From: Artemia franciscana | Lineage: Eukaryota > Arthropoda > Branchiopoda > Anostraca > Artemiidae | Direction of reading: 5' to 3' | Length of the DNA: 64,000 nucleotides | NCBI RefSeq assembly: GCF_032884065.1 | Contig: NC_088863.1 | Location: forward strand, 42,711,399 to 42,775,398 | Shown here: positions 1 through 64,000 of the stretch, in pieces | How positions within the stretch are numbered: the first letter of the stretch is position 1 | Layout: each line of letters begins with the position of its first letter | Position numbers and translations under genes: made by a program | Notes under the pieces: model-generated | Database searches by the model: none | What the model was told of the DNA's origin: nothing | The model's input: only the letters and a program-made list of their open reading frames with translations

Positions 1-7
1 GGTGAAT

Positions 8-529
8 TTAGTTTTTCAAGCTGGGAGGGGTAGAAAATGTTATAGAAACCTTGGATGCTCCTAGTTGGACACCTCTGAAGTGCTTGTAAAGTTTCTTAGT
101 TAGATTCATTAATTGGGTTGACAATGTACAAGTAGGTTGAATTAAACCTTTATAGAGCTTTGAAACAACTGATTGTGAACAACTATTGAAAGCTCTCTTA
201 AATATACAACGAGTCTGACTGGCCATTGCTGCCACATCTGGGCATACAAACTGAGCTTTAGCTGTTCATCAACTAATTGACCCAGATCCTGTTCAGCATG
301 ACCACTGACAATAGGTTGCCTTTTTGTCCATTGACTCAATTGAGTACTGGTGTCTTAAATTTTTATTACCAAAGTGGATAACCTTGTATTTCTGGGCGTT
401 GAACTTCAGCTTCCAAGTCCCTGCCCAGCAAGTAAATGACTCCAGGTCTGCTTGAATGGTTTCTATTTTTCCTGAACTTTCAGCTGAACCAATTACCTTT
501 GAAGACATGTTAAAAAAACTTATATCCAA
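8..529 (-). pseudogene. LINE reverse transcriptase fragment, region after the catalytic motif
   Basis: Two out-of-frame open stretches together resemble the part of a CR1/Jockey-like reverse transcriptase that follows the YADD box. The upstream stretch has WAGTWKLKFNAQKYKVIHFG, which matches the usual W-x-L-x-F-N-x-x-K-C-K-V-x-H-x-G pattern of these families. The downstream stretch has KLYKGLIQPT followed by KKLYKHFRGVQ, the usual LYK-x-L-x-RP to LE-x-VQRRATK region. The frame changes near position 290 and there are stops, so it cannot be expressed. The family is inferred from motifs. It appears to be a different copy from the LINE at 541-1035. Confidence 0.6.
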
Positions 530-540
530 AACTAAAAAAA

Positions 541-1035
541 AAACTCATAACCAAAAGATCAACTTATGACTAAACATCAAAACTCCCAAATAGAAAGGTG
601 TCTCCACTAAAGAATGTTTAAATATCAGCACATTCTCAGCTTCCACAACTTCAACAGGTAAACTATTCCAAGTGGAAACAGCCCTACTGGAAAATGAACA
701 TTGCCTTATTTTCTTATTTGATTTTGAGGGTTACAGTTTGTAATGGTGTTGGCAGGTTGTGTGATAGTGATTGTATTTGAAAAATGAATCAAAATCTAGG
801 TCATCTATACCTTTAATAATGCAGCACACGATGATAAGGTCACCACGACGGCATCTGAAATTTAATGACGGAATACGAAGCCTAGAGAGTTGCTCTTTGT
901 AGAGATGATGCTGAAGGTAAGAAATCATCCTTGATACCCTCCTTTGTACCTTTTCTATGCAAAGCTCATCCATTACATTTAAAGGAAATCAGACAGAAGT
1001 GTTATACTTGAGAAGCGGATGAACAAGAGACTTGT
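541..1035 (-). pseudogene. LINE reverse transcriptase C-terminal half, interrupted by the RTE insertion
   Basis: Read on the minus strand it begins YKSLVHPLLKYNTSV and continues IEKVQRRVSRMI, RLRIPSLNFRCRRGDLI, and then, past a stop, IRQCSFSSRAVSTWNSLPVE. This is the standard tail of CR1/Jockey-type LINE proteins, ending with the WNSLP box. The upstream end lies directly against the (TAG)n tail of the RTE element at about 1036. The preceding part of the same protein, ending RDFLM, appears at 4004-4890 beyond the RTE. The two pieces are therefore read as one LINE split by a later insertion. Confidence 0.7.
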
Positions 1036-1053
1036 AAACTACTACTACTACTA

Positions 1054-1503
1054 CTAATAACTCACTGCAGCACTAAGCCGCCTGAGGCCAACAAAGCTAT
1101 GCACGCTCCTCCTCCAACCTAATCTATTCAAGGCCTCCCTCTTTACAACCTCCCAGGAAGCTCCCATTTCTTTTAAATCTTTATTTATGACATCCTCCCA
1201 ACCCAGACAATGATGACCTGCTTTCCATGTAGACCCAGACGGTTGGCCAAAAAGGACAATCTCTGGCAATATGTCATCCCTCATCCACAGAACGCGGCTT
1301 AGCCATCTCCACCTTTCTTTCATTATAGCCCTAGAAAGCGGGATTGAACCACATTTTTTGTACAGCCAACTGTTTGAAATACTGTCAGTCAGCCAGGTAC
1401 CCAGAACAAGCTGTAGGAAATTTCTCTGGAAAACATATCGTAAATTTCCATCTGATTTTCGGAGCGCCCATGCTTCAGAGCCATATTTGACCACTGTCAT
1501 CAC
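1054..1503 (-). pseudogene. RTE C-terminal domain (149-residue open stretch)
   Basis: The open stretch reads VVKYGSEAWALRKSD, then DVFQRN-like YVFQRNFLQLVLGT, CGSIPLSRAIMKERWRWLSR, and ends EALNRLGWRRSVHSFVGLRR. This is the well-known C-terminus of RTE-type elements, often mis-annotated in databases as craniofacial development protein 2-like or endonuclease-reverse transcriptase. It is the best preserved piece of the element, as expected near the 3' end. The microsatellite tail follows immediately. Confidence 0.8.
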
Positions 1504-1605
1504 TGTAGATTCAAATATTCTAATCTTGGTTTGCAGACTTATCGTTCTATTCTTCCAAACTTTTGTTAACTGTGAAAAACACCCTGAGCCTTAGCTATTC
1601 TACTT

Positions 1606-2589
1606 TTAACTATCTTCACTGCTACCACCATCATTACTAATAATACTACCAAGGTAAGTGAAGCTGCCAACCTGATTAATCTTTTTGTTACCCAATGTCA
1701 CCATTTCATCTTCACTTATTCCTAGCCTTAGTGACTTAGTCTTCTTCACATTAATTTTCAAGCCTATTCTAGCACCATGAACTCGCAAAACCTCTAAAAA
1801 CTCATTCATTTTGCCCACATTTTCATCTAATATGATTAAATCATCAGCATAATCTAAGTCCAGGAGCGCTTTTCCTCCCCATTTGATTCCGTGGTCTCCA
1901 ATTGCCTTTCATGTGCTCCTTAAGACGAAGCCCGTCAAAATAATCCATATAAAGGGGGATAGAACACAACACTGCTTAACTCCTGATTTAATACAAAACC
2001 AGTTGCTAACCTCATTTCCTACCTTAACCGCAGCAGTATTACTCTCGTACATAGCACAAATCACTTAAATGTATTTTTCTGGTATACCATACAAGGATAA
2101 GACTTTTGCTAACGCTCTTCTATCAACAGAATTGAAAACTTGCTCATAATCGATAAAACTGAGGACCAAAGGTGTTTGACAACAAAGGGACATCTCAATT
2201 ATTAACCTAAGAGTGAAAACTTGGTCGACACATCCTCTACCTTTTCTAAAACCGCACTGTTCTTCCCTTAAAACTTTGTCTACAGCATCTCTCAGTCTAA
2301 AAAGTATCATATTAGTCAGTAATTTGCTACCTACTGAGATCAGACTAATGCCTCAATAATTACGACACTCACTCTTGTCACCTTTCTTATACAGTAGTTT
2401 AATTAAGGTTTTCCTAAAATCATTAGGTACTTCCCCTTTTTCAAAAATCATATTCATAATCATCAGTAGCTTATTCCTAACCTCAGAGGCACAATATTTA
2501 AGAAACTCATTTATCACACTATCAGCACCTGGAGCCTTATTATTTTTTAAACCTTTTAGTACAGTCGCTAATTCTTCCTCACTAAACAT
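1606..2589 (-). pseudogene. RTE reverse transcriptase domain remnant
   Basis: Open pieces carry canonical RT blocks in order: LKNNKAPGADSVINEFLKY (block 1, 2353-2589), EEQCGFRKGRGCVDQVFTLR and then SFIDYEQVFNSVDRRAL (motif A, FxDYExAFDSVDR-like, 2065-2310). After decayed DNA that covers motifs B and C comes the post-catalytic stretch GLKINVKKTKSLRLGI and QVGSFTYLGSIISNDGG (1606-1818). Between 1860 and 2060 the catalytic region is recognisable only loosely. The domain copies element RNA into DNA at the nick. It is inactive here. Confidence 0.75.
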
Positions 2590-2772
2590 ATCTTACTTCA
2601 CATCCAAGGTATCACAGACTTTTTCATTTTCATTTATATCTTTTCCTGCAACTGTGTCTTGGTTTTGCACATTCTCAAAATGTTCCACCCATCTTTCTTT
2701 AACTTTTTCCTTATCACTAGTTGTGGCCCCATTTCTATCTTTAACTGGGACTAGTCCAGATTGACTACTCCC

Positions 2773-3290
2773 TTACAATTTATTAACATGCCAGTATAAT
2801 ATTTTACTACTATGCTGTCTAGCCTCATCTTCCAGATCCTCAGCAATTTTATCCGTGGCCTCCACTTCACATCTCCTTAGTTCATATTTTAATGCTTTCT
2901 CCACTTCCTTTATATTCCTTTTGTTTTCATATGACCTATCACTCAGATAATTGTTGTACAAACCCCTTCTACTCTCTATTAAACCTAAAGCTTTTTCACT
3001 AGTATTCCTAGCTGCAGTCTTAGCACTCTTCCTAAGACACCATCAGCAAATTCACAAATTGTTTTTCTAAAATTATTCCATCCATCTTCCACATTGTCAA
3101 ATTTTAAACTCTCAAGTTTACTATTCAACTGTTCCTGGAAGTTTTTTCTGAAATTTTCAATCTGGAGTCTACCAACATCATAACTTTCCGAGAGGTTGTT
3201 ACCCTTCCGAAATTTCAGCTTTAAATTAACTTTAGACATTACTAGATGGTGATCTTTACTTTTAACATCAATAACACCACTCCTATACAC
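2773..3290 (-). pseudogene. RTE linker between endonuclease and reverse transcriptase
   Basis: Two open pieces, 2985-3290 and 2773-2961. The first contains VIDVKSKDHHLVMSKVNLKL, where KDHHLV corresponds to the SDH motif closing the APE fold. The second contains YLSDRSYENKR and EDLEDEARQHSSKILYWHVN, a charged linker typical of RTE proteins. They lie in sequence order between the GDFN-containing endonuclease and the RT. A stop or frameshift separates each pair, so the product is not translatable as one protein. Confidence 0.65.
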
Positions 3291-3320
3291 CCTAGTATCT
3301 TGTATTGATCCTGCTAGTCT

Positions 3321-3990
3321 TTAGTTTACAATAACATAATCAATAAGGTTTGCTGTCTTACTATCACGTGAATACCATGTCAACTTATGGGCCATTTTGT
3401 GGCCAAACACTGTATTGGTTACAACTAGGTTGTTATACCTACAAAATTGCAAAAGTCTATAGCCATTACTGTTTTCTTTTCCTACACCAAATTTACCTCG
3501 GCTAGGATACCATCTATCCCTGTTTCTACCAACCTGGGCGTTAAAATCTCCAAGCAAAAACACCATACTTCTACCTGGTACCCTGTCTATTGCTCCTGAA
3601 ACTGTAAGTAAAATTCATCTGAGTCACTACTATCTCCATCAGTTGGTTCAACAGGGGCATATACTTCTATAACTGATACCCTGAACTTTTTAGTCACAAA
3701 TGAGCAATTAGTATTCTATTATTAATACCTTCCCAGCCTAAACAAGACTTAGCAGCTTCCTTATTCATCATGAGCCCTACTCCCTGTCTATGTACCACAT
3801 CCTTCCTGCCTGAGTAAACAAATTCTATGTCACCTAATTTCACGCTTCCTACCCCTAGGATATGAGTTTATGAAACTCCTAATAAATCCAGTTCAAACTG
3901 TCTGAATTCGTAGGTCAAAATATCGTTGCGATAGTCATTTTTTAACGTCATAACATTCCAAGTTCCAATTTTCCCGTCCTGTCTCAAGTC
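3321..3990 (-). pseudogene. RTE endonuclease (APE-like) remnant
   Basis: The translation begins near GTWNVMTLKNDY, the first conserved APE block. It continues through decayed sequence with ELDLLGV, HRQGVGLMMNKEA and GWEGINNRI to an intact 81-residue stretch with LLGDFNAQVG, a GDFN motif. That stretch ends with LTWYSRDSKTANLIDYVIVN, the block before the SDH motif. APE domains nick target DNA to prime reverse transcription. Several stops lie between 3570 and 3900. This domain belongs to the RTE element at 1036-4018. Confidence 0.75.
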
Positions 3991-4003
3991 TACAACAAAG
4001 CGC

Positions 4004-4890
4004 TTAAGCCAGCTTAGAACTGGACATTAAGAAGTCCCTGGGACCTCCTGTAAGTTGGAGGCTTTGTGCAATCCTGGGCAGACAATAGCTCACATTTCTC
4101 ATGATTGCTGAAATATGGTCATCAAATTTTAGTTGGGTTAAAATAGATACCAAGGTCTTGCACCATTTCTTCAGAAGGAGCATTTGCACCAGACAAAAGG
4201 TATGTGTAATTAGGAGGTATCCTACAACCATAATGTAAAACAACACACTTAGAGGGATTTATAAACATGGAGTTGGACTCACACAACTGAGTCAGGGAAT
4301 CCAGGTCCTCTTGCATAAGTTGTACCTCTGTTAGATCTTTTATGGGTAAGTAGACTTTCATGTCGTCAGCAAACAACTTTAAAATGAGTGATGGACAGAA
4401 GAGGGTAAATCATTCACAAATAAACAGAATAAAACAGGTCCTAGGCAACTGCCCTGAGGCACCCCACTTATTACTTCAATCACATATGATATCACCTCCC
4501 CAACAATTACCTGTTGAGTAAGCTCCTTTAGATAATCAGCTATGAATGACTAGGTTATACATAGCACATTTACAAAGAAGTAAGGGTATCAAAACCTTAT
4601 AAAGGGCCTTTGAAAAGTCAATATAAACACAATTAAATGGTATACCTAGGTTTGCAAAGCCCTGAAAGTCAAAAATTACCTCAAGAAGTTGGGTGTGACA
4701 AGATCTTTGTTTTCAAAAACCATGTTGAGCAGGACTCTAAGGACTATTGTCATTGAAGAACTTCTGAATTCACTCTACAATCAATTTTTCCATCACTGAA
4801 CAAAAAATAAATGTTATTGAAATTGGCTGATAACTTATAAAATCTGATTTGGAACCCTTTTTATGAAGAACTTTTATGGAAAGTTTTTTT
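4004..4890 (-). pseudogene. LINE reverse transcriptase, 5' portion (fingers to thumb) of the split LINE
   Basis: Minus-strand reading gives RT blocks in order: SYQPISITFIF (the YRPIS block), AQHGF, a degenerate YIDFSKAL (motif A, near 4615), EVISGVPQGSCLGPVLF (motif B, near 4460) and LFADDMKVYLP (motif C FADD, 4350-4385). The post-catalytic part follows: QEDLDSLTQLCESNSMFINP, MVQDLGIYFN, FDDHISAIMRNVSY and TGGPRDFLM. It has internal stops. The protein would continue as LYKSLV, which is found at 1035 on the far side of the RTE insertion. Family is CR1/Jockey-like by motif. Confidence 0.75.
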
Positions 4891-7800
4891 TAATGAATTT
4901 ATAATATAAGTATTATCTTCTATGTTCATTTCCCTGAAAAATTCCTCTCAAACCTTGAGGATTAAATGTTTCTTTCAGTTGCCCTTGTATTCAATTTCAT
5001 ATACTAACAAACAACTTCTGATTAGTATAATTGGTTTCTCAGACATTTACACTATATGGTTAAAAAAAAAAAAACCTTCAATTCAAAATAACAGTAGCAG
5101 TTTTCAATGGCTAAGCAGAAACATTTCAACGCAGCTATTGAACTGTTATGATGTATAGACTTGCAGCAAGAACAGAGAAAATTTGATATATCATATCAAA
5201 ATAGTTATTTTTCCTTGAAAACACAGCAGTGTTAGCCAAGGGTCCACATTACAATTAGAGAAACTGGAGTGAAAATAGGCCTTAAGAATATTGCTACAAC
5301 TTGCAGAAGCTAACCAACTTCTTTAATTAAAATCACAATAAAACAAACCATTGATTGAATTAGTAACTCAGCTTGAACTAACTCTCTATTTTCCTAGGCT
5401 AGAATAAGATAGCCCAGGCCTTTTGCTGCTATCTAGGCCTAGTCTATCACAGCAGGGTGCAGCAGAGAGCCACTAGTTGACTTGCACTAGATGGAAAGTT
5501 AAGTAGCTCTTTCCATAACCTTGCAAAGTGTATAAATTAGCAACAGGCCTATCAAGTTATGTGGATAGCCTATATACTATACTTGTGTGAAAAAAGGCTA
5601 GAATAGACAAACAACAGCCTGTATTGGCATGACTTTTTTTTTAAGAAAGCCTCACTCCAGTTCATCCCTTGTTTTCTATATTTTATTGAGGAGTTAAGTA
5701 AACTTTAATTAACTAAAAAGGAATGCACAGAATGTGTGTACTTTAGTAGTCCAGGCTTTTTGTTGCTATCTAGGTCAGCAGGGTACAGACTATAGGCATA
5801 GAGCTGTAAAAAAGACCTATTGCCAATACCTATGATAAGCCTATAGCCTTGCTTAAAAAGCAAGGGGCTAGGAACTTATGGCCTAGCCTAATTCATAGGC
5901 TTAGGTGAGCTAATGTGGGCTCTTTGTACAAAGACACATTTTCATATAGCCTAAAAAAGAAAAGTAATAGGCTAAGAAAAAATCATAACTTAGCTTAAAC
6001 TTGGAATAAATCTTGGCTGGAATCAAGTCTTCCATTTCATAGGTCTAGATCAATAGGATGCAAAGCGCTTCCTTCAACTGATCATTTGATTACACATATT
6101 GCCAGTGGTAGATCCAGGGGGACAGGGGAGACCCTGGCCCCCAAGGATTTTTCTGCCATTCTTATTTGTTATTTTTTACTGTACTTTTAAAATAAGTTTG
6201 TCAATTATTGGTACTCTTGTCAAACTGCCCCTCCCCCAAGATTTTGCTGTACATTCACCCCTGCAAATTGCAATGTAAAAAATCATATCACCTTTGTTCT
6301 GATTATTAGAAGAAAGAAAGGAATCAAGGAAAAAATTTTCTTAGGAATAGAAATTAGCAAGTTGTGTTTAATTTACTTTTTGGTGATGAAAATTCCATGA
6401 TCCAAGTAGAGGGCATTAGTCATGGCTTCTACCATACTTTATAAAATTCCAAATACTTACTTTTATTATTCCTGAAAGTGAATTATTTTCATTATTCTTT
6501 ATTTACCTCCCCCCCATTCCCTTAATGGGCAAAATATATCCCAATTATATACTCACTCAGAAGCTTAATTTGTTTTGGTACAAGGGGGGGGGGCAACTGA
6601 ACCCCCTGCAGCTGAAATTTAGCATCTTCAAAAACCTTGTCTAATGTAAGATAGGCCTGCATAATTCAAGCCCCCAAAGAGAATGATCAGTTTTCTTTAG
6701 TATACCTTTGCCATTATGGTACTATATAGCTCATTTTTCACTGTTATTTTCATTTGGCCTGGGAAAAGCAGCTACAAATTTACCCCACCCCCAAGATTTG
6801 ATGAAACTGTGCCACTATACTTAATAATTTTCTATGTACTAACTCTTTTACATCCAGTGCTTGTTGTCAGTAATGTTGCTTCTTTGCCATCAAAATAACA
6901 TGAACAAAAATTACTAAAAAGGATAGGCTAATTCATTGAGTAGTCTAATACAACTCATTATTTCTCTATACAGAGGGGGAGTGGATAATTAAAAGTGACA
7001 TGCTTGTAGAAATTAAAAGTATTATAGAATTTTTTTACATTGTTTTCAGAATTCTACAGTAGGCTCTTTCTTTCTGTAGAGGTTAACCAATGTTAAATTA
7101 ATTTTTTGTTAGCCCAACTGTCTTAGCTTATAAATGGATTCACTTACCTAACACTCTAGGCAGACAGGGCCTTTTAGGCTTTGGACACTTATTCCTCTTG
7201 CAATTCCAGGCAACTTGTTGGTCAACTAACATTGAATTGAGTTTTTATTAGTGCAAATGTCTAAGTTAATGAATTGAATCAATTGCCTTGCCAAACATTC
7301 ATTGTGGATGGGCCCAATTTGGCTTTGGACACATTATTGCCTGTCATCCTATGCATTCAACAGCCCTGTGTTAATTCTAAATTATTGATCAACCTGCCTG
7401 ACTGTAGGTAGGAGTGCCTTGCTTATCTCTGATTCCAGGTAATCTAACAGTCCTATGTAAATATTAAATTCTTGGTCAACCTGCCTGACACTCTAGGTAA
7501 AGCTTAATAACTGACACCCTTTCTAAACAGATGTAAAACACCCTTTCTGCCTGACACCCTTTCTAAAAGCTAAATAACTAGTATTTGTTCAATAAGAGAG
7601 TAATACTTACTGCAAATGTTTACCTGTGCCATTTAACCAAACACTTGGAAACTATAGGTTTCACCATTCACCTGCAAGTCCAGAGGACTTGTTGGTCATG
7701 TGGCAATCCTATTACAGGGTATTCTACCTTTAGACTACAAGCTTGTTTTGCCTATTCAGTCCCAAGCAAATTCAGTCCCAGATTTACTATACAAGTCCAG

Positions 7801-8157
7801 TGGACATTGTCCATCATACATCAATCTAAACTTTCATCCCTTAGTTCTACTAATATCTACCTTAGTTCTTCCCTAGGAATAATGCATGGACAAATGATGG
7901 ATAGACTGATTTATCAAAAAATGGACTGACATCATTTTTATACAAGCCTAAAAAGCACTTAAGCCAGATTTGCCTCTCACTCACTCAGACTAACTGTCTT
8001 GACTTTTTCTACAATTAGACATGGCTTGATGCCCATAACTACTTCAATTTTAATTCAAACTTGGCCCAAAACAAGGCCAAAATCTATATCAAGATTTCCA
8101 GAGGAAGAAACTGGCCAAGCCAAGTAGTCCTATACTTCAAAATGGTAAAATTCTAGT
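4891..8157. other. Non-coding stretch, no gene recognised
   Basis: About 3.3 kb of AT-rich DNA without a credible coding region. From 5400 to 6060 it is rich in AGGCCTA and TAGCCTA words. A short direct repeat (GGCTTTTTGTTGCTATCTAGG-like) occurs near 5420 and 5755. Near 6106 GTGGTAGATCCAGGGGGAC resembles the terminus of a DNA transposon, but no partner end was found. Between 7140 and 7560 the phrases TTGGTCAACCTGCCTGAC and GACACCCTTTCTAAA recur as degenerate local repeats. Confidence 0.5.
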
Positions 8158-8745
8158 TGAGTGACTTCTTGCTATCTCAGAAAGAGGTTAGGTTAGGAAA
8201 ATGAAACTTTCAGGGATGGGTCTACAGGCTAAAGTATATCATGGGAAGGTATTTTAAAGTACCTACCTCTACTCCTTCTGCCTCTAGAGCCCTGAACTTC
8301 ACCTCCATGACAGTCTATACCTATTGAAATTTTGACAAAACAGCATTTTACCTTAATTTTCAGTTACAAGTTGTTTTTTCTCTGTCTTTAGTTCTGAAAA
8401 TGCAATTCCTGTTATTTGAGTAGAATTCTGAGTCATATCAATGTTTTTTTTTCAAAATTTAGGAAATGTATTTGCATATCTTTAATACCTTATAAATTGG
8501 GATTGAACAAAGTTGTGAAGCTAAATACAATTTTGTTGTACTTCATTCAAGCAGAAGATTTATTTTGCAAGGTTTCACTTTTATAACACACATATTTTTG
8601 AAGGCCAGGGCCCTATAGGGGGAGAAGGAGCAGAAGTAAGTACTTCAAAATACCTTCCTGAGACATACTTTAGCCTGTAGACCCATCCCTGAAAGTTTCC
8701 TAGCCTCACTCATTTCTGGGATAGCAAGAAGACAATCAAATAGAA
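8158..8745. repeat. Inverted repeat with about 140-bp arms
   Basis: The arm at about 8158-8300 reads TTTCAGGGATGGGTCTACAG and its reverse complement lies at about 8595-8745 in the same extended context, with a spacer of roughly 290 bp. Arms differ by several substitutions and small indels (about 80% identical by eye). The arrangement fits a foldback or MITE-like element, but no clear target duplication was seen. There is no coding capacity. Confidence 0.6.
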
Positions 8746-9119
8746 ATTTACCTTTCAAAATTAGCAAAGGCTAGTAAAAAAGGCCCATCAAGGGATATGT
8801 TTATGTCACCTATATCTTTGTATCAGTATGCTATTAATGGCGTTAAATCATTATTTGGTATTGATGGATAATTATGGCTTTTGAGAAAGAAATATGTTAA
8901 GAAAACAATTCTTACTTCATAATATGCAGAGAAATTGTAGTCAAATATATTTTGAAGTAACTTCCATAATAATCTACCTGTCCCTTAATTAATATACAAC
9001 TACACAGCCTGAATTATATATTTTCTATTTGTTTGCCATGCATCATTCTTGCTTCAACTTCATTTCTATAAAGTGAGTCAATGCCAATTATATCAAGTTA
9101 TCAAGCACCCATAAGTAGG

Positions 9120-9121
9120 AA

Positions 9122-9200
<79 letters not shown>
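9120..9200. repeat. (TA)n microsatellite
   Basis: Roughly 80 bp of almost pure TA dinucleotides. Unlike the other long (TA)n tracts in this window, no Helitron end was recognised beside it. Confidence 0.95.
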
Positions 9201-9203
<3 letters not shown>

Positions 9204-9893
9204 GTAAGAATTGCTTTCTTAGCAGGTTTCCTCATTAAGAGCCATTATTATGCTATGAAACTCATCATTTTTTCAATCGTCCCAGTTTCAAAATATTAAA
9301 AAGTACTGGTAGGCTAGTGCATGCCTCCACCCATGAGAAAATTCCCTTTTTGTGACACACTAAATCATACTTGGATGTGGTCCAAAGTAGTTCTGGCTTT
9401 CAAGTAGTAATGACATGATATGCCAACTAATACAGCATCGACAGCGAGAGCAATTAGTTCCATAGAATATTGAGAAATATATTCCATATTCGAAAACTGC
9501 GCATGCCCCTCAAATTCAAATATTCAGCAAAGTTCTACGATTTGAAGCAGCGTTTTCAAATGAAGTTCATAATACATAACACTCAACTATTCCCGAAGTC
9601 GACTAGAGGTTAAAATTAAACCACCAAATTCATCGCATGAACGTAATCGGGATTTAATCAACATTCAACTATATTGGGATATTATTTTGACAATTTTTTT
9701 TAATATTAAGGTTCCACTTGTCGTGTCGATCAATCCCTAACCGCTTAGAAAAATGTATCCTCTTTGATATGAATGAATAAACTTTATTACCGGTAAAAGT
9801 ATAAAAAAACACAAAGTTAAAAAAAAACACGAAAAAAAAACACGATAAATAGCGAGAAAAAAATTTTAACTTACAAAAGACAACATGGACTAC

Positions 9894-11725
9894 TTAACCA
9901 GTATCAATATGGAAAAAAGGTTGCAGATGGTCGTAAACGTGAATAAAGTTGATTGTCTTTTTACATAAGTCATCACTGGAAGACCGAATACGAAAAGGCA
10001 CATCTATTAAACCAAATCGAGCAATTATTTTTCTGTTTCGGTGCCATCTAGGTAGCCGGAGAAGCAATTTGCAATATCTGAAATATGCCACACGTAGAGT
10101 ATGGCAATCTTTCTTACGAAACAGATGAGCCATGCCTGGTAAAAGCAAAAGCACAGGGGCACAATAAGCATTATAAATCAAGCACAAACCATTGCGGGTG
10201 TAACGGCTTTTATTTGGGGATATTTTTCCGTGAGCGGCGCTTAGGTTCTTCACGGCTTTATTCTCTAGGGATGAACAGGTATTGGAAAGTGGTGGGCCGA
10301 AACACAGACCAAGCCAACTAACTAAAGAAGAACATGGTAGAACCTTAATTCCAGCAACGAATGGAGCGATCACATAAGGGCTATTAAAACAAATAAACTC
10401 GCATTTAGATGCATTAACTGACAGTCCAATCTTAGATAGTTCATTGGTTAAAATAATAAAATTGGAAAGCAATCCACGGCGAGTCTGGGCAACAAGAAGA
10501 ACGTCGTCTTCATATGCAACAGAAGACAAACCAATATTACCGTAAAAAACAGAACTTTTAAGGTGACGCAGGCACGATGCAAACACACATTTAAATATAC
10601 TAGGAGACAACACGGCACCTTGCCGAACTCCTTTATTAATTTTTACCGGGTCAGATATTTGGCCATTCCAGGTAACTTGAAATTTAGACTTTGAATAACA
10701 AGAAGGCAATAAACATAGTACAGAAGTATTAACATCTGAAGACGCAAGGGAAAATAGAGCCTGAGAGTGCACAATATTGTCAAAAGCCCCAAAAATGTCC
10801 ACAAAAAGACAGTATAAAGACATTTTTATCTCTCATGAGTCGGCTTAAAACATGATGTGCATGGGAGCAACCGAAACTTTTCCGAAAACCAAAGTGAAAA
10901 GGCGTAAAATCACAATTCGACTCAATTTCTGGTAATAATACATGTTCAAGCAACTTACTTAAAAAACACGATACTGTAATGGGACAATAATTTACACATG
11001 ACGTGGGGTCCTTGCTTCGCTTTTGAATAGAAGCTACACGACAACAAAGGAAACTATCAGAAACAAGTGACGGTGCTAAGCGAGACTGGAAAAATATTTT
11101 GTGGATGGTTAAGTAGAGCAGGACAATCATAAGCAAAAAATCGGTAAGAAAGGCCGTCACCATCAAAGCTATTTGAAAGTTTAATTTTTCTTAATGATCG
11201 GTGAATTTCAGATATTGCTACTGGCTGGACTTGAGCCTGCAGGAAACAGTATAGTAATAGCGGTTTGAGCAACTTATTATAGAAAGTCTGAAGAAAATTA
11301 TTAATTACACTGAACACATGCTTATAATGATCAACAAAACTAGCTAGCTGGAGACAAGATAGGGCAGATGGGGAACATTTCCCACTATTAATATTCTTTT
11401 TCCAGGAGGCCTTACCGGTGGAGCATGGCCATGCATTCCAGCGTGCTCTCTTCAAAATGGCCTTATATTCAAGTTTACACTTTTGTTTCACAGAGAAAAC
11501 AGCTCCGGACTCTGATCGGTCGCATAATATCCACATACGTAGCCAAAATTTGACTTTTTGCTTAGCACGTTTTACTTCAGGATCAACGTTCCAATTAGGC
11601 TTCCTAGTTTCGAGCAGTCGAGCATTATCCACAGGCACTGCAGCTTTGCAAACTGATTTAAGGCAATGGCCAATTTGATAATAATAGCAATTTAGGTCAA
11701 CTCCACTTGAAGGCGAGGAAACCAA
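9894..11725 (-). pseudogene. LINE ORF2 reverse transcriptase remnant with a 309-residue open core
   Basis: The upstream piece (11057-11725) holds the linker and YKHVFSVINN plus the block FDGDGLSYRFFAYDCP. Piece 10780-11166 has NYCPITVSCFLSKLLEHVLL (YRPIxxS block) and FHFGFRKSFGCSHAHHVLSR. The 309-residue piece (9894-10823) holds motif A FVDIFGAFDNI, motif B GVRQGAVLSPSIFKC and motif C AYEDDVLL. It then has the thumb region and ends FRYCKLLLRLPRWHRNRKI. Motif C is normally F/Y-A-D-D; here Ala is Glu, which would be unusual in an active enzyme. Two frameshifts separate the three pieces. Confidence 0.8.
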
Positions 11726-12530
11726 AAGTTTGCAGTAGGTAATATGGCCCTTTTATGGTCGACAGTAAAGTAGTTAACGTAGCAAGGTATAGGGGGACAT
11801 TAGCACGATTCCAGTTCAACTTCCTATGCCACTTCGGCTGAGCCGAAAGTGTTTTGCCAGATAGCTCACACGACAATTTAAAGCTAAGAATAAGGTGATC
11901 GTGATCAATCTTCTCTTCTTCCACCCTGACAATCGATGATTATAAGCTAGAACTGGAAGTGATTACGTGATCCAGGTTTGATTTTGAACAGCCTCTGTTA
12001 CAAATATACGTGAAAGGGAGGATCTTATCTACGACGTGATATCAGCTAGGAAGTGATTCTAGCAAGAGGGTTGACCTATCGGAGGTACCAAGAATGTCAA
12101 AGTTAATGTCACCACCTAAAACCCAATTTAGGTCCTTTAAACGTAGACTTTCGAGTAGAAACTTTAAACTTGAGCAACATTTAGCGAAAGATGTGAACGA
12201 TGCTATAGAACGTCGATCGCAAGGTAAATAAACGTTTATAAAGGCAGTACTGTCACATTGAATCGCTAAGATGTGATCATCACAATGAATCACAGAGGGC
12301 TTTGATGGAGAATGGAAGAAAATTACTAGACCACCGGAAGGGCTCTAGTTTTCTTGGCCTCTTGCGAAAGGAAATGGTGGACAGAAGATTGCTTTAGGCT
12401 AAAAACGTTTGATTTGGTCAAAAGATGTTCTTACAAGAACACTATGTCATGAACTAATAATTCGTTAATTAACAAGTCTTTGTCTTTTAATATTGAGAGA
12501 AGAAAAACTTAGAATAGTGGCTTGGTTCAT
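11700..12530 (-). pseudogene. LINE ORF2 endonuclease (APE) remnant
   Basis: The start reads LSFSSLNIK, followed in a shifted frame by NELLVHDIVFLQEHLL, the typical D-I-x-x-L-Q-E-x block. Next is SGGLVIFF and the open piece 12042-12293 with FINVYLPCDRRS and LNWVLGGDINFDI (GDxN block). Piece 11697-11924 carries IDHDHLILSFKL, corresponding to the SDH-H motif. The order is right for an APE domain. Frameshifts near 12300-12400 and stops near 11940-12040 inactivate it. Confidence 0.75.
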
Positions 12531-13543
12531 TTTGGAGAAGAGTTCAGAGCTCGTATGATCACTGGGCGATTCATACTATAGGAAACATGAGCTTCACCGC
12601 AGTTGCCATATTTTGGAGCCTCTAAGCAAGGATTGTCTTTAGTATTTGAATGGCATCCAGAGCATTTAGAGCACTTCATCTCATTCGGGGCACATGGGCA
12701 GTGAGGTAATGAATGGATATTTTGGCATCTAAGACACCGTCTGGGTAGTTCCTTGCATTCCAACATTTTAAAACACTCTTAACCCTAGCACAGACCTGTA
12801 GCAATGGCAGATTTTAATGCAGCGGAATCTAGGAGCTCTAAACGGAATGTATGAAAAGAGCCGATCTGGGTGGCTTCAACAAGACCAGGAATAGCGGTGA
12901 TGAGTGTACTGCTAGAAACACTATCGGGAAGTCCCCTAATTACTCCAAGAGGTTTGCGATCGATCACTTCGGCAAGAATATTTGGATAGCTCGCAACAGC
13001 CGATGCGGCAAGAGAATTGGTGGAAACTTTATCCTGCGCGACAACAACCCATCTTTTCCGTGCCGGATCCGACTTTACCGACATAATTCCGTCATGTTCG
13101 GGGAAAGAATCAAGCTTTTCCTTGCGAGAAATGAGGTCTCTTAGCTCAGGAGGCGGATATTTAAGAACGACGGCCTACGAGGGTTTGCGATTTGTAGCCT
13201 TGCTATCTGAGACTGAAAAACTATTTATAGACGTTGCTGGACTATTGAGGTGAGCAAGCGATTTTAGCTGATCAAGGCACTGGTTGACTTTGGCGGTAAG
13301 GATAGAATAAGCTGACGCCGAAAGGCTGGGGACTTCAGAGGGGGATTTGATCACGAACTCTGGAATATCAATATTTTCTGCAGAGCAGCGAGAAAGAGTA
13401 GCGATAATATCCGACAATGGACTATTCTTAGCACTGGGTCCCTAACGACGAGATATAGGCTCATCTGGGAAGCAATTGCTATATAAAAGTTTCTTAGCGC
13501 CAAGAGCGTCTTCATACGGGCAAACATCACTAGCGTATTTCAT
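12527..13543 (-). pseudogene. LINE ORF1 (gag-like, zinc-knuckle) remnant
   Basis: The reading opens at 13543 with MKYASDVCPYEDALGAKKLL, meets a stop near 13442, and continues LSDIIATLSRCSAENIDIPE (13175-13417). It then changes frame to the stretch with VIDRKPLGVIRGLPDSVSSS (12785-13084), an RRM-like ORF1 region. The final piece, 12527-12766, has cysteine clusters CLRCQNIHSLPHCPC, CSKCSGCHSNTKDNPC and YGNCGEAHVSYS, three CCHC-type knuckles, the last degraded. Such ORF1 proteins bind element RNA. At least three frame breaks make this copy non-functional. Confidence 0.75.
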
Positions 13544-13560
13544 AATCGACTGATGGTCCA

Positions 13561-14660
13561 ACCCCTATTCGATATTATACTGAACGAAGTTCAAAACTGG
13601 GCAATAATAAAGCCTACTGGTATTTCAATTGTCCATGATAAGCAAATCTCACTCACGACTCAGCATCAGTCCAAAAACAATTAAGCGAAAAGGGTATATC
13701 TACAGAGAAGTTCTCGATAAGCACAATTATGAAATGATCTGCACTGGCTGAATGAATGCAATAAGAATAAATAATAACTTATCTTTTGTGGGGCAAATAA
13801 TCCAGTAATTTGCAAGTAATTGCAAGTAATCCAAGTATTTCAGTGCACGATTCAGATGATAATAGTGCTGAATACTAACTCAGAGCCACAATCATAAATG
13901 ATCCTTAAGCCGTAATCACATATAAATTTATCTAACAAGTTTCAATTGCAAGTTCAAAAGTATTTCACTCGTTATTTATTCCAAACAGGCACAGAGTTAA
14001 TCCGGCTTAAATTCAATTAGTTGTTCACTGGTCGAATACTAAAAGATAACTGAATATTTACTTCGCAGAGATATACCACGCTTTACAACAAGCAGAATCC
14101 TGTGCTTTTGCATTAAAGTGTCGCAACCTATGAAGTATCTCTGAGCTGAGTGACAGGAAAATCAAAGTCTCTCTCAATCACGTAATTCAGCAAAATTTTT
14201 GATGACATCTGTGGATTGAATATAATCGAATACGCTCCAGTCCTGTTAATTCCATCCGTACCGCAACTGAGAAGAAGTTTGCCAAGAAACTTAAAAATCA
14301 CCATCTGCAAATCATAGGACAGAAAGCAAAAAAAAAAAAAAAAGATTATCCTCATTTTCTTTGGTTGTTGCTCCGTCCAAGAATCCTCAAGACTTCTTTA
14401 TTTTTCTGTCCATATTCCTTCGTTTGATTTGTATTCGTTCTATGAGGCCAAATTATCTCCATTATACCTCCAACTTGAACACGAATATACTAATAAATTG
14501 ACCAATTTTTCCCTCATTCCTTGACCCTGTTTATGTAGTATCTGAAATCGTTTCAGATACTGAAACGAACGAATACTTCGTTGTTGAAATGTATCAACAA
14601 CTTCATACAAGCCTTATGAACCATTTTCAATTAAGGAGCTAGAAGAAAAATGCTACACCC
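13561..14660. other. Non-coding stretch between two LINE remnants
   Basis: No convincing gene. Contains short local repeats such as GCAAGTAATTGCAAGTAATC (13812-13830) and a 15-bp A run near 14331-14345. It may include the 5' untranslated region of the minus-strand LINE, but this could not be established. Confidence 0.4.
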
Positions 14661-14669
14661 CCTCCCCCC

Positions 14670-15660
14670 AAAAAATTTGGATTTCAACATGGCATAGAAT
14701 ATGCGGACACCGTTGTGGTTGTTGCTAAAGCTCCACTGGATGCTTCTTTCACAGAAAATTCACTCACCTTAGCGAACTATGATGTTCATCATGCTTTTGT
14801 CTCCCTGATCTCCCTCTTCTGCTTTTAAGGGCTACTAAAAGAGGAATAAATCCGTCCATCATCGGATCTCAAAAGGATATATGTACAAAGCTGGGAGTTC
14901 AACTTACAATCCCTCTTATAAAGATGAAACAGCAAAGCAATTGGATAGAACTATAACAGTTAAGAGAGGAGCAAGACAAGGTGCTGCTGCCTTAAACTGT
15001 TATTTCAATAATTACGTTCTCGAAGCTCAAGATCAGTATCAGATGTATCTTGTTCTATTTAGCCTCAATATCTCCTTAGTCACTTATTCTGATGACATTA
15101 TCAACTTAAGGTGAACTTTAGATGCAATTTCTTAAACATTCCAAAAAGTGCAAACAGAATGCATAAAATCTGGTCTTGAACCCAAGTCTGAAATATATTA
15201 TGTAGTCCTTTTTAAGAGGAAAGACCAATTTCCTATAAAATTGCACTTGGAAATTCAAAGATCTGCCCGACTGACAAAAATGTTTATTTTGGAATTGCCA
15301 TTGTATATACATTTCCTCGTAACAGTCATCTCTATGAGAACAAATCAACGCCAAATATTGGTCAAGTACGCTTCCGTAGTCTCTGTTAAGCTTCATTTTA
15401 ATCACCATTATTTGTCAACTTTATGCAACAGTATTGATCTACCCCACTTCCTTTTTATTGCATCTTTCTGGGAGATTCTTAAACACACTTAAAAATTGAA
15501 AATCTGCTTCACTTTCTTTTACTTTGCAAAATACTTACTGAGATATTTAACTTGGACGCACAGTTCAAAGCTCAATAATGGACTTCATATAACAAATTCT
15601 AGTATAGCTGTTGCTAAACGTTTGGAAAAACAAAACCAAAGGATTTCAGATCACTCTTGA
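14670..15660 (+). pseudogene. LINE reverse transcriptase remnant, plus strand
   Basis: The reading FGFQHGIEYADTVVVVAKAP (14680 onward) is followed, after stops, by a 77-residue piece at 14881-15114. That piece has YKAGSSTYNPSYK, VKRGARQGAA (motif B) and LVTYSDDIINLR (motif C, YxDD). Piece 15148-15492 carries QTECIKSGLEPKSE and then FNHHYLSTLCNSIDLPHFLF, followed out of frame by FAKYLLRYLTWT. The thumb-end resembles the RYCKLLLRLPRW end of the LINE at 9894-11725, suggesting the same broad clade. At least five stops or frame changes are present. Confidence 0.65.
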
Positions 15661-16015
15661 AAACAACTCCTTTTAACCTAGCTACATTTAAGCATTGTCA
15701 TAGCTCTTCTTCTTTATCACTTTTGTTACAAGTGCCCGTGTTATTCTTCGTTTTATGTATTTATTGAATTGTCTTCCGTACTAAAAAGTCTAGTGTTTTT
15801 TTTTTCTTTTTTTTTTGTTGTGCTTGGTCATTTTTGCCGAATGAACGCGGGTTTCGAATAAGTAATGACAATAATAATAACTAATTTAAAAAAGACCAAT
15901 ACATTGGTTTACACAGGACCGGTATATAAGTAGACTTGTTTCTGATAGATGATTTTTCTTTTTAATAGATTAGTCGTCAGCCGTGCTGCATATAGAAAAT
16001 GAATACCGCCAATTC

Positions 16016-16847
<832 letters not shown>

Positions 16848-16924
16848 AATCCGTATTGAGATCTATACCTCATGATTCTAATGATTGCCCTTGAGCTTTG
16901 TTGATGGTGATTGCTACTCAAACA

Positions 16925-17130
16925 TTCCCTGTGTCACCGTCGTCATTTATATATCCCCCTGTGCCCCCATGCGTCCCCTCATTTATATTCCCTGTGTCCC
17001 GGTCGTCATTTGTGTCCGGTGTCCCAGTTAGTAATTTCTCTTTGAGTGTCCCGGTCGTCATTTATATTCCCTGTGTCCCGGTGTCCCGGTCGTCATTTGT
17101 GTCCCGGTGTCCCGGTCTGTATATACATTC
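16925..17130 (-). repeat. GGGACAC minisatellite, minus orientation
   Basis: Reverse-complement copies of a degenerate unit built from GACCGGGACACAGGG and AATATAAATGAC, irregularly spaced. The same family occurs near 18293, 34653, 35747, 36035 and 36583, each time next to Helitron C-terminal sequence. Confidence 0.8.
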
Positions 17131-17193
17131 GTTTTTGAATTGGTCTTTTTTTTAGTTTTTAGCTTTTTCTTTTTAGTTTTTTTTGTAGTTTTT

Positions 17194-17273
17194 ACCTAGC
17201 CAAGGATCGAACCAGCAACCTCTCGGACCTAGAACCTGAAACATAACGCGTTACCAACTCAGCTACTTCGGGC
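17194..17273 (-). other. tRNA-like segment, probably tRNA-derived repeat or tRNA pseudogene
   Basis: The minus strand has TAGCTGAGTTGG, a good RNA polymerase III A box, and about 40 nt later GGTTCGATCC, a near-consensus B box. Overall length (about 75-80 nt) fits a tRNA. The T-stem and acceptor stem do not pair well, so this is unlikely to be a working tRNA. It lies inside a Helitron derivative, so it may have been captured or be part of that element. Confidence 0.45.
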
Positions 17274-17369
17274 TTGAATACATTCGTTTTTGAATTGGTA
17301 TATGATGAAATAATTCAGACGTCATATGCGGACAGACAGACAGACATACATCTTATTTTATAGATATAC

Positions 17370-18256
<887 letters not shown>

Positions 18257-18292
18257 AAAATATATAACGTCTTGTTTGTCAACTGATGAAAT

Positions 18293-18690
18293 TACAGACC
18301 GGGACACAGGGAATATAAATGACGATCGGGACACTCAATGGGATACCGGGATACAAATCACGACCGGGACACAGGGAATATAAATGACGACCGGGACACA
18401 GCTACAACGGGGACGCCGGGGGCACAGGGGGGATATATAAATGACGACCGAGACACAGGCATTGTTCGAAGAGAAATTACAGACCGGGACACAAATGACA
18501 ACCGGGACACAGGGAATATAAATGACTACCGGGACACTCAAAGAGAAATTACAAACTGGGACACCGGGACACAAACGACGACCGGGATACAGGGATTATA
18601 AATGAAGACTGGGACACAGGGGCACAACTACAACGGGGACGCCAGTGGGCACAGGGGGATATATAAATGACGACGGGGACACAGGGAATG
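18293..18690 (+). repeat. GGGACAC minisatellite array, plus orientation
   Basis: About 400 bp of irregular units combining ACCGGGACACAGGGAATAT, AAATGACGACCGGGACAC and AAGAGAAATTACAGACCGGG. Spacing varies and there are no unique spacers of constant length, so it is not a CRISPR. It runs straight into the Helitron C-terminal fragment at 18693. Confidence 0.85.
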
Positions 18691-18692
18691 TT

Positions 18693-18850
18693 TCGATTAG
18701 CAATCACCATTAACAAAGCTCAAGGGCAATCATTAGAATAATGAGGTATAGATCTGAATACGGATTGTTTTTCCCATGGACAATTATATGTTGCATATTC
18801 AAGAGTCAGTAAGCCTGACAATCTTTTTATATGCACTGACAAGTATGCAG
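18693..18850 (+). pseudogene. Helitron helicase C-terminal fragment
   Basis: Encodes, with frame breaks, [15 protein letters not shown] followed by sequence equivalent to the D-C-F-x-H-G-Q-L-Y-V-A-x-S-R-V tail of Helitron PIF1-type helicases. The nucleotide sequence matches 40620-40760 of the autonomous remnant. No upstream helicase motifs are present; the minisatellite occupies that position. Confidence 0.75.
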
Positions 18851-18859
18851 ACCGATATA

Positions 18860-20235
18860 CCTTATAACGGAAATACAAGCTTGGCTTCAAAATTGGCTTC
18901 TCTGCCCCCTCTCTGTCAATCTTTTCTCTTTTTCTGTCCCACCTTACCCTTTAGCCTATATTACACTTAGTATTTTGTTTTCTTTTAATTTTTTTTCTAA
19001 GCCTGTAAATTATCAGTAGCGTGAATATATTTGCAAATTATGTACCATAAATATAAAATGTCTTAACAAAATATACCTTTAAAAAAATAAAAACACCCTC
19101 TATTGACTTAAAGTATATGATTTCAAAATAACTTTTGAAGGCTCGTTTATCCCTTTGCATGAATTTCAACGGTTTTCAGCACTTCTTTTGTTTTCAACAA
19201 TAATTATTTGTTTTAATTAATGAGCAGGGATGGATCTCTTCTTCTCACTTCAAATCATTAAAAAAAACATTACAATAATTTAAATCATTGTTTAGCAAAA
19301 CGATTTTTACAAATAAACCGTATTTTCCAGCCTGTTTTAAAAACAAAAACGGCGCATCAACGAGTAATTAAATGCAAATTGTCTTCAGTTAGAATCATTG
19401 TAGCCACAGTTGTGTCTTTGGAATCGATAATTATAAAAAATGTGCTCATTTTGTGTTATATTTTGACTAAATAATGTTTTGTTTTGATAAGATGATGAAT
19501 GGACTAATCCCTCATTGACAATAAGGTCTACTAACAATAACAAATTTTAACCAAAAAGATATTTAATAAAATATATACAAGTGCTATGATAATAAAATAC
19601 TACTTTAGTTAAGGCACGACAAAGATAGTCAAAACAAATATCAAAGATAAATCACACACTCAAATCAAACTAAGACATGAAACAAGCTTCCTCTGGGCCC
19701 AGTGCTTTATTTAAGTTAAACATTTTCGAAGCACATATTTTGTCAATTGATGTGACTGTTTAATCAAATAAATTGTATAATGTATTAATTTTTTGAACCC
19801 GTCAATTTGGGATCATATAAAGAGGTAAAATCATTTTCATAATGACAGGTTATTTGACAACAGAAATACTGCTTTCTTTGACAAGTTTTTCTTTTAGGAG
19901 GTATTTTGCTCAGAAACAGAACTCTTTGAATATTGAAAGAACTACATGGTGTAGATATGTCAGCTGCTTTATCACATAATCTTCCTAAATAAAATTGCAA
20001 TTTATCAGAACTCTTGCTATTCTTTCTACAGACTGTCAGCGGAGTTCTTAGAACAAATGAAGCAGCAAATGAAAAACTATTGAAATCTATTATACACAAC
20101 ATAAATATGATATCATAGAAAAAAATATATCAAATATACTGGAAACAACACAAACTAGCAAAAGTTGAGAGCCCCTCATTGCCGATGATGATTATGAGCT
20201 AACAGTCGACTGTTGCTTAAAAATTCCCTATATAT
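18860..20235. other. Non-coding stretch, no gene or repeat recognised
   Basis: AT-rich DNA with scattered short ORFs lacking any recognisable domain. The longest, 105 residues on the minus strand at 19785-20102, has no recognisable domain and no splice or family support. Confidence 0.4.
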
Positions 20236-20249
20236 CTCACAATCGATAC

Positions 20250-20790
20250 CGGCCTATTTCTGGTTTCAGTGTGTACCTTACTACTGAAGTTGTCAGTCCC
20301 TTCAAACTTTCAAACTGGTATATCTCATGAAAGAATTTTTCTACAAAAAATATGACATATATTTTGGTCAGCTCATCAAGAGCTATCGACTGCCATTCAT
20401 AAAAATCTATCTGTCTTGGTCCAAAAGTTGACATTTTTGCCGTAGGCCAAGTTTCTTACGTCATCACTTAGAAAGGAGCAAAGGATAAACTCTAATTTTT
20501 TTTTTAGCAATGATACATCTTATACCATTTCTGTATCGGCCTATTTTTGGTTTCAGTGTGTACCTTACTACTGAAGTTGTCAAACCCTTTAAACTTTCAA
20601 ACTGATATATCTCATGAAAGAATTTTTCTACCAAAAAATGGATGATATACTTTGATCAGCTCATCAAGAGCTATCGACTGCTGTTGAAAAAAAATCTATC
20701 TGTCTTAGTTCAAAATTTGACATTTTTATCGTAGGTCAAGTATCTAACGTCATCACTTAGAAAGGAGAAAAGAATAAACTCTAATTTCTC
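20250..20790. repeat. Tandem duplication, two units about 286 bp apart
   Basis: Unit one (about 20250-20505) and unit two (about 20536-20790) share long identical stretches such as TTTCAGTGTGTACCTTACTA and CAGCTCATCAAGAGCTATCG, with an overall identity near 88% by eye. No coding function is apparent. Confidence 0.85.
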
Positions 20791-20935
20791 TGGCAATGAA
20801 AGAACTTTTAAATTTTAAGAGCCATGTCTGATACCATTTCTCTACAGCAATCCCAAGTGCAAAAAAAAACCAATGATAAACTTAGCTGCAATCACGAACA
20901 GAAATGGGTAGAAACAATAGTTTTTCGGCCCCACG

Positions 20936-21075
20936 CAAGAATTCAACGCAGCTTTTCAAAATGCAAAGTCATATTCAACAATCCGGCCTAAGGTTCACGT
21001 TTTCTGTGAAAACCGCAGAGGTTAGACCCTTACCACTTTCTAGGAATAAGCTGAAATCGGAGCGCCAGGAAAAAA
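20936..21075 (+). repeat. Module Z, dispersed repeat adjoining a foldback element
   Basis: Sequence around CATATTCAACAATCCGGCCT, GTGAAAACCGCAGAGGTTAG and CTTACCACTTTC reappears in reverse complement at 58510-58620. In both places it lies just outside a foldback copy, at a similar distance. Confidence 0.65.
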
Positions 21076-21134
21076 AAACCGACAAAACCAAAGTGTTGCT
21101 CTCGCAGCATAATGAAATAAAAAGAATCTTGTTC

Positions 21135-21420
21135 AACCAAAAGTAAGGAGCAACATCAAAACTTCAAAAGAACAGAAATTATTCTGTATATTGGGGGCAT
21201 CGTTCCCTTAACTCGCGCTCTTTACGCAACAGTTTGACTTTTAGCCCTGACTCTTTAGGAAATACTATTCAAATACAAGGGCTATTGATATCGAATGGGA
21301 AGTATTTTCATAGACCATTTTCATAGAAACTTTAGACTTTATCGTAAAGAGCGAGGGTTGAGGGAAGAACAGTCCCCCTCATATACGGAATGATTTTGTT
21401 CGTTTTAAGTTTGGGTTTTT
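21135..21420. repeat. Foldback element, diverged copy
   Basis: The left arm begins AAGTAAGGAGCAACATCAAA and the right arm ends ATTTTGTTCGTTTTAAGTTT. Arms of about 90 bp pair with many mismatches around a 100-bp centre. Same family as 30943-31242 and 58167-58470, but older. Confidence 0.7.
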
Positions 21421-21824
21421 TTCCCTTAGTTTCATATGAGCAAACTTGTCTTTTTATGATAAATTACCATATAAGTTTTCGTTGCAATCTCGGTGATTTC
21501 AAAAAGTTCTCTCATATGGTATGATATGTGTAGAATAACTCTGATTTGGTATATTTGTCCTTTCTAAGAAGTGTTTCAATTCTAGTGAGGGTGAAAGCTG
21601 CTATAATTAATTGTTTTTGTCTGTTTTTATTTATAAGGAAACCGAAAAAAAATATGTGGGTTGTGGATTTTGTAAATTCAAGATGTTAACTTTGTATACT
21701 TGAGTTTTAGCTGAGGTACCATTAATGGGGTTTTATTAAATTGAAAATTGAATAAAAATATTATTAAAACTAAAAAATGAACAGCTTACTTGAAAATAAG
21801 AAGAAAATAGAAGACGACACACTT

Positions 21825-21852
21825 TGCGGTAATGGCTTTAGCCATTACCGCA
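21825..21852. repeat. Perfect 12-bp hairpin
   Basis: TGCGGTAATGGC, a 4-nt TTTA loop, then GCCATTACCGCA. It lies about 30 bp before the approximate start of the RTE-like LINE. No role can be assigned. Confidence 0.8.
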
Positions 21853-22201
21853 TGAAAAGACACTGAAGTTGGAGTTTGTTTAAGGAATGTTGAGACCAGG
21901 CCTGGATTTACCAATAGCCCACTAGGCCTGACTACGTGCCAATGGATATGGAGGAATCCCCTTACTAAACGCTCCACGTAAAGGGTGAACTTGACCTCAC
22001 ATGGTGGGTGGAGACCACCACAGGGACATTCAATAGTTAGACTCCTCTAGCTAATCAGGTCCCAGGCATAGGGTCAGTTGGGCTTGCGACCCTCCACCCG
22101 AACCTAATTGCAACGAATAGTGATGTTATTGCCTAGGATGATCGATCCTCTTTTACCCTTCAAGACTTCAGCGTGTCCCCGGACCAAAATTTGACCATCG
22201 T

Positions 22202-22960
22202 TTGAACGTTGTTGACCAAGGTGGTCTTCACCTGGCCACCTGGAACGTTCTGACCCTTAACTACCCTGGAGCAAAATCAATGCTTACGCTAGAACTCAAA
22301 CGTTTTGGTGTGGCTGTAGCAGGCGTAACTGAAGCTCGCCTTATAGAAAACAACTCTGAAGACATCGGTGAAGGCTATCACCTAATCTGGTCGGGTGATC
22401 AGAGAACCAAAACTAATGGAGTCGCACTTGTGCTAGACTCTCGGACCAGGAGGTGCCTCCTTTCTTACGACCAAATATCAAACAGGATACTAACAGCGTG
22501 AATCCAGCACGAACATGGAAAATGGACCAACATTGTCTGCTACGCCTCAAAAAACCAAGCCTCAGATGAGATGAAAGATCGTTTTTACGCCCAGCTGTCT
22601 AGCATCCAAGCAAAAGTATCCCCTCATGATGTTTTAACCCTTCTTGGCGACTTCAACGGCACTGTCAGAGATACAGACGGCGTTTGGAACAATGTCCTAG
22701 GACCTGTATTACCCTACTGCTTGAACGACAATGGTCTAAGGCTCCTTCAGCTGTACAACATGCACGATCTCGTGATCACCAACCAACTCCCTTTTTCAAA
22801 GGAAAGAAGTTCACAAATATACCTGGTATAGCAATGACGGACGAACAAAAAAAGATGTTAGACTAAGCAATCGTGTCCCGACGCTGGCATTCCTCTATAA
22901 CTAATTGCCGAACTTACAGAAGTGCAGAATTGGGAAACACCGACCACAGGCTTGTCGTCT
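22202..22960 (+). pseudogene. RTE-like endonuclease remnant
   Basis: The first open piece (22202-22501) reads LHLATWNVLTLNYPGAKSML, VAGVTEARLIEN and TNGVALVLDSRT, the opening APE blocks. The second (22571-22831) has VLTLLGDFNGTVRDTDGVW and NGLRLLQLYNMHDLVITNQL. After a frame change the third piece opens near 22873 and reaches NTDHRLVVFNLRLRLK, the SDH-like motif. A stop at 22499-22501 and a frame change near 22800 break it. Its job would be target nicking. Confidence 0.75.
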
Positions 22961-24262
22961 TTAACCTTAGACTGCGCCTGAAAGCCCAGAAAAGTGACCA
23001 CCGTCCTCCCAAATTAGACCTGAACAATCTCGCAAACTCCAACACGCGCCAGGTCTATGCTGTCTCCATCTCAAACCGTTTCGACTGTGTTGGTCAAGTT
23101 TTGGGATCTGAAGAAGCATGGCAACTATTTAAGGACGGCGTACTGCTTTCGGCCAAAAGTACTACCGGTCGTTTGAAGCCCAGAAAAAAGTCCTGGATAT
23201 CGCAGGAAAGTTTAGATATTAATGAACAGCGTCGTAAAGCACGCCTAGCGAAGAACATGGTTACCTACAGACATCTTAACGGCGTAAGAAATAAATTCCT
23301 CCACAGAGACAGAAAGCTGTTCACCGAGAAAAAGGCCGCTGATCTCGAGGAGGCCGCCAGAAGGGGTGACACAGGCGCTCTATACAAACACTTTCGGGAT
23401 CTTACAGATGGAAAGCCATCCTTCCTAGGCCCTATCATATCTAATGATGGAAATATTATCACTGACGAGAGCGCTCAACTGTCCACCTGGAAGGATCACT
23501 TTTCTTCACTTCTAACCCAGGACTGTGATAGCCAGCCCGACCCTGACCTTCTTCAAGTTGCATCCAACACCCCTGAGGCTCCGTGTGCAAGCGTGCACCA
23601 CCCTTTCACCTCTACAGAAATCTTGAAATCTCTGAAACGGATGAAAAACAACCGAGCCACAGGAGTCTATGGTATCCCTGCAGAACTGCTGAAATATGGT
23701 GGGACAGCGACCCTTCTCTGGCTCCAAGTACTGTTTTCCATAGTATTTCGTACAGAATGGATTCCAAAAGACTGGCGAGCGGGCATCTTTCTGCCTCTCT
23801 GGAAACGGAAAGGCGGTCGCAGAATCTGCTCCAACTATCGTGGCATCACACTCCTCTCTGTAGCCGGGAAGCTCTTCGTTATGACCCTCCTGGACCGCTG
23901 TACCACTTTCCTCAGAAGCCAACGAAGAATCCAACTAGCTAGCTTCATGCCAGGAAGGTCCACCGTGGAGCAAATATTCACAATGTGGCAGCTGATAGGA
24001 AAGACTCGAGAATTTCAACAAAAAGCATATGCTGTCTTTGTGGATTTCAAGGCTGCTTTCGATTCTGTCGACCGGCACCCGTGCTGCACGGCGGGAAACG
24101 CCCAAGAGGTCGTCTCCCAACCAGATGGAAGGACACGACAGGTGCCTTCTTAGTCATGGCAAATACTCAAGAGGATGTCCACATCCTTGCAAGAGACCGG
24201 TCCAAATGGAGGCACCATGTAGCATCACTCTCGACGCCGGAAGCATTTCGGCAGGAGCATTA
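22960..24262 (+). pseudogene. RTE-like reverse transcriptase, deleted after motif A
   Basis: The open frame to 24153 contains linker DITDGKPSFLGP-like RDLTDGKPSFLG, block MKNNRATGVYGIPAELLKYG, WRAGIFLPLWKRKG, NYRGITLLSVAGKLF, then GRSTVEQIFTMWQL and motif A FVDFKAAFDSVDR (about 24040-24075). The next residues belong, in a +1 frame, to the element's extreme C-terminus: GRLPTRWKDTTGAF and ARDRSKWRHHVASLS, ending near 24262. Motifs B (RQG) and C (ADD) are therefore absent by deletion, not by point decay. It cannot code for active RT. Confidence 0.8.
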
Positions 24263-24330
24263 AGTCAAGTAAGTCAAGCCACTAGGCCTAGGCCTAAGGG
24301 CGTAAAAAATATCAATGAGTGATATTTTTT

Positions 24331-26480
24331 AAGCAAAAACTCGACTAAATTGAATTATCGCGAAAGTGCCAGGTGCACTCCGCCGCCACACAGCCTATTC
24401 ACAGAAAGGTGATTTTAAAGCAGCACAGGAACTCCACGGCCAGTTATAAAATGTCAGATTTCTCCCAAGAATGACAAATGAGAGTTTGGTATTTCATTAC
24501 TTTTAGCTCATTAATTGCGTTCTTTTTAGTGCTTCCACTATCCCTGAATTTTCGGGGACGTTCCTGACAATCTCACAAAAATGGAGCGGCAATAACGCTT
24601 GGACCTAGGAGCATCAAAGCTTTAAATCCAGCCCTGCTTGAGACACTGGAAAATGTTCTGAAATGAATCTCGAGCTTGGGCGAGGGTGGTTGAATCCTGT
24701 TTGAAGATTGAGTCCTACAATGTTTAAATTTTAGCTTCAGACATATTTCAAATAAAATCAGATGTATGAGTGCTGGTTTAACTGTGCTATAATTCACCCT
24801 AGATCCTTAGTTTGTTGCAGCTCAAACTCCTTTCAGCATTGAATTTGGACAAACCCTGCGTGGATGACTCCGAGTCCTGTGTCATAGTCCTTAAAAGCCC
24901 TGAAAATAGCCCTGAAAAAGAAATGAGGAGAACAGGAGACGATAGACGGCATATAAAACGCCTGAAAGCATTGTCATATAATGGTTTATGTTTTTCTGAT
25001 GTTCTATTTTTAAATTTTAGAACTTCAGGAACGTTCAGCCAAGTTGAACTTTCCTAGAGTAATGGTGCTAGGACTATTTTGAGAAAATATTTTAGTTTTA
25101 CGGATTGTGCTTTAGTGTGAATTCTTTTGTATTCTTTCTTTTTCTTTTTCATTTGTTTTGCTTAGGATGTCCCTTGGATATAGGGTCGAAGTGTTCATTT
25201 AAAGTTACATTCCACTGTCTTGTATAAAATAATTTCCCTATTGTTCTTCTTATTCTCAATGAGGGAAAGGCAGTGTGGTCTTCGTCGCTATTTATGTAGG
25301 ACAGTAGATGACAGCCGATGTTTATAATTGTATGGAGTGGTTTAATATATTTACAAATCTTTAGGCAAATATAGGGCTAAATTCACTCTGAAGAAAAATG
25401 ACGATAAAATTTTAATTCAATAGTAAAACTGTCTCATCCTGTGAAAACATGGGAGGAAAAATTTAGAAGTGCTTATCGTGTTGTGAGGGAGAATTTGAAA
25501 TCTGAATAGCATGCTAAGAGAGCACAAAGATCAGTGACAGACAGTGTATGACAAGAATTTAAAGTAGGGGGGACGTGTACATGAAGATGACAGTAAACAG
25601 CATTGACTTTCCAGATGAAGCAATCGTTTTTAAAGGCTAGAGGATTATTTTCTAAGCAAGCTAGATCTTAACATAAGTTGATAAATCCCTGATTCCACCT
25701 GTGGCAATTGAACAGGTGGTATTTGATATGTTTAAAACAATTATATTTGTACGAACCAAAGCCCTGGACTGAGCACGGTGGAGCAAACGGTCTTATCTGT
25801 CAACCTATCTTTTAATTGCTTTTAGAGACATCCTGTTATGTTTTACTTTTTCAAAAGGTGTGATGTCATTTTTCCCTTCAATGAAATACTTAAGAAACAG
25901 AGTATTTCATACGGCTCCATTATGTGTTAGAAATGGCCGTCACTGCATTTTCGAATTTGAAGTAGCTTCCTTCAAAAAATATTTAGGATTTAATAGCAGT
26001 CAGGATTTGACCAAAATCGAGCTTTGGGTGGGGCTTGGAAAACAAGGGTATAGCTTCCTAAGGTAAGATATGGGCTTTTCTTCAAAAATGACTAGTATCC
26101 ATAGTTCGTCCCTTTAATCTGAAACGTTTCAGATTAAATCTTAATCTCATCGTTGAAAGGGCTGCATTTCAGACACATCAAATTATTTCGATTGCAGTCG
26201 GGTAAATACTGTAAAATATCAACTGAAAAACTTTAATTCTGCCAAAATACCCTATTTTCCCTCGTTTTTCTTTTTTTTTCTCTCTTATAAAGCTTATGGT
26301 ATATAGCTCAGCAGCTTTTAGATTACAGCAGATGATAGGGATGAACAAATTACGAATTTAAACAAGAAGCTTTCAATGATTTTGTAACTGGGCAATATAT
26401 GAGGGTAGCAATATACTTATACAGGGTAGCTGTATAAGTTATTTGATCTTACTCATTTTTAGTTTTGCATTTTTAGCTAA
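24331..26480. other. Non-coding stretch downstream of the host gene
   Basis: Small ORFs only (for example 24812-25057 and 25860-26066 on the plus strand), with no domain, splice sites or family resemblance that I can support. The region lies 3' of the minus-strand membrane-protein gene. Confidence 0.4.
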
Positions 26481-26510
26481 ACTGACCGTTTTTCTTCCTT
26501 CTAAAATTTT

Positions 26511-26516
26511 TTTATT
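26511..26516 (-). promoter_or_regulatory. Candidate polyadenylation signal AATAAA
   Basis: AATAAA on the minus strand 33 bp past the stop codon of the CUB/LDLa gene, in A/T-rich DNA. Plausible 3' end signal, but such hexamers are frequent in AT-rich DNA. Confidence 0.4.
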
Positions 26517-26549
26517 TAATTATTTTGAAGAAAAATAAGCATTCCGACT

Positions 26550-28689
26550 TTAAATGTAGTTTTCTGTAAATAACCGAGGAGAATTCATTTTGAGCGATTG
26601 ATTGTGTCGAGGTCTTCTTTTTCTAGAGAAATGAGCCATACAAAAAATAATTGCAATAAGAACAACCGTAAATGAGCCGACGAGAATATACACAATACGT
26701 CTCTCTAAAGTATTTATGGCGCTATGGATGTTCAGTTCCTTGCAATTGATCTCATCTAGTCCTGTTTTAGGACAGTGAATTTGTCCGTCACACCATAGCA
26801 AAGGGTTGATACAACCATAGAATTCTGGGCAATAGAATTGACATGGATGAACTGAAAAGTTATCTGTCTTAAATTGATAATTGACACTATAATAGCTGAG
26901 CTCAGGCTTTTTCTCTTGGTGACTATAACTTCTCTCTATTCTTATTATATCGACAGTACAAGAGGTACCTCGTATCTCAACGTACATCATTTTATAAAAC
27001 ACATCCTTTTTAACAGTGTCAGAGTATATTTCAACTGTTTCATTTGCATTTTTTTTCGGACAAATAACCGAAATTAGTTCACGAGAAGAATAAATAAACA
27101 CACGATCTTCACTTGGACAGATATCTTCATTATGCATTTCACTACCGGCAATCCTGATATAATTTGAATACCTGAGAGCAATAGGTATGACCATATCTTG
27201 ACTACAGGAGGGAGATTTAATGCCAGAATTACACTCTCGCAAGCTAATTATACCATTACGGCTAAGGGAAGGTAGCATATAATTACGTTTAATGTTATCA
27301 GTATACGAATAAGACATACGAAAGTTAAATTCCCGTGGCCCATTATTTCTCGTCATACCTCTAACTTCGTATCTTAAAACAATATGGCTTGATATGGATT
27401 TGAATAAGAACATTTCAACTGAAGAACAAATGCAATGTCTTCTGAACATAACAAAATTGTCAAATATTTCATAAATATAGAGCGCCGCATAGTTTGGTCT
27501 TTTGAAAACACAAATCCAGCGCCCAGAAACGTCTAAGAAGTTTTCACAACTAAACACATTCGCAGTAAAGTTTTCAAAGAGTAGAGTTAGGATCCTGTCT
27601 TGAGCTGGCTTAAACCTGTAATGGCATGTAAGAGAAGTTTTGCCGCCTGAGCCGTAGAAAAGATAAGCGCTGGGTGAGCCTAATGCTCCATAACTACTCT
27701 CTTTTAGAGTAAAATCACACTGGCCAAATCCATTAACTTTTGAGGAATCGCTAAAGTAAGAGTCAAGCTCCATAAATTCAAGAGTTTTGTTTATAATAAC
27801 TACTTCACTAGATGTATTCAATACAGCATATTTTGAACTGAGGACTTGGTTTGACGTAGTATATTCCATTTTACTACTGATAAACCCATAATGCAGTGTA
27901 TAATAAACACTCGGGTGATTAAAATTATTACCAAGTAATACTTTCAGGGTTGCAGTTGAAGTTGTTGTAATAAAGCTGTTTTCTAAAGCACATAGTCTCA
28001 GAGAGTTCACTACTTCCCTTTTATTTCTACCTTTTTTAACTGATAGCGGTAAAGTACTATAACAGAACTTGGAACTACGCAATTCTCTGCAGTTATTCTG
28101 ATTTGTATTGTTTGTTTCGCTCCACTTATATGAACAATTTTGTAACAATTTACTTGAAATGTGTTCACACAAAGGAGGATGAGCCTCGTTACTAAAGTTG
28201 GCGATGAGACGTGAATCGTCACCCAAACCATCAAGAATCTGGATTACAGCATTACTTCTTTTCTGAGTAGAAAGTTCCCAATTAAACAAAGGCTTAAAGC
28301 GAGAAAAATAGAATAAGATTCTTTCGCCGAGAAATCCTTCAAAAATAAAGGACACTTGAGTAAGATCTCTGGAGTGGAAATCTGGATTTTCTAAAATCCC
28401 AAATTTAGACACGCTACTACTTCTGACACGTACTTTAATGGCATCTTTTTTGTTTGCAGTTTCTGGAATTGAGGTGAGAAAATGACTTTTACGAATTTTC
28501 AGAGGAATTACAAATCCGTTCTGGTATATTCTAGTCGGTAAGGGGCTGTCATACTTTGCGCTGTGATATACTACAACCATATCTTCTACCAAAAATGACG
28601 CTTTCTGTAAGTAGTTACTTTCGCATAACAACATTAAAGTTGAGCTTTCATTGACCGTATCTTTTCTTATTTCCATCCAATCAATGTCC
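26550..28689 (-). CDS. Last exon of a CUB/LDL-receptor class A single-pass membrane protein gene
   Basis: A 2.1-kb open frame without interruption. It contains CUB-like segments, for example around residues 318-435 counted from the first ATG (GSPSAYLFYGSGGKTSLTCH), many cysteines, and one LDLa module at residues 612-645. That module has CDG and HCPKTGLDEINC, matching the CDGxxDCxDGSDExxC pattern with the usual Asp-Glu pair. A hydrophobic helix follows at about 661-681 (IVYILVGSFTVVLIAIIF), then an RKRRPR stop-transfer and a tail of about 25 residues. The exon starts not at the ATG (28676) but at a splice acceptor, CTTTCTTTCTAG, with first base 28689. That adds DIDW in frame and needs two bases from the preceding exon. 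The architecture resembles Drosophila Culd or the Neto proteins; orthology is not proven. It is the only well-preserved long gene in the window. Confidence 0.85.
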
Positions 28690-29588
28690 CTAGAAAGAAA
28701 GACAGCTAGTCACAGAGAAAAATTTAAGCCTAACAATAACCGACAATCTTTTTTGTCAGATAAAATGTTTGTACAGAGCTGAATTGAATCGTATTTCGGA
28801 AAAATTCAAATTTCAGGGGAAAAATAAATATTTATTAACCTCCCCCTCCCCTTCCAGAAATGGTTTTCCAGGCTTTTTCATCAAAAAAAAATATTATTCA
28901 GTCGTCAAGTTTTTCCACCCATGATATTTTTTTAATTGAATGTAATTTGACCCAAGAATTGTAAATAAATACAGGTTCTTGATTAAAAACGATCATAAAT
29001 GATGGAGTTTTGATGAAAATACTTCTGGTTATCCTGGGTTTTGTTGACAAACAGATGTATTCTCAGTTCTCACGTTGAAAAACGAGCTTAAATCCATTAA
29101 CTGTAGGTGCAATTGGAGAGCAAATAAAATAGTTCTTTCTAGATTTATTTATTAATTTAGAGCATTAAGTTGAGAGCATCAGCTGTACCAATTGTAAGAA
29201 TAACGGTAGAAACTGTAAATGCAAGGTAATTTCAGATGCGCCCAAAATATCCCTCAAGAAGTTGTCGTTTATTGGGTGTGTTAATCAATTCAAAACTCTG
29301 AAAAAACTCATTTAGTTGAGGTACCTGATGTACAAGCGTCAGTATAGTCAAGTCTCATGGTAAACAACAAAAAATCTAAGATATATTGTAATTTTATAAT
29401 CATACAACATACCAAACTTTAAATAATGAGAAATAAAAAAGCCTGTATCAACATTAATTTTTTCCAAACATTATGTACTATTGCTATATCTTGTGTTATC
29501 GCCATCATACAATTAGGAAAGCTCCTGCTCGAAGCTATGTGGCCTAACTGTATGTCTAAAATCTTCACTCTCATTAATTAATCAGAGC

Positions 29589-30312
29589 CAGGCACGTACG
29601 CAGGAATTATCTTCGGGGGGGGGGGGGGGGCAAAAACATTCGAAACAGCAGATATAAAGTAGCACTTTTTTATTTAGTAACTAAATAAATACAAAAAGAA
29701 CTCGTGTCGGAAAATACAGATTACCTTTAATCTGTAGTATTGTAGCGGATGGAGGAAGGAGACTGAAGCCTCAAAAGTATGTTTTAGGCTCAGGTTATGT
29801 TCATAGCGATTTAGAACCAGTGATTAATCTATTATATCTCACTGAAAGGGAAATCTTAGGGGTTAATATTGCAGTATGGGTGCTGTGGGGGGTAGCTCTT
29901 ATATTGCGAAAACGTCGATTTTAATGAAAAATGATAGTTTCCAAAATTGATCCATTAAAAGCTGTAATTTATCCTGAAAAGGGGAGGATAAACGCCCTAA
30001 CATCAAGGATAGTTCTATTTTGCCGTGAAAAGCAAACTCTCTTTACAAAAAAAGTACAATCACTAATTACTTCAAAGAGGGTAAAAATTTAGACAGAAAA
30101 TGGGTTAATAATTGGGCATTGACTTGACCAGATAACTCTATGCTTTAAAATCCCAAAAAAAGGCTTCACACATGTATCTAGATTCTTAATAAATGTCCTG
30201 CTTTTGCCAGAAATCCCAAGAAACCATGGGGGAATTAAACATTTCACAAAATTTCGGGGGAGGAGAGGGACCGGGCCCGAAGGCCTTCCCCCCCCACCTG
30301 CGTACGTGCCAG
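29589..30312. mobile_element. Non-autonomous DNA transposon (hAT-like MITE), 724 bp
   Basis: Terminal inverted repeats CAGGCACGTACGCAGG at the left and, reversed, CTGGCACGTACGCAGG at the right match at 15 of 16 positions. The element is flanked on both sides by the identical octamer ATCAGAGC (29581-29588 and 30313-30320). An 8-bp target duplication is characteristic of hAT elements, and the termini begin with C-A/T-G. Just inside each end is a homopolymer run (16 G at left, 9 C at right). No transposase ORF is present, so mobilisation would need an outside enzyme. Confidence 0.8.
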
Positions 30313-30942
30313 ATCAGAGCATAAAGATTATACTTAGAAATTGAATAATTTTGTACGTGATACATTACTGGTAATCTGCTATTCCAATGTTCAGTTATGA
30401 CTCCTATAGAAAAAATTCTACTTACAGTACCTATGTGATTTATGTGAAATATGGTGAAATTGAAATTTACCAAAAATATAACTCTAAACAAAATACGCTG
30501 ATCGCTGATAATGTATAATACGTATAAATGTTAATCAAAATTTTCAAACGGCGAAAAACTTTCCCTAGTCCAAACTATAGTTTTTTATACAAATTACTTT
30601 TAACCATGTGCAGCGCGTCAAAAAGATTCAAGACTCAGACTTTGGTAGAACTAGATATCTCACAAGTATGTCAAATATAAACAGAAAATTGGTGAATACA
30701 CTCACTGAAGAACGAAACTTCTTTTTAGTCTGGAAATTACTACATGTACTACATGTAAATCAATTCTTCCTGTCTGACTTCTGGTGAAAATTATGAGAAG
30801 AAAAAAAACCTTATATTGCCATGACGTGGTAACATAAGAAAGTATTTCAGGAAAATTGGTAACGGTCCTCAATTACCATTCTTGTGAAAAAAAAACTTTA
30901 AGAGATTAAGAAGTACCAGCAGACTCTTCATTCTATGCTATT

Positions 30943-31242
30943 TATTAAATAAAAAAAAACAAGTTTTTTTAAATGAAAGTAAGGAGCGACATTAAAACTT
31001 AAAACGAACAGAAATTACTCCGTATATGAAAGGGGCTTTTCCTCCTCGACACCCCGCTCCTTACGCTAAAGTTTTTTATTGCTTTAAAAAGTAGAGCTAC
31101 GAGAAAGAATCAAACTTTAGCGCAAGGAGCGGGGTGTCGAGGAGGAAAAGCCCCTTTCATATACGGAGTAATTTCTGTTCGTTTTAAGTTTTAATGTCGC
31201 TCCTTACTTTCATTTAAAAAAACTTGTTTTTTTTTATTTAAT
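30943..31242. repeat. Foldback element, near-perfect palindromic copy (V2 type)
   Basis: Arms of about 130 bp begin ATTAAATAAAAAAAAACAAG and include GTAAGGAGCGACATTAAAAC. They surround a centre of roughly 35 bp (TTGCTTTAAAAAGTAGAGC). Within a 58-bp stretch compared in detail, the arms differ at one position. No ORF. The same family occurs at 21135, 32845, 58167 and 62632. Confidence 0.9.
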
Positions 31243-32705
31243 TTCTGAAAGTTTTTGAATTAATACATGTCTGATTTTGGCTCTCCGTACATAAATTATT
31301 AAAATGAAATTTGCATATTAATTATTTTTTTGGCTAAATGGCTTTCTCTTAGTTTTGATCAGACGATTTTGAGAAATAAGGGGTGGGGAAGGAGGTGTTA
31401 GTTGCCCTCCAATTTTTCGGTTACTTAAAAAGGCAACTAGATCTTTTATTTTTAACGAACGTTTTTATTAGTAAAAAAAAATACGTAACTTAAGAATTAA
31501 CTTACGTAACAAACTTTTATATTCTTATATTTTTGATTATATATATGAGGGGGTTGGTCCCCTCGTTAATACCTCGCTCTTCACACTAAATCTTGTTTTA
31601 TCCTAATTCTTTAAGAATGACCCCTGAATCAGAAAGACCGTAGAATAAATAGTTGAAATTATTTAAAAAAATTTTTGCATAAAGAGTGAAGTGTTTATCT
31701 CCTCCTAAATACCTCGCTCTTTATGCTAAAGTATTTTTAGAACCCCTCATATGCGTAATAATCTATGTTCCTTTTTAAGTTTTAATGCTTCTCCTTACTT
31801 TCAATTGAAAAAACTTTTTCATGTTTATATTTTCATTTTTTTTTTTTATAGTAATGCTAGAAAGTCCTGCGCCCTTTTCATTGAATTTCTCTTCCCCCAT
31901 GAAATATTCCTCCAAGGAAAGATCCTCCAATATACCCCCCTCCCCTGAACCCCACACCCAAACCAAAAAAATCCCCCTGATAACGTCGGTACACTTCCCA
32001 GTAACCATTACTGTATGTAAACATTGGTCAAAGTTTGTAACTTGCAGCCCCTCCCCCAGGGACTGTGGGGGGTAAGTCATCCCCAAAGACATAGTTATTA
32101 TGGTTTTCGACTATGCGGAACAAAATGGCTATCTCAAAATTTTGATACGTTGAATTTGGGAAAAAATTGAGCGTGGGAGGGGGCCTAGGTGCCCTCCAAT
32201 TTTTTTGGTCACTTAAAAAGGGCACTAGAACTTTTCATTTCCGTTAGAATGAGCCCTCTTGCAACACTCTAGGACCACTTGGTCGATACGATGACCCCTG
32301 GGAAAAAAAAAAAAAAAAAAAAAAAATAAATAAATAAACACGTACCCGTGATTTGTCTTCTGGCAAAAAATACGAAATTCCACATTTTTGTAGATTGGAC
32401 CTTGAAATTTTTGCTTTAGGGTTCTCTGATACGCTGAATGCGATGGTGTAATTTTCGTTAAGATCCTATGACTTTTAGGGGGTGTTACCCCCTATTTTCC
32501 AAAATAAGGCAAATTTTCTCAGGCTCGTAACTTTTGATGACAAAGACTAAATTTGATGAAACTTATATATTTGAAATCAGCATAAAATTCCGATTCTTTT
32601 GATATATCTTTTAGCATCGAAATTCCGTTTTTTAGAGTTTCGTTTACTATTGAGCCGGGTCGCTCCTTACTACAGTTCGTTACCACAAACTGTTTGACAA
32701 GTACC
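31243..32705 (-). repeat. Composite repeat copy 1 (modules Y, V1, X), minus orientation
   Basis: Read on the minus strand from 32705, module X begins GTTTGTGGTAACGAACTGTA. Foldback-like V1 occupies about 31540-31800 and module Y about 31243-31540. Together with the V2 foldback at 30943-31242 this is the same order as at 56735-58470 and 61240-62985. It holds an A run at 32305-32326. Small ORFs shared by the copies follow from DNA similarity and are not considered genes. Confidence 0.8.
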
Positions 32706-32844
32706 ATGGTTGCTTTTCTGAAAGTGTAGCCCATACCCCTGAGGGTCCCACAAAATGCCTTAATAATATGTTCTTCTGCTTATGATTGTCGTCATGCGTC
32801 ACTGATGATTTATTGAAACGAGTTTTCGTGGTTTCTTTACTTCA

Positions 32845-33127
32845 TTAAATAAAAAAAAAAACAAGTTCATTTTAAACTGAAAATAAGGAGCGACATTAAA
32901 ACTTAAAACAGACAGAAATTATTGCGTATATGAAAGCAACTGTCCTCTCCTCAACGCCCCGCTTTTTAAACTAAAGTTTTTTTATTGGTTTAAAAAATAG
33001 AGTTGTGAGAAATAGTCAAACTTTAACGTAAAGAGCGGGATGTTGAAGAACGGAATAATTTCTGTTCGTTTTAAGTTTTAATGCCGCTTCCTACTTTTAG
33101 TTAAAAACAAAACTTATTTTATTTAAT
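32845..33127. repeat. Foldback element, V2 type, diverged
   Basis: Left arm ATTAAATAAAAAAAAAAACA with AAGGAGCGACATTAAAACTT; right arm ends TTATTTTATTTAAT. The right arm lacks part of the sequence found in the left (the stretch matching GTATATGAAAGCAACTGTCC is reduced), so it is a damaged copy. Confidence 0.75.
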
Positions 33128-33424
33128 ATCTTAACGTTTTGAATTAATACAGGTTTTGATTTTGGCTCACCGTACATGAAAAATTAAAGCGAAATTTGCA
33201 TATTAAGTTTACTTTTTTTTTTACTAAATGGCTTTCTCAGAATTCTGATCGAAAGATTTGAAGAAAAAAGGGCGGAAGAGGGGGCCTAGCTGCCCTCCAA
33301 TTTTTCGGTTGCTTAACAGCTCATTCGATTGGAAATTAAAAGGGCCAGTGCCCTTTTTAAGAGTCAAAAGTGATCGGAGGGCAAAACCCCCCTCCCACTC
33401 CTCCCCAAACACATTCAATCAAAA
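33128..33424 (-). repeat. Module Y copy followed by one unit of the 267-bp satellite family
   Basis: Module Y (reverse) is recognisable to about 33310. Then GAAATTAAAAGGGCCAGTGC and GTCAAAAGTGATCGGAGGGC match the satellite units of 50.6-53.1 kb. This links the foldback-associated modules with the satellite. Confidence 0.6.
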
Positions 33425-34480
33425 TTTTGAAGGAAAAAAACTAAAAAAGAGTAAAAAACTAAAAAACTAAAAAGAAAAAAACTAAATAAAGAAAAAACTA
33501 AAAAAGAAAAAACAAAAAAGAAAAAACTAAAGAAAAAAGAAAAACAATAAAAAATAAAAAAAAAAAAAAAAACTAAAAAAGAAAAAAATTGAAACAGAAA
33601 AAAATAAAAACTAAAAAAGGAGAAAAAACAAAAAATAAAGAAGAAAAAGAAAACTAAAAAAAAACTAAAAAACTAAAAAAACTAAAAAAAACTAAAAAAA
33701 CTAAAAAAAATAAAAAAGAAGAAAAACTAAAAAAACTAAAAACTAAAAAACTAAAAAAAACTAAAAAAAATAAAAAAGAAGAAAAAAAGAAAAAACTAAA
33801 AAAGAAAAGAACTAAAATAGAAAAAAAACTAAAAAAAGAAAAACTAAAAAGATTTAAAAAAGAAAAATAAAAAATTAAAAAAGGAAAAATAGAAAAAACT
33901 AAAAAAGAAAAAAAACTAAAAAAAAGATAAACTAAAAAAGATAAAAAACTAAAAAATAAAACAATAAAAATAAGAAACTAAAAATAAAAAAAATTAAAAG
34001 AAAAAAGAAAAAAGACAAAAACAAAAAAAGAAAATAAAAAGAAAAAACTAAAACAAGAAAAAACTAAAAAAGAAAAAAATTAAAAAAGAAAAACTAAAAA
34101 AGAAAAAAACAAAAAAAATACAAAACTAAAAAAAGAATAACTAAAAAAATGAAAAAAGTAAAATAATAAAAACTAAAAAAAAAGAAAAAAAAAAAAAAGA
34201 AAAAAGAAAAAGCTAAAAAAGAAAAAAATTCAAAAAATAAAAATAAAAACAGAAAAGACTGACAAAAATAAAAAAGGAAAAAAATAAATATAAGAAAAAA
34301 CTAAGACTCAATGGAAATCATTAGCCATTGAAAAGAGGCTTCAGTTCTTTTACATTTTCTCTATCACTCTATAAAATCAAAAAAAAACTAAAAAGAAACT
34401 AAAAAAGAGAAAAAGAAAACAATAAAAAAAAGAAATAAAAAATTCAAAAAATAAAAATAAAGAAAAAATAGAAAATAAAA
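33425..34480. repeat. A-rich low-complexity tract built from AAAAAACTAAAAAAG words
   Basis: About 1.05 kb in which the plus strand is overwhelmingly A with isolated C, G and T in the pattern CTAAAAA and AGAAAAA. There is only one short normal stretch, near 34308-34375. Shorter tracts of the same kind are at 35395-35745 and 35905-36035 and, reversed, at 17140-17195. These are microsatellite-like expansions associated with the Helitron derivatives. Confidence 0.9.
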
Positions 34481-34597
34481 AAATTAAATCTGTATATGAC
34501 GTCATATTCAAAATGACTTCATTGCAATATAAGGAAGCTTTAATTTTAATATATGATGTTATATTCAATATGACGTCTTATTCAATATGACGTCTTA

Positions 34598-35304
<707 letters not shown>

Positions 35305-36462
35305 TCTATATATATAAAAATAAGTTGTCTGTGGATGGATGGATGGATGGGTCAGGTGACGTCACCTGAAAAAACTGGATCAGGTGACGTCAAAACTGAA
35401 AAAACTAAAAAAAGGCAAAAACTACAAAAAAAACTAAAAACTAATAAAAAAAATAAAAAAGCTAAAAAACTAAAAAAACTATAAAGGTAAAAACCAATAA
35501 AAAACTAAAAAAAAACTGAAAAAACTAAAAAAAGGCAAAAACTACAAAAAAAAAAAACTAAAAACTAATAAAAAAAGTAAAAAAGCTAAAAAACTAAAAA
35601 AACTAAAAAAACTAAAAAAGGTAAAAAACTAAAAAAAATAAAAAATAAAAAAAAACTAAAAAAAAAGGAAAAAACCGAAAAATAAGCTAAAATAAAGGTA
35701 AAAACCAATAAAAAACTAAAAAGAAAAAAAGGAAAAAACTAATAAATGACGACACTCAAAGAGAAAGCGACCAGGACAAAAGGAATGTTCGATTAGCAAT
35801 CAACAAAGCACCGGGACACAGGGAATATAAATGACGACCGGGACACAGGGACACAACTACAACGGGGACACCGGGGGAAACAGGGGGATATAAATGACGA
35901 CCGGGACAAAAAAACTAAAAAGAAAAAAAAACTAAAAACTAATAAAAAAACTAAAAAATCTAAAAATCTAAATAAGCTAAAAAAGAAAAAAAAAGGAAAA
36001 AATGAAGGAGAAAAACAAAACTAAAAAACGAATGTATATACAGACCGGGACACCGGGATACAAATGACGACCGGGACACAGGGAATATAAATGACGACCG
36101 GGACACAGGGACACAACTACAACGGGGACACCGGGGGAAACAGGGGGATGTAAATGACGACCGGGACACCGGGACAGGGAATGGTCGATTAGCAATCACC
36201 ATCAACAAAGCTCAAGGGCAATCATTAGAATCATGAGGTATAGATCTGAATACAGATTGTTTTCCCATGGACCATTATATGTTGCATGTTCAAGAGTCGG
36301 TAAACCTGACAATCTATTTATATGCAAAGACAATGGGACAGTTAAAACCATATATATATATCTATCTATATTCACAGGTGGGACATAGGGACACAACTAC
36401 AATGGCGCGTAACTATTATGGCGCGTAACGACTTACGCGCGCGGGGGGGCTTGGGGGACCGT
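35305..36462 (+). mobile_element. Non-autonomous Helitron derivative, 3' end truncated
   Basis: The 5' end TCTATATATATAAAAATAAG at 35305 is followed by GGATGGATGGATGG and a CAGGTGACGTCACCTG palindrome (35354-35369). Then come A-rich tracts, two minisatellite blocks (35747-35900, 36035-36180) and the helicase tail (36185-36345). The subterminal sequence ACTACAATGGCGCGTAACTA (36390-36462) normally leads to a hairpin and CTAG. Here it stops in the G run and fuses to an inverted helicase tail at about 36463. Confidence 0.65.
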
Positions 36463-36660
36463 CTCTGAAACATGCAACATATAATTGTACATGGGAAAAC
36501 AATCCGTATTCAGATATATACATCATGATTCTAATGATTGCCCTTGAGCTTTGTTGATGATGATTGCTAATCGACCATTCCCTGTGTCGCCGTCGTCATT
36601 TATATATCCCCCTGTGCCCCCCGACGTCCCCGTTTGTTTTGTGTCCCTGTGTCCATAGGG
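36463..36660 (-). pseudogene. Inverted Helitron helicase tail plus minisatellite
   Basis: Reverse complement of the helicase C-terminal segment (36470-36575, [10 protein letters not shown]) followed by GGGACAC units (36583-36660). It is opposite in orientation to the elements on both sides, so at least one inversion or opposite-strand insertion happened here. Confidence 0.6.
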
Positions 36661-36661
36661 A

Positions 36662-36809
36662 CATAGTGGGACATAGGGACACAACTACAATGGCGCGTAA
36701 CTATTATGGCGCGTAACGACTTACGCGCGCGGGGGGGCTTGGGGGGGGGCGCGAAGCGCCCCCACCAACTAGGTGTTGGGGTGGCGCGAAGCGCCACCCC
36801 AACAGCTAG
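36662..36809 (+). mobile_element. Helitron 3' terminus with two successive hairpin-CTAG ends
   Basis: Subterminal GCGCGTAACGACTTACGCGC (itself an 8-bp inverted repeat) leads to hairpin 1, GGGGGCGC-GAA-GCGCCCCC (36745-36763), followed by ACCAACTAG. Immediately after lies hairpin 2, TGTTGGGGTGGCGC-GAA-GCGCCACCCCAACA (36774-36804, a perfect 14-bp stem), then GCTAG (36805-36809) and T. GC hairpin plus CTRR followed by T is the defining Helitron 3' end. Confidence 0.85.
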
Positions 36810-36837
36810 TATATATATATATATATATGTATATATT

Positions 36838-36957
36838 TCTATATTCACAAGTGGGACACAGGGACACAACTACAATGGCGCTTAACTAATACGGCTCATA
36901 ACGACTTACTCACGCGTGGGGCTTGGGGAGGGCGCGAAGTGCCACACCACTAGCTAG
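36838..36957 (+). mobile_element. Degenerate Helitron 3' terminus
   Basis: Starts CTATATTCACAAGTGGGACA as the previous terminus does, has ACTACAATGGCGCTTAACTA, a weakened hairpin GGCGCGAAGTGCC, and ends CACTAGCTAGT. It shows mutations in both hairpin arms. Confidence 0.6.
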
Positions 36958-36965
36958 TTCAATAT

Positions 36966-37410
36966 AAATGTTTGCGGCTCAAAGAGAAAGTACCACTAAT
37001 CCTACGATGGCACCAAAAAGAGCACACCAGGAGGAAACACCAGAGTAACGCAAAACAAAGCTTGCGGCTCAAAGAGAAAAGGCCAGATAGGGAGTGTCCG
37101 ATTTACGTCAATGAAGACGTGTCGAGGATTCACCAGAGCAACGCGAAACCTGGCTTGGAATTGACAGAGATAGTAAAAGAAGAAGCCCTCTCGAGGAACC
37201 ACCAGAGCAACGCGAAAGCAGACTTACAGTTGAAAAAGAAAGTAAAAATGAAGGCTTGTCGAGGATTCACCAGAGCAATGCGTGACCAGGCTTGCAATTG
37301 ACAGAGGTAGCAAAAAAAAGAAAGCGTGTCGAGGAACCACCAGAGCAACACGAAACAAGACTTGCTGCTGAAAGAGAAAGTAAAAAAAGAAGGCGTGTCG
37401 ATGTATTACA
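36966..37410 (+). pseudogene. Helitron N-terminal coding repeats
   Basis: Six degenerate units, the last four 67-70 bp long (about 23 codons), with consensus near EEPPEQHETRLAAERESKKR. The sixth and best unit reads LAAERESKKRRRVDVLQKQ and is followed by VYNRLTFKYCPSGDYSLN. The first two units have insertions that lengthen them to about 90 bp. The units code for basic, alpha-helical sequence seen at the N-terminus of many arthropod Helitron proteins. Confidence 0.7.
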
Positions 37411-37495
37411 AAAGCAATATGTTTATAATCGCCTGACATTCAAGTACTGCCCTTCCGGTGATTATAGCTTGAATTGAGATGTTCAAATCGGGACT

Positions 37496-38485
37496 ATGTC
37501 TAAAATTTGTCCCTATTGCAAGGCCATGAAATTTAATGGCGAAACAAGTAAAAGTAAAAGGCAAATTTATCATAAAGCTGGCTCTCTTCTACCATTCTCA
37601 GGTGAGCATCACACATTTTTGCAGCTGTACTTCATCAGTGAAAGCAATACTGAATTGAATGCACGTTGCGGAATTTCTCCCGACGTTTAAAGAACTATCG
37701 TTTCCCGGTTGTAACATGTTTTCCTCAAGAATATAAATTCAGTGCGTCTGTTCAAAACAGCAGCCAAATTGATGCCTACTGATATGCATAAAATTGTTAT
37801 TTCCACTGACAAAACGCCTACTGATGAACATGTGCGAAGATACAATGCTCCAACTATCAACGAAGTTGCAATCGTTATGGTCGGTTAATCCATCTTGGGA
37901 CGAGATACAGCAGCTTTTACTTCCTGGACAATCGCCGGTTCATAGACATAACATTACAGCCAGTGTCTTCCTGCAAAATTTGAAATCACTGATAAATTTT
38001 ATAGCAAAATTTGAAATGTTTTGGCTAGTGCGATGCTGGTCGTAATCAGTGGAATGGCAAAAGTGAGGATTGCCACACGCACATATATTAATATGGTTAT
38101 ATAAAAAAAAAGTTTCTAATAAAATTAACGATGTGATTTCCGCTGAAATACCTGATGTCGATGTCGATAGGGGCTTACATGACATTGTGGAAAAATATGA
38201 TACATGGACCTTGCGGTGAACTTTATGAAAATTGACCGTGCATGGACAGACGAAGGTCTGTCCATGCATGGTCCTCGATTTTTAGTACCTAATACAATTA
38301 CCGGCAATGATGGATACCCTTTATATAGAAGAAGGTCTACCGAAGATGGCGGTAAATAAGACATCATAAAGTCGCGTAACCGTTACATCAAAGATGATAA
38401 CCAGTGGGTTGTTCAATATTCCCCTTTATTATTGAAAACATATAATGCACATATAAACGTGGAATATTGTAACTCCGTAAAGGCA
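37496..38485 (+). pseudogene. Helitron zinc-finger-like, Helitron-like N and Rep remnants
   Basis: MSKICPYCKAMKFNGETSKS (37496 on) gives the C-x-x-C element that precedes Rep. From 37769 the reading MPTDMHKIVISTDKTPTDEH, RRYNAPTINEVAIVMVG matches the Helitron-like N-terminal domain, cut by a stop. After a gap, GMAKVRIATRT precedes INDVISAEIPDVD. The Rep block then runs through [40 protein letters not shown] and [14 protein letters not shown]. This ends just before the Y-x-x-K-Y-V catalytic tyrosine motif, where (TA)n begins. Much of the HUH region is missing. Confidence 0.75.
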
Positions 38486-38650
<165 letters not shown>

Positions 38651-39342
38651 GTCAACAAAGGCAGCGACATGGCAGTTTTCGGCTTGCAGTCCAATTCAGT
38701 TATATTGATAAAGTTGTACAATATCAGGCTGGAAGATACATAATCCGTAATGAAGCTGTGTGGCGAATTCTTTCATTTCCGATACATGAACGAAGTCCAG
38801 TTATTGTTCACTTAGCAATATATCTACAGAATGGTCAGCGTGTTTATTTTACGGAGGCCAACGTGCAACAAAGAGCTCTGAATCCATCAGCTACTACGTT
38901 AACTGCATTCTTCGCGTTATGTCAAAATGATTCTTTTGCAAATAAACTGCTGTATTCTGAAGTGCCTACGTATTACACGTGGAATGCTAATAAGAGATCA
39001 TTTGAACGTCGAGAACGGGATGAGTCAGTCGACGGCCAAACTAGCTTCTTCAAAGAAACCACGATAGGAAGACTCTACACAAGTCACCCCAATCAAGATG
39101 AATGCTTCTTTCTCCGCCTTCTTTTGGTTAATGTACCCGGCCCGACGTCCTTTGAGCATTTGAGAACTGTAAACGGATGTATACATGACATTTACCGTAG
39201 TGAATGTCAAGCTCTGAATTTATTGGAGAACGACCAACACTGGAATAATTGCATCAATGACGCGTGCGAAACGTCAACTCCAAGTCAAATTCGTGCATTG
39301 TTCGGAATCATATTGACAACGTGCTCTACTAAAAACGGTTAG
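38651..39342 (+). pseudogene. Helitron Rep-to-helicase linker, 230-codon open stretch
   Basis: After [12 protein letters not shown] the frame shifts once and stays open to 39342: [100 protein letters not shown] and [10 protein letters not shown]. This is strongly diagnostic of the region between Rep and helicase in Helitron proteins. It ends at a stop one frameshift before the helicase. Confidence 0.85.
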
Positions 39343-40809
39343 TGAGGTCAGATATTACCTTGGGTTTTACAACAGAAATTTATAACTACAATTTAGTTAT
39401 GATTGAAGCTTTATGCTTATGTATGGCAAACAAACTTCTCAAGCATTTGGGAATGTCTTCACTTAATCGCCCTGCTGCTTTTTCTACATGTGTAGAATTG
39501 AATCATGAACAAAGTTACAACACGATTGATCTATTGAATTATATACAAGCAAATACTTCTAAGTTAACGTCTGAACAAAAAGGCATTTATGATCAGATAT
39601 TGCATTGTGTCGATAACCAAGTTCGAGAAATCTTCTTCTTGGATGCGCCGGGAGGTACTGGTAAAAAGTTTCTAATAAGATTGATTCTAGCATCAATTTG
39701 GCCCAAAAATGATATAGGGTTGGCCCTTGCGTCGTCCAGAATAGCCACAACGTTGCTGCCTGGTGGGAGAACTGCTCATTCCGCTTTGAAATTGGCTCTG
39801 AATATGCAATCTATAGAAACTCCTACGTCCAACATTTCCAAATCATTTGGGATGGGTAAAGTATTGCAGAAATGCTAACTTATTTTTTTGGACGATTGTG
39901 CGAGATGCAAAATCTCGAACAAAAAATTGCTCGTGGCTCTTGACCGATCATTGCAAGATTTGCCACGAAATTCCAAACCCTTTGGCAGAACATTAATATT
40001 GCTTGCGGGAGATTTCAGGCAAACATTACCTGTTATTCCTAGATCGACACCTGCAAACGAAATAAATGCTTGCCTAGAAAATTCTAATTTATGGGCACAC
40101 GTAAAGACATTAAAATTAACTATAAATATGCAGGTCTGATTACAAAACGATCACTCTGGTGAAATATTTTCAGATCAATTGGTGACAATAGGAAACGGAA
40201 ACCTTCCAGTTGACTCAATCTCAAGACATATAAAACTGTCTCCTGAATTCTGTAATTTGGTGACGTCAAAAAATGATTTAGTTGAAAAAGTATTTTCGAA
40301 CATTCTAACCAATTATAAAAATCATAATTAGCTAAGTGAAAGAGCGGTTCTGGCAGCCAAGAACAAAGACGTCCACGAAATCAACAATATTATTCTGACC
40401 AAGATTCGAGACCAGGAAGTTCCATTACAAGTCAGTCGACACAGTTCTGGAATAAAATGAAGCGGTTAACTATCCATCAGAATTTTTAAATCCCCTGGAT
40501 CTCCCAGGGTTTCCACCACACGTGCTACAACTAAAAACCGGCGTACCAATAATACTTTTGCGAAATATCAACCCACCAAAGCTTTGCAACAGCACAATTC
40601 CCAATTCAATTAGCATTTGCAATCACCATCAACAAAAGTCAAGGGCAATCATTAGAAAAATACGGTATAAATCTTAATACGGATTGTTTTTCCCATGGAC
40701 AATTATATGTTGCATGCTCCAGAGTCGGTAAACCGGAAAATCTGTTTATATGCACAGACAATAGGATTGCGGGGAATATTGTATATCCACAAGTTTTACG
40801 CAGTTAAAA
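39343..40809 (+). pseudogene. Helitron PIF1-type helicase remnant
   Basis: Motif I: IFFLDAPGGTGKKFLIRLIL, with the Walker A Thr replaced by Lys. Then IALA-like GLALASSRIATTLLPGGRTA. A stop near 39876 precedes the Walker B region LIFLDDCARC and LLVALDRSLQDLPRN. Motif III is LAGDFRQTLPVIPRS (40000-40045). After further stops, the last motifs [16 protein letters not shown] and FSHGQLYVACSRVGKPENLF lead to QVLRS and a stop at 40807-40809. The helicase unwinds DNA during rolling-circle transposition. Motif I substitution and several stops show it is dead. Confidence 0.85.
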
Positions 40810-41790
<981 letters not shown>

Positions 41791-41879
41791 CCTTAAAGTT
41801 TCAATATTTTAATTTTATTGAAGTTAAAAAAGTAAAAAACATTTTAAACATATTTTGCTTATGTAAATCATACAATAAA

Positions 41880-42270
41880 TGACCGAGTCAAACTCTAAAC
41901 GAGCAACAATTAACACGAGTAGGACTGGCAACCCCAATGCCTTCTCACGACCAAAACATAATTTGCACTTTTCTGAAAAAAAAAGCAATACATTTAGAAT
42001 GTACTTCACTTTTTTTTTTACTTGTTGGAAGTGTTTTTGCTAGATATATGAAGGGGTAAGTCCTCCCCCTTGCACTCTAATAACAGCCCGAGTGTCTGGT
42101 GCCCTTTTTATGAGCGATAAGGGACTGAAGGGCAAGCAGCCCTTCTCTACAGCCCATTCATTTTCCAAACCCATCCAGTCAAAATTTTGAGACAGCCATT
42201 TTGATCAGAATAGTAGAACAGTCCAGAAACTATGTCTTTAGGGATATTAGATATATCAACCCCCCAAAAT
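41880..42270. repeat. Single arm of the 42.7-kb foldback family plus a satellite-like unit
   Basis: 41880-41985 matches the foldback arm at 42885-42985 (GAGTAGGACTGGCAACCCCA versus GAGTAGGACTGATAACCCCT). 42090-42250 resembles one 267-bp satellite unit (CAGTCAAAATTTTGAGACAG). Confidence 0.55.
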
Positions 42271-42718
42271 TATGCAGTTGATTCATTATGCTTTAAAAGT
42301 AAATGTTGCTTTTAAAAAATCAAAAGGCATTGTGTTTATGGTTGCCAATAAGTCACCTCGACAATGTATCGAGAAAGACTGGGGGTATAAGTTAAAACTT
42401 TTGGAGATACGACTATTACTACTTCCGCTCTTACAATTTAAATAAATAAAATGAGTGGAAGTGTACCCAGGCTGTCAAAGAGCATAGACAGAATCTTTTT
42501 AGAATTATAGTAAGAATTATTTCTCAGGTAAACTTCAGAAGCTATGAAATTAGGTTTAAAAATAGTGTTTGTGGCTTTATTAAAAATTATGGTAAAGGCT
42601 GCTCCAACATACAAAAAGGTACCCATACTACGGATTCTTATAGAAAGAAAAACCGAAAAGATATACAAAATCATTTTTTCCATGAAATAGACGAACAGTC
42701 AACCAAAAACGAACATGA

Positions 42719-43353
42719 ATTAATTTAAAAAACCTTTTCCACAAGACAAGTTTTTCAAAGAAAAGTAAAGAGCTCTATTAAGCCAACAATGAGCAAATAA
42801 TGTCAAATAATCTTCAAAGCGTAAACTACCATAAATCACTACCAATAAATAAATGATACTCAAAATGAACAGAAATTACATTAAATAGCCAAGTCAAACT
42901 CAAAACAAGCAAATTAACATGAGTAGGACTGATAACCCCTATGCCTTCTCAAGACCAGAATACAATTTGCGCTTTATTGAACACAAAATACATTTGAAAT
43001 GTTTTTACCTTTCTTACGTTAATAAATGAAAAACTATGAAAACCTTAAGGAAGAAATGTCAGCACATGTCAATTAAACTGACGATCCACGGTCATATTTT
43101 TCAGTAAAGCGCAAATTATGTTCTGGTCTTGAGAAGGCATAGGGGGTAGGGGTTATCAGCCCTACTCATGTTAATTTTTGTCTTTTTTTAGTTTGACGTT
43201 TCGAGTTTCATTAATTTATTGATAGTAATTTGTAGTAGTTTTACGCTTGGAAGGTTATTTGACTTTATTTTTGCTCGTTCTTGGCATAATGCAGCTATTT
43301 ACTTTTCTTTGGAAAACTTGTCTTGTGGAAAAATTTATTTAAATTAATTTAAA
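42719..43353. repeat. Foldback element with about 270-bp arms
   Basis: Left arm from TTAATTTAAAAAACC with CCACAAGACAAGTTTTTCAA to about 42990; right arm is its reverse complement ending AAACTTGTCTTGTGG and AAATTAATTTAA. The spacer is about 100 bp. Related single arms are at 41880, 46120-46340 and 49380-49560. It lies about 120 bp from the CUB exon at 43475-43777, in the intron. Confidence 0.75.
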
Positions 43354-43474
43354 AGAAAAAACGACGAGGCTTCAAACAACTTGAGATATGAAAAGCTCAA
43401 TTGGTGAACTTAAAAATGTTTCTTTTATAAATGTACACGGTATCCTTTCATTATTGTGATCATTGTAAACTTAC

Positions 43475-43777
43475 ATTGATTTATTACATTCTTCCCCACT
43501 TTTAAAGTAGTTTCGATTCAAATCAAGGTGAACTCGACCAGGATACTTAAGATTAAATGTTTTCGACGGTCCTAACTGAATTATGCTATGCAGAGCTTGA
43601 AGCGTAGAATTCTCTTTCCTTTGGGGCATTCTTGAAATGGAATAATGACATACGAGCCCTCTGGGAGGTGTTCCAGGCCAATTGGGAGATACAAGGACAC
43701 AGTTTCTCATTTCACAGTTGAGGAATACTTTGTCACAGATTGTATTGGGAATATCCTCTCCAAAATAGGGAGCTTTC
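43475..43777 (-). CDS. Internal exon of the CUB/LDLa membrane protein gene
   Basis: The acceptor CTCTTGTAAATTCTAG precedes base 43777 and a GTAAGT donor follows base 43475. The 303-bp exon encodes KAPYFGEDIPNTICDKVF, then NCEMRNCVLVSPNWPGTPPR and GLVCHYSI. The C-x-L-x-SPNxPG-x-x-P pattern and the paired cysteines are typical of CUB-domain boundaries. It begins with one base of a split codon and ends with two. The next exon in the same strand (28689) begins with the single base needed, giving ATG (Met) across the junction. An intron of 14,785 bp would separate them. No upstream host-gene candidate other than 47129-47487 fits. Confidence 0.7.
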
Positions 43778-46700
43778 CTAGAATTTACAAGAGAATTAAG
43801 GTTAACTATAAATGATGATCGGAAACTTATAGTTTGGAGGTTTATTTTATTTTTATAAAGTATTCTCTTTCGTGAAGGTATACCCTAATGATAAATAGCA
43901 CCCTGTCCCTGTTTTGAAGAAATAAACTATAAAAACCAGAAGAATATGGTATGTGTATTAATTTTGCGGGTCTAATGTTCATGCTGTGATGATTGATGAA
44001 GTCTATTTGACAATGTTTCTTCAATTAAATGAGTTTTGAAATTGATTAACTTTTCCAACTTTTCACAGGAGGAGGGTGGTATTATCTAGTCTATTGTGAT
44101 AAATTCTTTTTCCGATATTATTTTGATGAATTTGATCTCTATAGTAGCGCTATAGCAAGAAAAGTAAAAATCTTGTTGATGTCAAAATGGAATTTATTAT
44201 GACGTTAATTGAAGAATATCAGAAAGTTTTTGTGTAAAACTTGCGTATTGTACATTTTTACCTTATTGTAAAAATGAAATAAATATGAAAGCGATTCTAC
44301 TATCAAAATATAATCACGTTGACAGAAAATAAGGAGATACATTTAAAGTTGCCAACAGTATAATAGGTAATAATGATGGGGGGACGCATCGTTACTAACA
44401 CCTAGACCCAACTCCTAGACGTAAAACAATCTTATTAGAATTACGGTTCTTGTAGTTATCTATAGCCTAACGAATCCTCCTAGGAAGGAAGAATTGTCTC
44501 CTTGAGGGCCTTCATTATATGTTTCTACTCACTCGCCAATTAAAATCACTGAACTTGGGGCTAGACTGGGAGGGAGAGATCCTTCAAGTATAACAAAACT
44601 GTTAGTTCTGCCTCTGCTAAAAAATCGGCTCAATCTTTAGTTCCGTACACCCAGGTATCTTCTCTTATAGAAGATATCTGATAATGACATCGGTGAAGCA
44701 ACTCTCTCAAAATAAAGACAGTAGTTAACTCTCAAAACCTACAACCCAGGAAAAGAGATTAAATATAGGCACTTTTATATGGTAAGAAACTTAAAATTGT
44801 GTTGCGTAATAACAGAACAAAATCTGAGCTCAAGAAGAAAAATGTAGTGAATATTCACACGAGAAAAGCCTTCATGGGATTCTCCCTAATTATTGACCAT
44901 AATAGCTGAACGCTAGGTCATCCTGCCAATCTGATTACAGAGCGTCTACCCTTATAGCCCAAAGCTTAAATTGGTTAAAATTCAAGCTACAATATTTCAC
45001 CGGATGCATTTTAGCCGCTTGAGTTTCCTTGATGATTCATTGTCTAAATGTCTGGCTTTCCAACTTTCAACAAATGTCTTAACTAGCAGCCCCCCCTCCA
45101 AGAAGTGAAGGATGTTATGAAAAAGGTGAATATAGAAAGGATCTTAAAGTGGCTTCGATAAGGAACAAAAATGTATATTTAACAGAAAACTAGGGCTAAG
45201 GGTGAACAATGAGTTTAAACAGGAAATAAAAATAAGTTAGATAAAGGACATGTATCTGACAATCAGGACTGGGGGCCAATCAGCATGTTTTTTTAGGATA
45301 TCATCATGTAATGTTTTTATTTATAGTTTTTCAATTTATAATTTTAAACAAATTGCAAAGAAGTGGGGAAGTGGGAGGGGCTCCGAAATTCTTACAGCAT
45401 TTCGTAAGCCTGTATTTCTGACAATCACGATTAACACCAAAGTCCTGTTTTCGGTACCCGAGTCATTGCTGCTTGAGATAAAAATTATGGCATTAGCTTG
45501 CTTTTTCCAGCACCCAATGGCATCCACGGTCAGTACAGCAGCCTGCTTATTTCAGTACCCTTAAAAATTTAATAGGTAATAAATAATTATATGACCTTAA
45601 GTCCTTGTATTTAAAGTGCCCCAGTTAAGAATATCATTCAACTAATTTATCGTTTCTAACAAAGTTTTATTTTAACTTGGCTCTGAATGATAGCGACTTT
45701 ATGAAAGCATTATACAGCCTTTCTACGATTCAAGCAACCGATGACACTTCACAGCAAAATAAACTTGGTTAGGTTTTCTTAGCACAACGGCTTGTAAAAA
45801 AAAAAATAAAAATATAATAGTAACCCTTATCCACTTTTGAATATACAGACATTTTTGTGCTATGTAAAGAGTCTCACCGATTTTCCTTAACCACCAAATT
45901 TCCATGTGACTTTCCTGATTTTAGATACCTTAGAATTTTATGGACATGGAACTTAGCAAGCTGCTGCTTCAATTTTATATACATAGCCCCGACCCAAATA
46001 TCGACGAGCCTCTTTTATTCTTATCAGACAACTCGCGTTGATATTACCTGAAGTTTCCCCATAAACCACTTAATCCATCTAGTGTTAATTATGTACTTTT
46101 GTTGAGAAAACATGAAGGTTGTCAGTCCTACTCATGTTAATTTCTGCGTTATTTTTTTAGAGGTCGTTCTGTGGTTATTCATTGTAATTTCTATTCGTTT
46201 TGGGTTTCACTTAATCATTGATGTTGAATTGTCGTAGTTTTACGCTTTGAAAAATTAATTCACCTAGTTTCTAATAATTTTTGGTTTAATGGAGCTCTTT
46301 ACTTTTCTTTGCAAAACTTAGTTTGTAAGGAAAAAGCTTTTCAAATTAATTTCTTATTTTTTTTATTGACATAGTCTTTTTCATTGAAAAAGAAAGTAGT
46401 ATTTAGATGTTATTCGTTTTTTTTTCATAGTTTAGCCTGCTTTTTGTATGTTGGAGAAACTTCCTTAACTATTTTTAACAATATACACCCTTTCGAAAAT
46501 CTTGAAAAAATAGTATTGTTGAATTTAATTTTATGTCTCCTCAAGTTGACCTGAAAAAATACTTAATACCAATCCCAAAAATTCTATCTATACTCTCTGA
46601 CAGCCTGGATACACTTACGCTCTTCTTATTTAGTTAAATTGCAACAGCAGAATTAGTAATTGAAGTAGCACTGAAACTTTCAAGTTAATACCATCAGTCA

Positions 46701-47128
46701 TTCTTGGGATATTGCTGAGATGTCTTAGTAATTATTGCTGACGATAGATATTGGGCTGATGATGTTAAGTAAGTGTGCTCTTAAATTAACCAGCAGTTCT
46801 ACTAAAAATGCTTGCACTGTAAAAAGAAGTAGAGTAAAGGTAAAAAAAAATAGAGGATAGTTATGATAACTGGCTCATCAACAATTGAACTTGCCTTTCA
46901 ACAGTTCGAATCGGACATTTATGTTGCGTATACAAATAATCGTTTATCAAGTGACCTTTAACTGCTTCAGGCAATTGCAGACGAATTGAACTATACTTCA
47001 ACAATTAAATACCTCGAAGTTCTTTTATTTCTGTAATTCAAATACTTTTTACTCAAATGTTCATTAAACCATCACAACTAGCAAGAGCAGATTCAAGTTC
47101 ACAAATTAGTACAAGAAAATTAACCTAC
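43778..47128 (-). other. Predicted intron (3.35 kb)
   Basis: Between two phase-compatible CUB-gene exons. It contains a single foldback arm (46120-46340). The 104-residue ORF at 45250-45564 on the plus strand has no recognisable domain. Nothing else recognised. Confidence 0.5.
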
Positions 47129-47487
47129 TTTGAACGCGACTGGAATCTAGCGCCCTCAATTTTATCTTCTAAGCATGAATCCTGGGGATCATCACTAACA
47201 AATTCCTTCACTTTCTGTTTTAATGGAGCAGTTAAGTTACCACTGATTAATCTATATTCCATGTGCAGTAGTTGTTGTTTATCTTCAACACTAGATGGCA
47301 GTGAAAGTAATGCGATTGATACAGTTGATGTTCTGCTATAGAATTCCAGCGGGTTGTACTCACTAATTGTTCCCCCGCACCACCCACCAGATGGCTTTTG
47401 TTGCAATGAAGGCTCCCAAATTGATAATTGACCTTGTAAACAACCATCTTGTGTATGAGGTCCAATGTTAAGTGAAAGTACCGTTAT
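47129..47487 (-). CDS. Internal exon of the CUB/LDLa membrane protein gene (CUB domain)
   Basis: The acceptor TATATTTTTCAG precedes base 47487 and a GTAGGT donor follows 47129. The translation has ITVLSLNIGPHTQDGCLQGQ, then WCGGTISEYNPLEFYSRTST and LLHMEYRLIS. G-C-L-x-G-x-L, WCG, Y-S-R-T-S-T-V and MEYR are recognisable CUB blocks. The exon starts in phase 0 and ends with AA of a split codon, which the first base G at 43777 completes to AAG (Lys). Reading on past the donor meets TAG at once, supporting the splice. Confidence 0.7.
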
Positions 47488-48571
47488 CTGAAAAATATAT
47501 GATATTTGCTCAGGATCTTTAATGATTCAGAAAAGGGGAAATTTAAATAAAAATCAATTATATTTCTATATACAAGTTCAGAAAACATTTTCAATTTCTT
47601 TTGTGTTTTTGTCAAGGATTTTGAAGACTAACGACCAAATCTTTCTTGATAGGGCTGGAGATTCTAAAAAAATATACTGTTAAAACTATTCAGTTTTAGC
47701 ATGCTTTCATTGACTAATTGCCAATTCAAAGAGGCAAGGACACTCGTTGCCATGTATCGTTGCCATAGTTTACTGACTTTCTGCAATAAAACAAGAGAAT
47801 AAGTATAAGTTTTATAATAATTAAAATAAGATCGATCATTTTTTACAAAAAAAGAGTTCCCAAATACAACCCTCTCAGCATCTTAGAAGTTGTTTTGCAG
47901 CCTTGCCCTTTTGTAAAAATTTCTGGGTCGAATAAGGTAGTAGTAGTTCAATGTAAGTAGTTCCCATGTAAGTAGTTCAATCTGGATTTTAGATGGTAAC
48001 CAGAGAGGTATTGAGACCAAAAGGAATTTATATATAAAGAAGTGACATAGTTGTATTAGTTACTTCAAAAACCTATCTGAAATAAACTTAGAAGAATTCT
48101 ATTTATCGCTTTTAAACTGAATAGTCTCTCCTACCTCTCTATAATTCTATCTGTCCTTAATATCGTTTATATCCTATTGAGGAACACGAGAAAATTTGAT
48201 GTGGAAAAAAAGCACGTCATTCGGGTTGGAAACTATCTATTCCTAGGAAAAAATTGCATATTCGGTTTAGTCTTTTTTCCTTCTAAAAGACAATTGAGGA
48301 AGTCAATAAGGTAAAATATAAGTTTTGACAAGCACAGGTTTTTGCCCTTGTAAGATAGAAACCGTATTTCCAAAAAAACAAACCATTGAAGAAATAAATC
48401 TTCACATTTTTCCACCTGTAATAAGTTCTTGATAATAGACATTAACATTTAAAAGCTGGCATCTTAATCTAAGAAATTCGCTTAAAAAGTTGATTTTCGT
48501 TTTTAGAAGGAATTTTTTAGCATCAAGAACAACCACAAACTTGCCTTAAATCCAATTTAAACTAAGTTTAC

Positions 48572-48736
48572 GTTGCCATGGGAACGTGGAGTGTTGCAAC
48601 CACTCCTTGTTGGATGTGCCAACAAAAGTATTGCAGGAGCAATGCTTTGATCAAGAATCAGAGGAGGAGATTTAAAAATATTATATTGACTTCGCAGCTT
48701 GTTGAATGTTAATTCGTAATGTGTCCTTAAATGTAT
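48572..48736 (-). CDS. Tentative upstream exon of the CUB/LDLa gene
   Basis: A strong acceptor (ACATTTTATTTGCTTCAG) precedes 48736, and a GTAAAC donor follows 48572. The 165-bp interval encodes 55 residues including SPPLILDQSIAPAILLLAHP and ends TPRSHGN. Phase 0 at both ends allows direct joining to ITVLSL of exon 47487. Adding this exon gives a total coding length of 2967 nt, an exact multiple of three. The protein sequence has no diagnostic motif, so support is splice signals and phase only. Earlier exons, including signal peptide and start codon, were not found. Confidence 0.4.
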
Positions 48737-50584
48737 CTGAAGCAAATAAAATGTTAGCAAATTGACACCTGTATCTCACGAACAGAAATAGCAAATAACA
48801 GTAAATTACCGGACTTTTGAAACAATGGACGGATTAAAACTTTCAATATAATCTGGTTTAACCTACTTTGTAGTACTGTTAATTTTGTTTGACGCTTCAG
48901 GTGTCCGTATGGGACGGAATACCCCAAAAAAGAAGGCAGACTAATTTTCACAAGTTTCTAATGCCTCATCTTTGAAGATGACCGCCCTCTAACAACCTAT
49001 TCTTACTTGTGTGTCCTTCTCAACGGTAGATACGGAACTGAATCTTTTGTATACTTAGATTTTTTTAATTAAAAAAAAATCCCGAGGGAAATAAAGAGCA
49101 AAGTTGAAATTTAAAACTAACAAAAAGTATTACTTCTCAGCCTATCTAATATAATCAATAAAATTACTGCAAATAAACCAGCTGGTTATATTTCCCCAAC
49201 TCTGTAGGATTGTAGAAAACTAGCTCTTTACTGAAATCACAAAAACAATATAGGAGTTTTGGTACTGGAAAAACAAACGATTTAAGGACACTTTTAGCAG
49301 TTTAAAAATAAGGTATTTTAAGACTGTTGCTCTCATTTGTTTTTGTTTGTTGTTTTTTTTCGTAAAATTTGGCATGATCGTTAATTTTAATTTCTGTTCG
49401 TTTTGGGTTGCATTTATTCTTTAATATTAATTTCTGGTTGTTTTGAGTTTGAACTCAAATAGGAATTATTTTCTACTATTTTTGAGTCAATGAAGCTCTT
49501 GACCTTTCATTGATAAACTTCTTTTTATACAAAGTTTTTTTTTAAAATAGATTCCAATTCGTTTTCATTACCAAAGCTTTTTATTGGTTTATAAAATGAA
49601 TATTTCTACGGCTTTTCACGTCTTACACTTAAGAATTAAAATACACGGATGTGATTTATTAGTTACCTATTCTACTGTATTATCATAGAATCTTATTTCT
49701 GCTTGTGTTAAGTCTAATATGGCTCTTTACTTTTCTTTGACAGACTTCGTTTATGGAAATTTTTTTTAATTGATTTCTGTCCATGTCAAAGTTTTTCATC
49801 GGTAAATATAATAAATATTTATCTAGTTTTTCATATACCTGGCGTATGAATGACACTCGCTAAATATTTTGCAACAGTTTTACCCTAATACCTTTAGTAT
49901 TTTAGAGACTTAGGATCACACATACCAACTTTTCTCAGTGACCAACCATATATATAAACGATGGGAAAATTATAAATCATGCAACACTTGCCCCTGGGCT
50001 TCGGGGTTTTTTGTTATCCTTGGAGGCATTGTTATTTGACATTTGGACTGTTTTGCGCAAGGCAGCTGTTCCAAAATTTTGGTAAATAATCACCTGATAA
50101 AGACAGTATTTAAAATCAATTTACCAACAGATGATGTAGGACATTGACCTATAACAACATATTCAGACAGCATTGAAATAATAACCAATGAATGAGTTCA
50201 ACGCCAGATTTTTGGCAAAATATAATAATTGAAAACTTATCTCATTTATGACTTTTATAGCTATCCCTTTATTATATTTTTAGACAGTGGAATTTAGGAA
50301 AAAATAAGTTAATTTTTATCATATCCTGGGATCTCAATTTTATCAGAGAAACATTACATCAAATTAGTCTGTAAATTTATTAAATGGAATATTTTTCTCT
50401 GAAAAAATTAATTATCGGGTTTAATTATATACTGTAAAAGCTATGGGTACGACCAACACAACCTTGTTTTACCCTCAGCCCCCAATGAAAAAAAATATTT
50501 CATCCAGTTTTATTTATCTATAGACTTAAGTTAGTGGAAACATCTGTAACAAGCGAAATTTATATATCTAGCTGGCCTGGGCTA
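48737..50584. other. Non-coding stretch, possible 5' part of the CUB/LDLa gene
   Basis: No exon with both splice sites, phase and a recognisable motif was found. The open interval near 48866-48951 (minus) lacks a compatible phase. A foldback-arm-like stretch lies at 49380-49560. Confidence 0.35.
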
Positions 50585-53085
50585 ATGAACAATTTATAGC
50601 AATACGGAAAATATTTTGTAATCGTCTAAAAATTTGATTAGATCCATGGGGTGTAAGGGAGGGGTGTTTGTTGCCCTCTGATCACTTTTAAATCATAAAA
50701 TAGAACTATAATTTTCTATTCCCGATGAAATAATGCTTTTTTAAAGTTTATACGACCTCCTCTTCCATAAGAACCATATATGCCCCAAGACATAGCTTAC
50801 AACCCTTGCCCCAAGATATTGGTTATTTCAACCCTTGAGGTATTTTTATATAACCTTTGGACTATTTTGGACAAAATGGCTATCTCAAAATTTTGATCGG
50901 ATAAGTATGGGGGAAAAAGAGTATGGGGGGACCGCTAGTTGCCCTCCGATCGGTTTTGACTCTTAATAACCAAACCAGAAAGTTCAATTTTCAATCAAAT
51001 GAGCCTCATCCAAAGTTTATTTGATAGCCCCTTCCATAAGAACCTTAAATGTCCCGGGGCATGACTTAAAACCATTGCCCTCCAAGTCTGGAGGGTTATG
51101 TCAACCCTTGAGGCCTTGTTAGAGGATCTTTGGACTACAGTGAATGAGAAGAGTAGGCAAAATTTTAACCGGATGCATTAGGGTGAAAAAAGAGTGTGGG
51201 GAGAGGAGACTCTTCACCCTCCAATCGGTTTTGACTCCTAAAAAGGAACTGAAACTTTCAATTACTAATCAAATAAACCTCCTCCAAAGTTTAGACCACC
51301 AGCCCTTCCATAAAAACACGATATACCTCTAAGGCATACCTTACAACCCTCATCCGGTGCTCAGGAGGGGGGGGGGGTGTCAACCTAAAAAGGATTTTTT
51401 ATATGATCTTTGGACTATTTTGAACAAAATTACCATCTCAACAGTTCAATCGGATACATTTGGGGAAAAGAGAGCATGAAGGAGCTAGTAGCCTTCCGAT
51501 CACTTTTGACTCTTGAAAAGGGAACTACAAATTTTAATTTCCAATTAAATGAACCTGCTCCAAAGTTTGTAGGACCAATTTTTCTATCAAAATTGGACAT
51601 GCCCCTGGGGCACAGCTTAAAACCCTGGTTCCTGAGCTTTGGGATAAGTGTCAACTCGGAAGTATTATTATATGATCTCTGGACTATTTTGAAAAAAATT
51701 ACAATCACAAAATTTCTATCGGAAGTATTTTAGAAAAAGAGGGCATGGGGGTGGGGCTGATGCCCTCGGATCACTTATGACCCTTTAAATGCTAAAAGAG
51801 ATCTTTCAATTTCCCATCAAATGAGCTTAATGCGAAGTTAATGTGACCATCACGTGCATAAAAACCTTATGTGCCCCAGATTAAAACTAGCAGCCCATAA
51901 ACCCAGGCTCTGCGGGGTTGTGTCAACCCTGGACGCATTATAATCTTTGGACAATTTCGAACAAAACGGCTATCTCAAAATTTCGATTGGATACATTTGG
52001 GCAAAAGAGGGCCTTGGAGTGCTCGTTCCTTTAGATCACTTTTTACTCTTTAAGAAACTAGAACTTTTAATTTCCAATCAAATGAGTCCAATCTAAAATT
52101 TGTAAGACCACACTTTGCATAAAAACCTTACTTACCTAGGGAATAGCTGAAACTACTTACCCCAGGGATCTTGGGAATCATGTCAACCCCGGAGCTGAAA
52201 TGATTTGTGGACTATTTTGAACAAAATGGATTTTTTTCAAAATTTGATCACATGCTTTAGGGGAAAATAGAGCGTGGAGGGGGAGGGACAGTTGCCCTCT
52301 GATTCTCTTAAAACTGTTGACTCTTAAAATTGGAACAAGAACTTTTAATTTCCAATCAAACGAGTCCCATCTGAAGTTTATGCGACCACTCCTTCCATAA
52401 AGACTATATAAGCCTCTGGGGCATAATTCAAAAACACTTACCTCCAGGCTCAGGGGGGGGGGGGTGTCAAGTTTGAAATCTTTGTTATTTAATCTTTGGA
52501 TTATTTTGAACGAAATGGCTATATCCAATTTTTGATCAGTATATTTGGATCAAAGAGGGCGCGAGGGATCTAGTTGTCCTCTGATAACTTTTGATTCTAA
52601 AACAGAGAAGTAGAACTTTCAATTTGCAATCAAATGGAGCCCATCTGAAGTTTACAAGACCACCCTTGGAGCATAACTTTCAACACGTGCTCTTAGGCTC
52701 TGGGGGGTTGTGTCGACCCAGGAGTTTTTGTTATATGATCTTCAAACTATTTTGAGCAAAATGACTGTCTCAAAATTTTTGTCAAATTCGTTTGGGGAAA
52801 TAGGGCGCGGGGGGATAGTTGCCTTCCAATCACTTTTCACTTAAAAAGGTACTAGAGCTTTAAATTTCCGATCAAATGAGCCACCTCCACAGTTTTTACA
52901 ACCACTCCTTCCATTAAAACCTTACATTCCCCGGAGTCTAGCGTTAAACACATACCTCCTGGCTCTAGAATGATGTTTCGACCCTGGAGTTTTGTTATCT
53001 GAAATTTGAACTAATTTGAACAAAATGGCTATCTCAAAATTCTGATCAGACGCACTGGGGAAAAAGAGGGTTTGGGGGATGTAAC
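50585..53085 (+). repeat. Tandem satellite array, unit about 267 bp, nine to ten units
   Basis: The anchor TTTGGACTATTTTGAACAAA recurs at about 50866, 51128, 51405, 51676, 51941, 52202, 52493, 52737 and 53003 (spacings 244-291). Each unit also has TTGCCCTCCGATCACTTTTG, TTTCCAATCAAATGAGCC, CCTTCCATAAAAACCTTA and a GGGGGGTTGTGTCAACCC segment. Units are 70-80% alike by eye, so the array is old. Isolated units of the family occur near 33300, 42100 and 60770. Confidence 0.85.
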
Positions 53086-53179
53086 TGTAGTTCGAACTAA
53101 TTCAACTAGGTCGATGAATTCTGAGCGGAGATAAACTATGTCAAGAGCTAAATGAAATGAAGATCAATACAGTTTGATG

Positions 53180-55430
53180 TATGAATGGGATATTCTTTGT
53201 TTTTTTAGTCGTATTTTTATGGCACTTGGTATCTGCCAAGTGACGTATAGCAATCGCAAATTATGTCGGTCGGTCTGTTGGTCCCGGTTTTGCTAGTTTA
53301 GGCACTTCTAGGTAGGCTAGGACGATGAAATTTGGATGCCGTATCAAGAAACAGACCAAATTAAATTATAAATTGTCGTTTCCCCGATCCGACCATGTGG
53401 GGGGGGGGGGAGTGGGAGGACGGTTAAATCAGAAAAATTGAAAAAATGAAGTGTTTTTAACTTACGAATGGGTGATTAGATCTTAATGAAATTTGATATT
53501 TAGAAGGATATCGTGTCTCAGAACTCTTATTTCAAACCCAGACCGGATCTGGTGACATTGGGGGGAGTCGTGGGGGGGGGGGGATGGAACCTAAAATCTT
53601 GAAAAACACTTAGAGTGGAGAGATCAGGATGAAACTTGGTGGGGAAAATAAGCAGAAGTCTTAGATACGTGATTGACATAGCCGCTCTATTTGGGGGAGT
53701 TGGGGGGTAGGGTTAATTTTCAACTTACGAAGGAGTGATTGGATCTTAATGAAATGTCATATTTAGAAGGACCTCGTAACTTACATATCTTATTTTAAAT
53801 CCCGACCGGATCCAGCATCATTGGGGGGGGGGGGGGCAAAAATCTTGGAAAACACCTTAAAGTGGAAAGATTAGGATTAAACTTGGTGGTAAGAATAAAA
53901 ACAAGTCCAAGATACGTGACTGACATATCCGGACGGGATCCGCTCCGGATCCGGTGACATTGGGGGGAGTAGGGGCGGGACCTAAAATCTTGGAAAACGC
54001 TTAGAGTGGAGGGATCGGGATGAAACTTGGTGGAAAAATAAGCAGAAGTCCTACAGAAAAAATGGGGTATTTTTAAGTTACGAAGGAGTTATCGGATCTT
54101 AATGAAATACCATATTTAGAAGGACCTCGTAACTCAGATCTCTTGGAAAACACTCGAAGCGGAGAGATCAGGATGAAACTTGGTGGAAATATTAAAACAT
54201 GTCCAAGGCACTTGAATGACATAGCCGGACCGGAACCGCTCTCTTTGGTGGAGTTGGGGGGGGGAGTAATTCTGAAAATTAGAAAAATGAGGTATTTGTA
54301 ACTTACGAACAGGTGATCAGATCTTAATGAAATTTGATATTTAGAAGAATCTTTTGCTTTATAGCTCTTATTTTAAATACCGACCGGAGCCGGTGACAGT
54401 GGGGGGAGTTGGAGATAGAAACCAGAATTCTTGGAAAATGAGAAAATTAAGGTATCTTTATCTTAGGAATGGGTGAACAGATCTTAACGAAACTCGATAT
54501 ATAGAAGGATCTTATGTCCCAGATGCTCCATTTTCAAATCGAATTGGATCCGGGGACATAGGGGATTGGAGGGGGGAAACAGAAATCTTGAAAAACGCTT
54601 AGAGCGGAGAAACCGAGATGAAACTTGATGTGAAGAATAAGAACAAGTTATAGATACGTGATTGACATGATTGGAATAGATCTATTCTCTTTAGTGGAGC
54701 TTGGGGGTGTTAGTTTTGAAAAATTAGAGAAATTGAGGTATTTTTAACTTAAGAACGGGTTACCGGATCTTGATGAAATTTGATATTTAGAAGGAACTCG
54801 TGTCTTGGAGCTCTTATTTTAAGTCCCGACTAGATCTGTTGACGTTTGGGGGAGTTGGAGGGGGAACCCGAAAATCTTGGAAAACATTTAGAGTGGAGAA
54901 ATTGGGATGAAACTTGATGGGTAGAATAAACAAATGTCGTAGATACATGATTGACTTAACTCTACTGGTTCTGCTCTCTTTGGAGGAACTAGGGGGTGGG
55001 ACTCAGTGCTTTGGCGAGTTTGGTGCTTGGGGAAACCTTGGAAAACACTTGGAGTGGAGGAATCGGGATGAAGCTTGGTGGATAGAATAAGCAAATGTCC
55101 TTTATACGTGATTGACGGATCCGTACTTGATTTGCTCTGTTTGGGGGAGTTGGGGGGAGGGGTTCAGTGATTTGGCGAGTTTGGTGCTTCTGGACGTGCT
55201 AGGACGATAAAAATTGGTAGGCATGTCAGGGAGCTGCACAAATTGACTGGATGAAGTCGTTTTCCCGTTTTGACTATCTGGGGGGGGGCTGAAGGGAGAG
55301 AAAAATTAGAAAAATTGAGGTATTTATAACTTACGAGTTGGTGATCCAATCTTAAAGAATTTTTTGTATTTAGAAGGACCTCGTGACTCAAAGCTCTTAT
55401 TTTAAATCCCGACCAGCATTAAGCCTCTGA
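53180..55430 (+). repeat. Second tandem array with two alternating modules
   Basis: Module a (TCTTAATGAAATTTGATATT then AGAAGGACCTCGT) recurs near 53490, 53750, 54105, 54330, 54770 and 55350. Module b (TGGAAAACACTTAGAGTGGA then GGATGAAACTTGGTGG) recurs near 53605, 53860, 53995, 54150, 54590, 54885 and 55050. Spacing is irregular. G runs of 8 to 13 occur in many units. Just inside the array start is the 7-bp palindrome CACTTGG-TATCTG-CCAAGTG (53223-53242). No coding function. Confidence 0.8.
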
Positions 55431-56734
55431 TTTTCCTTTAAATTAATCTATTGATTCATAGAGTTTTGCTAGAGCTCATACCATATGAGCTCTTGGCTCT
55501 TCCGGCCTCGTCACAGGTGCCATATGAGCTCTTAACTCTTGTTTTTTCTTTAATTGACTAAACGTACTTCCTTGATTTAATAGTATTGTTGTTTTTCTCA
55601 ACTGTCTATTCAATATGGTCTTAGAATTTATTTAGCAAAACGATATGTCTTGACAAAAATGCTCACCATTTTGATAGATCAAGAAAGAAAAATTCAAAAT
55701 CATTACCATGCAGGATTCCATCATTCAAGAGCAATTTAAGACCAAAAAGAAAAAAAATGTTATTGATATTCGGAGAAAAATCAGAGAACTATTAAAGAAA
55801 GACGTTTGAATCGCGGAACAAAGAATGCTTTCTGTGAGGATACAAAGGGAAGGATATAATAATGTCTTTGTGACAAAACGCAGAGATAAAAAAAAGATAT
55901 AATTATGCATATTCAATAGTCTAAACAACAACAAGCCATCGACACTGAAGACTTAATGGTTATAACGAAAGCTTTAAAATGTAGTGATGACAAATATGGT
56001 TAAAACAACGTATATATAGCCAAATTTGAAAGTTATAGCAATCGATTTTTTTTCAATAAGAAAAAGAGAGAAGAAAGAGAATAAAAATATTTTATTCTAT
56101 TGGCGTTGTGAATCGTTCCTGTGATTTTGTAAATAATACAGACATCTCCTTTGAAGAGGAACAAAAGCGACTTAATTTTTAAAAGAATAAAGAGGACGAT
56201 CCTGCTTTTTACCAAAATTTTAAATTTTTCCCGTTTTATAAGATTTGTAAAAATATGTCCAGACTCTACCCTCTACGCTTGTTACCGCATTATTTGACTG
56301 TTATGATTTTGTACATTACTCTATTTTCCATACGTGTTGCCGTATGCGTGTGTACGTTTACTATACAACCACAAAGAAACAGAGAAGTCAGTTGATTAAA
56401 ATCTCATCTCGGTTTTCTAACAGTTTTGCAAACCCGTTCTTTTCCATTCTTTTATAATTTTAAAAGATATAGTTATTTTTTTTACCAGAAATTGTACTTG
56501 AAAATATAATAATGTAATTACTTCGCAAAAGTAAGAGACAGACGTATGGAATGTAAGCACATTTTTCACCGTAGAATTTTTTAAAGTAAAATTTCTTGTT
56601 CTGTTTGATATTACCCTGTTGAATTTGAGGATATGGACTCAGTTTGTCTTTTTAAGTGCTAATGTCTTTGTATAAGAGCTGGATTTTGCCATAACTTTCG
56701 AGAGTTACAAAATACGTCACAGTGATAAGTTACG
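55431..56734. other. Non-coding stretch, no gene recognised
   Basis: AT-rich DNA with a short internal duplication (CATATGAGCTCTTGGCTCTT near 55480 and CATATGAGCTCTTAACTCTT near 55520). Short ORFs only. Confidence 0.4.
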
Positions 56735-58470
56735 CTTAGTCAAACAGTTCGTGGTAACGAACTGTAGTAAGGAGCGACCCGGCTCAATAGTAACCAAAAC
56801 TCTAAAAAATGGAATTTTGATACCAATAGCTATATCAAAAGAATCGCATTTTAATGCTGGTTTTAAATATATAAGTTTCATCAAGTTTAGTCTTACCCAT
56901 CAAAAGTTACGAGCCTGAGAAAATTTGCGTTATTTTAGAAAATAGGTGGAAACACCCCCTAAAAGTCATAGAATCTTAACGAAAATCACACCATCAGATT
57001 CAGCGTATCAGAGAACCCTATTGTAGAAGTTTCGAGCTCCTATCTACAAAAATGTGGAATTTTGCATTTTTTGCCAGAAGGCAGATCACGGATGCGTGTT
57101 TATTTGTTTTTTTGTTTTTTTGTGTTTTTGTTTTTTTTTTTTTTTCCCCAGGGGTGATCGTATCGACCCAGTTGTCCTAGAATGTTGCAAGAGGGCTCAT
57201 TCTAACGGAAATGAAAAGTTCTAGTGCCCTTTTTAAGTGACCAAAAAAATTGGAGGGCACCTAGGCCCCCTCCCACGCTAATTATTTTCCCAAAGTCAAC
57301 GGATCAAAATTCTGAGATAGCCATTTTATTCAGCGTTGTCGAAAAACCTTATAAGTATGTCTTTGGGGACGACTTACTCCCCCACAGTCCCCGTGGGAGG
57401 GGCAACAAGTTACAAACTTTGACCTGTGCTTACATATAGTATTGGTTATTGGGAAGTAAACAGGCGTTTTCAGGAGGATTTTTTTGGTTGGGGGGAGGGG
57501 TTGAGAAGAGGGGGATATGCTGGGGGAAGTTTCCATCGAGAATTTGTCATGGGAGAAGAAAACTTCCATGAAGGGAGATCAGGATTTACTAGCATTATTT
57601 AAAAAAAAATTAAAAAATAAATGTGAAAAAGCTTTTTCAGCTGGAAGTAAGGAACAGCAATAAAACTTAAAACAAACAGAAATTATTACCCATATAAGGG
57701 GCTCGCCTCCTTATGATACCTAGCTCTTTACACTAAAGTATTTTTAGTAATTTCAACTATTTATTCTACGGCTTTTGTGATTCAGGGGTCATTCTTAATG
57801 AATTGGGATAAAATTTAAGCTTTAGTGTAAAGAGCGAGGTACTGACGATGGGGCGAATCCCCTCATATATGTAATAAAAACATGAGAATACAAAAGTTCT
57901 TTACGTAAGCTAATTTATAAGTTACGTAAACCTTTTACCAATAAAAAGATTCGTAAAAAATTAAAAGTTCTAGTTGCCTTTTTAATTAACCAAAAAATTG
58001 GAGGGCAACTAGGCTTCGCCCCCGCTCTTTTTTTCTCAAAATCATTCGATCAAAATTATGAGAAAGCCATTTAGCCCCCCCCCAAAAAAAAATATGCAAA
58101 TTTCGTTTTGATTATTCCTCTGCGGAGAGCCAAAATCAAAACATGCATTGATTCAAAAACGTTCAGAAATTAAATAAAAAAAACGAGTTTTTTTAACTGA
58201 AAGTAAGGAGCGACATTAAAACTTAAAACGAACAGAAATTACTTCGTATATGAAAGAGGCTGCTTCCTCATCAACGCCCTGCTCTTTACGCTAAAGTTTT
58301 TTACTGTTTTAAAAAGAAGAATTGAGAGAAAGAGTCAAACTTTAGCGTAAAGAGCGGGGCGTTGATGAGGAAGCAGCCTCTTTCATATACGAAGTAATTT
58401 CTGTGCGTTTTAAGTTTTAATGTCGCTCCTTACTTTCAGTTAAAAAAACTCGTTTTTTTTATTTAATTTT
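56735..58470 (+). repeat. Composite repeat copy 2 (X-V1-Y-V2)
   Basis: Module X (56735-57640) starts TCAAACAGTTCGTGGTAACG and includes TGTCCTAGAATGTTGCAAGA. The V1 foldback (57640-57885) has GTAAGGAACAGCAATAAAAC. Module Y (57885-58166) has AAAAATTGGAGGGCAACTAG. The V2 foldback spans 58167-58470. The order is the same as in copies 1 and 3, so the four parts behave as a unit. Pieces of it (Y, V2) also occur alone. Confidence 0.85.
58167..58470. repeat. Foldback element V2, near-perfect palindrome
   Basis: Arms start AAATAAAAAAAACGAG and carry GTAAGGAGCGACATTAAAAC. The 58-bp segment compared in detail differs between arms at one position but from the 30943 copy at about ten. The centre is about 30 bp around TTTTAAAAAGAAGAATTG. 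Confidence 0.9.
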
Positions 58471-58499
58471 ATTACAGGAATGGCAATTTAGTTTGGTCA

Positions 58500-58620
58500 T
58501 TTTTTTTTTTCTTAGTCCGCTGATTTCAGCTTGTTCCCGGAAAGTGGTAAGAATCTAACCGCCGTGGTTTTCACTGAAAATGTGGACCTCAGTTTAGATT
58601 GTTGAATTTGACATTATATT
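58500..58620 (-). repeat. Module Z, reversed copy
   Basis: Reverse complement matches 20936-21075: ATTCAACAATCTAAACTGAG, GTGAAAACCACGGCGGTTAG and CTTACCACTTTCCGGGAACA. It lies immediately outside the V2 foldback. Confidence 0.65.
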
Positions 58621-58649
58621 TTGGAAAGCTAAGTATAATTCTTGTTTTG

Positions 58650-59265
58650 GGCTAAAAAAGATTGTCTTTGCTTGTAATTGAGCAAGCGCCTAGAGAGTAT
58701 GAGTTGAAGTAGAGATTTAGAGTTTTTTTGGGAGAAAACTATCTGAAGTTATGCAACCAAGCCTTCTTTGCATCAAGTCATGTTTCTGCTTTTGACTGGA
58801 AAGCTCTGTTCCGGCGGGATAGCAGGTAGGCACCAGCTTTAAATTGAAGGTGAACTAAAATTGAAAAGTGCTTAAGACGTGCGATGAATACCTGGCCCAA
58901 TTGCAAAACAAATAAGAGCATTAAATTTTCTCCATTCTAAATAGTAACCATAAAATTTTACCCCTTGACAAGAAAATTAACTTTTGAACCAAGACAGAAA
59001 CTTTTTTCAATGCTGGGGGCCAAAAAGAATGGTCTTTAAAACTAATTGAGCCAGAGCCTAGAGTTTGTGAGCTGTTATGGAATTGTTTAATCTGTGTGGA
59101 GAGGACTATTTGAAGTTATACCCCCAAGCCATCTTTCCGTCAAGTCTCATTTCTACTTTCGACTGGAAGGCTCATTTTAGCAGGCAAACAGGCAGGCACC
59201 AGTTTAAAACTGCAGTTGAACTAAGGTCGAAAAGTTCTTTAGATGTCTTCAGCGATTACCTGGTC
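58650..59265. repeat. Diverged tandem duplication, period about 365 bp
   Basis: Units at about 58650-58900 and 59015-59265 share TCTGAAGTTATGCAACCAAG versus TTTGAAGTTATACCCCCAAG, and TTTTGACTGGAAAGCTC versus TTTCGACTGGAAGGCTC. Identity is roughly 70% by eye. Confidence 0.65.
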
Positions 59266-59654
59266 ACGCCACCAAATAAAATGGGTCTTTCCCTTGGCTT
59301 CTTTCAAATAGTGGTATCAGAAAATTGGCCTGCCGCAGGCAAATCCTCTTTTAATTAAGAAACAGATAAACAGGCCTTAGTGCGTTGATCAAAGTATACG
59401 ACATCATTTTTTTGTACTAAACACTCCAAATGGTAAATTGTAACTAAAATTTATGAGGAGCTGACACCATTAGTGTTGTGGTACATTTCAAAATGTTACC
59501 GGGTTATAATTTTGAGATAAGAGAGGTATTTGTGATTAATGGCTGTTATGTCTTAATCATGTTTGAGATGAGGGGTTGGCATCTTTTTTTAGTTAGTTTA
59601 CCTTACCTGTTATTTTCTTCCGATGCATTTGAGGGCAAAAACAAATTAGTTTTA

Positions 59655-60475
59655 TATCAAACAGTTCGTGGCAATGAATTACAAGCAATGACGAATCGGC
59701 CCAATAGTAACCGAAACGCAGAATTTTGTTATAAATAGGTACATCATTAATATCAGCTTATTATTCTGATTCCCAATATATATGATTATTTAAATTCAGT
59801 GTTACCCATCAAAAGATAGAAGACTGAGAACATTTATCTAATTTTGGGGAAACACCCCCTAAGAGTCGAGAAATCTTAATGAAAGTAAAAGGTCTCTACT
59901 GTTCAGGTTCCATGCTTCCATCTACAAAAATGTGTAATTTTGCATTTCATGCCAGAAGAAAGATTACAGATACGTGTCTGCTTATTTTTGCTCGTTTGTT
60001 TTATCACAAGGGGTGATCTTATTGAACCTATCTTCCTAGAATTTCGAGAGAGGGCTCATTCGAAAGGGAATTAAAGATTTCAGTGCTTTTTTTAAGTGAC
60101 CAAAATATTAGAGGGCATCTAGCCTCTCTCTCACGCCGTTTCTCCCAAAGTCGTGCGGTCATAATTTTGAGAGAGCCATTCTATTAAACTGTGTTAAAAG
60201 GTCCGGTAAATATATCTTTGGGGACAACATGACCCCCCCCCCGCTCTCTAGCTCCTTGGGAAAGAGCATGGAGTTCTAAAATTTGCCCATTGCTTACGAA
60301 TAGTATTTGTTATTGAGAGTATTTTGGGAGGTATATTATTTAGAAGTATTTTTCGAGGGGTGATTTTCGGTTGGGGCTGAGTTTCCACAGGGAGAATTCT
60401 CCACCTGGAGGAAACTTTCCTTGGGTGAATTTTCAAGGGGAAATTTTAAACTGAGAGAATTTGACAGAATGCCTA
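59655..60475 (+). repeat. Partial, diverged copy of composite module X
   Basis: Starts ATCAAACAGTTCGTGGCAAT and follows module X through GGGGAAACACCCCCTAAGAG and GAGAGGGCTCATTCGAAAGG to about 60475. V1, Y and V2 are absent. More diverged than copies 1 to 3. Confidence 0.75.
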
Positions 60476-61239
60476 TAAAAAATGCTTTTTATTTGTCACA
60501 CTTGCCGGCTCGATTCAGAATGTGAAGATGTCCCCAATATGCATTTTAGACTAAGACAAACTATATCTGTATATATCTTTTGTTTCCAATACCTTGTGGG
60601 TTAGAAGCTTTGTCTCCATGTGTTTTATGTAAAAATCATGAATAAAATACATTACAATGGTATGGATTTCGTAATTATCATAGACAATGCAACAGTGCTA
60701 CCAAAGTAAAGACCAGGGCACTTTGTATAGAATTGGCTGTCGTAGAAAATTTGAAAGCCTGGGCTCAATCGATTTGAAACTGCAAGTTCTAGTGTCCTTT
60801 TTAATAATCGAAAGTGATTGGAGGGCAACCAGTTATAGTAGTAGTAGCAGTAGTAGTAGTGCTTTCTCTACTTTTTAGATGCTTATTTCAAACCCATCCT
60901 CTCATCCAATTTGGCTGAAATGTGTATACAGCTTTGCTCTACCTAACATTTAAATATTCTGATATATTTGAATCTTAAAATTACTTTATTATCCTACAAT
61001 TTAGTCACAATTTAATGATAATAATCAACTTAAATAAAAGTATGGACAAACATTGAACATTCTAGCGTTTAAGCTGTTTTCACGTGAGAGCAGAGACGAC
61101 AGAGAAAACAAAGATTTAGTGATACAAACCAATGAAAATTCCTTATATCACCATCTGATGTATATGCGTTGTTAAGCATTCTTGACTTTAAGCTTTTTTC
61201 GAGTAAGAGCAGAGACGACAGAGAAAACAAAGATTTCAA
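60476..61239. other. Non-coding stretch with short repeats
   Basis: Contains a (TAG)n tract at 60837-60862, a satellite-like piece near 60780, and two copies of a 29-bp segment starting AGCAGAGACGACAGAGAAAA at about 61090 and 61208. The second adjoins composite copy 3. Confidence 0.6.
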
Positions 61240-62985
61240 AGGGTTCGTGGTAACGAATTCTAGTAAGGAGCGACCCGGCTTAATAGTAATCGAAACTCTA
61301 AAAAACGAAATTTTGATATCAATAGTTACATCAGAAGAATTGCATTCTAATGCTGATTTTAAATATGTAAGTTTCATCAAGTTTAGTCTTACCCATCAAA
61401 AGTTAAGAGCCTGAAAAAATTTGCCTTATTTTGGAAAATAGGCAGAAACGTCCCATAAAAGTCATAGAATCTTATCGAAACCACACCATCGTATTCAGCG
61501 TATCAGAGAACCCCACTGTAAAATTTTCAAGCTCCTATTTACAAAAATGTGGATGTTCATATTTGTTGCCAGAACACCGATCACGTTTGCGTGCTTTTTT
61601 TTTGATTTTTTTTTTTCCAGGGGTGATCTTATCAACCCAGTCGTCCTAGAATGTTGCAAGAGGGCTCATTATAACGGAAAATAAAACTTCTGGTGCCCTC
61701 TTTAAGTGACCAAAAAATTGGAGGGCACCTTGGCCCCCTCCAACGCTCATTTCCCCCCAAAGTCACCGGATCAAAATTCTGAGACAGCCATTTGATTCAC
61801 CATAGTCAAAAATCATAATAACTATGTCGGGACGACTTACTTCCCCATGTTCCCCACGGGAGGGGCTGAAAGTTACAAACTTTGACCAGTGCTTACATAT
61901 AGTAATGGTTATTGGGAAGTGTACAGACGTTTTCAGAGATATTTTCTTGGTTTGGGGGGGGGGGAGTTGAGGAGGGGTTACATGGGAGGATCTTTCCATA
62001 GTGGGATTTGTCATGGAGAAGAGAATTTCAATGAAGGGGTGCAGGATTTTCTAGCATTATAAAAACAAACATTAAAAAATAAATATGAAAAGTTTTGTCA
62101 ACTGAAAGTAAGGAGCAGCATTAAAACTTATAATGAAAAGAAATTATTACGCATATGACGGGTTCACCTCCTCGTAATACCTTGCTCGTTACGCTAAAGT
62201 ATTCTTAGTCATTTCAATTATTTATTCTACGGTCTTTGTGATTCGAGGGTCATTCTTATGGATCTGGGACAAGGCTTAAGCTTTAGAGTAAAAAGCGATG
62301 TATTGACGATGGGGTGAACCCCCTCATATGCGTAATAAAAACATACGAATATAGAAGCTCGTTACGTAAGTTAATTTGTTAGTTATGTATATTTTTTCCT
62401 AATGAAAACGTTCGTAAAAAATTAAAAGTTCTAGTTGCCTTTTTAAATAATCAAAAAACTGGACGGCAACTAGGCCTCCTCCTCTGCTCCTTTTTTCCTC
62501 AAAATCTTCTGATTGAAACTATGAGAAAGACATTTAGCCAAAAAAAAACTAATATGCAAACTTAGTTTTAATTATTTATATGCGGACAGCCAAAATCAAA
62601 ACATTCATTAATCAAAAAAAAAAAATCAGAAACTAAATATAAAAACAAGTTTTTTTTTAACTGAAAGTAAGGAGCGACATTAAAACTTAAAACGAACAGA
62701 AATTATTCCGTATATGCGAGGGACTTTTCCTCCTCAACGCCCCGCTCTTTACGCTAAAGTTTTTACTGTTTTAAAAAGTAGAGTTAAGAGAAAGTCAAAC
62801 TTTAGTGTAAACAGTTTTTTACTGTTTTAAAAAGTAGAGCTAAGAGAAAGAGTCAAACTTTAGCGTAAAGAGCAGGGCGTTGATTAGGAAAAGCCCCTTT
62901 CATATACGGAGTAATTTCTGTTCGTTTTAAGTTTTAATGTCGCTCCTTACTTTCAGTTAAAATAAACTTGTTTTTTTTTTATTTA
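61240..62985 (+). repeat. Composite repeat copy 3 (X-V1-Y-V2)
   Basis: X runs from 61240 (GGTTCGTGGTAACGAATTCT), V1 is at about 62102-62345, Y at about 62345-62630, and the V2 foldback at 62632-62985. In V2 the centre is partly duplicated (ACTGTTTTAAAAAGTAGAG occurs twice) and the arms differ at several positions, unlike copies 1 and 2. Confidence 0.85.
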
Positions 62986-64000
62986 ACCATCATAAGAACC
63001 GATGCAAATCTCGCCACTGGTTGCATCTGTATTGTTTCATAGCAGGAATTGAGATTTGAGAAAAAAGAAGTTAATTTCAGATCAGCATTCACAAGCCAAA
63101 ATTCTTACTATAGGTCAAAGAAAATAAACAAAGAAAATATTCTTTGTCCTTTTTTCAGTATAGTGGTCTATAAATGCCAGAATTTACGAAGATTAACAAA
63201 ATTACAATCACGAGTTGGAGAATTGTCCTCCTTGCGATTTTATGGTCGTCTCTGTTCAGTCTGATAAAAGGATGGAATGGTTTAATATTTCATGGTTTTA
63301 ATATAATATGTATTGAAGAAATAGGTGGGCACAATTTAAGACCAAAAGCAGTTAGATAAATACTTTATAAATAAAAAATTTGAAAACCACGTTATAAAAA
63401 TTAACTAATAAGGGGGAAACAGAATTTTCGGTTCTTAAGAATGCTTTTGAAGAAACTTCAAAATTTTCTGAATATCTTTAATGTTGTGAACTTTTTTACT
63501 CTAACTTGTAAATATTTTCTAAAAATTTGAACATGGTACGCATCCACATTGTCATCCACAGCATTCACAAAATTATGCTTGTATGATAAATACTTCGAGG
63601 TGAATAGATTGTTGACTGAAAATGTACACCATGTTTTAATTCTTATGAAATTATTTTGATTTTGAGTAAAAAAAATTCTCAACATTCAAAGTATTTATAA
63701 AATTTTGAAGTATGCGCATCGAGTTTTCTTTAGAACCGATAAAAATATTTTCCCCTTTTTGGTCCTTTTATAAAACGTGGTTTTAAAAATTTTTCCTTCT
63801 GAAGTTTTATACCTGACTTATCTAATAACAACCAGTCTTTTGGTAATGTAAAAAAAAGACCACAGATACAAAATGGATACTCATAATTTAAGCGTTATAT
63901 TCATTAATTAAAGCTGGTGTTTAAACATAAAAGGGATATTGTATTGATGATTTCCTCACATATTCAAACCCATAGGAAGTGGCTAATCCCTGACCTTTGC
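62986..64000. other. Non-coding stretch, no gene recognised
   Basis: AT-rich; only short ORFs without recognisable domains. Confidence 0.4.

Follow-up and report, generated by a model that had tools for sequence, protein, structure and literature searches.

Foldback-ended elements in the window

The window is a 64,000-nt stretch of the Artemia franciscana genome (contig NC_088863.1, positions 42,711,399 to 42,775,398), in which all positions below are numbered. It contains two long foldbacks, at 30943 and 58167, each forming the 3' end of an element of ~1.75 kb that lacks a long reading frame. The two copies are oppositely oriented in the window and, measured against the element body, their loops are inverted, two points absent from an earlier note on this DNA. 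The features are as follows.

21115..21455, strand not assigned: old, decayed foldback with arms 75-76% to consensus; neither its body side nor the orientation of its loop can be recognised
30945..32697, minus strand: complete ~1.75 kb element of the 30943 subfamily (c40), loop 'flip', 5' end at 32697
30944..31242, minus strand: 3'-terminal foldback of the 30943 copy, arms 30944-31074 and 31112-31242, 37 nt between
31747..31828, minus strand: arm-like segment inside the body of the 30943 copy, decayed
32654..32697, minus strand: 5' end of the 30943 copy, with TC start, short 5' hairpin and 13-bp AGTAAGGAGCGAC, read from the sequence
32844..33316, minus strand: decayed copy of which only the 3' part is present, loop 'flip' (element match and arm comparison)
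56740..58466, plus strand: complete copy of the 58167 subfamily (c58), loop 'flop' (5'-end match 56740-56890, element match 56739-58467)
58167..58469, plus strand: 3'-terminal foldback of the 58167 copy, arms 58167-58299 and 58337-58469, 37 nt between
61236..62986, plus strand: third copy, 'flop', loop duplicated (about 92-94 nt), arms differ at 10/124

Inverted-repeat detection gave arms of 131 nt (99% alike) for the 30943 foldback and of 133 nt (98% alike) for the 58167 foldback. Folded as DNA, the former has an energy of -155.8 kcal/mol, whereas 100 shuffled sequences average -29.9 (z -33.9). The partial copy provides a fifth, decayed foldback at 32844-33127, with arms that differ at 19 of 87 compared positions. 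Counterparts of the internal arm-like segment occur in other copies at 57607-57744 and 62071-62206.

The element has hairpins at both termini: a short one at the 5' end (ACAGTTCG..CGAACTGT), which carries TCAAACAG, and the ~130-bp foldback at the 3' end, whose stem extends to the terminus. The 13-bp AGTAAGGAGCGAC, at 26 nt from the 5' terminus, has an inverted counterpart about 33 nt from the 3' terminus; together they form an asymmetric inverted repeat. A 39-base 5' end typical of most copies has 16,730 exact matches in the genome; the 30943 copy is one base off. In all 40 fetched c40 copies the element body adjoins the foldback, and the 37 with both ends located all begin with TC and end in TTTAA, not CTRR, with T as the next base. 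The base preceding TC is A in 27 of the 37, T in 7 and G in 3; a separate count gave A in 26/37 (p 2.9e-6), and since it is found in only 26-27 copies the preference is not absolute. There was no clear target-site duplication among these 37 copies, in which 3-nt flank repeats numbered 2 and 3 against 2.1 expected, 4-nt repeats 1 and 0 against 0.5, and repeats of 5-7 nt none. When the joined flanks of the 37 copies were searched for an empty site, with the 30943 element as reference, no match reached the set score.

Palindromic subfamilies and the arm tree

The earlier note had reported that the arms are alike within a copy and unlike between copies, most of the between-copy differences being present in both arms, and comparison of the full arms bears this out. 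Differences within a copy amount to 1/131 (30943) and 2/133 (58167), whereas between the two copies the body-side arms differ at 11/130 positions and the distal arms at 10/130. Nine of the differing positions are altered in both arms; those without a partner in the other arm are arm positions 63, 111 and 119. The foldbacks at 21135 and 62632 had been described as having lost their symmetry, which is largely so for the first (30/119 positions differ), but the second is still symmetric (10/124; 122-nt arms at 90% in inverted-repeat detection).

Two sources of this pattern had been proposed: conversion or hairpin-templated synthesis between arms, or several palindromic masters. The masters are clearly present. 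Among first-look candidates matching the 30943 foldback, the best 40 of 2,113 are 97-100% identical, and among those matching the 58167 foldback the best 40 of 610 are 95-100% identical (self included in both). The two copies are members of different young subfamilies, and because each has such a large near-identical subfamily, the headline contrast within and between copies is explained by subfamilies.

The expectation that the arms of one copy should be sisters in an arm tree failed. In a tree of both arms from 107 copies, from which 6 of 113 foldbacks had been dropped beforehand as duplicates or tandem-identical, sister arms occurred in only 6 copies; 196 of 214 arms were closer to an arm of another copy than to their own partner, with 13 ties and 5 closer to their own. 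On this measure homogenisation copy by copy is not supported. The opposite pattern, left arms clustering with left and right with right, was not strict either: cherries between copies were left-left in 13 cases, right-right in 12 and mixed in 11, labels that are comparable only within a subfamily because they are set by loop orientation and not by body side. A few subfamilies do not, however, explain all of the covariation, since paired polymorphisms and arm covariation persist inside samples.

Arm covariation and loop orientation

Covariation was counted at 99 pairs in each of three samples, c40 (40 copies), c58 (40) and c61 (22), omitting the outermost ~32 bp because of homopolymer and indel alignment trouble. 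The samples are the best-scoring matches to three queries rather than random ones, and c58 and c61 have some polymorphisms in common and are therefore not independent. More than 40 bp from the loop, a boundary picked after inspection of the data, the within-copy mismatch in c40, c58 and c61 was.0030,.0096 and.0227, against.0047,.0295 and.0380 after shuffling, and 0/2000 shuffles reached the observed covariation in each of the three samples. Within 40 bp of the loop there was no covariation (.0293,.0410 and.0373, against.0292,.0410 and.0367).

Alleles common to at least three copies follow the same division: six are paired, all more than 40 bp from the loop, and six unpaired, five of them within 40 bp (Fisher.015;.08 with the boundary at 45 or 50 bp). 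One unpaired allele common to three copies lies 67 bp from the loop. Alleles found in exactly two copies, which fall outside this test, comprise four unpaired, two of them lying 71 and 80 bp away from the loop, and none paired. In the outermost ~32 bp, shared alleles are paired at c40 pair 28 and c58 pairs 18 and 27, and unpaired at c58 pairs 9, 17 and 21 and c61 pairs 31-35. Most private changes affect a single arm: among the 101 states found once, 93 are unpaired (53 beyond and 40 within 40 bp) and eight paired, all beyond 40 bp (Fisher.02). A stricter count, which accepts a base only if no other copy of the sample has it on that arm, left 82 one-armed and four paired private changes, the latter all in the outer arms. 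Loop-proximal pairs transmit their mismatches, as in c58 (TG 38, TA 2) and c61 (CG 14, CA 7, AG 1). Over wider distances the inner arms also co-vary (.1001 against.1250, 0/2000 shuffles, in 27 diverse copies), and c40 and its flop relative L068 show paired differences at the inner positions 104, 107 and 116; the polarity therefore holds only on a short time scale. Taken with the failed arm tree, the covariation inside samples indicates that homogenisation apparently occurs in source lineages and not generally in inserted copies.

The loop occurs in both orientations, with 6,094 exact flop and 2,173 exact flip patterns genome-wide and none for the reversed-pattern controls. Among fetched copies, whose top-scoring samples are biased toward the loop orientation of the query, flip was found in 40/40 c40 main foldbacks and flop in 39/39 c58 and 20/20 c61 foldbacks. 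Such uniformity, though seen in orientation-biased samples, disfavours a regular flip/flop at every transposition. A genome-wide count restricted to flop loops found the c40-like signature 44 times. Flip loops stand at 2-3 places of the body tree, so that there were apparently 2-3 independent switches.

Our preferred account, held tentatively and with close to even confidence, is that the outer arms undergo polar, hairpin-templated homogenisation in source lineages, with rare loop inversion, while inserted copies decay. The arms of a copy would match because every copy traces back to a source element that was palindromic. The outer ~90 bp of both arms would repeatedly be restored to identity in source lineages, most likely while the transposing element is single-stranded: the 3' arm would fold onto the 5' arm, lose part of its free 3' end to trimming and regain it by copying from the 5' arm. 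Correction beginning with such trimming and re-copying would therefore proceed from the terminus inward and seldom reach the last ~40 bp before the loop. The tip would rarely be inverted relative to the body, via exchange between the arms or a rare hairpin transfer, and after insertion the arms would mutate independently of each other.

A credible but rather less probable reading dispenses with arm-to-arm copying: there would be subfamilies only, descended from a few palindromic masters, and paired changes would be ordinary compensatory substitutions under selection for a perfect hairpin in transposition. The large near-identical subfamilies, which account for most of the 30943-58167 contrast, agree with this, as do an arm tree mostly without sister arms and the shared unpaired alleles in the outer arms; the paired states seen once may also come from unsampled sub-subfamilies. 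Yet the commonest distal paired polymorphism, in c58, is nearly without intermediates (AT 20, CG 19, mismatched AG 1), and the eight paired states seen once (four on the stricter count) compare with 0.03, 0.40 and 0.37 complementary double changes expected by chance per sample.

Gene conversion in the chromosome, acting between the two arms of an inserted copy, seems unlikely. Arm-to-arm conversion has been proposed for the long terminal inverted repeats of Galileo (PMC3573991). The eight paired states found in one copy only (four on the stricter count) speak for it, as does loop inversion, which a crossover between inverted arms is expected to produce. It fits poorly with the G-T mismatch at pair 120/180 retained in 40/40 c40 copies, with the one-armed majority of states seen once and with the uniform loop orientation of the fetched c40, c58 and c61 copies; within-copy arm identity alone is not evidence for it. 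In parvovirus-like rolling-hairpin replication the 3' foldback would prime the second strand and be regularly transferred and inverted. This mode would suit a ~130-bp hairpin that includes the terminus and tips in both orientations, but is very improbable because regular transfer, as in AAV (PMC1131931), would leave flip and flop mixed within a lineage, whereas c40 and c58 are uniform, albeit in samples biased to the query's orientation.

Relationship to known elements

The element is closest to non-autonomous Helitron2-type elements, and a rolling-circle machinery presumably lies behind it. We identified no autonomous partner with the element's ends and saw no transposition intermediate; the 150 Helitron_like_N matches scored, out of 7,436 candidates, include open frames of up to 2,091 aa. 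A Rep/helicase scan of six of the 9 listed frames in the window (the remaining three all have long TA runs) gave a sole helicase match, at 39333-39875, which is probably not the partner, since its neighbourhood contains what reads as a CTAG-type end.

To our knowledge, how Helitron-type elements handle their 3' hairpin in transposition is still under investigation. Here the arms of thousands of natural copies would preserve a record of the re-copied portion of the hairpin and of the frequency of tip inversion. Sequence alone can thus serve to test for a hairpin intermediate in single-stranded form, and for its repair, before an assay does. A more speculative proposal, which we consider doubtful, is that the long 3' hairpin of a Helitron2-like transposon is self-proofread at each transposition, new synthesis of the free 3' arm on the 5' arm, with inward polarity, maintaining a palindromic terminus, and its tip being occasionally inverted by hairpin transfer; if true, this would be a cellular transposon with the flip/flop and terminal correction known from parvoviral ends.

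Angel-type palindromic MITEs of fish are also hairpin-forming repeats, for which hairpin-based amplification has been proposed; in these the whole element is palindromic, whereas the Artemia element is so at one end only. AAV and parvovirus ends likewise have a terminal palindrome with an inner part in flip and flop orientation (PMC1131931), but in Artemia the orientation looks inherited by whole subfamilies and no viral gene was seen. Galileo and other Foldback elements share arms 98-100% alike within a copy and different between subfamilies, for which the Galileo authors propose exchange and conversion between inverted arms (PMC3573991). Their long inverted repeats form both ends of the element and come with target duplication; the Artemia element has both arms at one end, around a 37-nt loop, and no clear duplication of that kind.

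With Helraiser and canonical Helitron1 (PMC4778049) the element shares the 5'-TC, insertion mostly between host A and T (A not being absolute), the absence of target duplication and a 3' hairpin. It differs in having an inverted repeat and a 5' hairpin, and in place of CTRR-3' with a short hairpin 10-12 nt upstream (about 11 nt inside in Helraiser) it ends in TTTAA in the 37 located copies and has a far longer, terminal hairpin. The likeness is greatest to Helitron2/Helentron and HINE/DINE-1 elements, which (PMC5148889, PMC4067079) have an asymmetric or subterminal inverted repeat of ~12-15 bp near both ends, as AGTAAGGAGCGAC is here, hairpins at both termini, no target duplication, many copies and, as here, no coding capacity seen. 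Helitron2/Helentron elements are described with a short 3' hairpin and insertion at TT or T-rich sites, whereas the Artemia element has a terminal stem of ~130 bp, mostly A before and T after it in the 37 copies, a loop in two orientations and no protein linked to its ends.

Foldbacks of the window and the element that carries them

The two foldbacks described in the earlier note, at window positions 30943 and 58167, were confirmed, and their arms exceed the length compared there, at 131 and 133 nt respectively, with 37 nt between the arms. The claim that arms match within each copy and differ between copies also held: 1 of 131 positions differs within the 30943 foldback and 2 of 133 within that at 58167, while the two copies differ from each other at 11/130 and 10/130 arm positions, nine of them altered in both arms. 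The folding energy of the 30943 foldback strand was -155.8 kcal/mol; compared with 100 shuffles, this gives a z of -33.9. Further foldbacks, by window start, are:

62632: foldback with a duplicated loop, arms differing at 10/124
32844: decayed foldback
21135: old foldback

Among fetched genomic copies of the 62632 type (L041–L051), several have loops of 81–97 nt; the two loops that were read, in the window copy and L044, are two tandem loop copies, and their duplication units seem to differ. A large inverted repeat occupies window 16016–18258, with arms measuring 501 nt (95%) and 266 nt (94%), and holds pieces that resemble the element body. Long (TA)n runs at 35101–35292, 38510–38649 and 41347–41790 were read as near-perfect palindromes.

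The 40 genomic copies scored against the 30943 foldback (query copy included) share the body that adjoins it, and the foldback forms the 3' end of an element 1,630–1,763 bp long (37 copies measured). The element starts with TCAAACAG, accompanied by a short hairpin; AGTAAGGAGCGAC lies close to the 5' end and recurs inverted ~33 nt from the 3' end. It ends in TTTAA, followed by T, in 37/40 copies (those with both ends located), and is preceded by A in 27 of these 37 (26/37 in another count). Among the same 37 copies flank repeats were near expectation (3 nt, 2 and 3 vs 2.1; 4 nt, 1 and 0 vs 0.5), with none of 5–7 nt. Exact matches to a 39-base 5' end number 16,730 genome-wide, compared with 8,267 exact foldback patterns, and this 5' end may serve several element families. 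An older relative at window 59657–60180 has the 5' end (69%) and the front part; no match to the 3' foldback was found beside it. Of 7,436 candidates in the genome, 150 Helitron_like_N matches were scored. The excerpted text of PMC11492255 assigns 8.81% of the Artemia franciscana genome to Helitrons. Three foldback copies on contig C19 of genome G000 (L068, L069 and L070, at ~26736058, 26744758 and 26753454) have identical match scores, which together with their 8.7 kb spacing suggests a tandem array of a unit containing the element.

Other features of the window are:

36775–40830: decayed canonical Helitron, with a PIF1 helicase match at 39333–39875
near 36775–36810: GGCGCGAAGCGCC hairpin of that Helitron with a CTAG-type end, as read
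34870–35100, 36165–36340 and, inverted, 36458–36612: recurring helicase-tail-like fragments
26553–28709, minus strand: open frame of 719 aa with a DUF7805 match
9897–10832 and 22867–24149: reverse transcriptase matches, the second barely above cut-off; probably LINE remnants

Subfamilies and loop orientation

Each query gave a set of closely matching copies, query copy included: the best 40 of 2,113 first-look candidates scored for 30943 (97–100% identity), the best 40 of 610 for 58167 (95–100%) and the best 40 of 3,145 for a third query (93–100%). The contrast noted earlier is therefore mainly that of two palindromic subfamilies within one window.

The 30943 and 58167 subfamilies carry loops that, relative to the body, are reverse complements of each other. 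All 40 main foldbacks of the 30943 sample (c40) carry one orientation, flip; the opposite, flop, is found in 39/39 fetched copies of the 58167 sample (c58) and its window copy, in 20/20 fetched copies of the third sample (c61) and in two additional foldbacks within c40 loci. The 62632 set is flop in 27/29 and flip in 2/29, one of the latter (the first foldback of L055) having too little body to judge. Exact body-to-loop patterns numbered 2,173 flip and 6,094 flop genome-wide (reversed-pattern controls, 0), a rough ratio given that the search patterns are unequal in length and that a foldback flanked on either side by body-like sequence may count twice (one such pair is listed, on C1 near 5,467,600).

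A midpoint-rooted tree built from the bodies of 71 copies places the c40 flip clade, with 41 members and support 57, next to the flop relatives L068 and L048 (85, 89); the window copy at 32844 and L044 are separate flips (node support 68–84), and a fourth flip (L032 at 3112) matches weakly and has a very long branch. This tree suggests that loop orientation switched two or three times. A c40-like arm signature accompanies a flop loop in 44 copies, and may not be exclusive to c40.

Changes in one arm and in both

The expectation that arms of one copy would be sisters failed: in a tree that included both arms from each of 107 copies (113 with 6 duplicates removed), sister arms were found in 6 copies only, and the own partner was closest for 5/214 arms, with 13 ties. 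Over whole arms, the 40 copies of c40 contain 6 paired changes (in both arms), three being the same one, and 24 one-armed changes; c58 contains 36 paired cells and 158 one-armed ones, the second figure being raised by one polymorphic pair and by columns that fall outside the element. A count over 99 pairs, omitting the outermost ~32 bp, covered samples of 40, 40 and 22 copies, the last comprising 20 of the 40 third-query matches and two from earlier loci.

Base states in the three samples (99 pairs)
Seen once: 8 paired, 93 unpaired
In two copies: 0 paired, 4 unpaired
In three or more copies: 6 paired, 6 unpaired

All paired states lay >40 bp from the loop, a threshold set post hoc, the Fisher value of.015 becoming.08 at 45 and 50 bp. 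The omitted outermost ~32 bp hold both paired and unpaired shared alleles. Compared with 3' arms shuffled among copies, the outer arms co-varied in all three samples and the inner 40 bp in none. Among 27 diverse copies both parts co-vary, and thus the inner part too is matched over longer times.

Origin of arm similarity and comparison with known systems

The explanation that we tentatively favour, at a little under an even chance, is that arms are corrected in source lineages from the terminus inward: the hairpin base would be re-copied and the tip spared, with the tip rarely inverted. We infer that correction would act on single-stranded intermediates of rolling-circle transposition; the 3' hairpin of Helraiser serves as a terminator and its insertions are mostly at A^T (PMC4778049, in excerpt). 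That subfamilies alone explain the pattern is unlikely, if far from negligible. It accords with a stricter count of bases unique in their sample, in which only the outer arms held paired changes, 4 in number, against 82 confined to one arm (42 in the outer part, 40 in the inner), and with the occurrence of unpaired shared alleles in outer arms; these two observations slightly lower the weight of source-lineage correction and raise that of subfamilies alone. Conversion after insertion fits poorly with a mismatch retained in 40/40 copies and with private changes that are mostly one-armed, as does regular hairpin transfer with the uniform orientation within subfamily samples.

Searches of one open-access library, covering mainly listings and the starts of abstracts, turned up no Helitron described as having a ~130-bp terminal foldback, which does not imply that none exists. 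In the excerpted sources, Helitron2 is characterised by asymmetric inverted repeats and a hairpin at each terminus (PMC5148889), features also found here, and HINE/DINE-1 ends are similar to those of Helitron2 (PMC4067079). Galileo is described as having long inverted repeats that are identical within a copy, along with subfamilies, and conversion was proposed there (PMC3573991); ends in flip and flop are known from AAV (PMC1131931).
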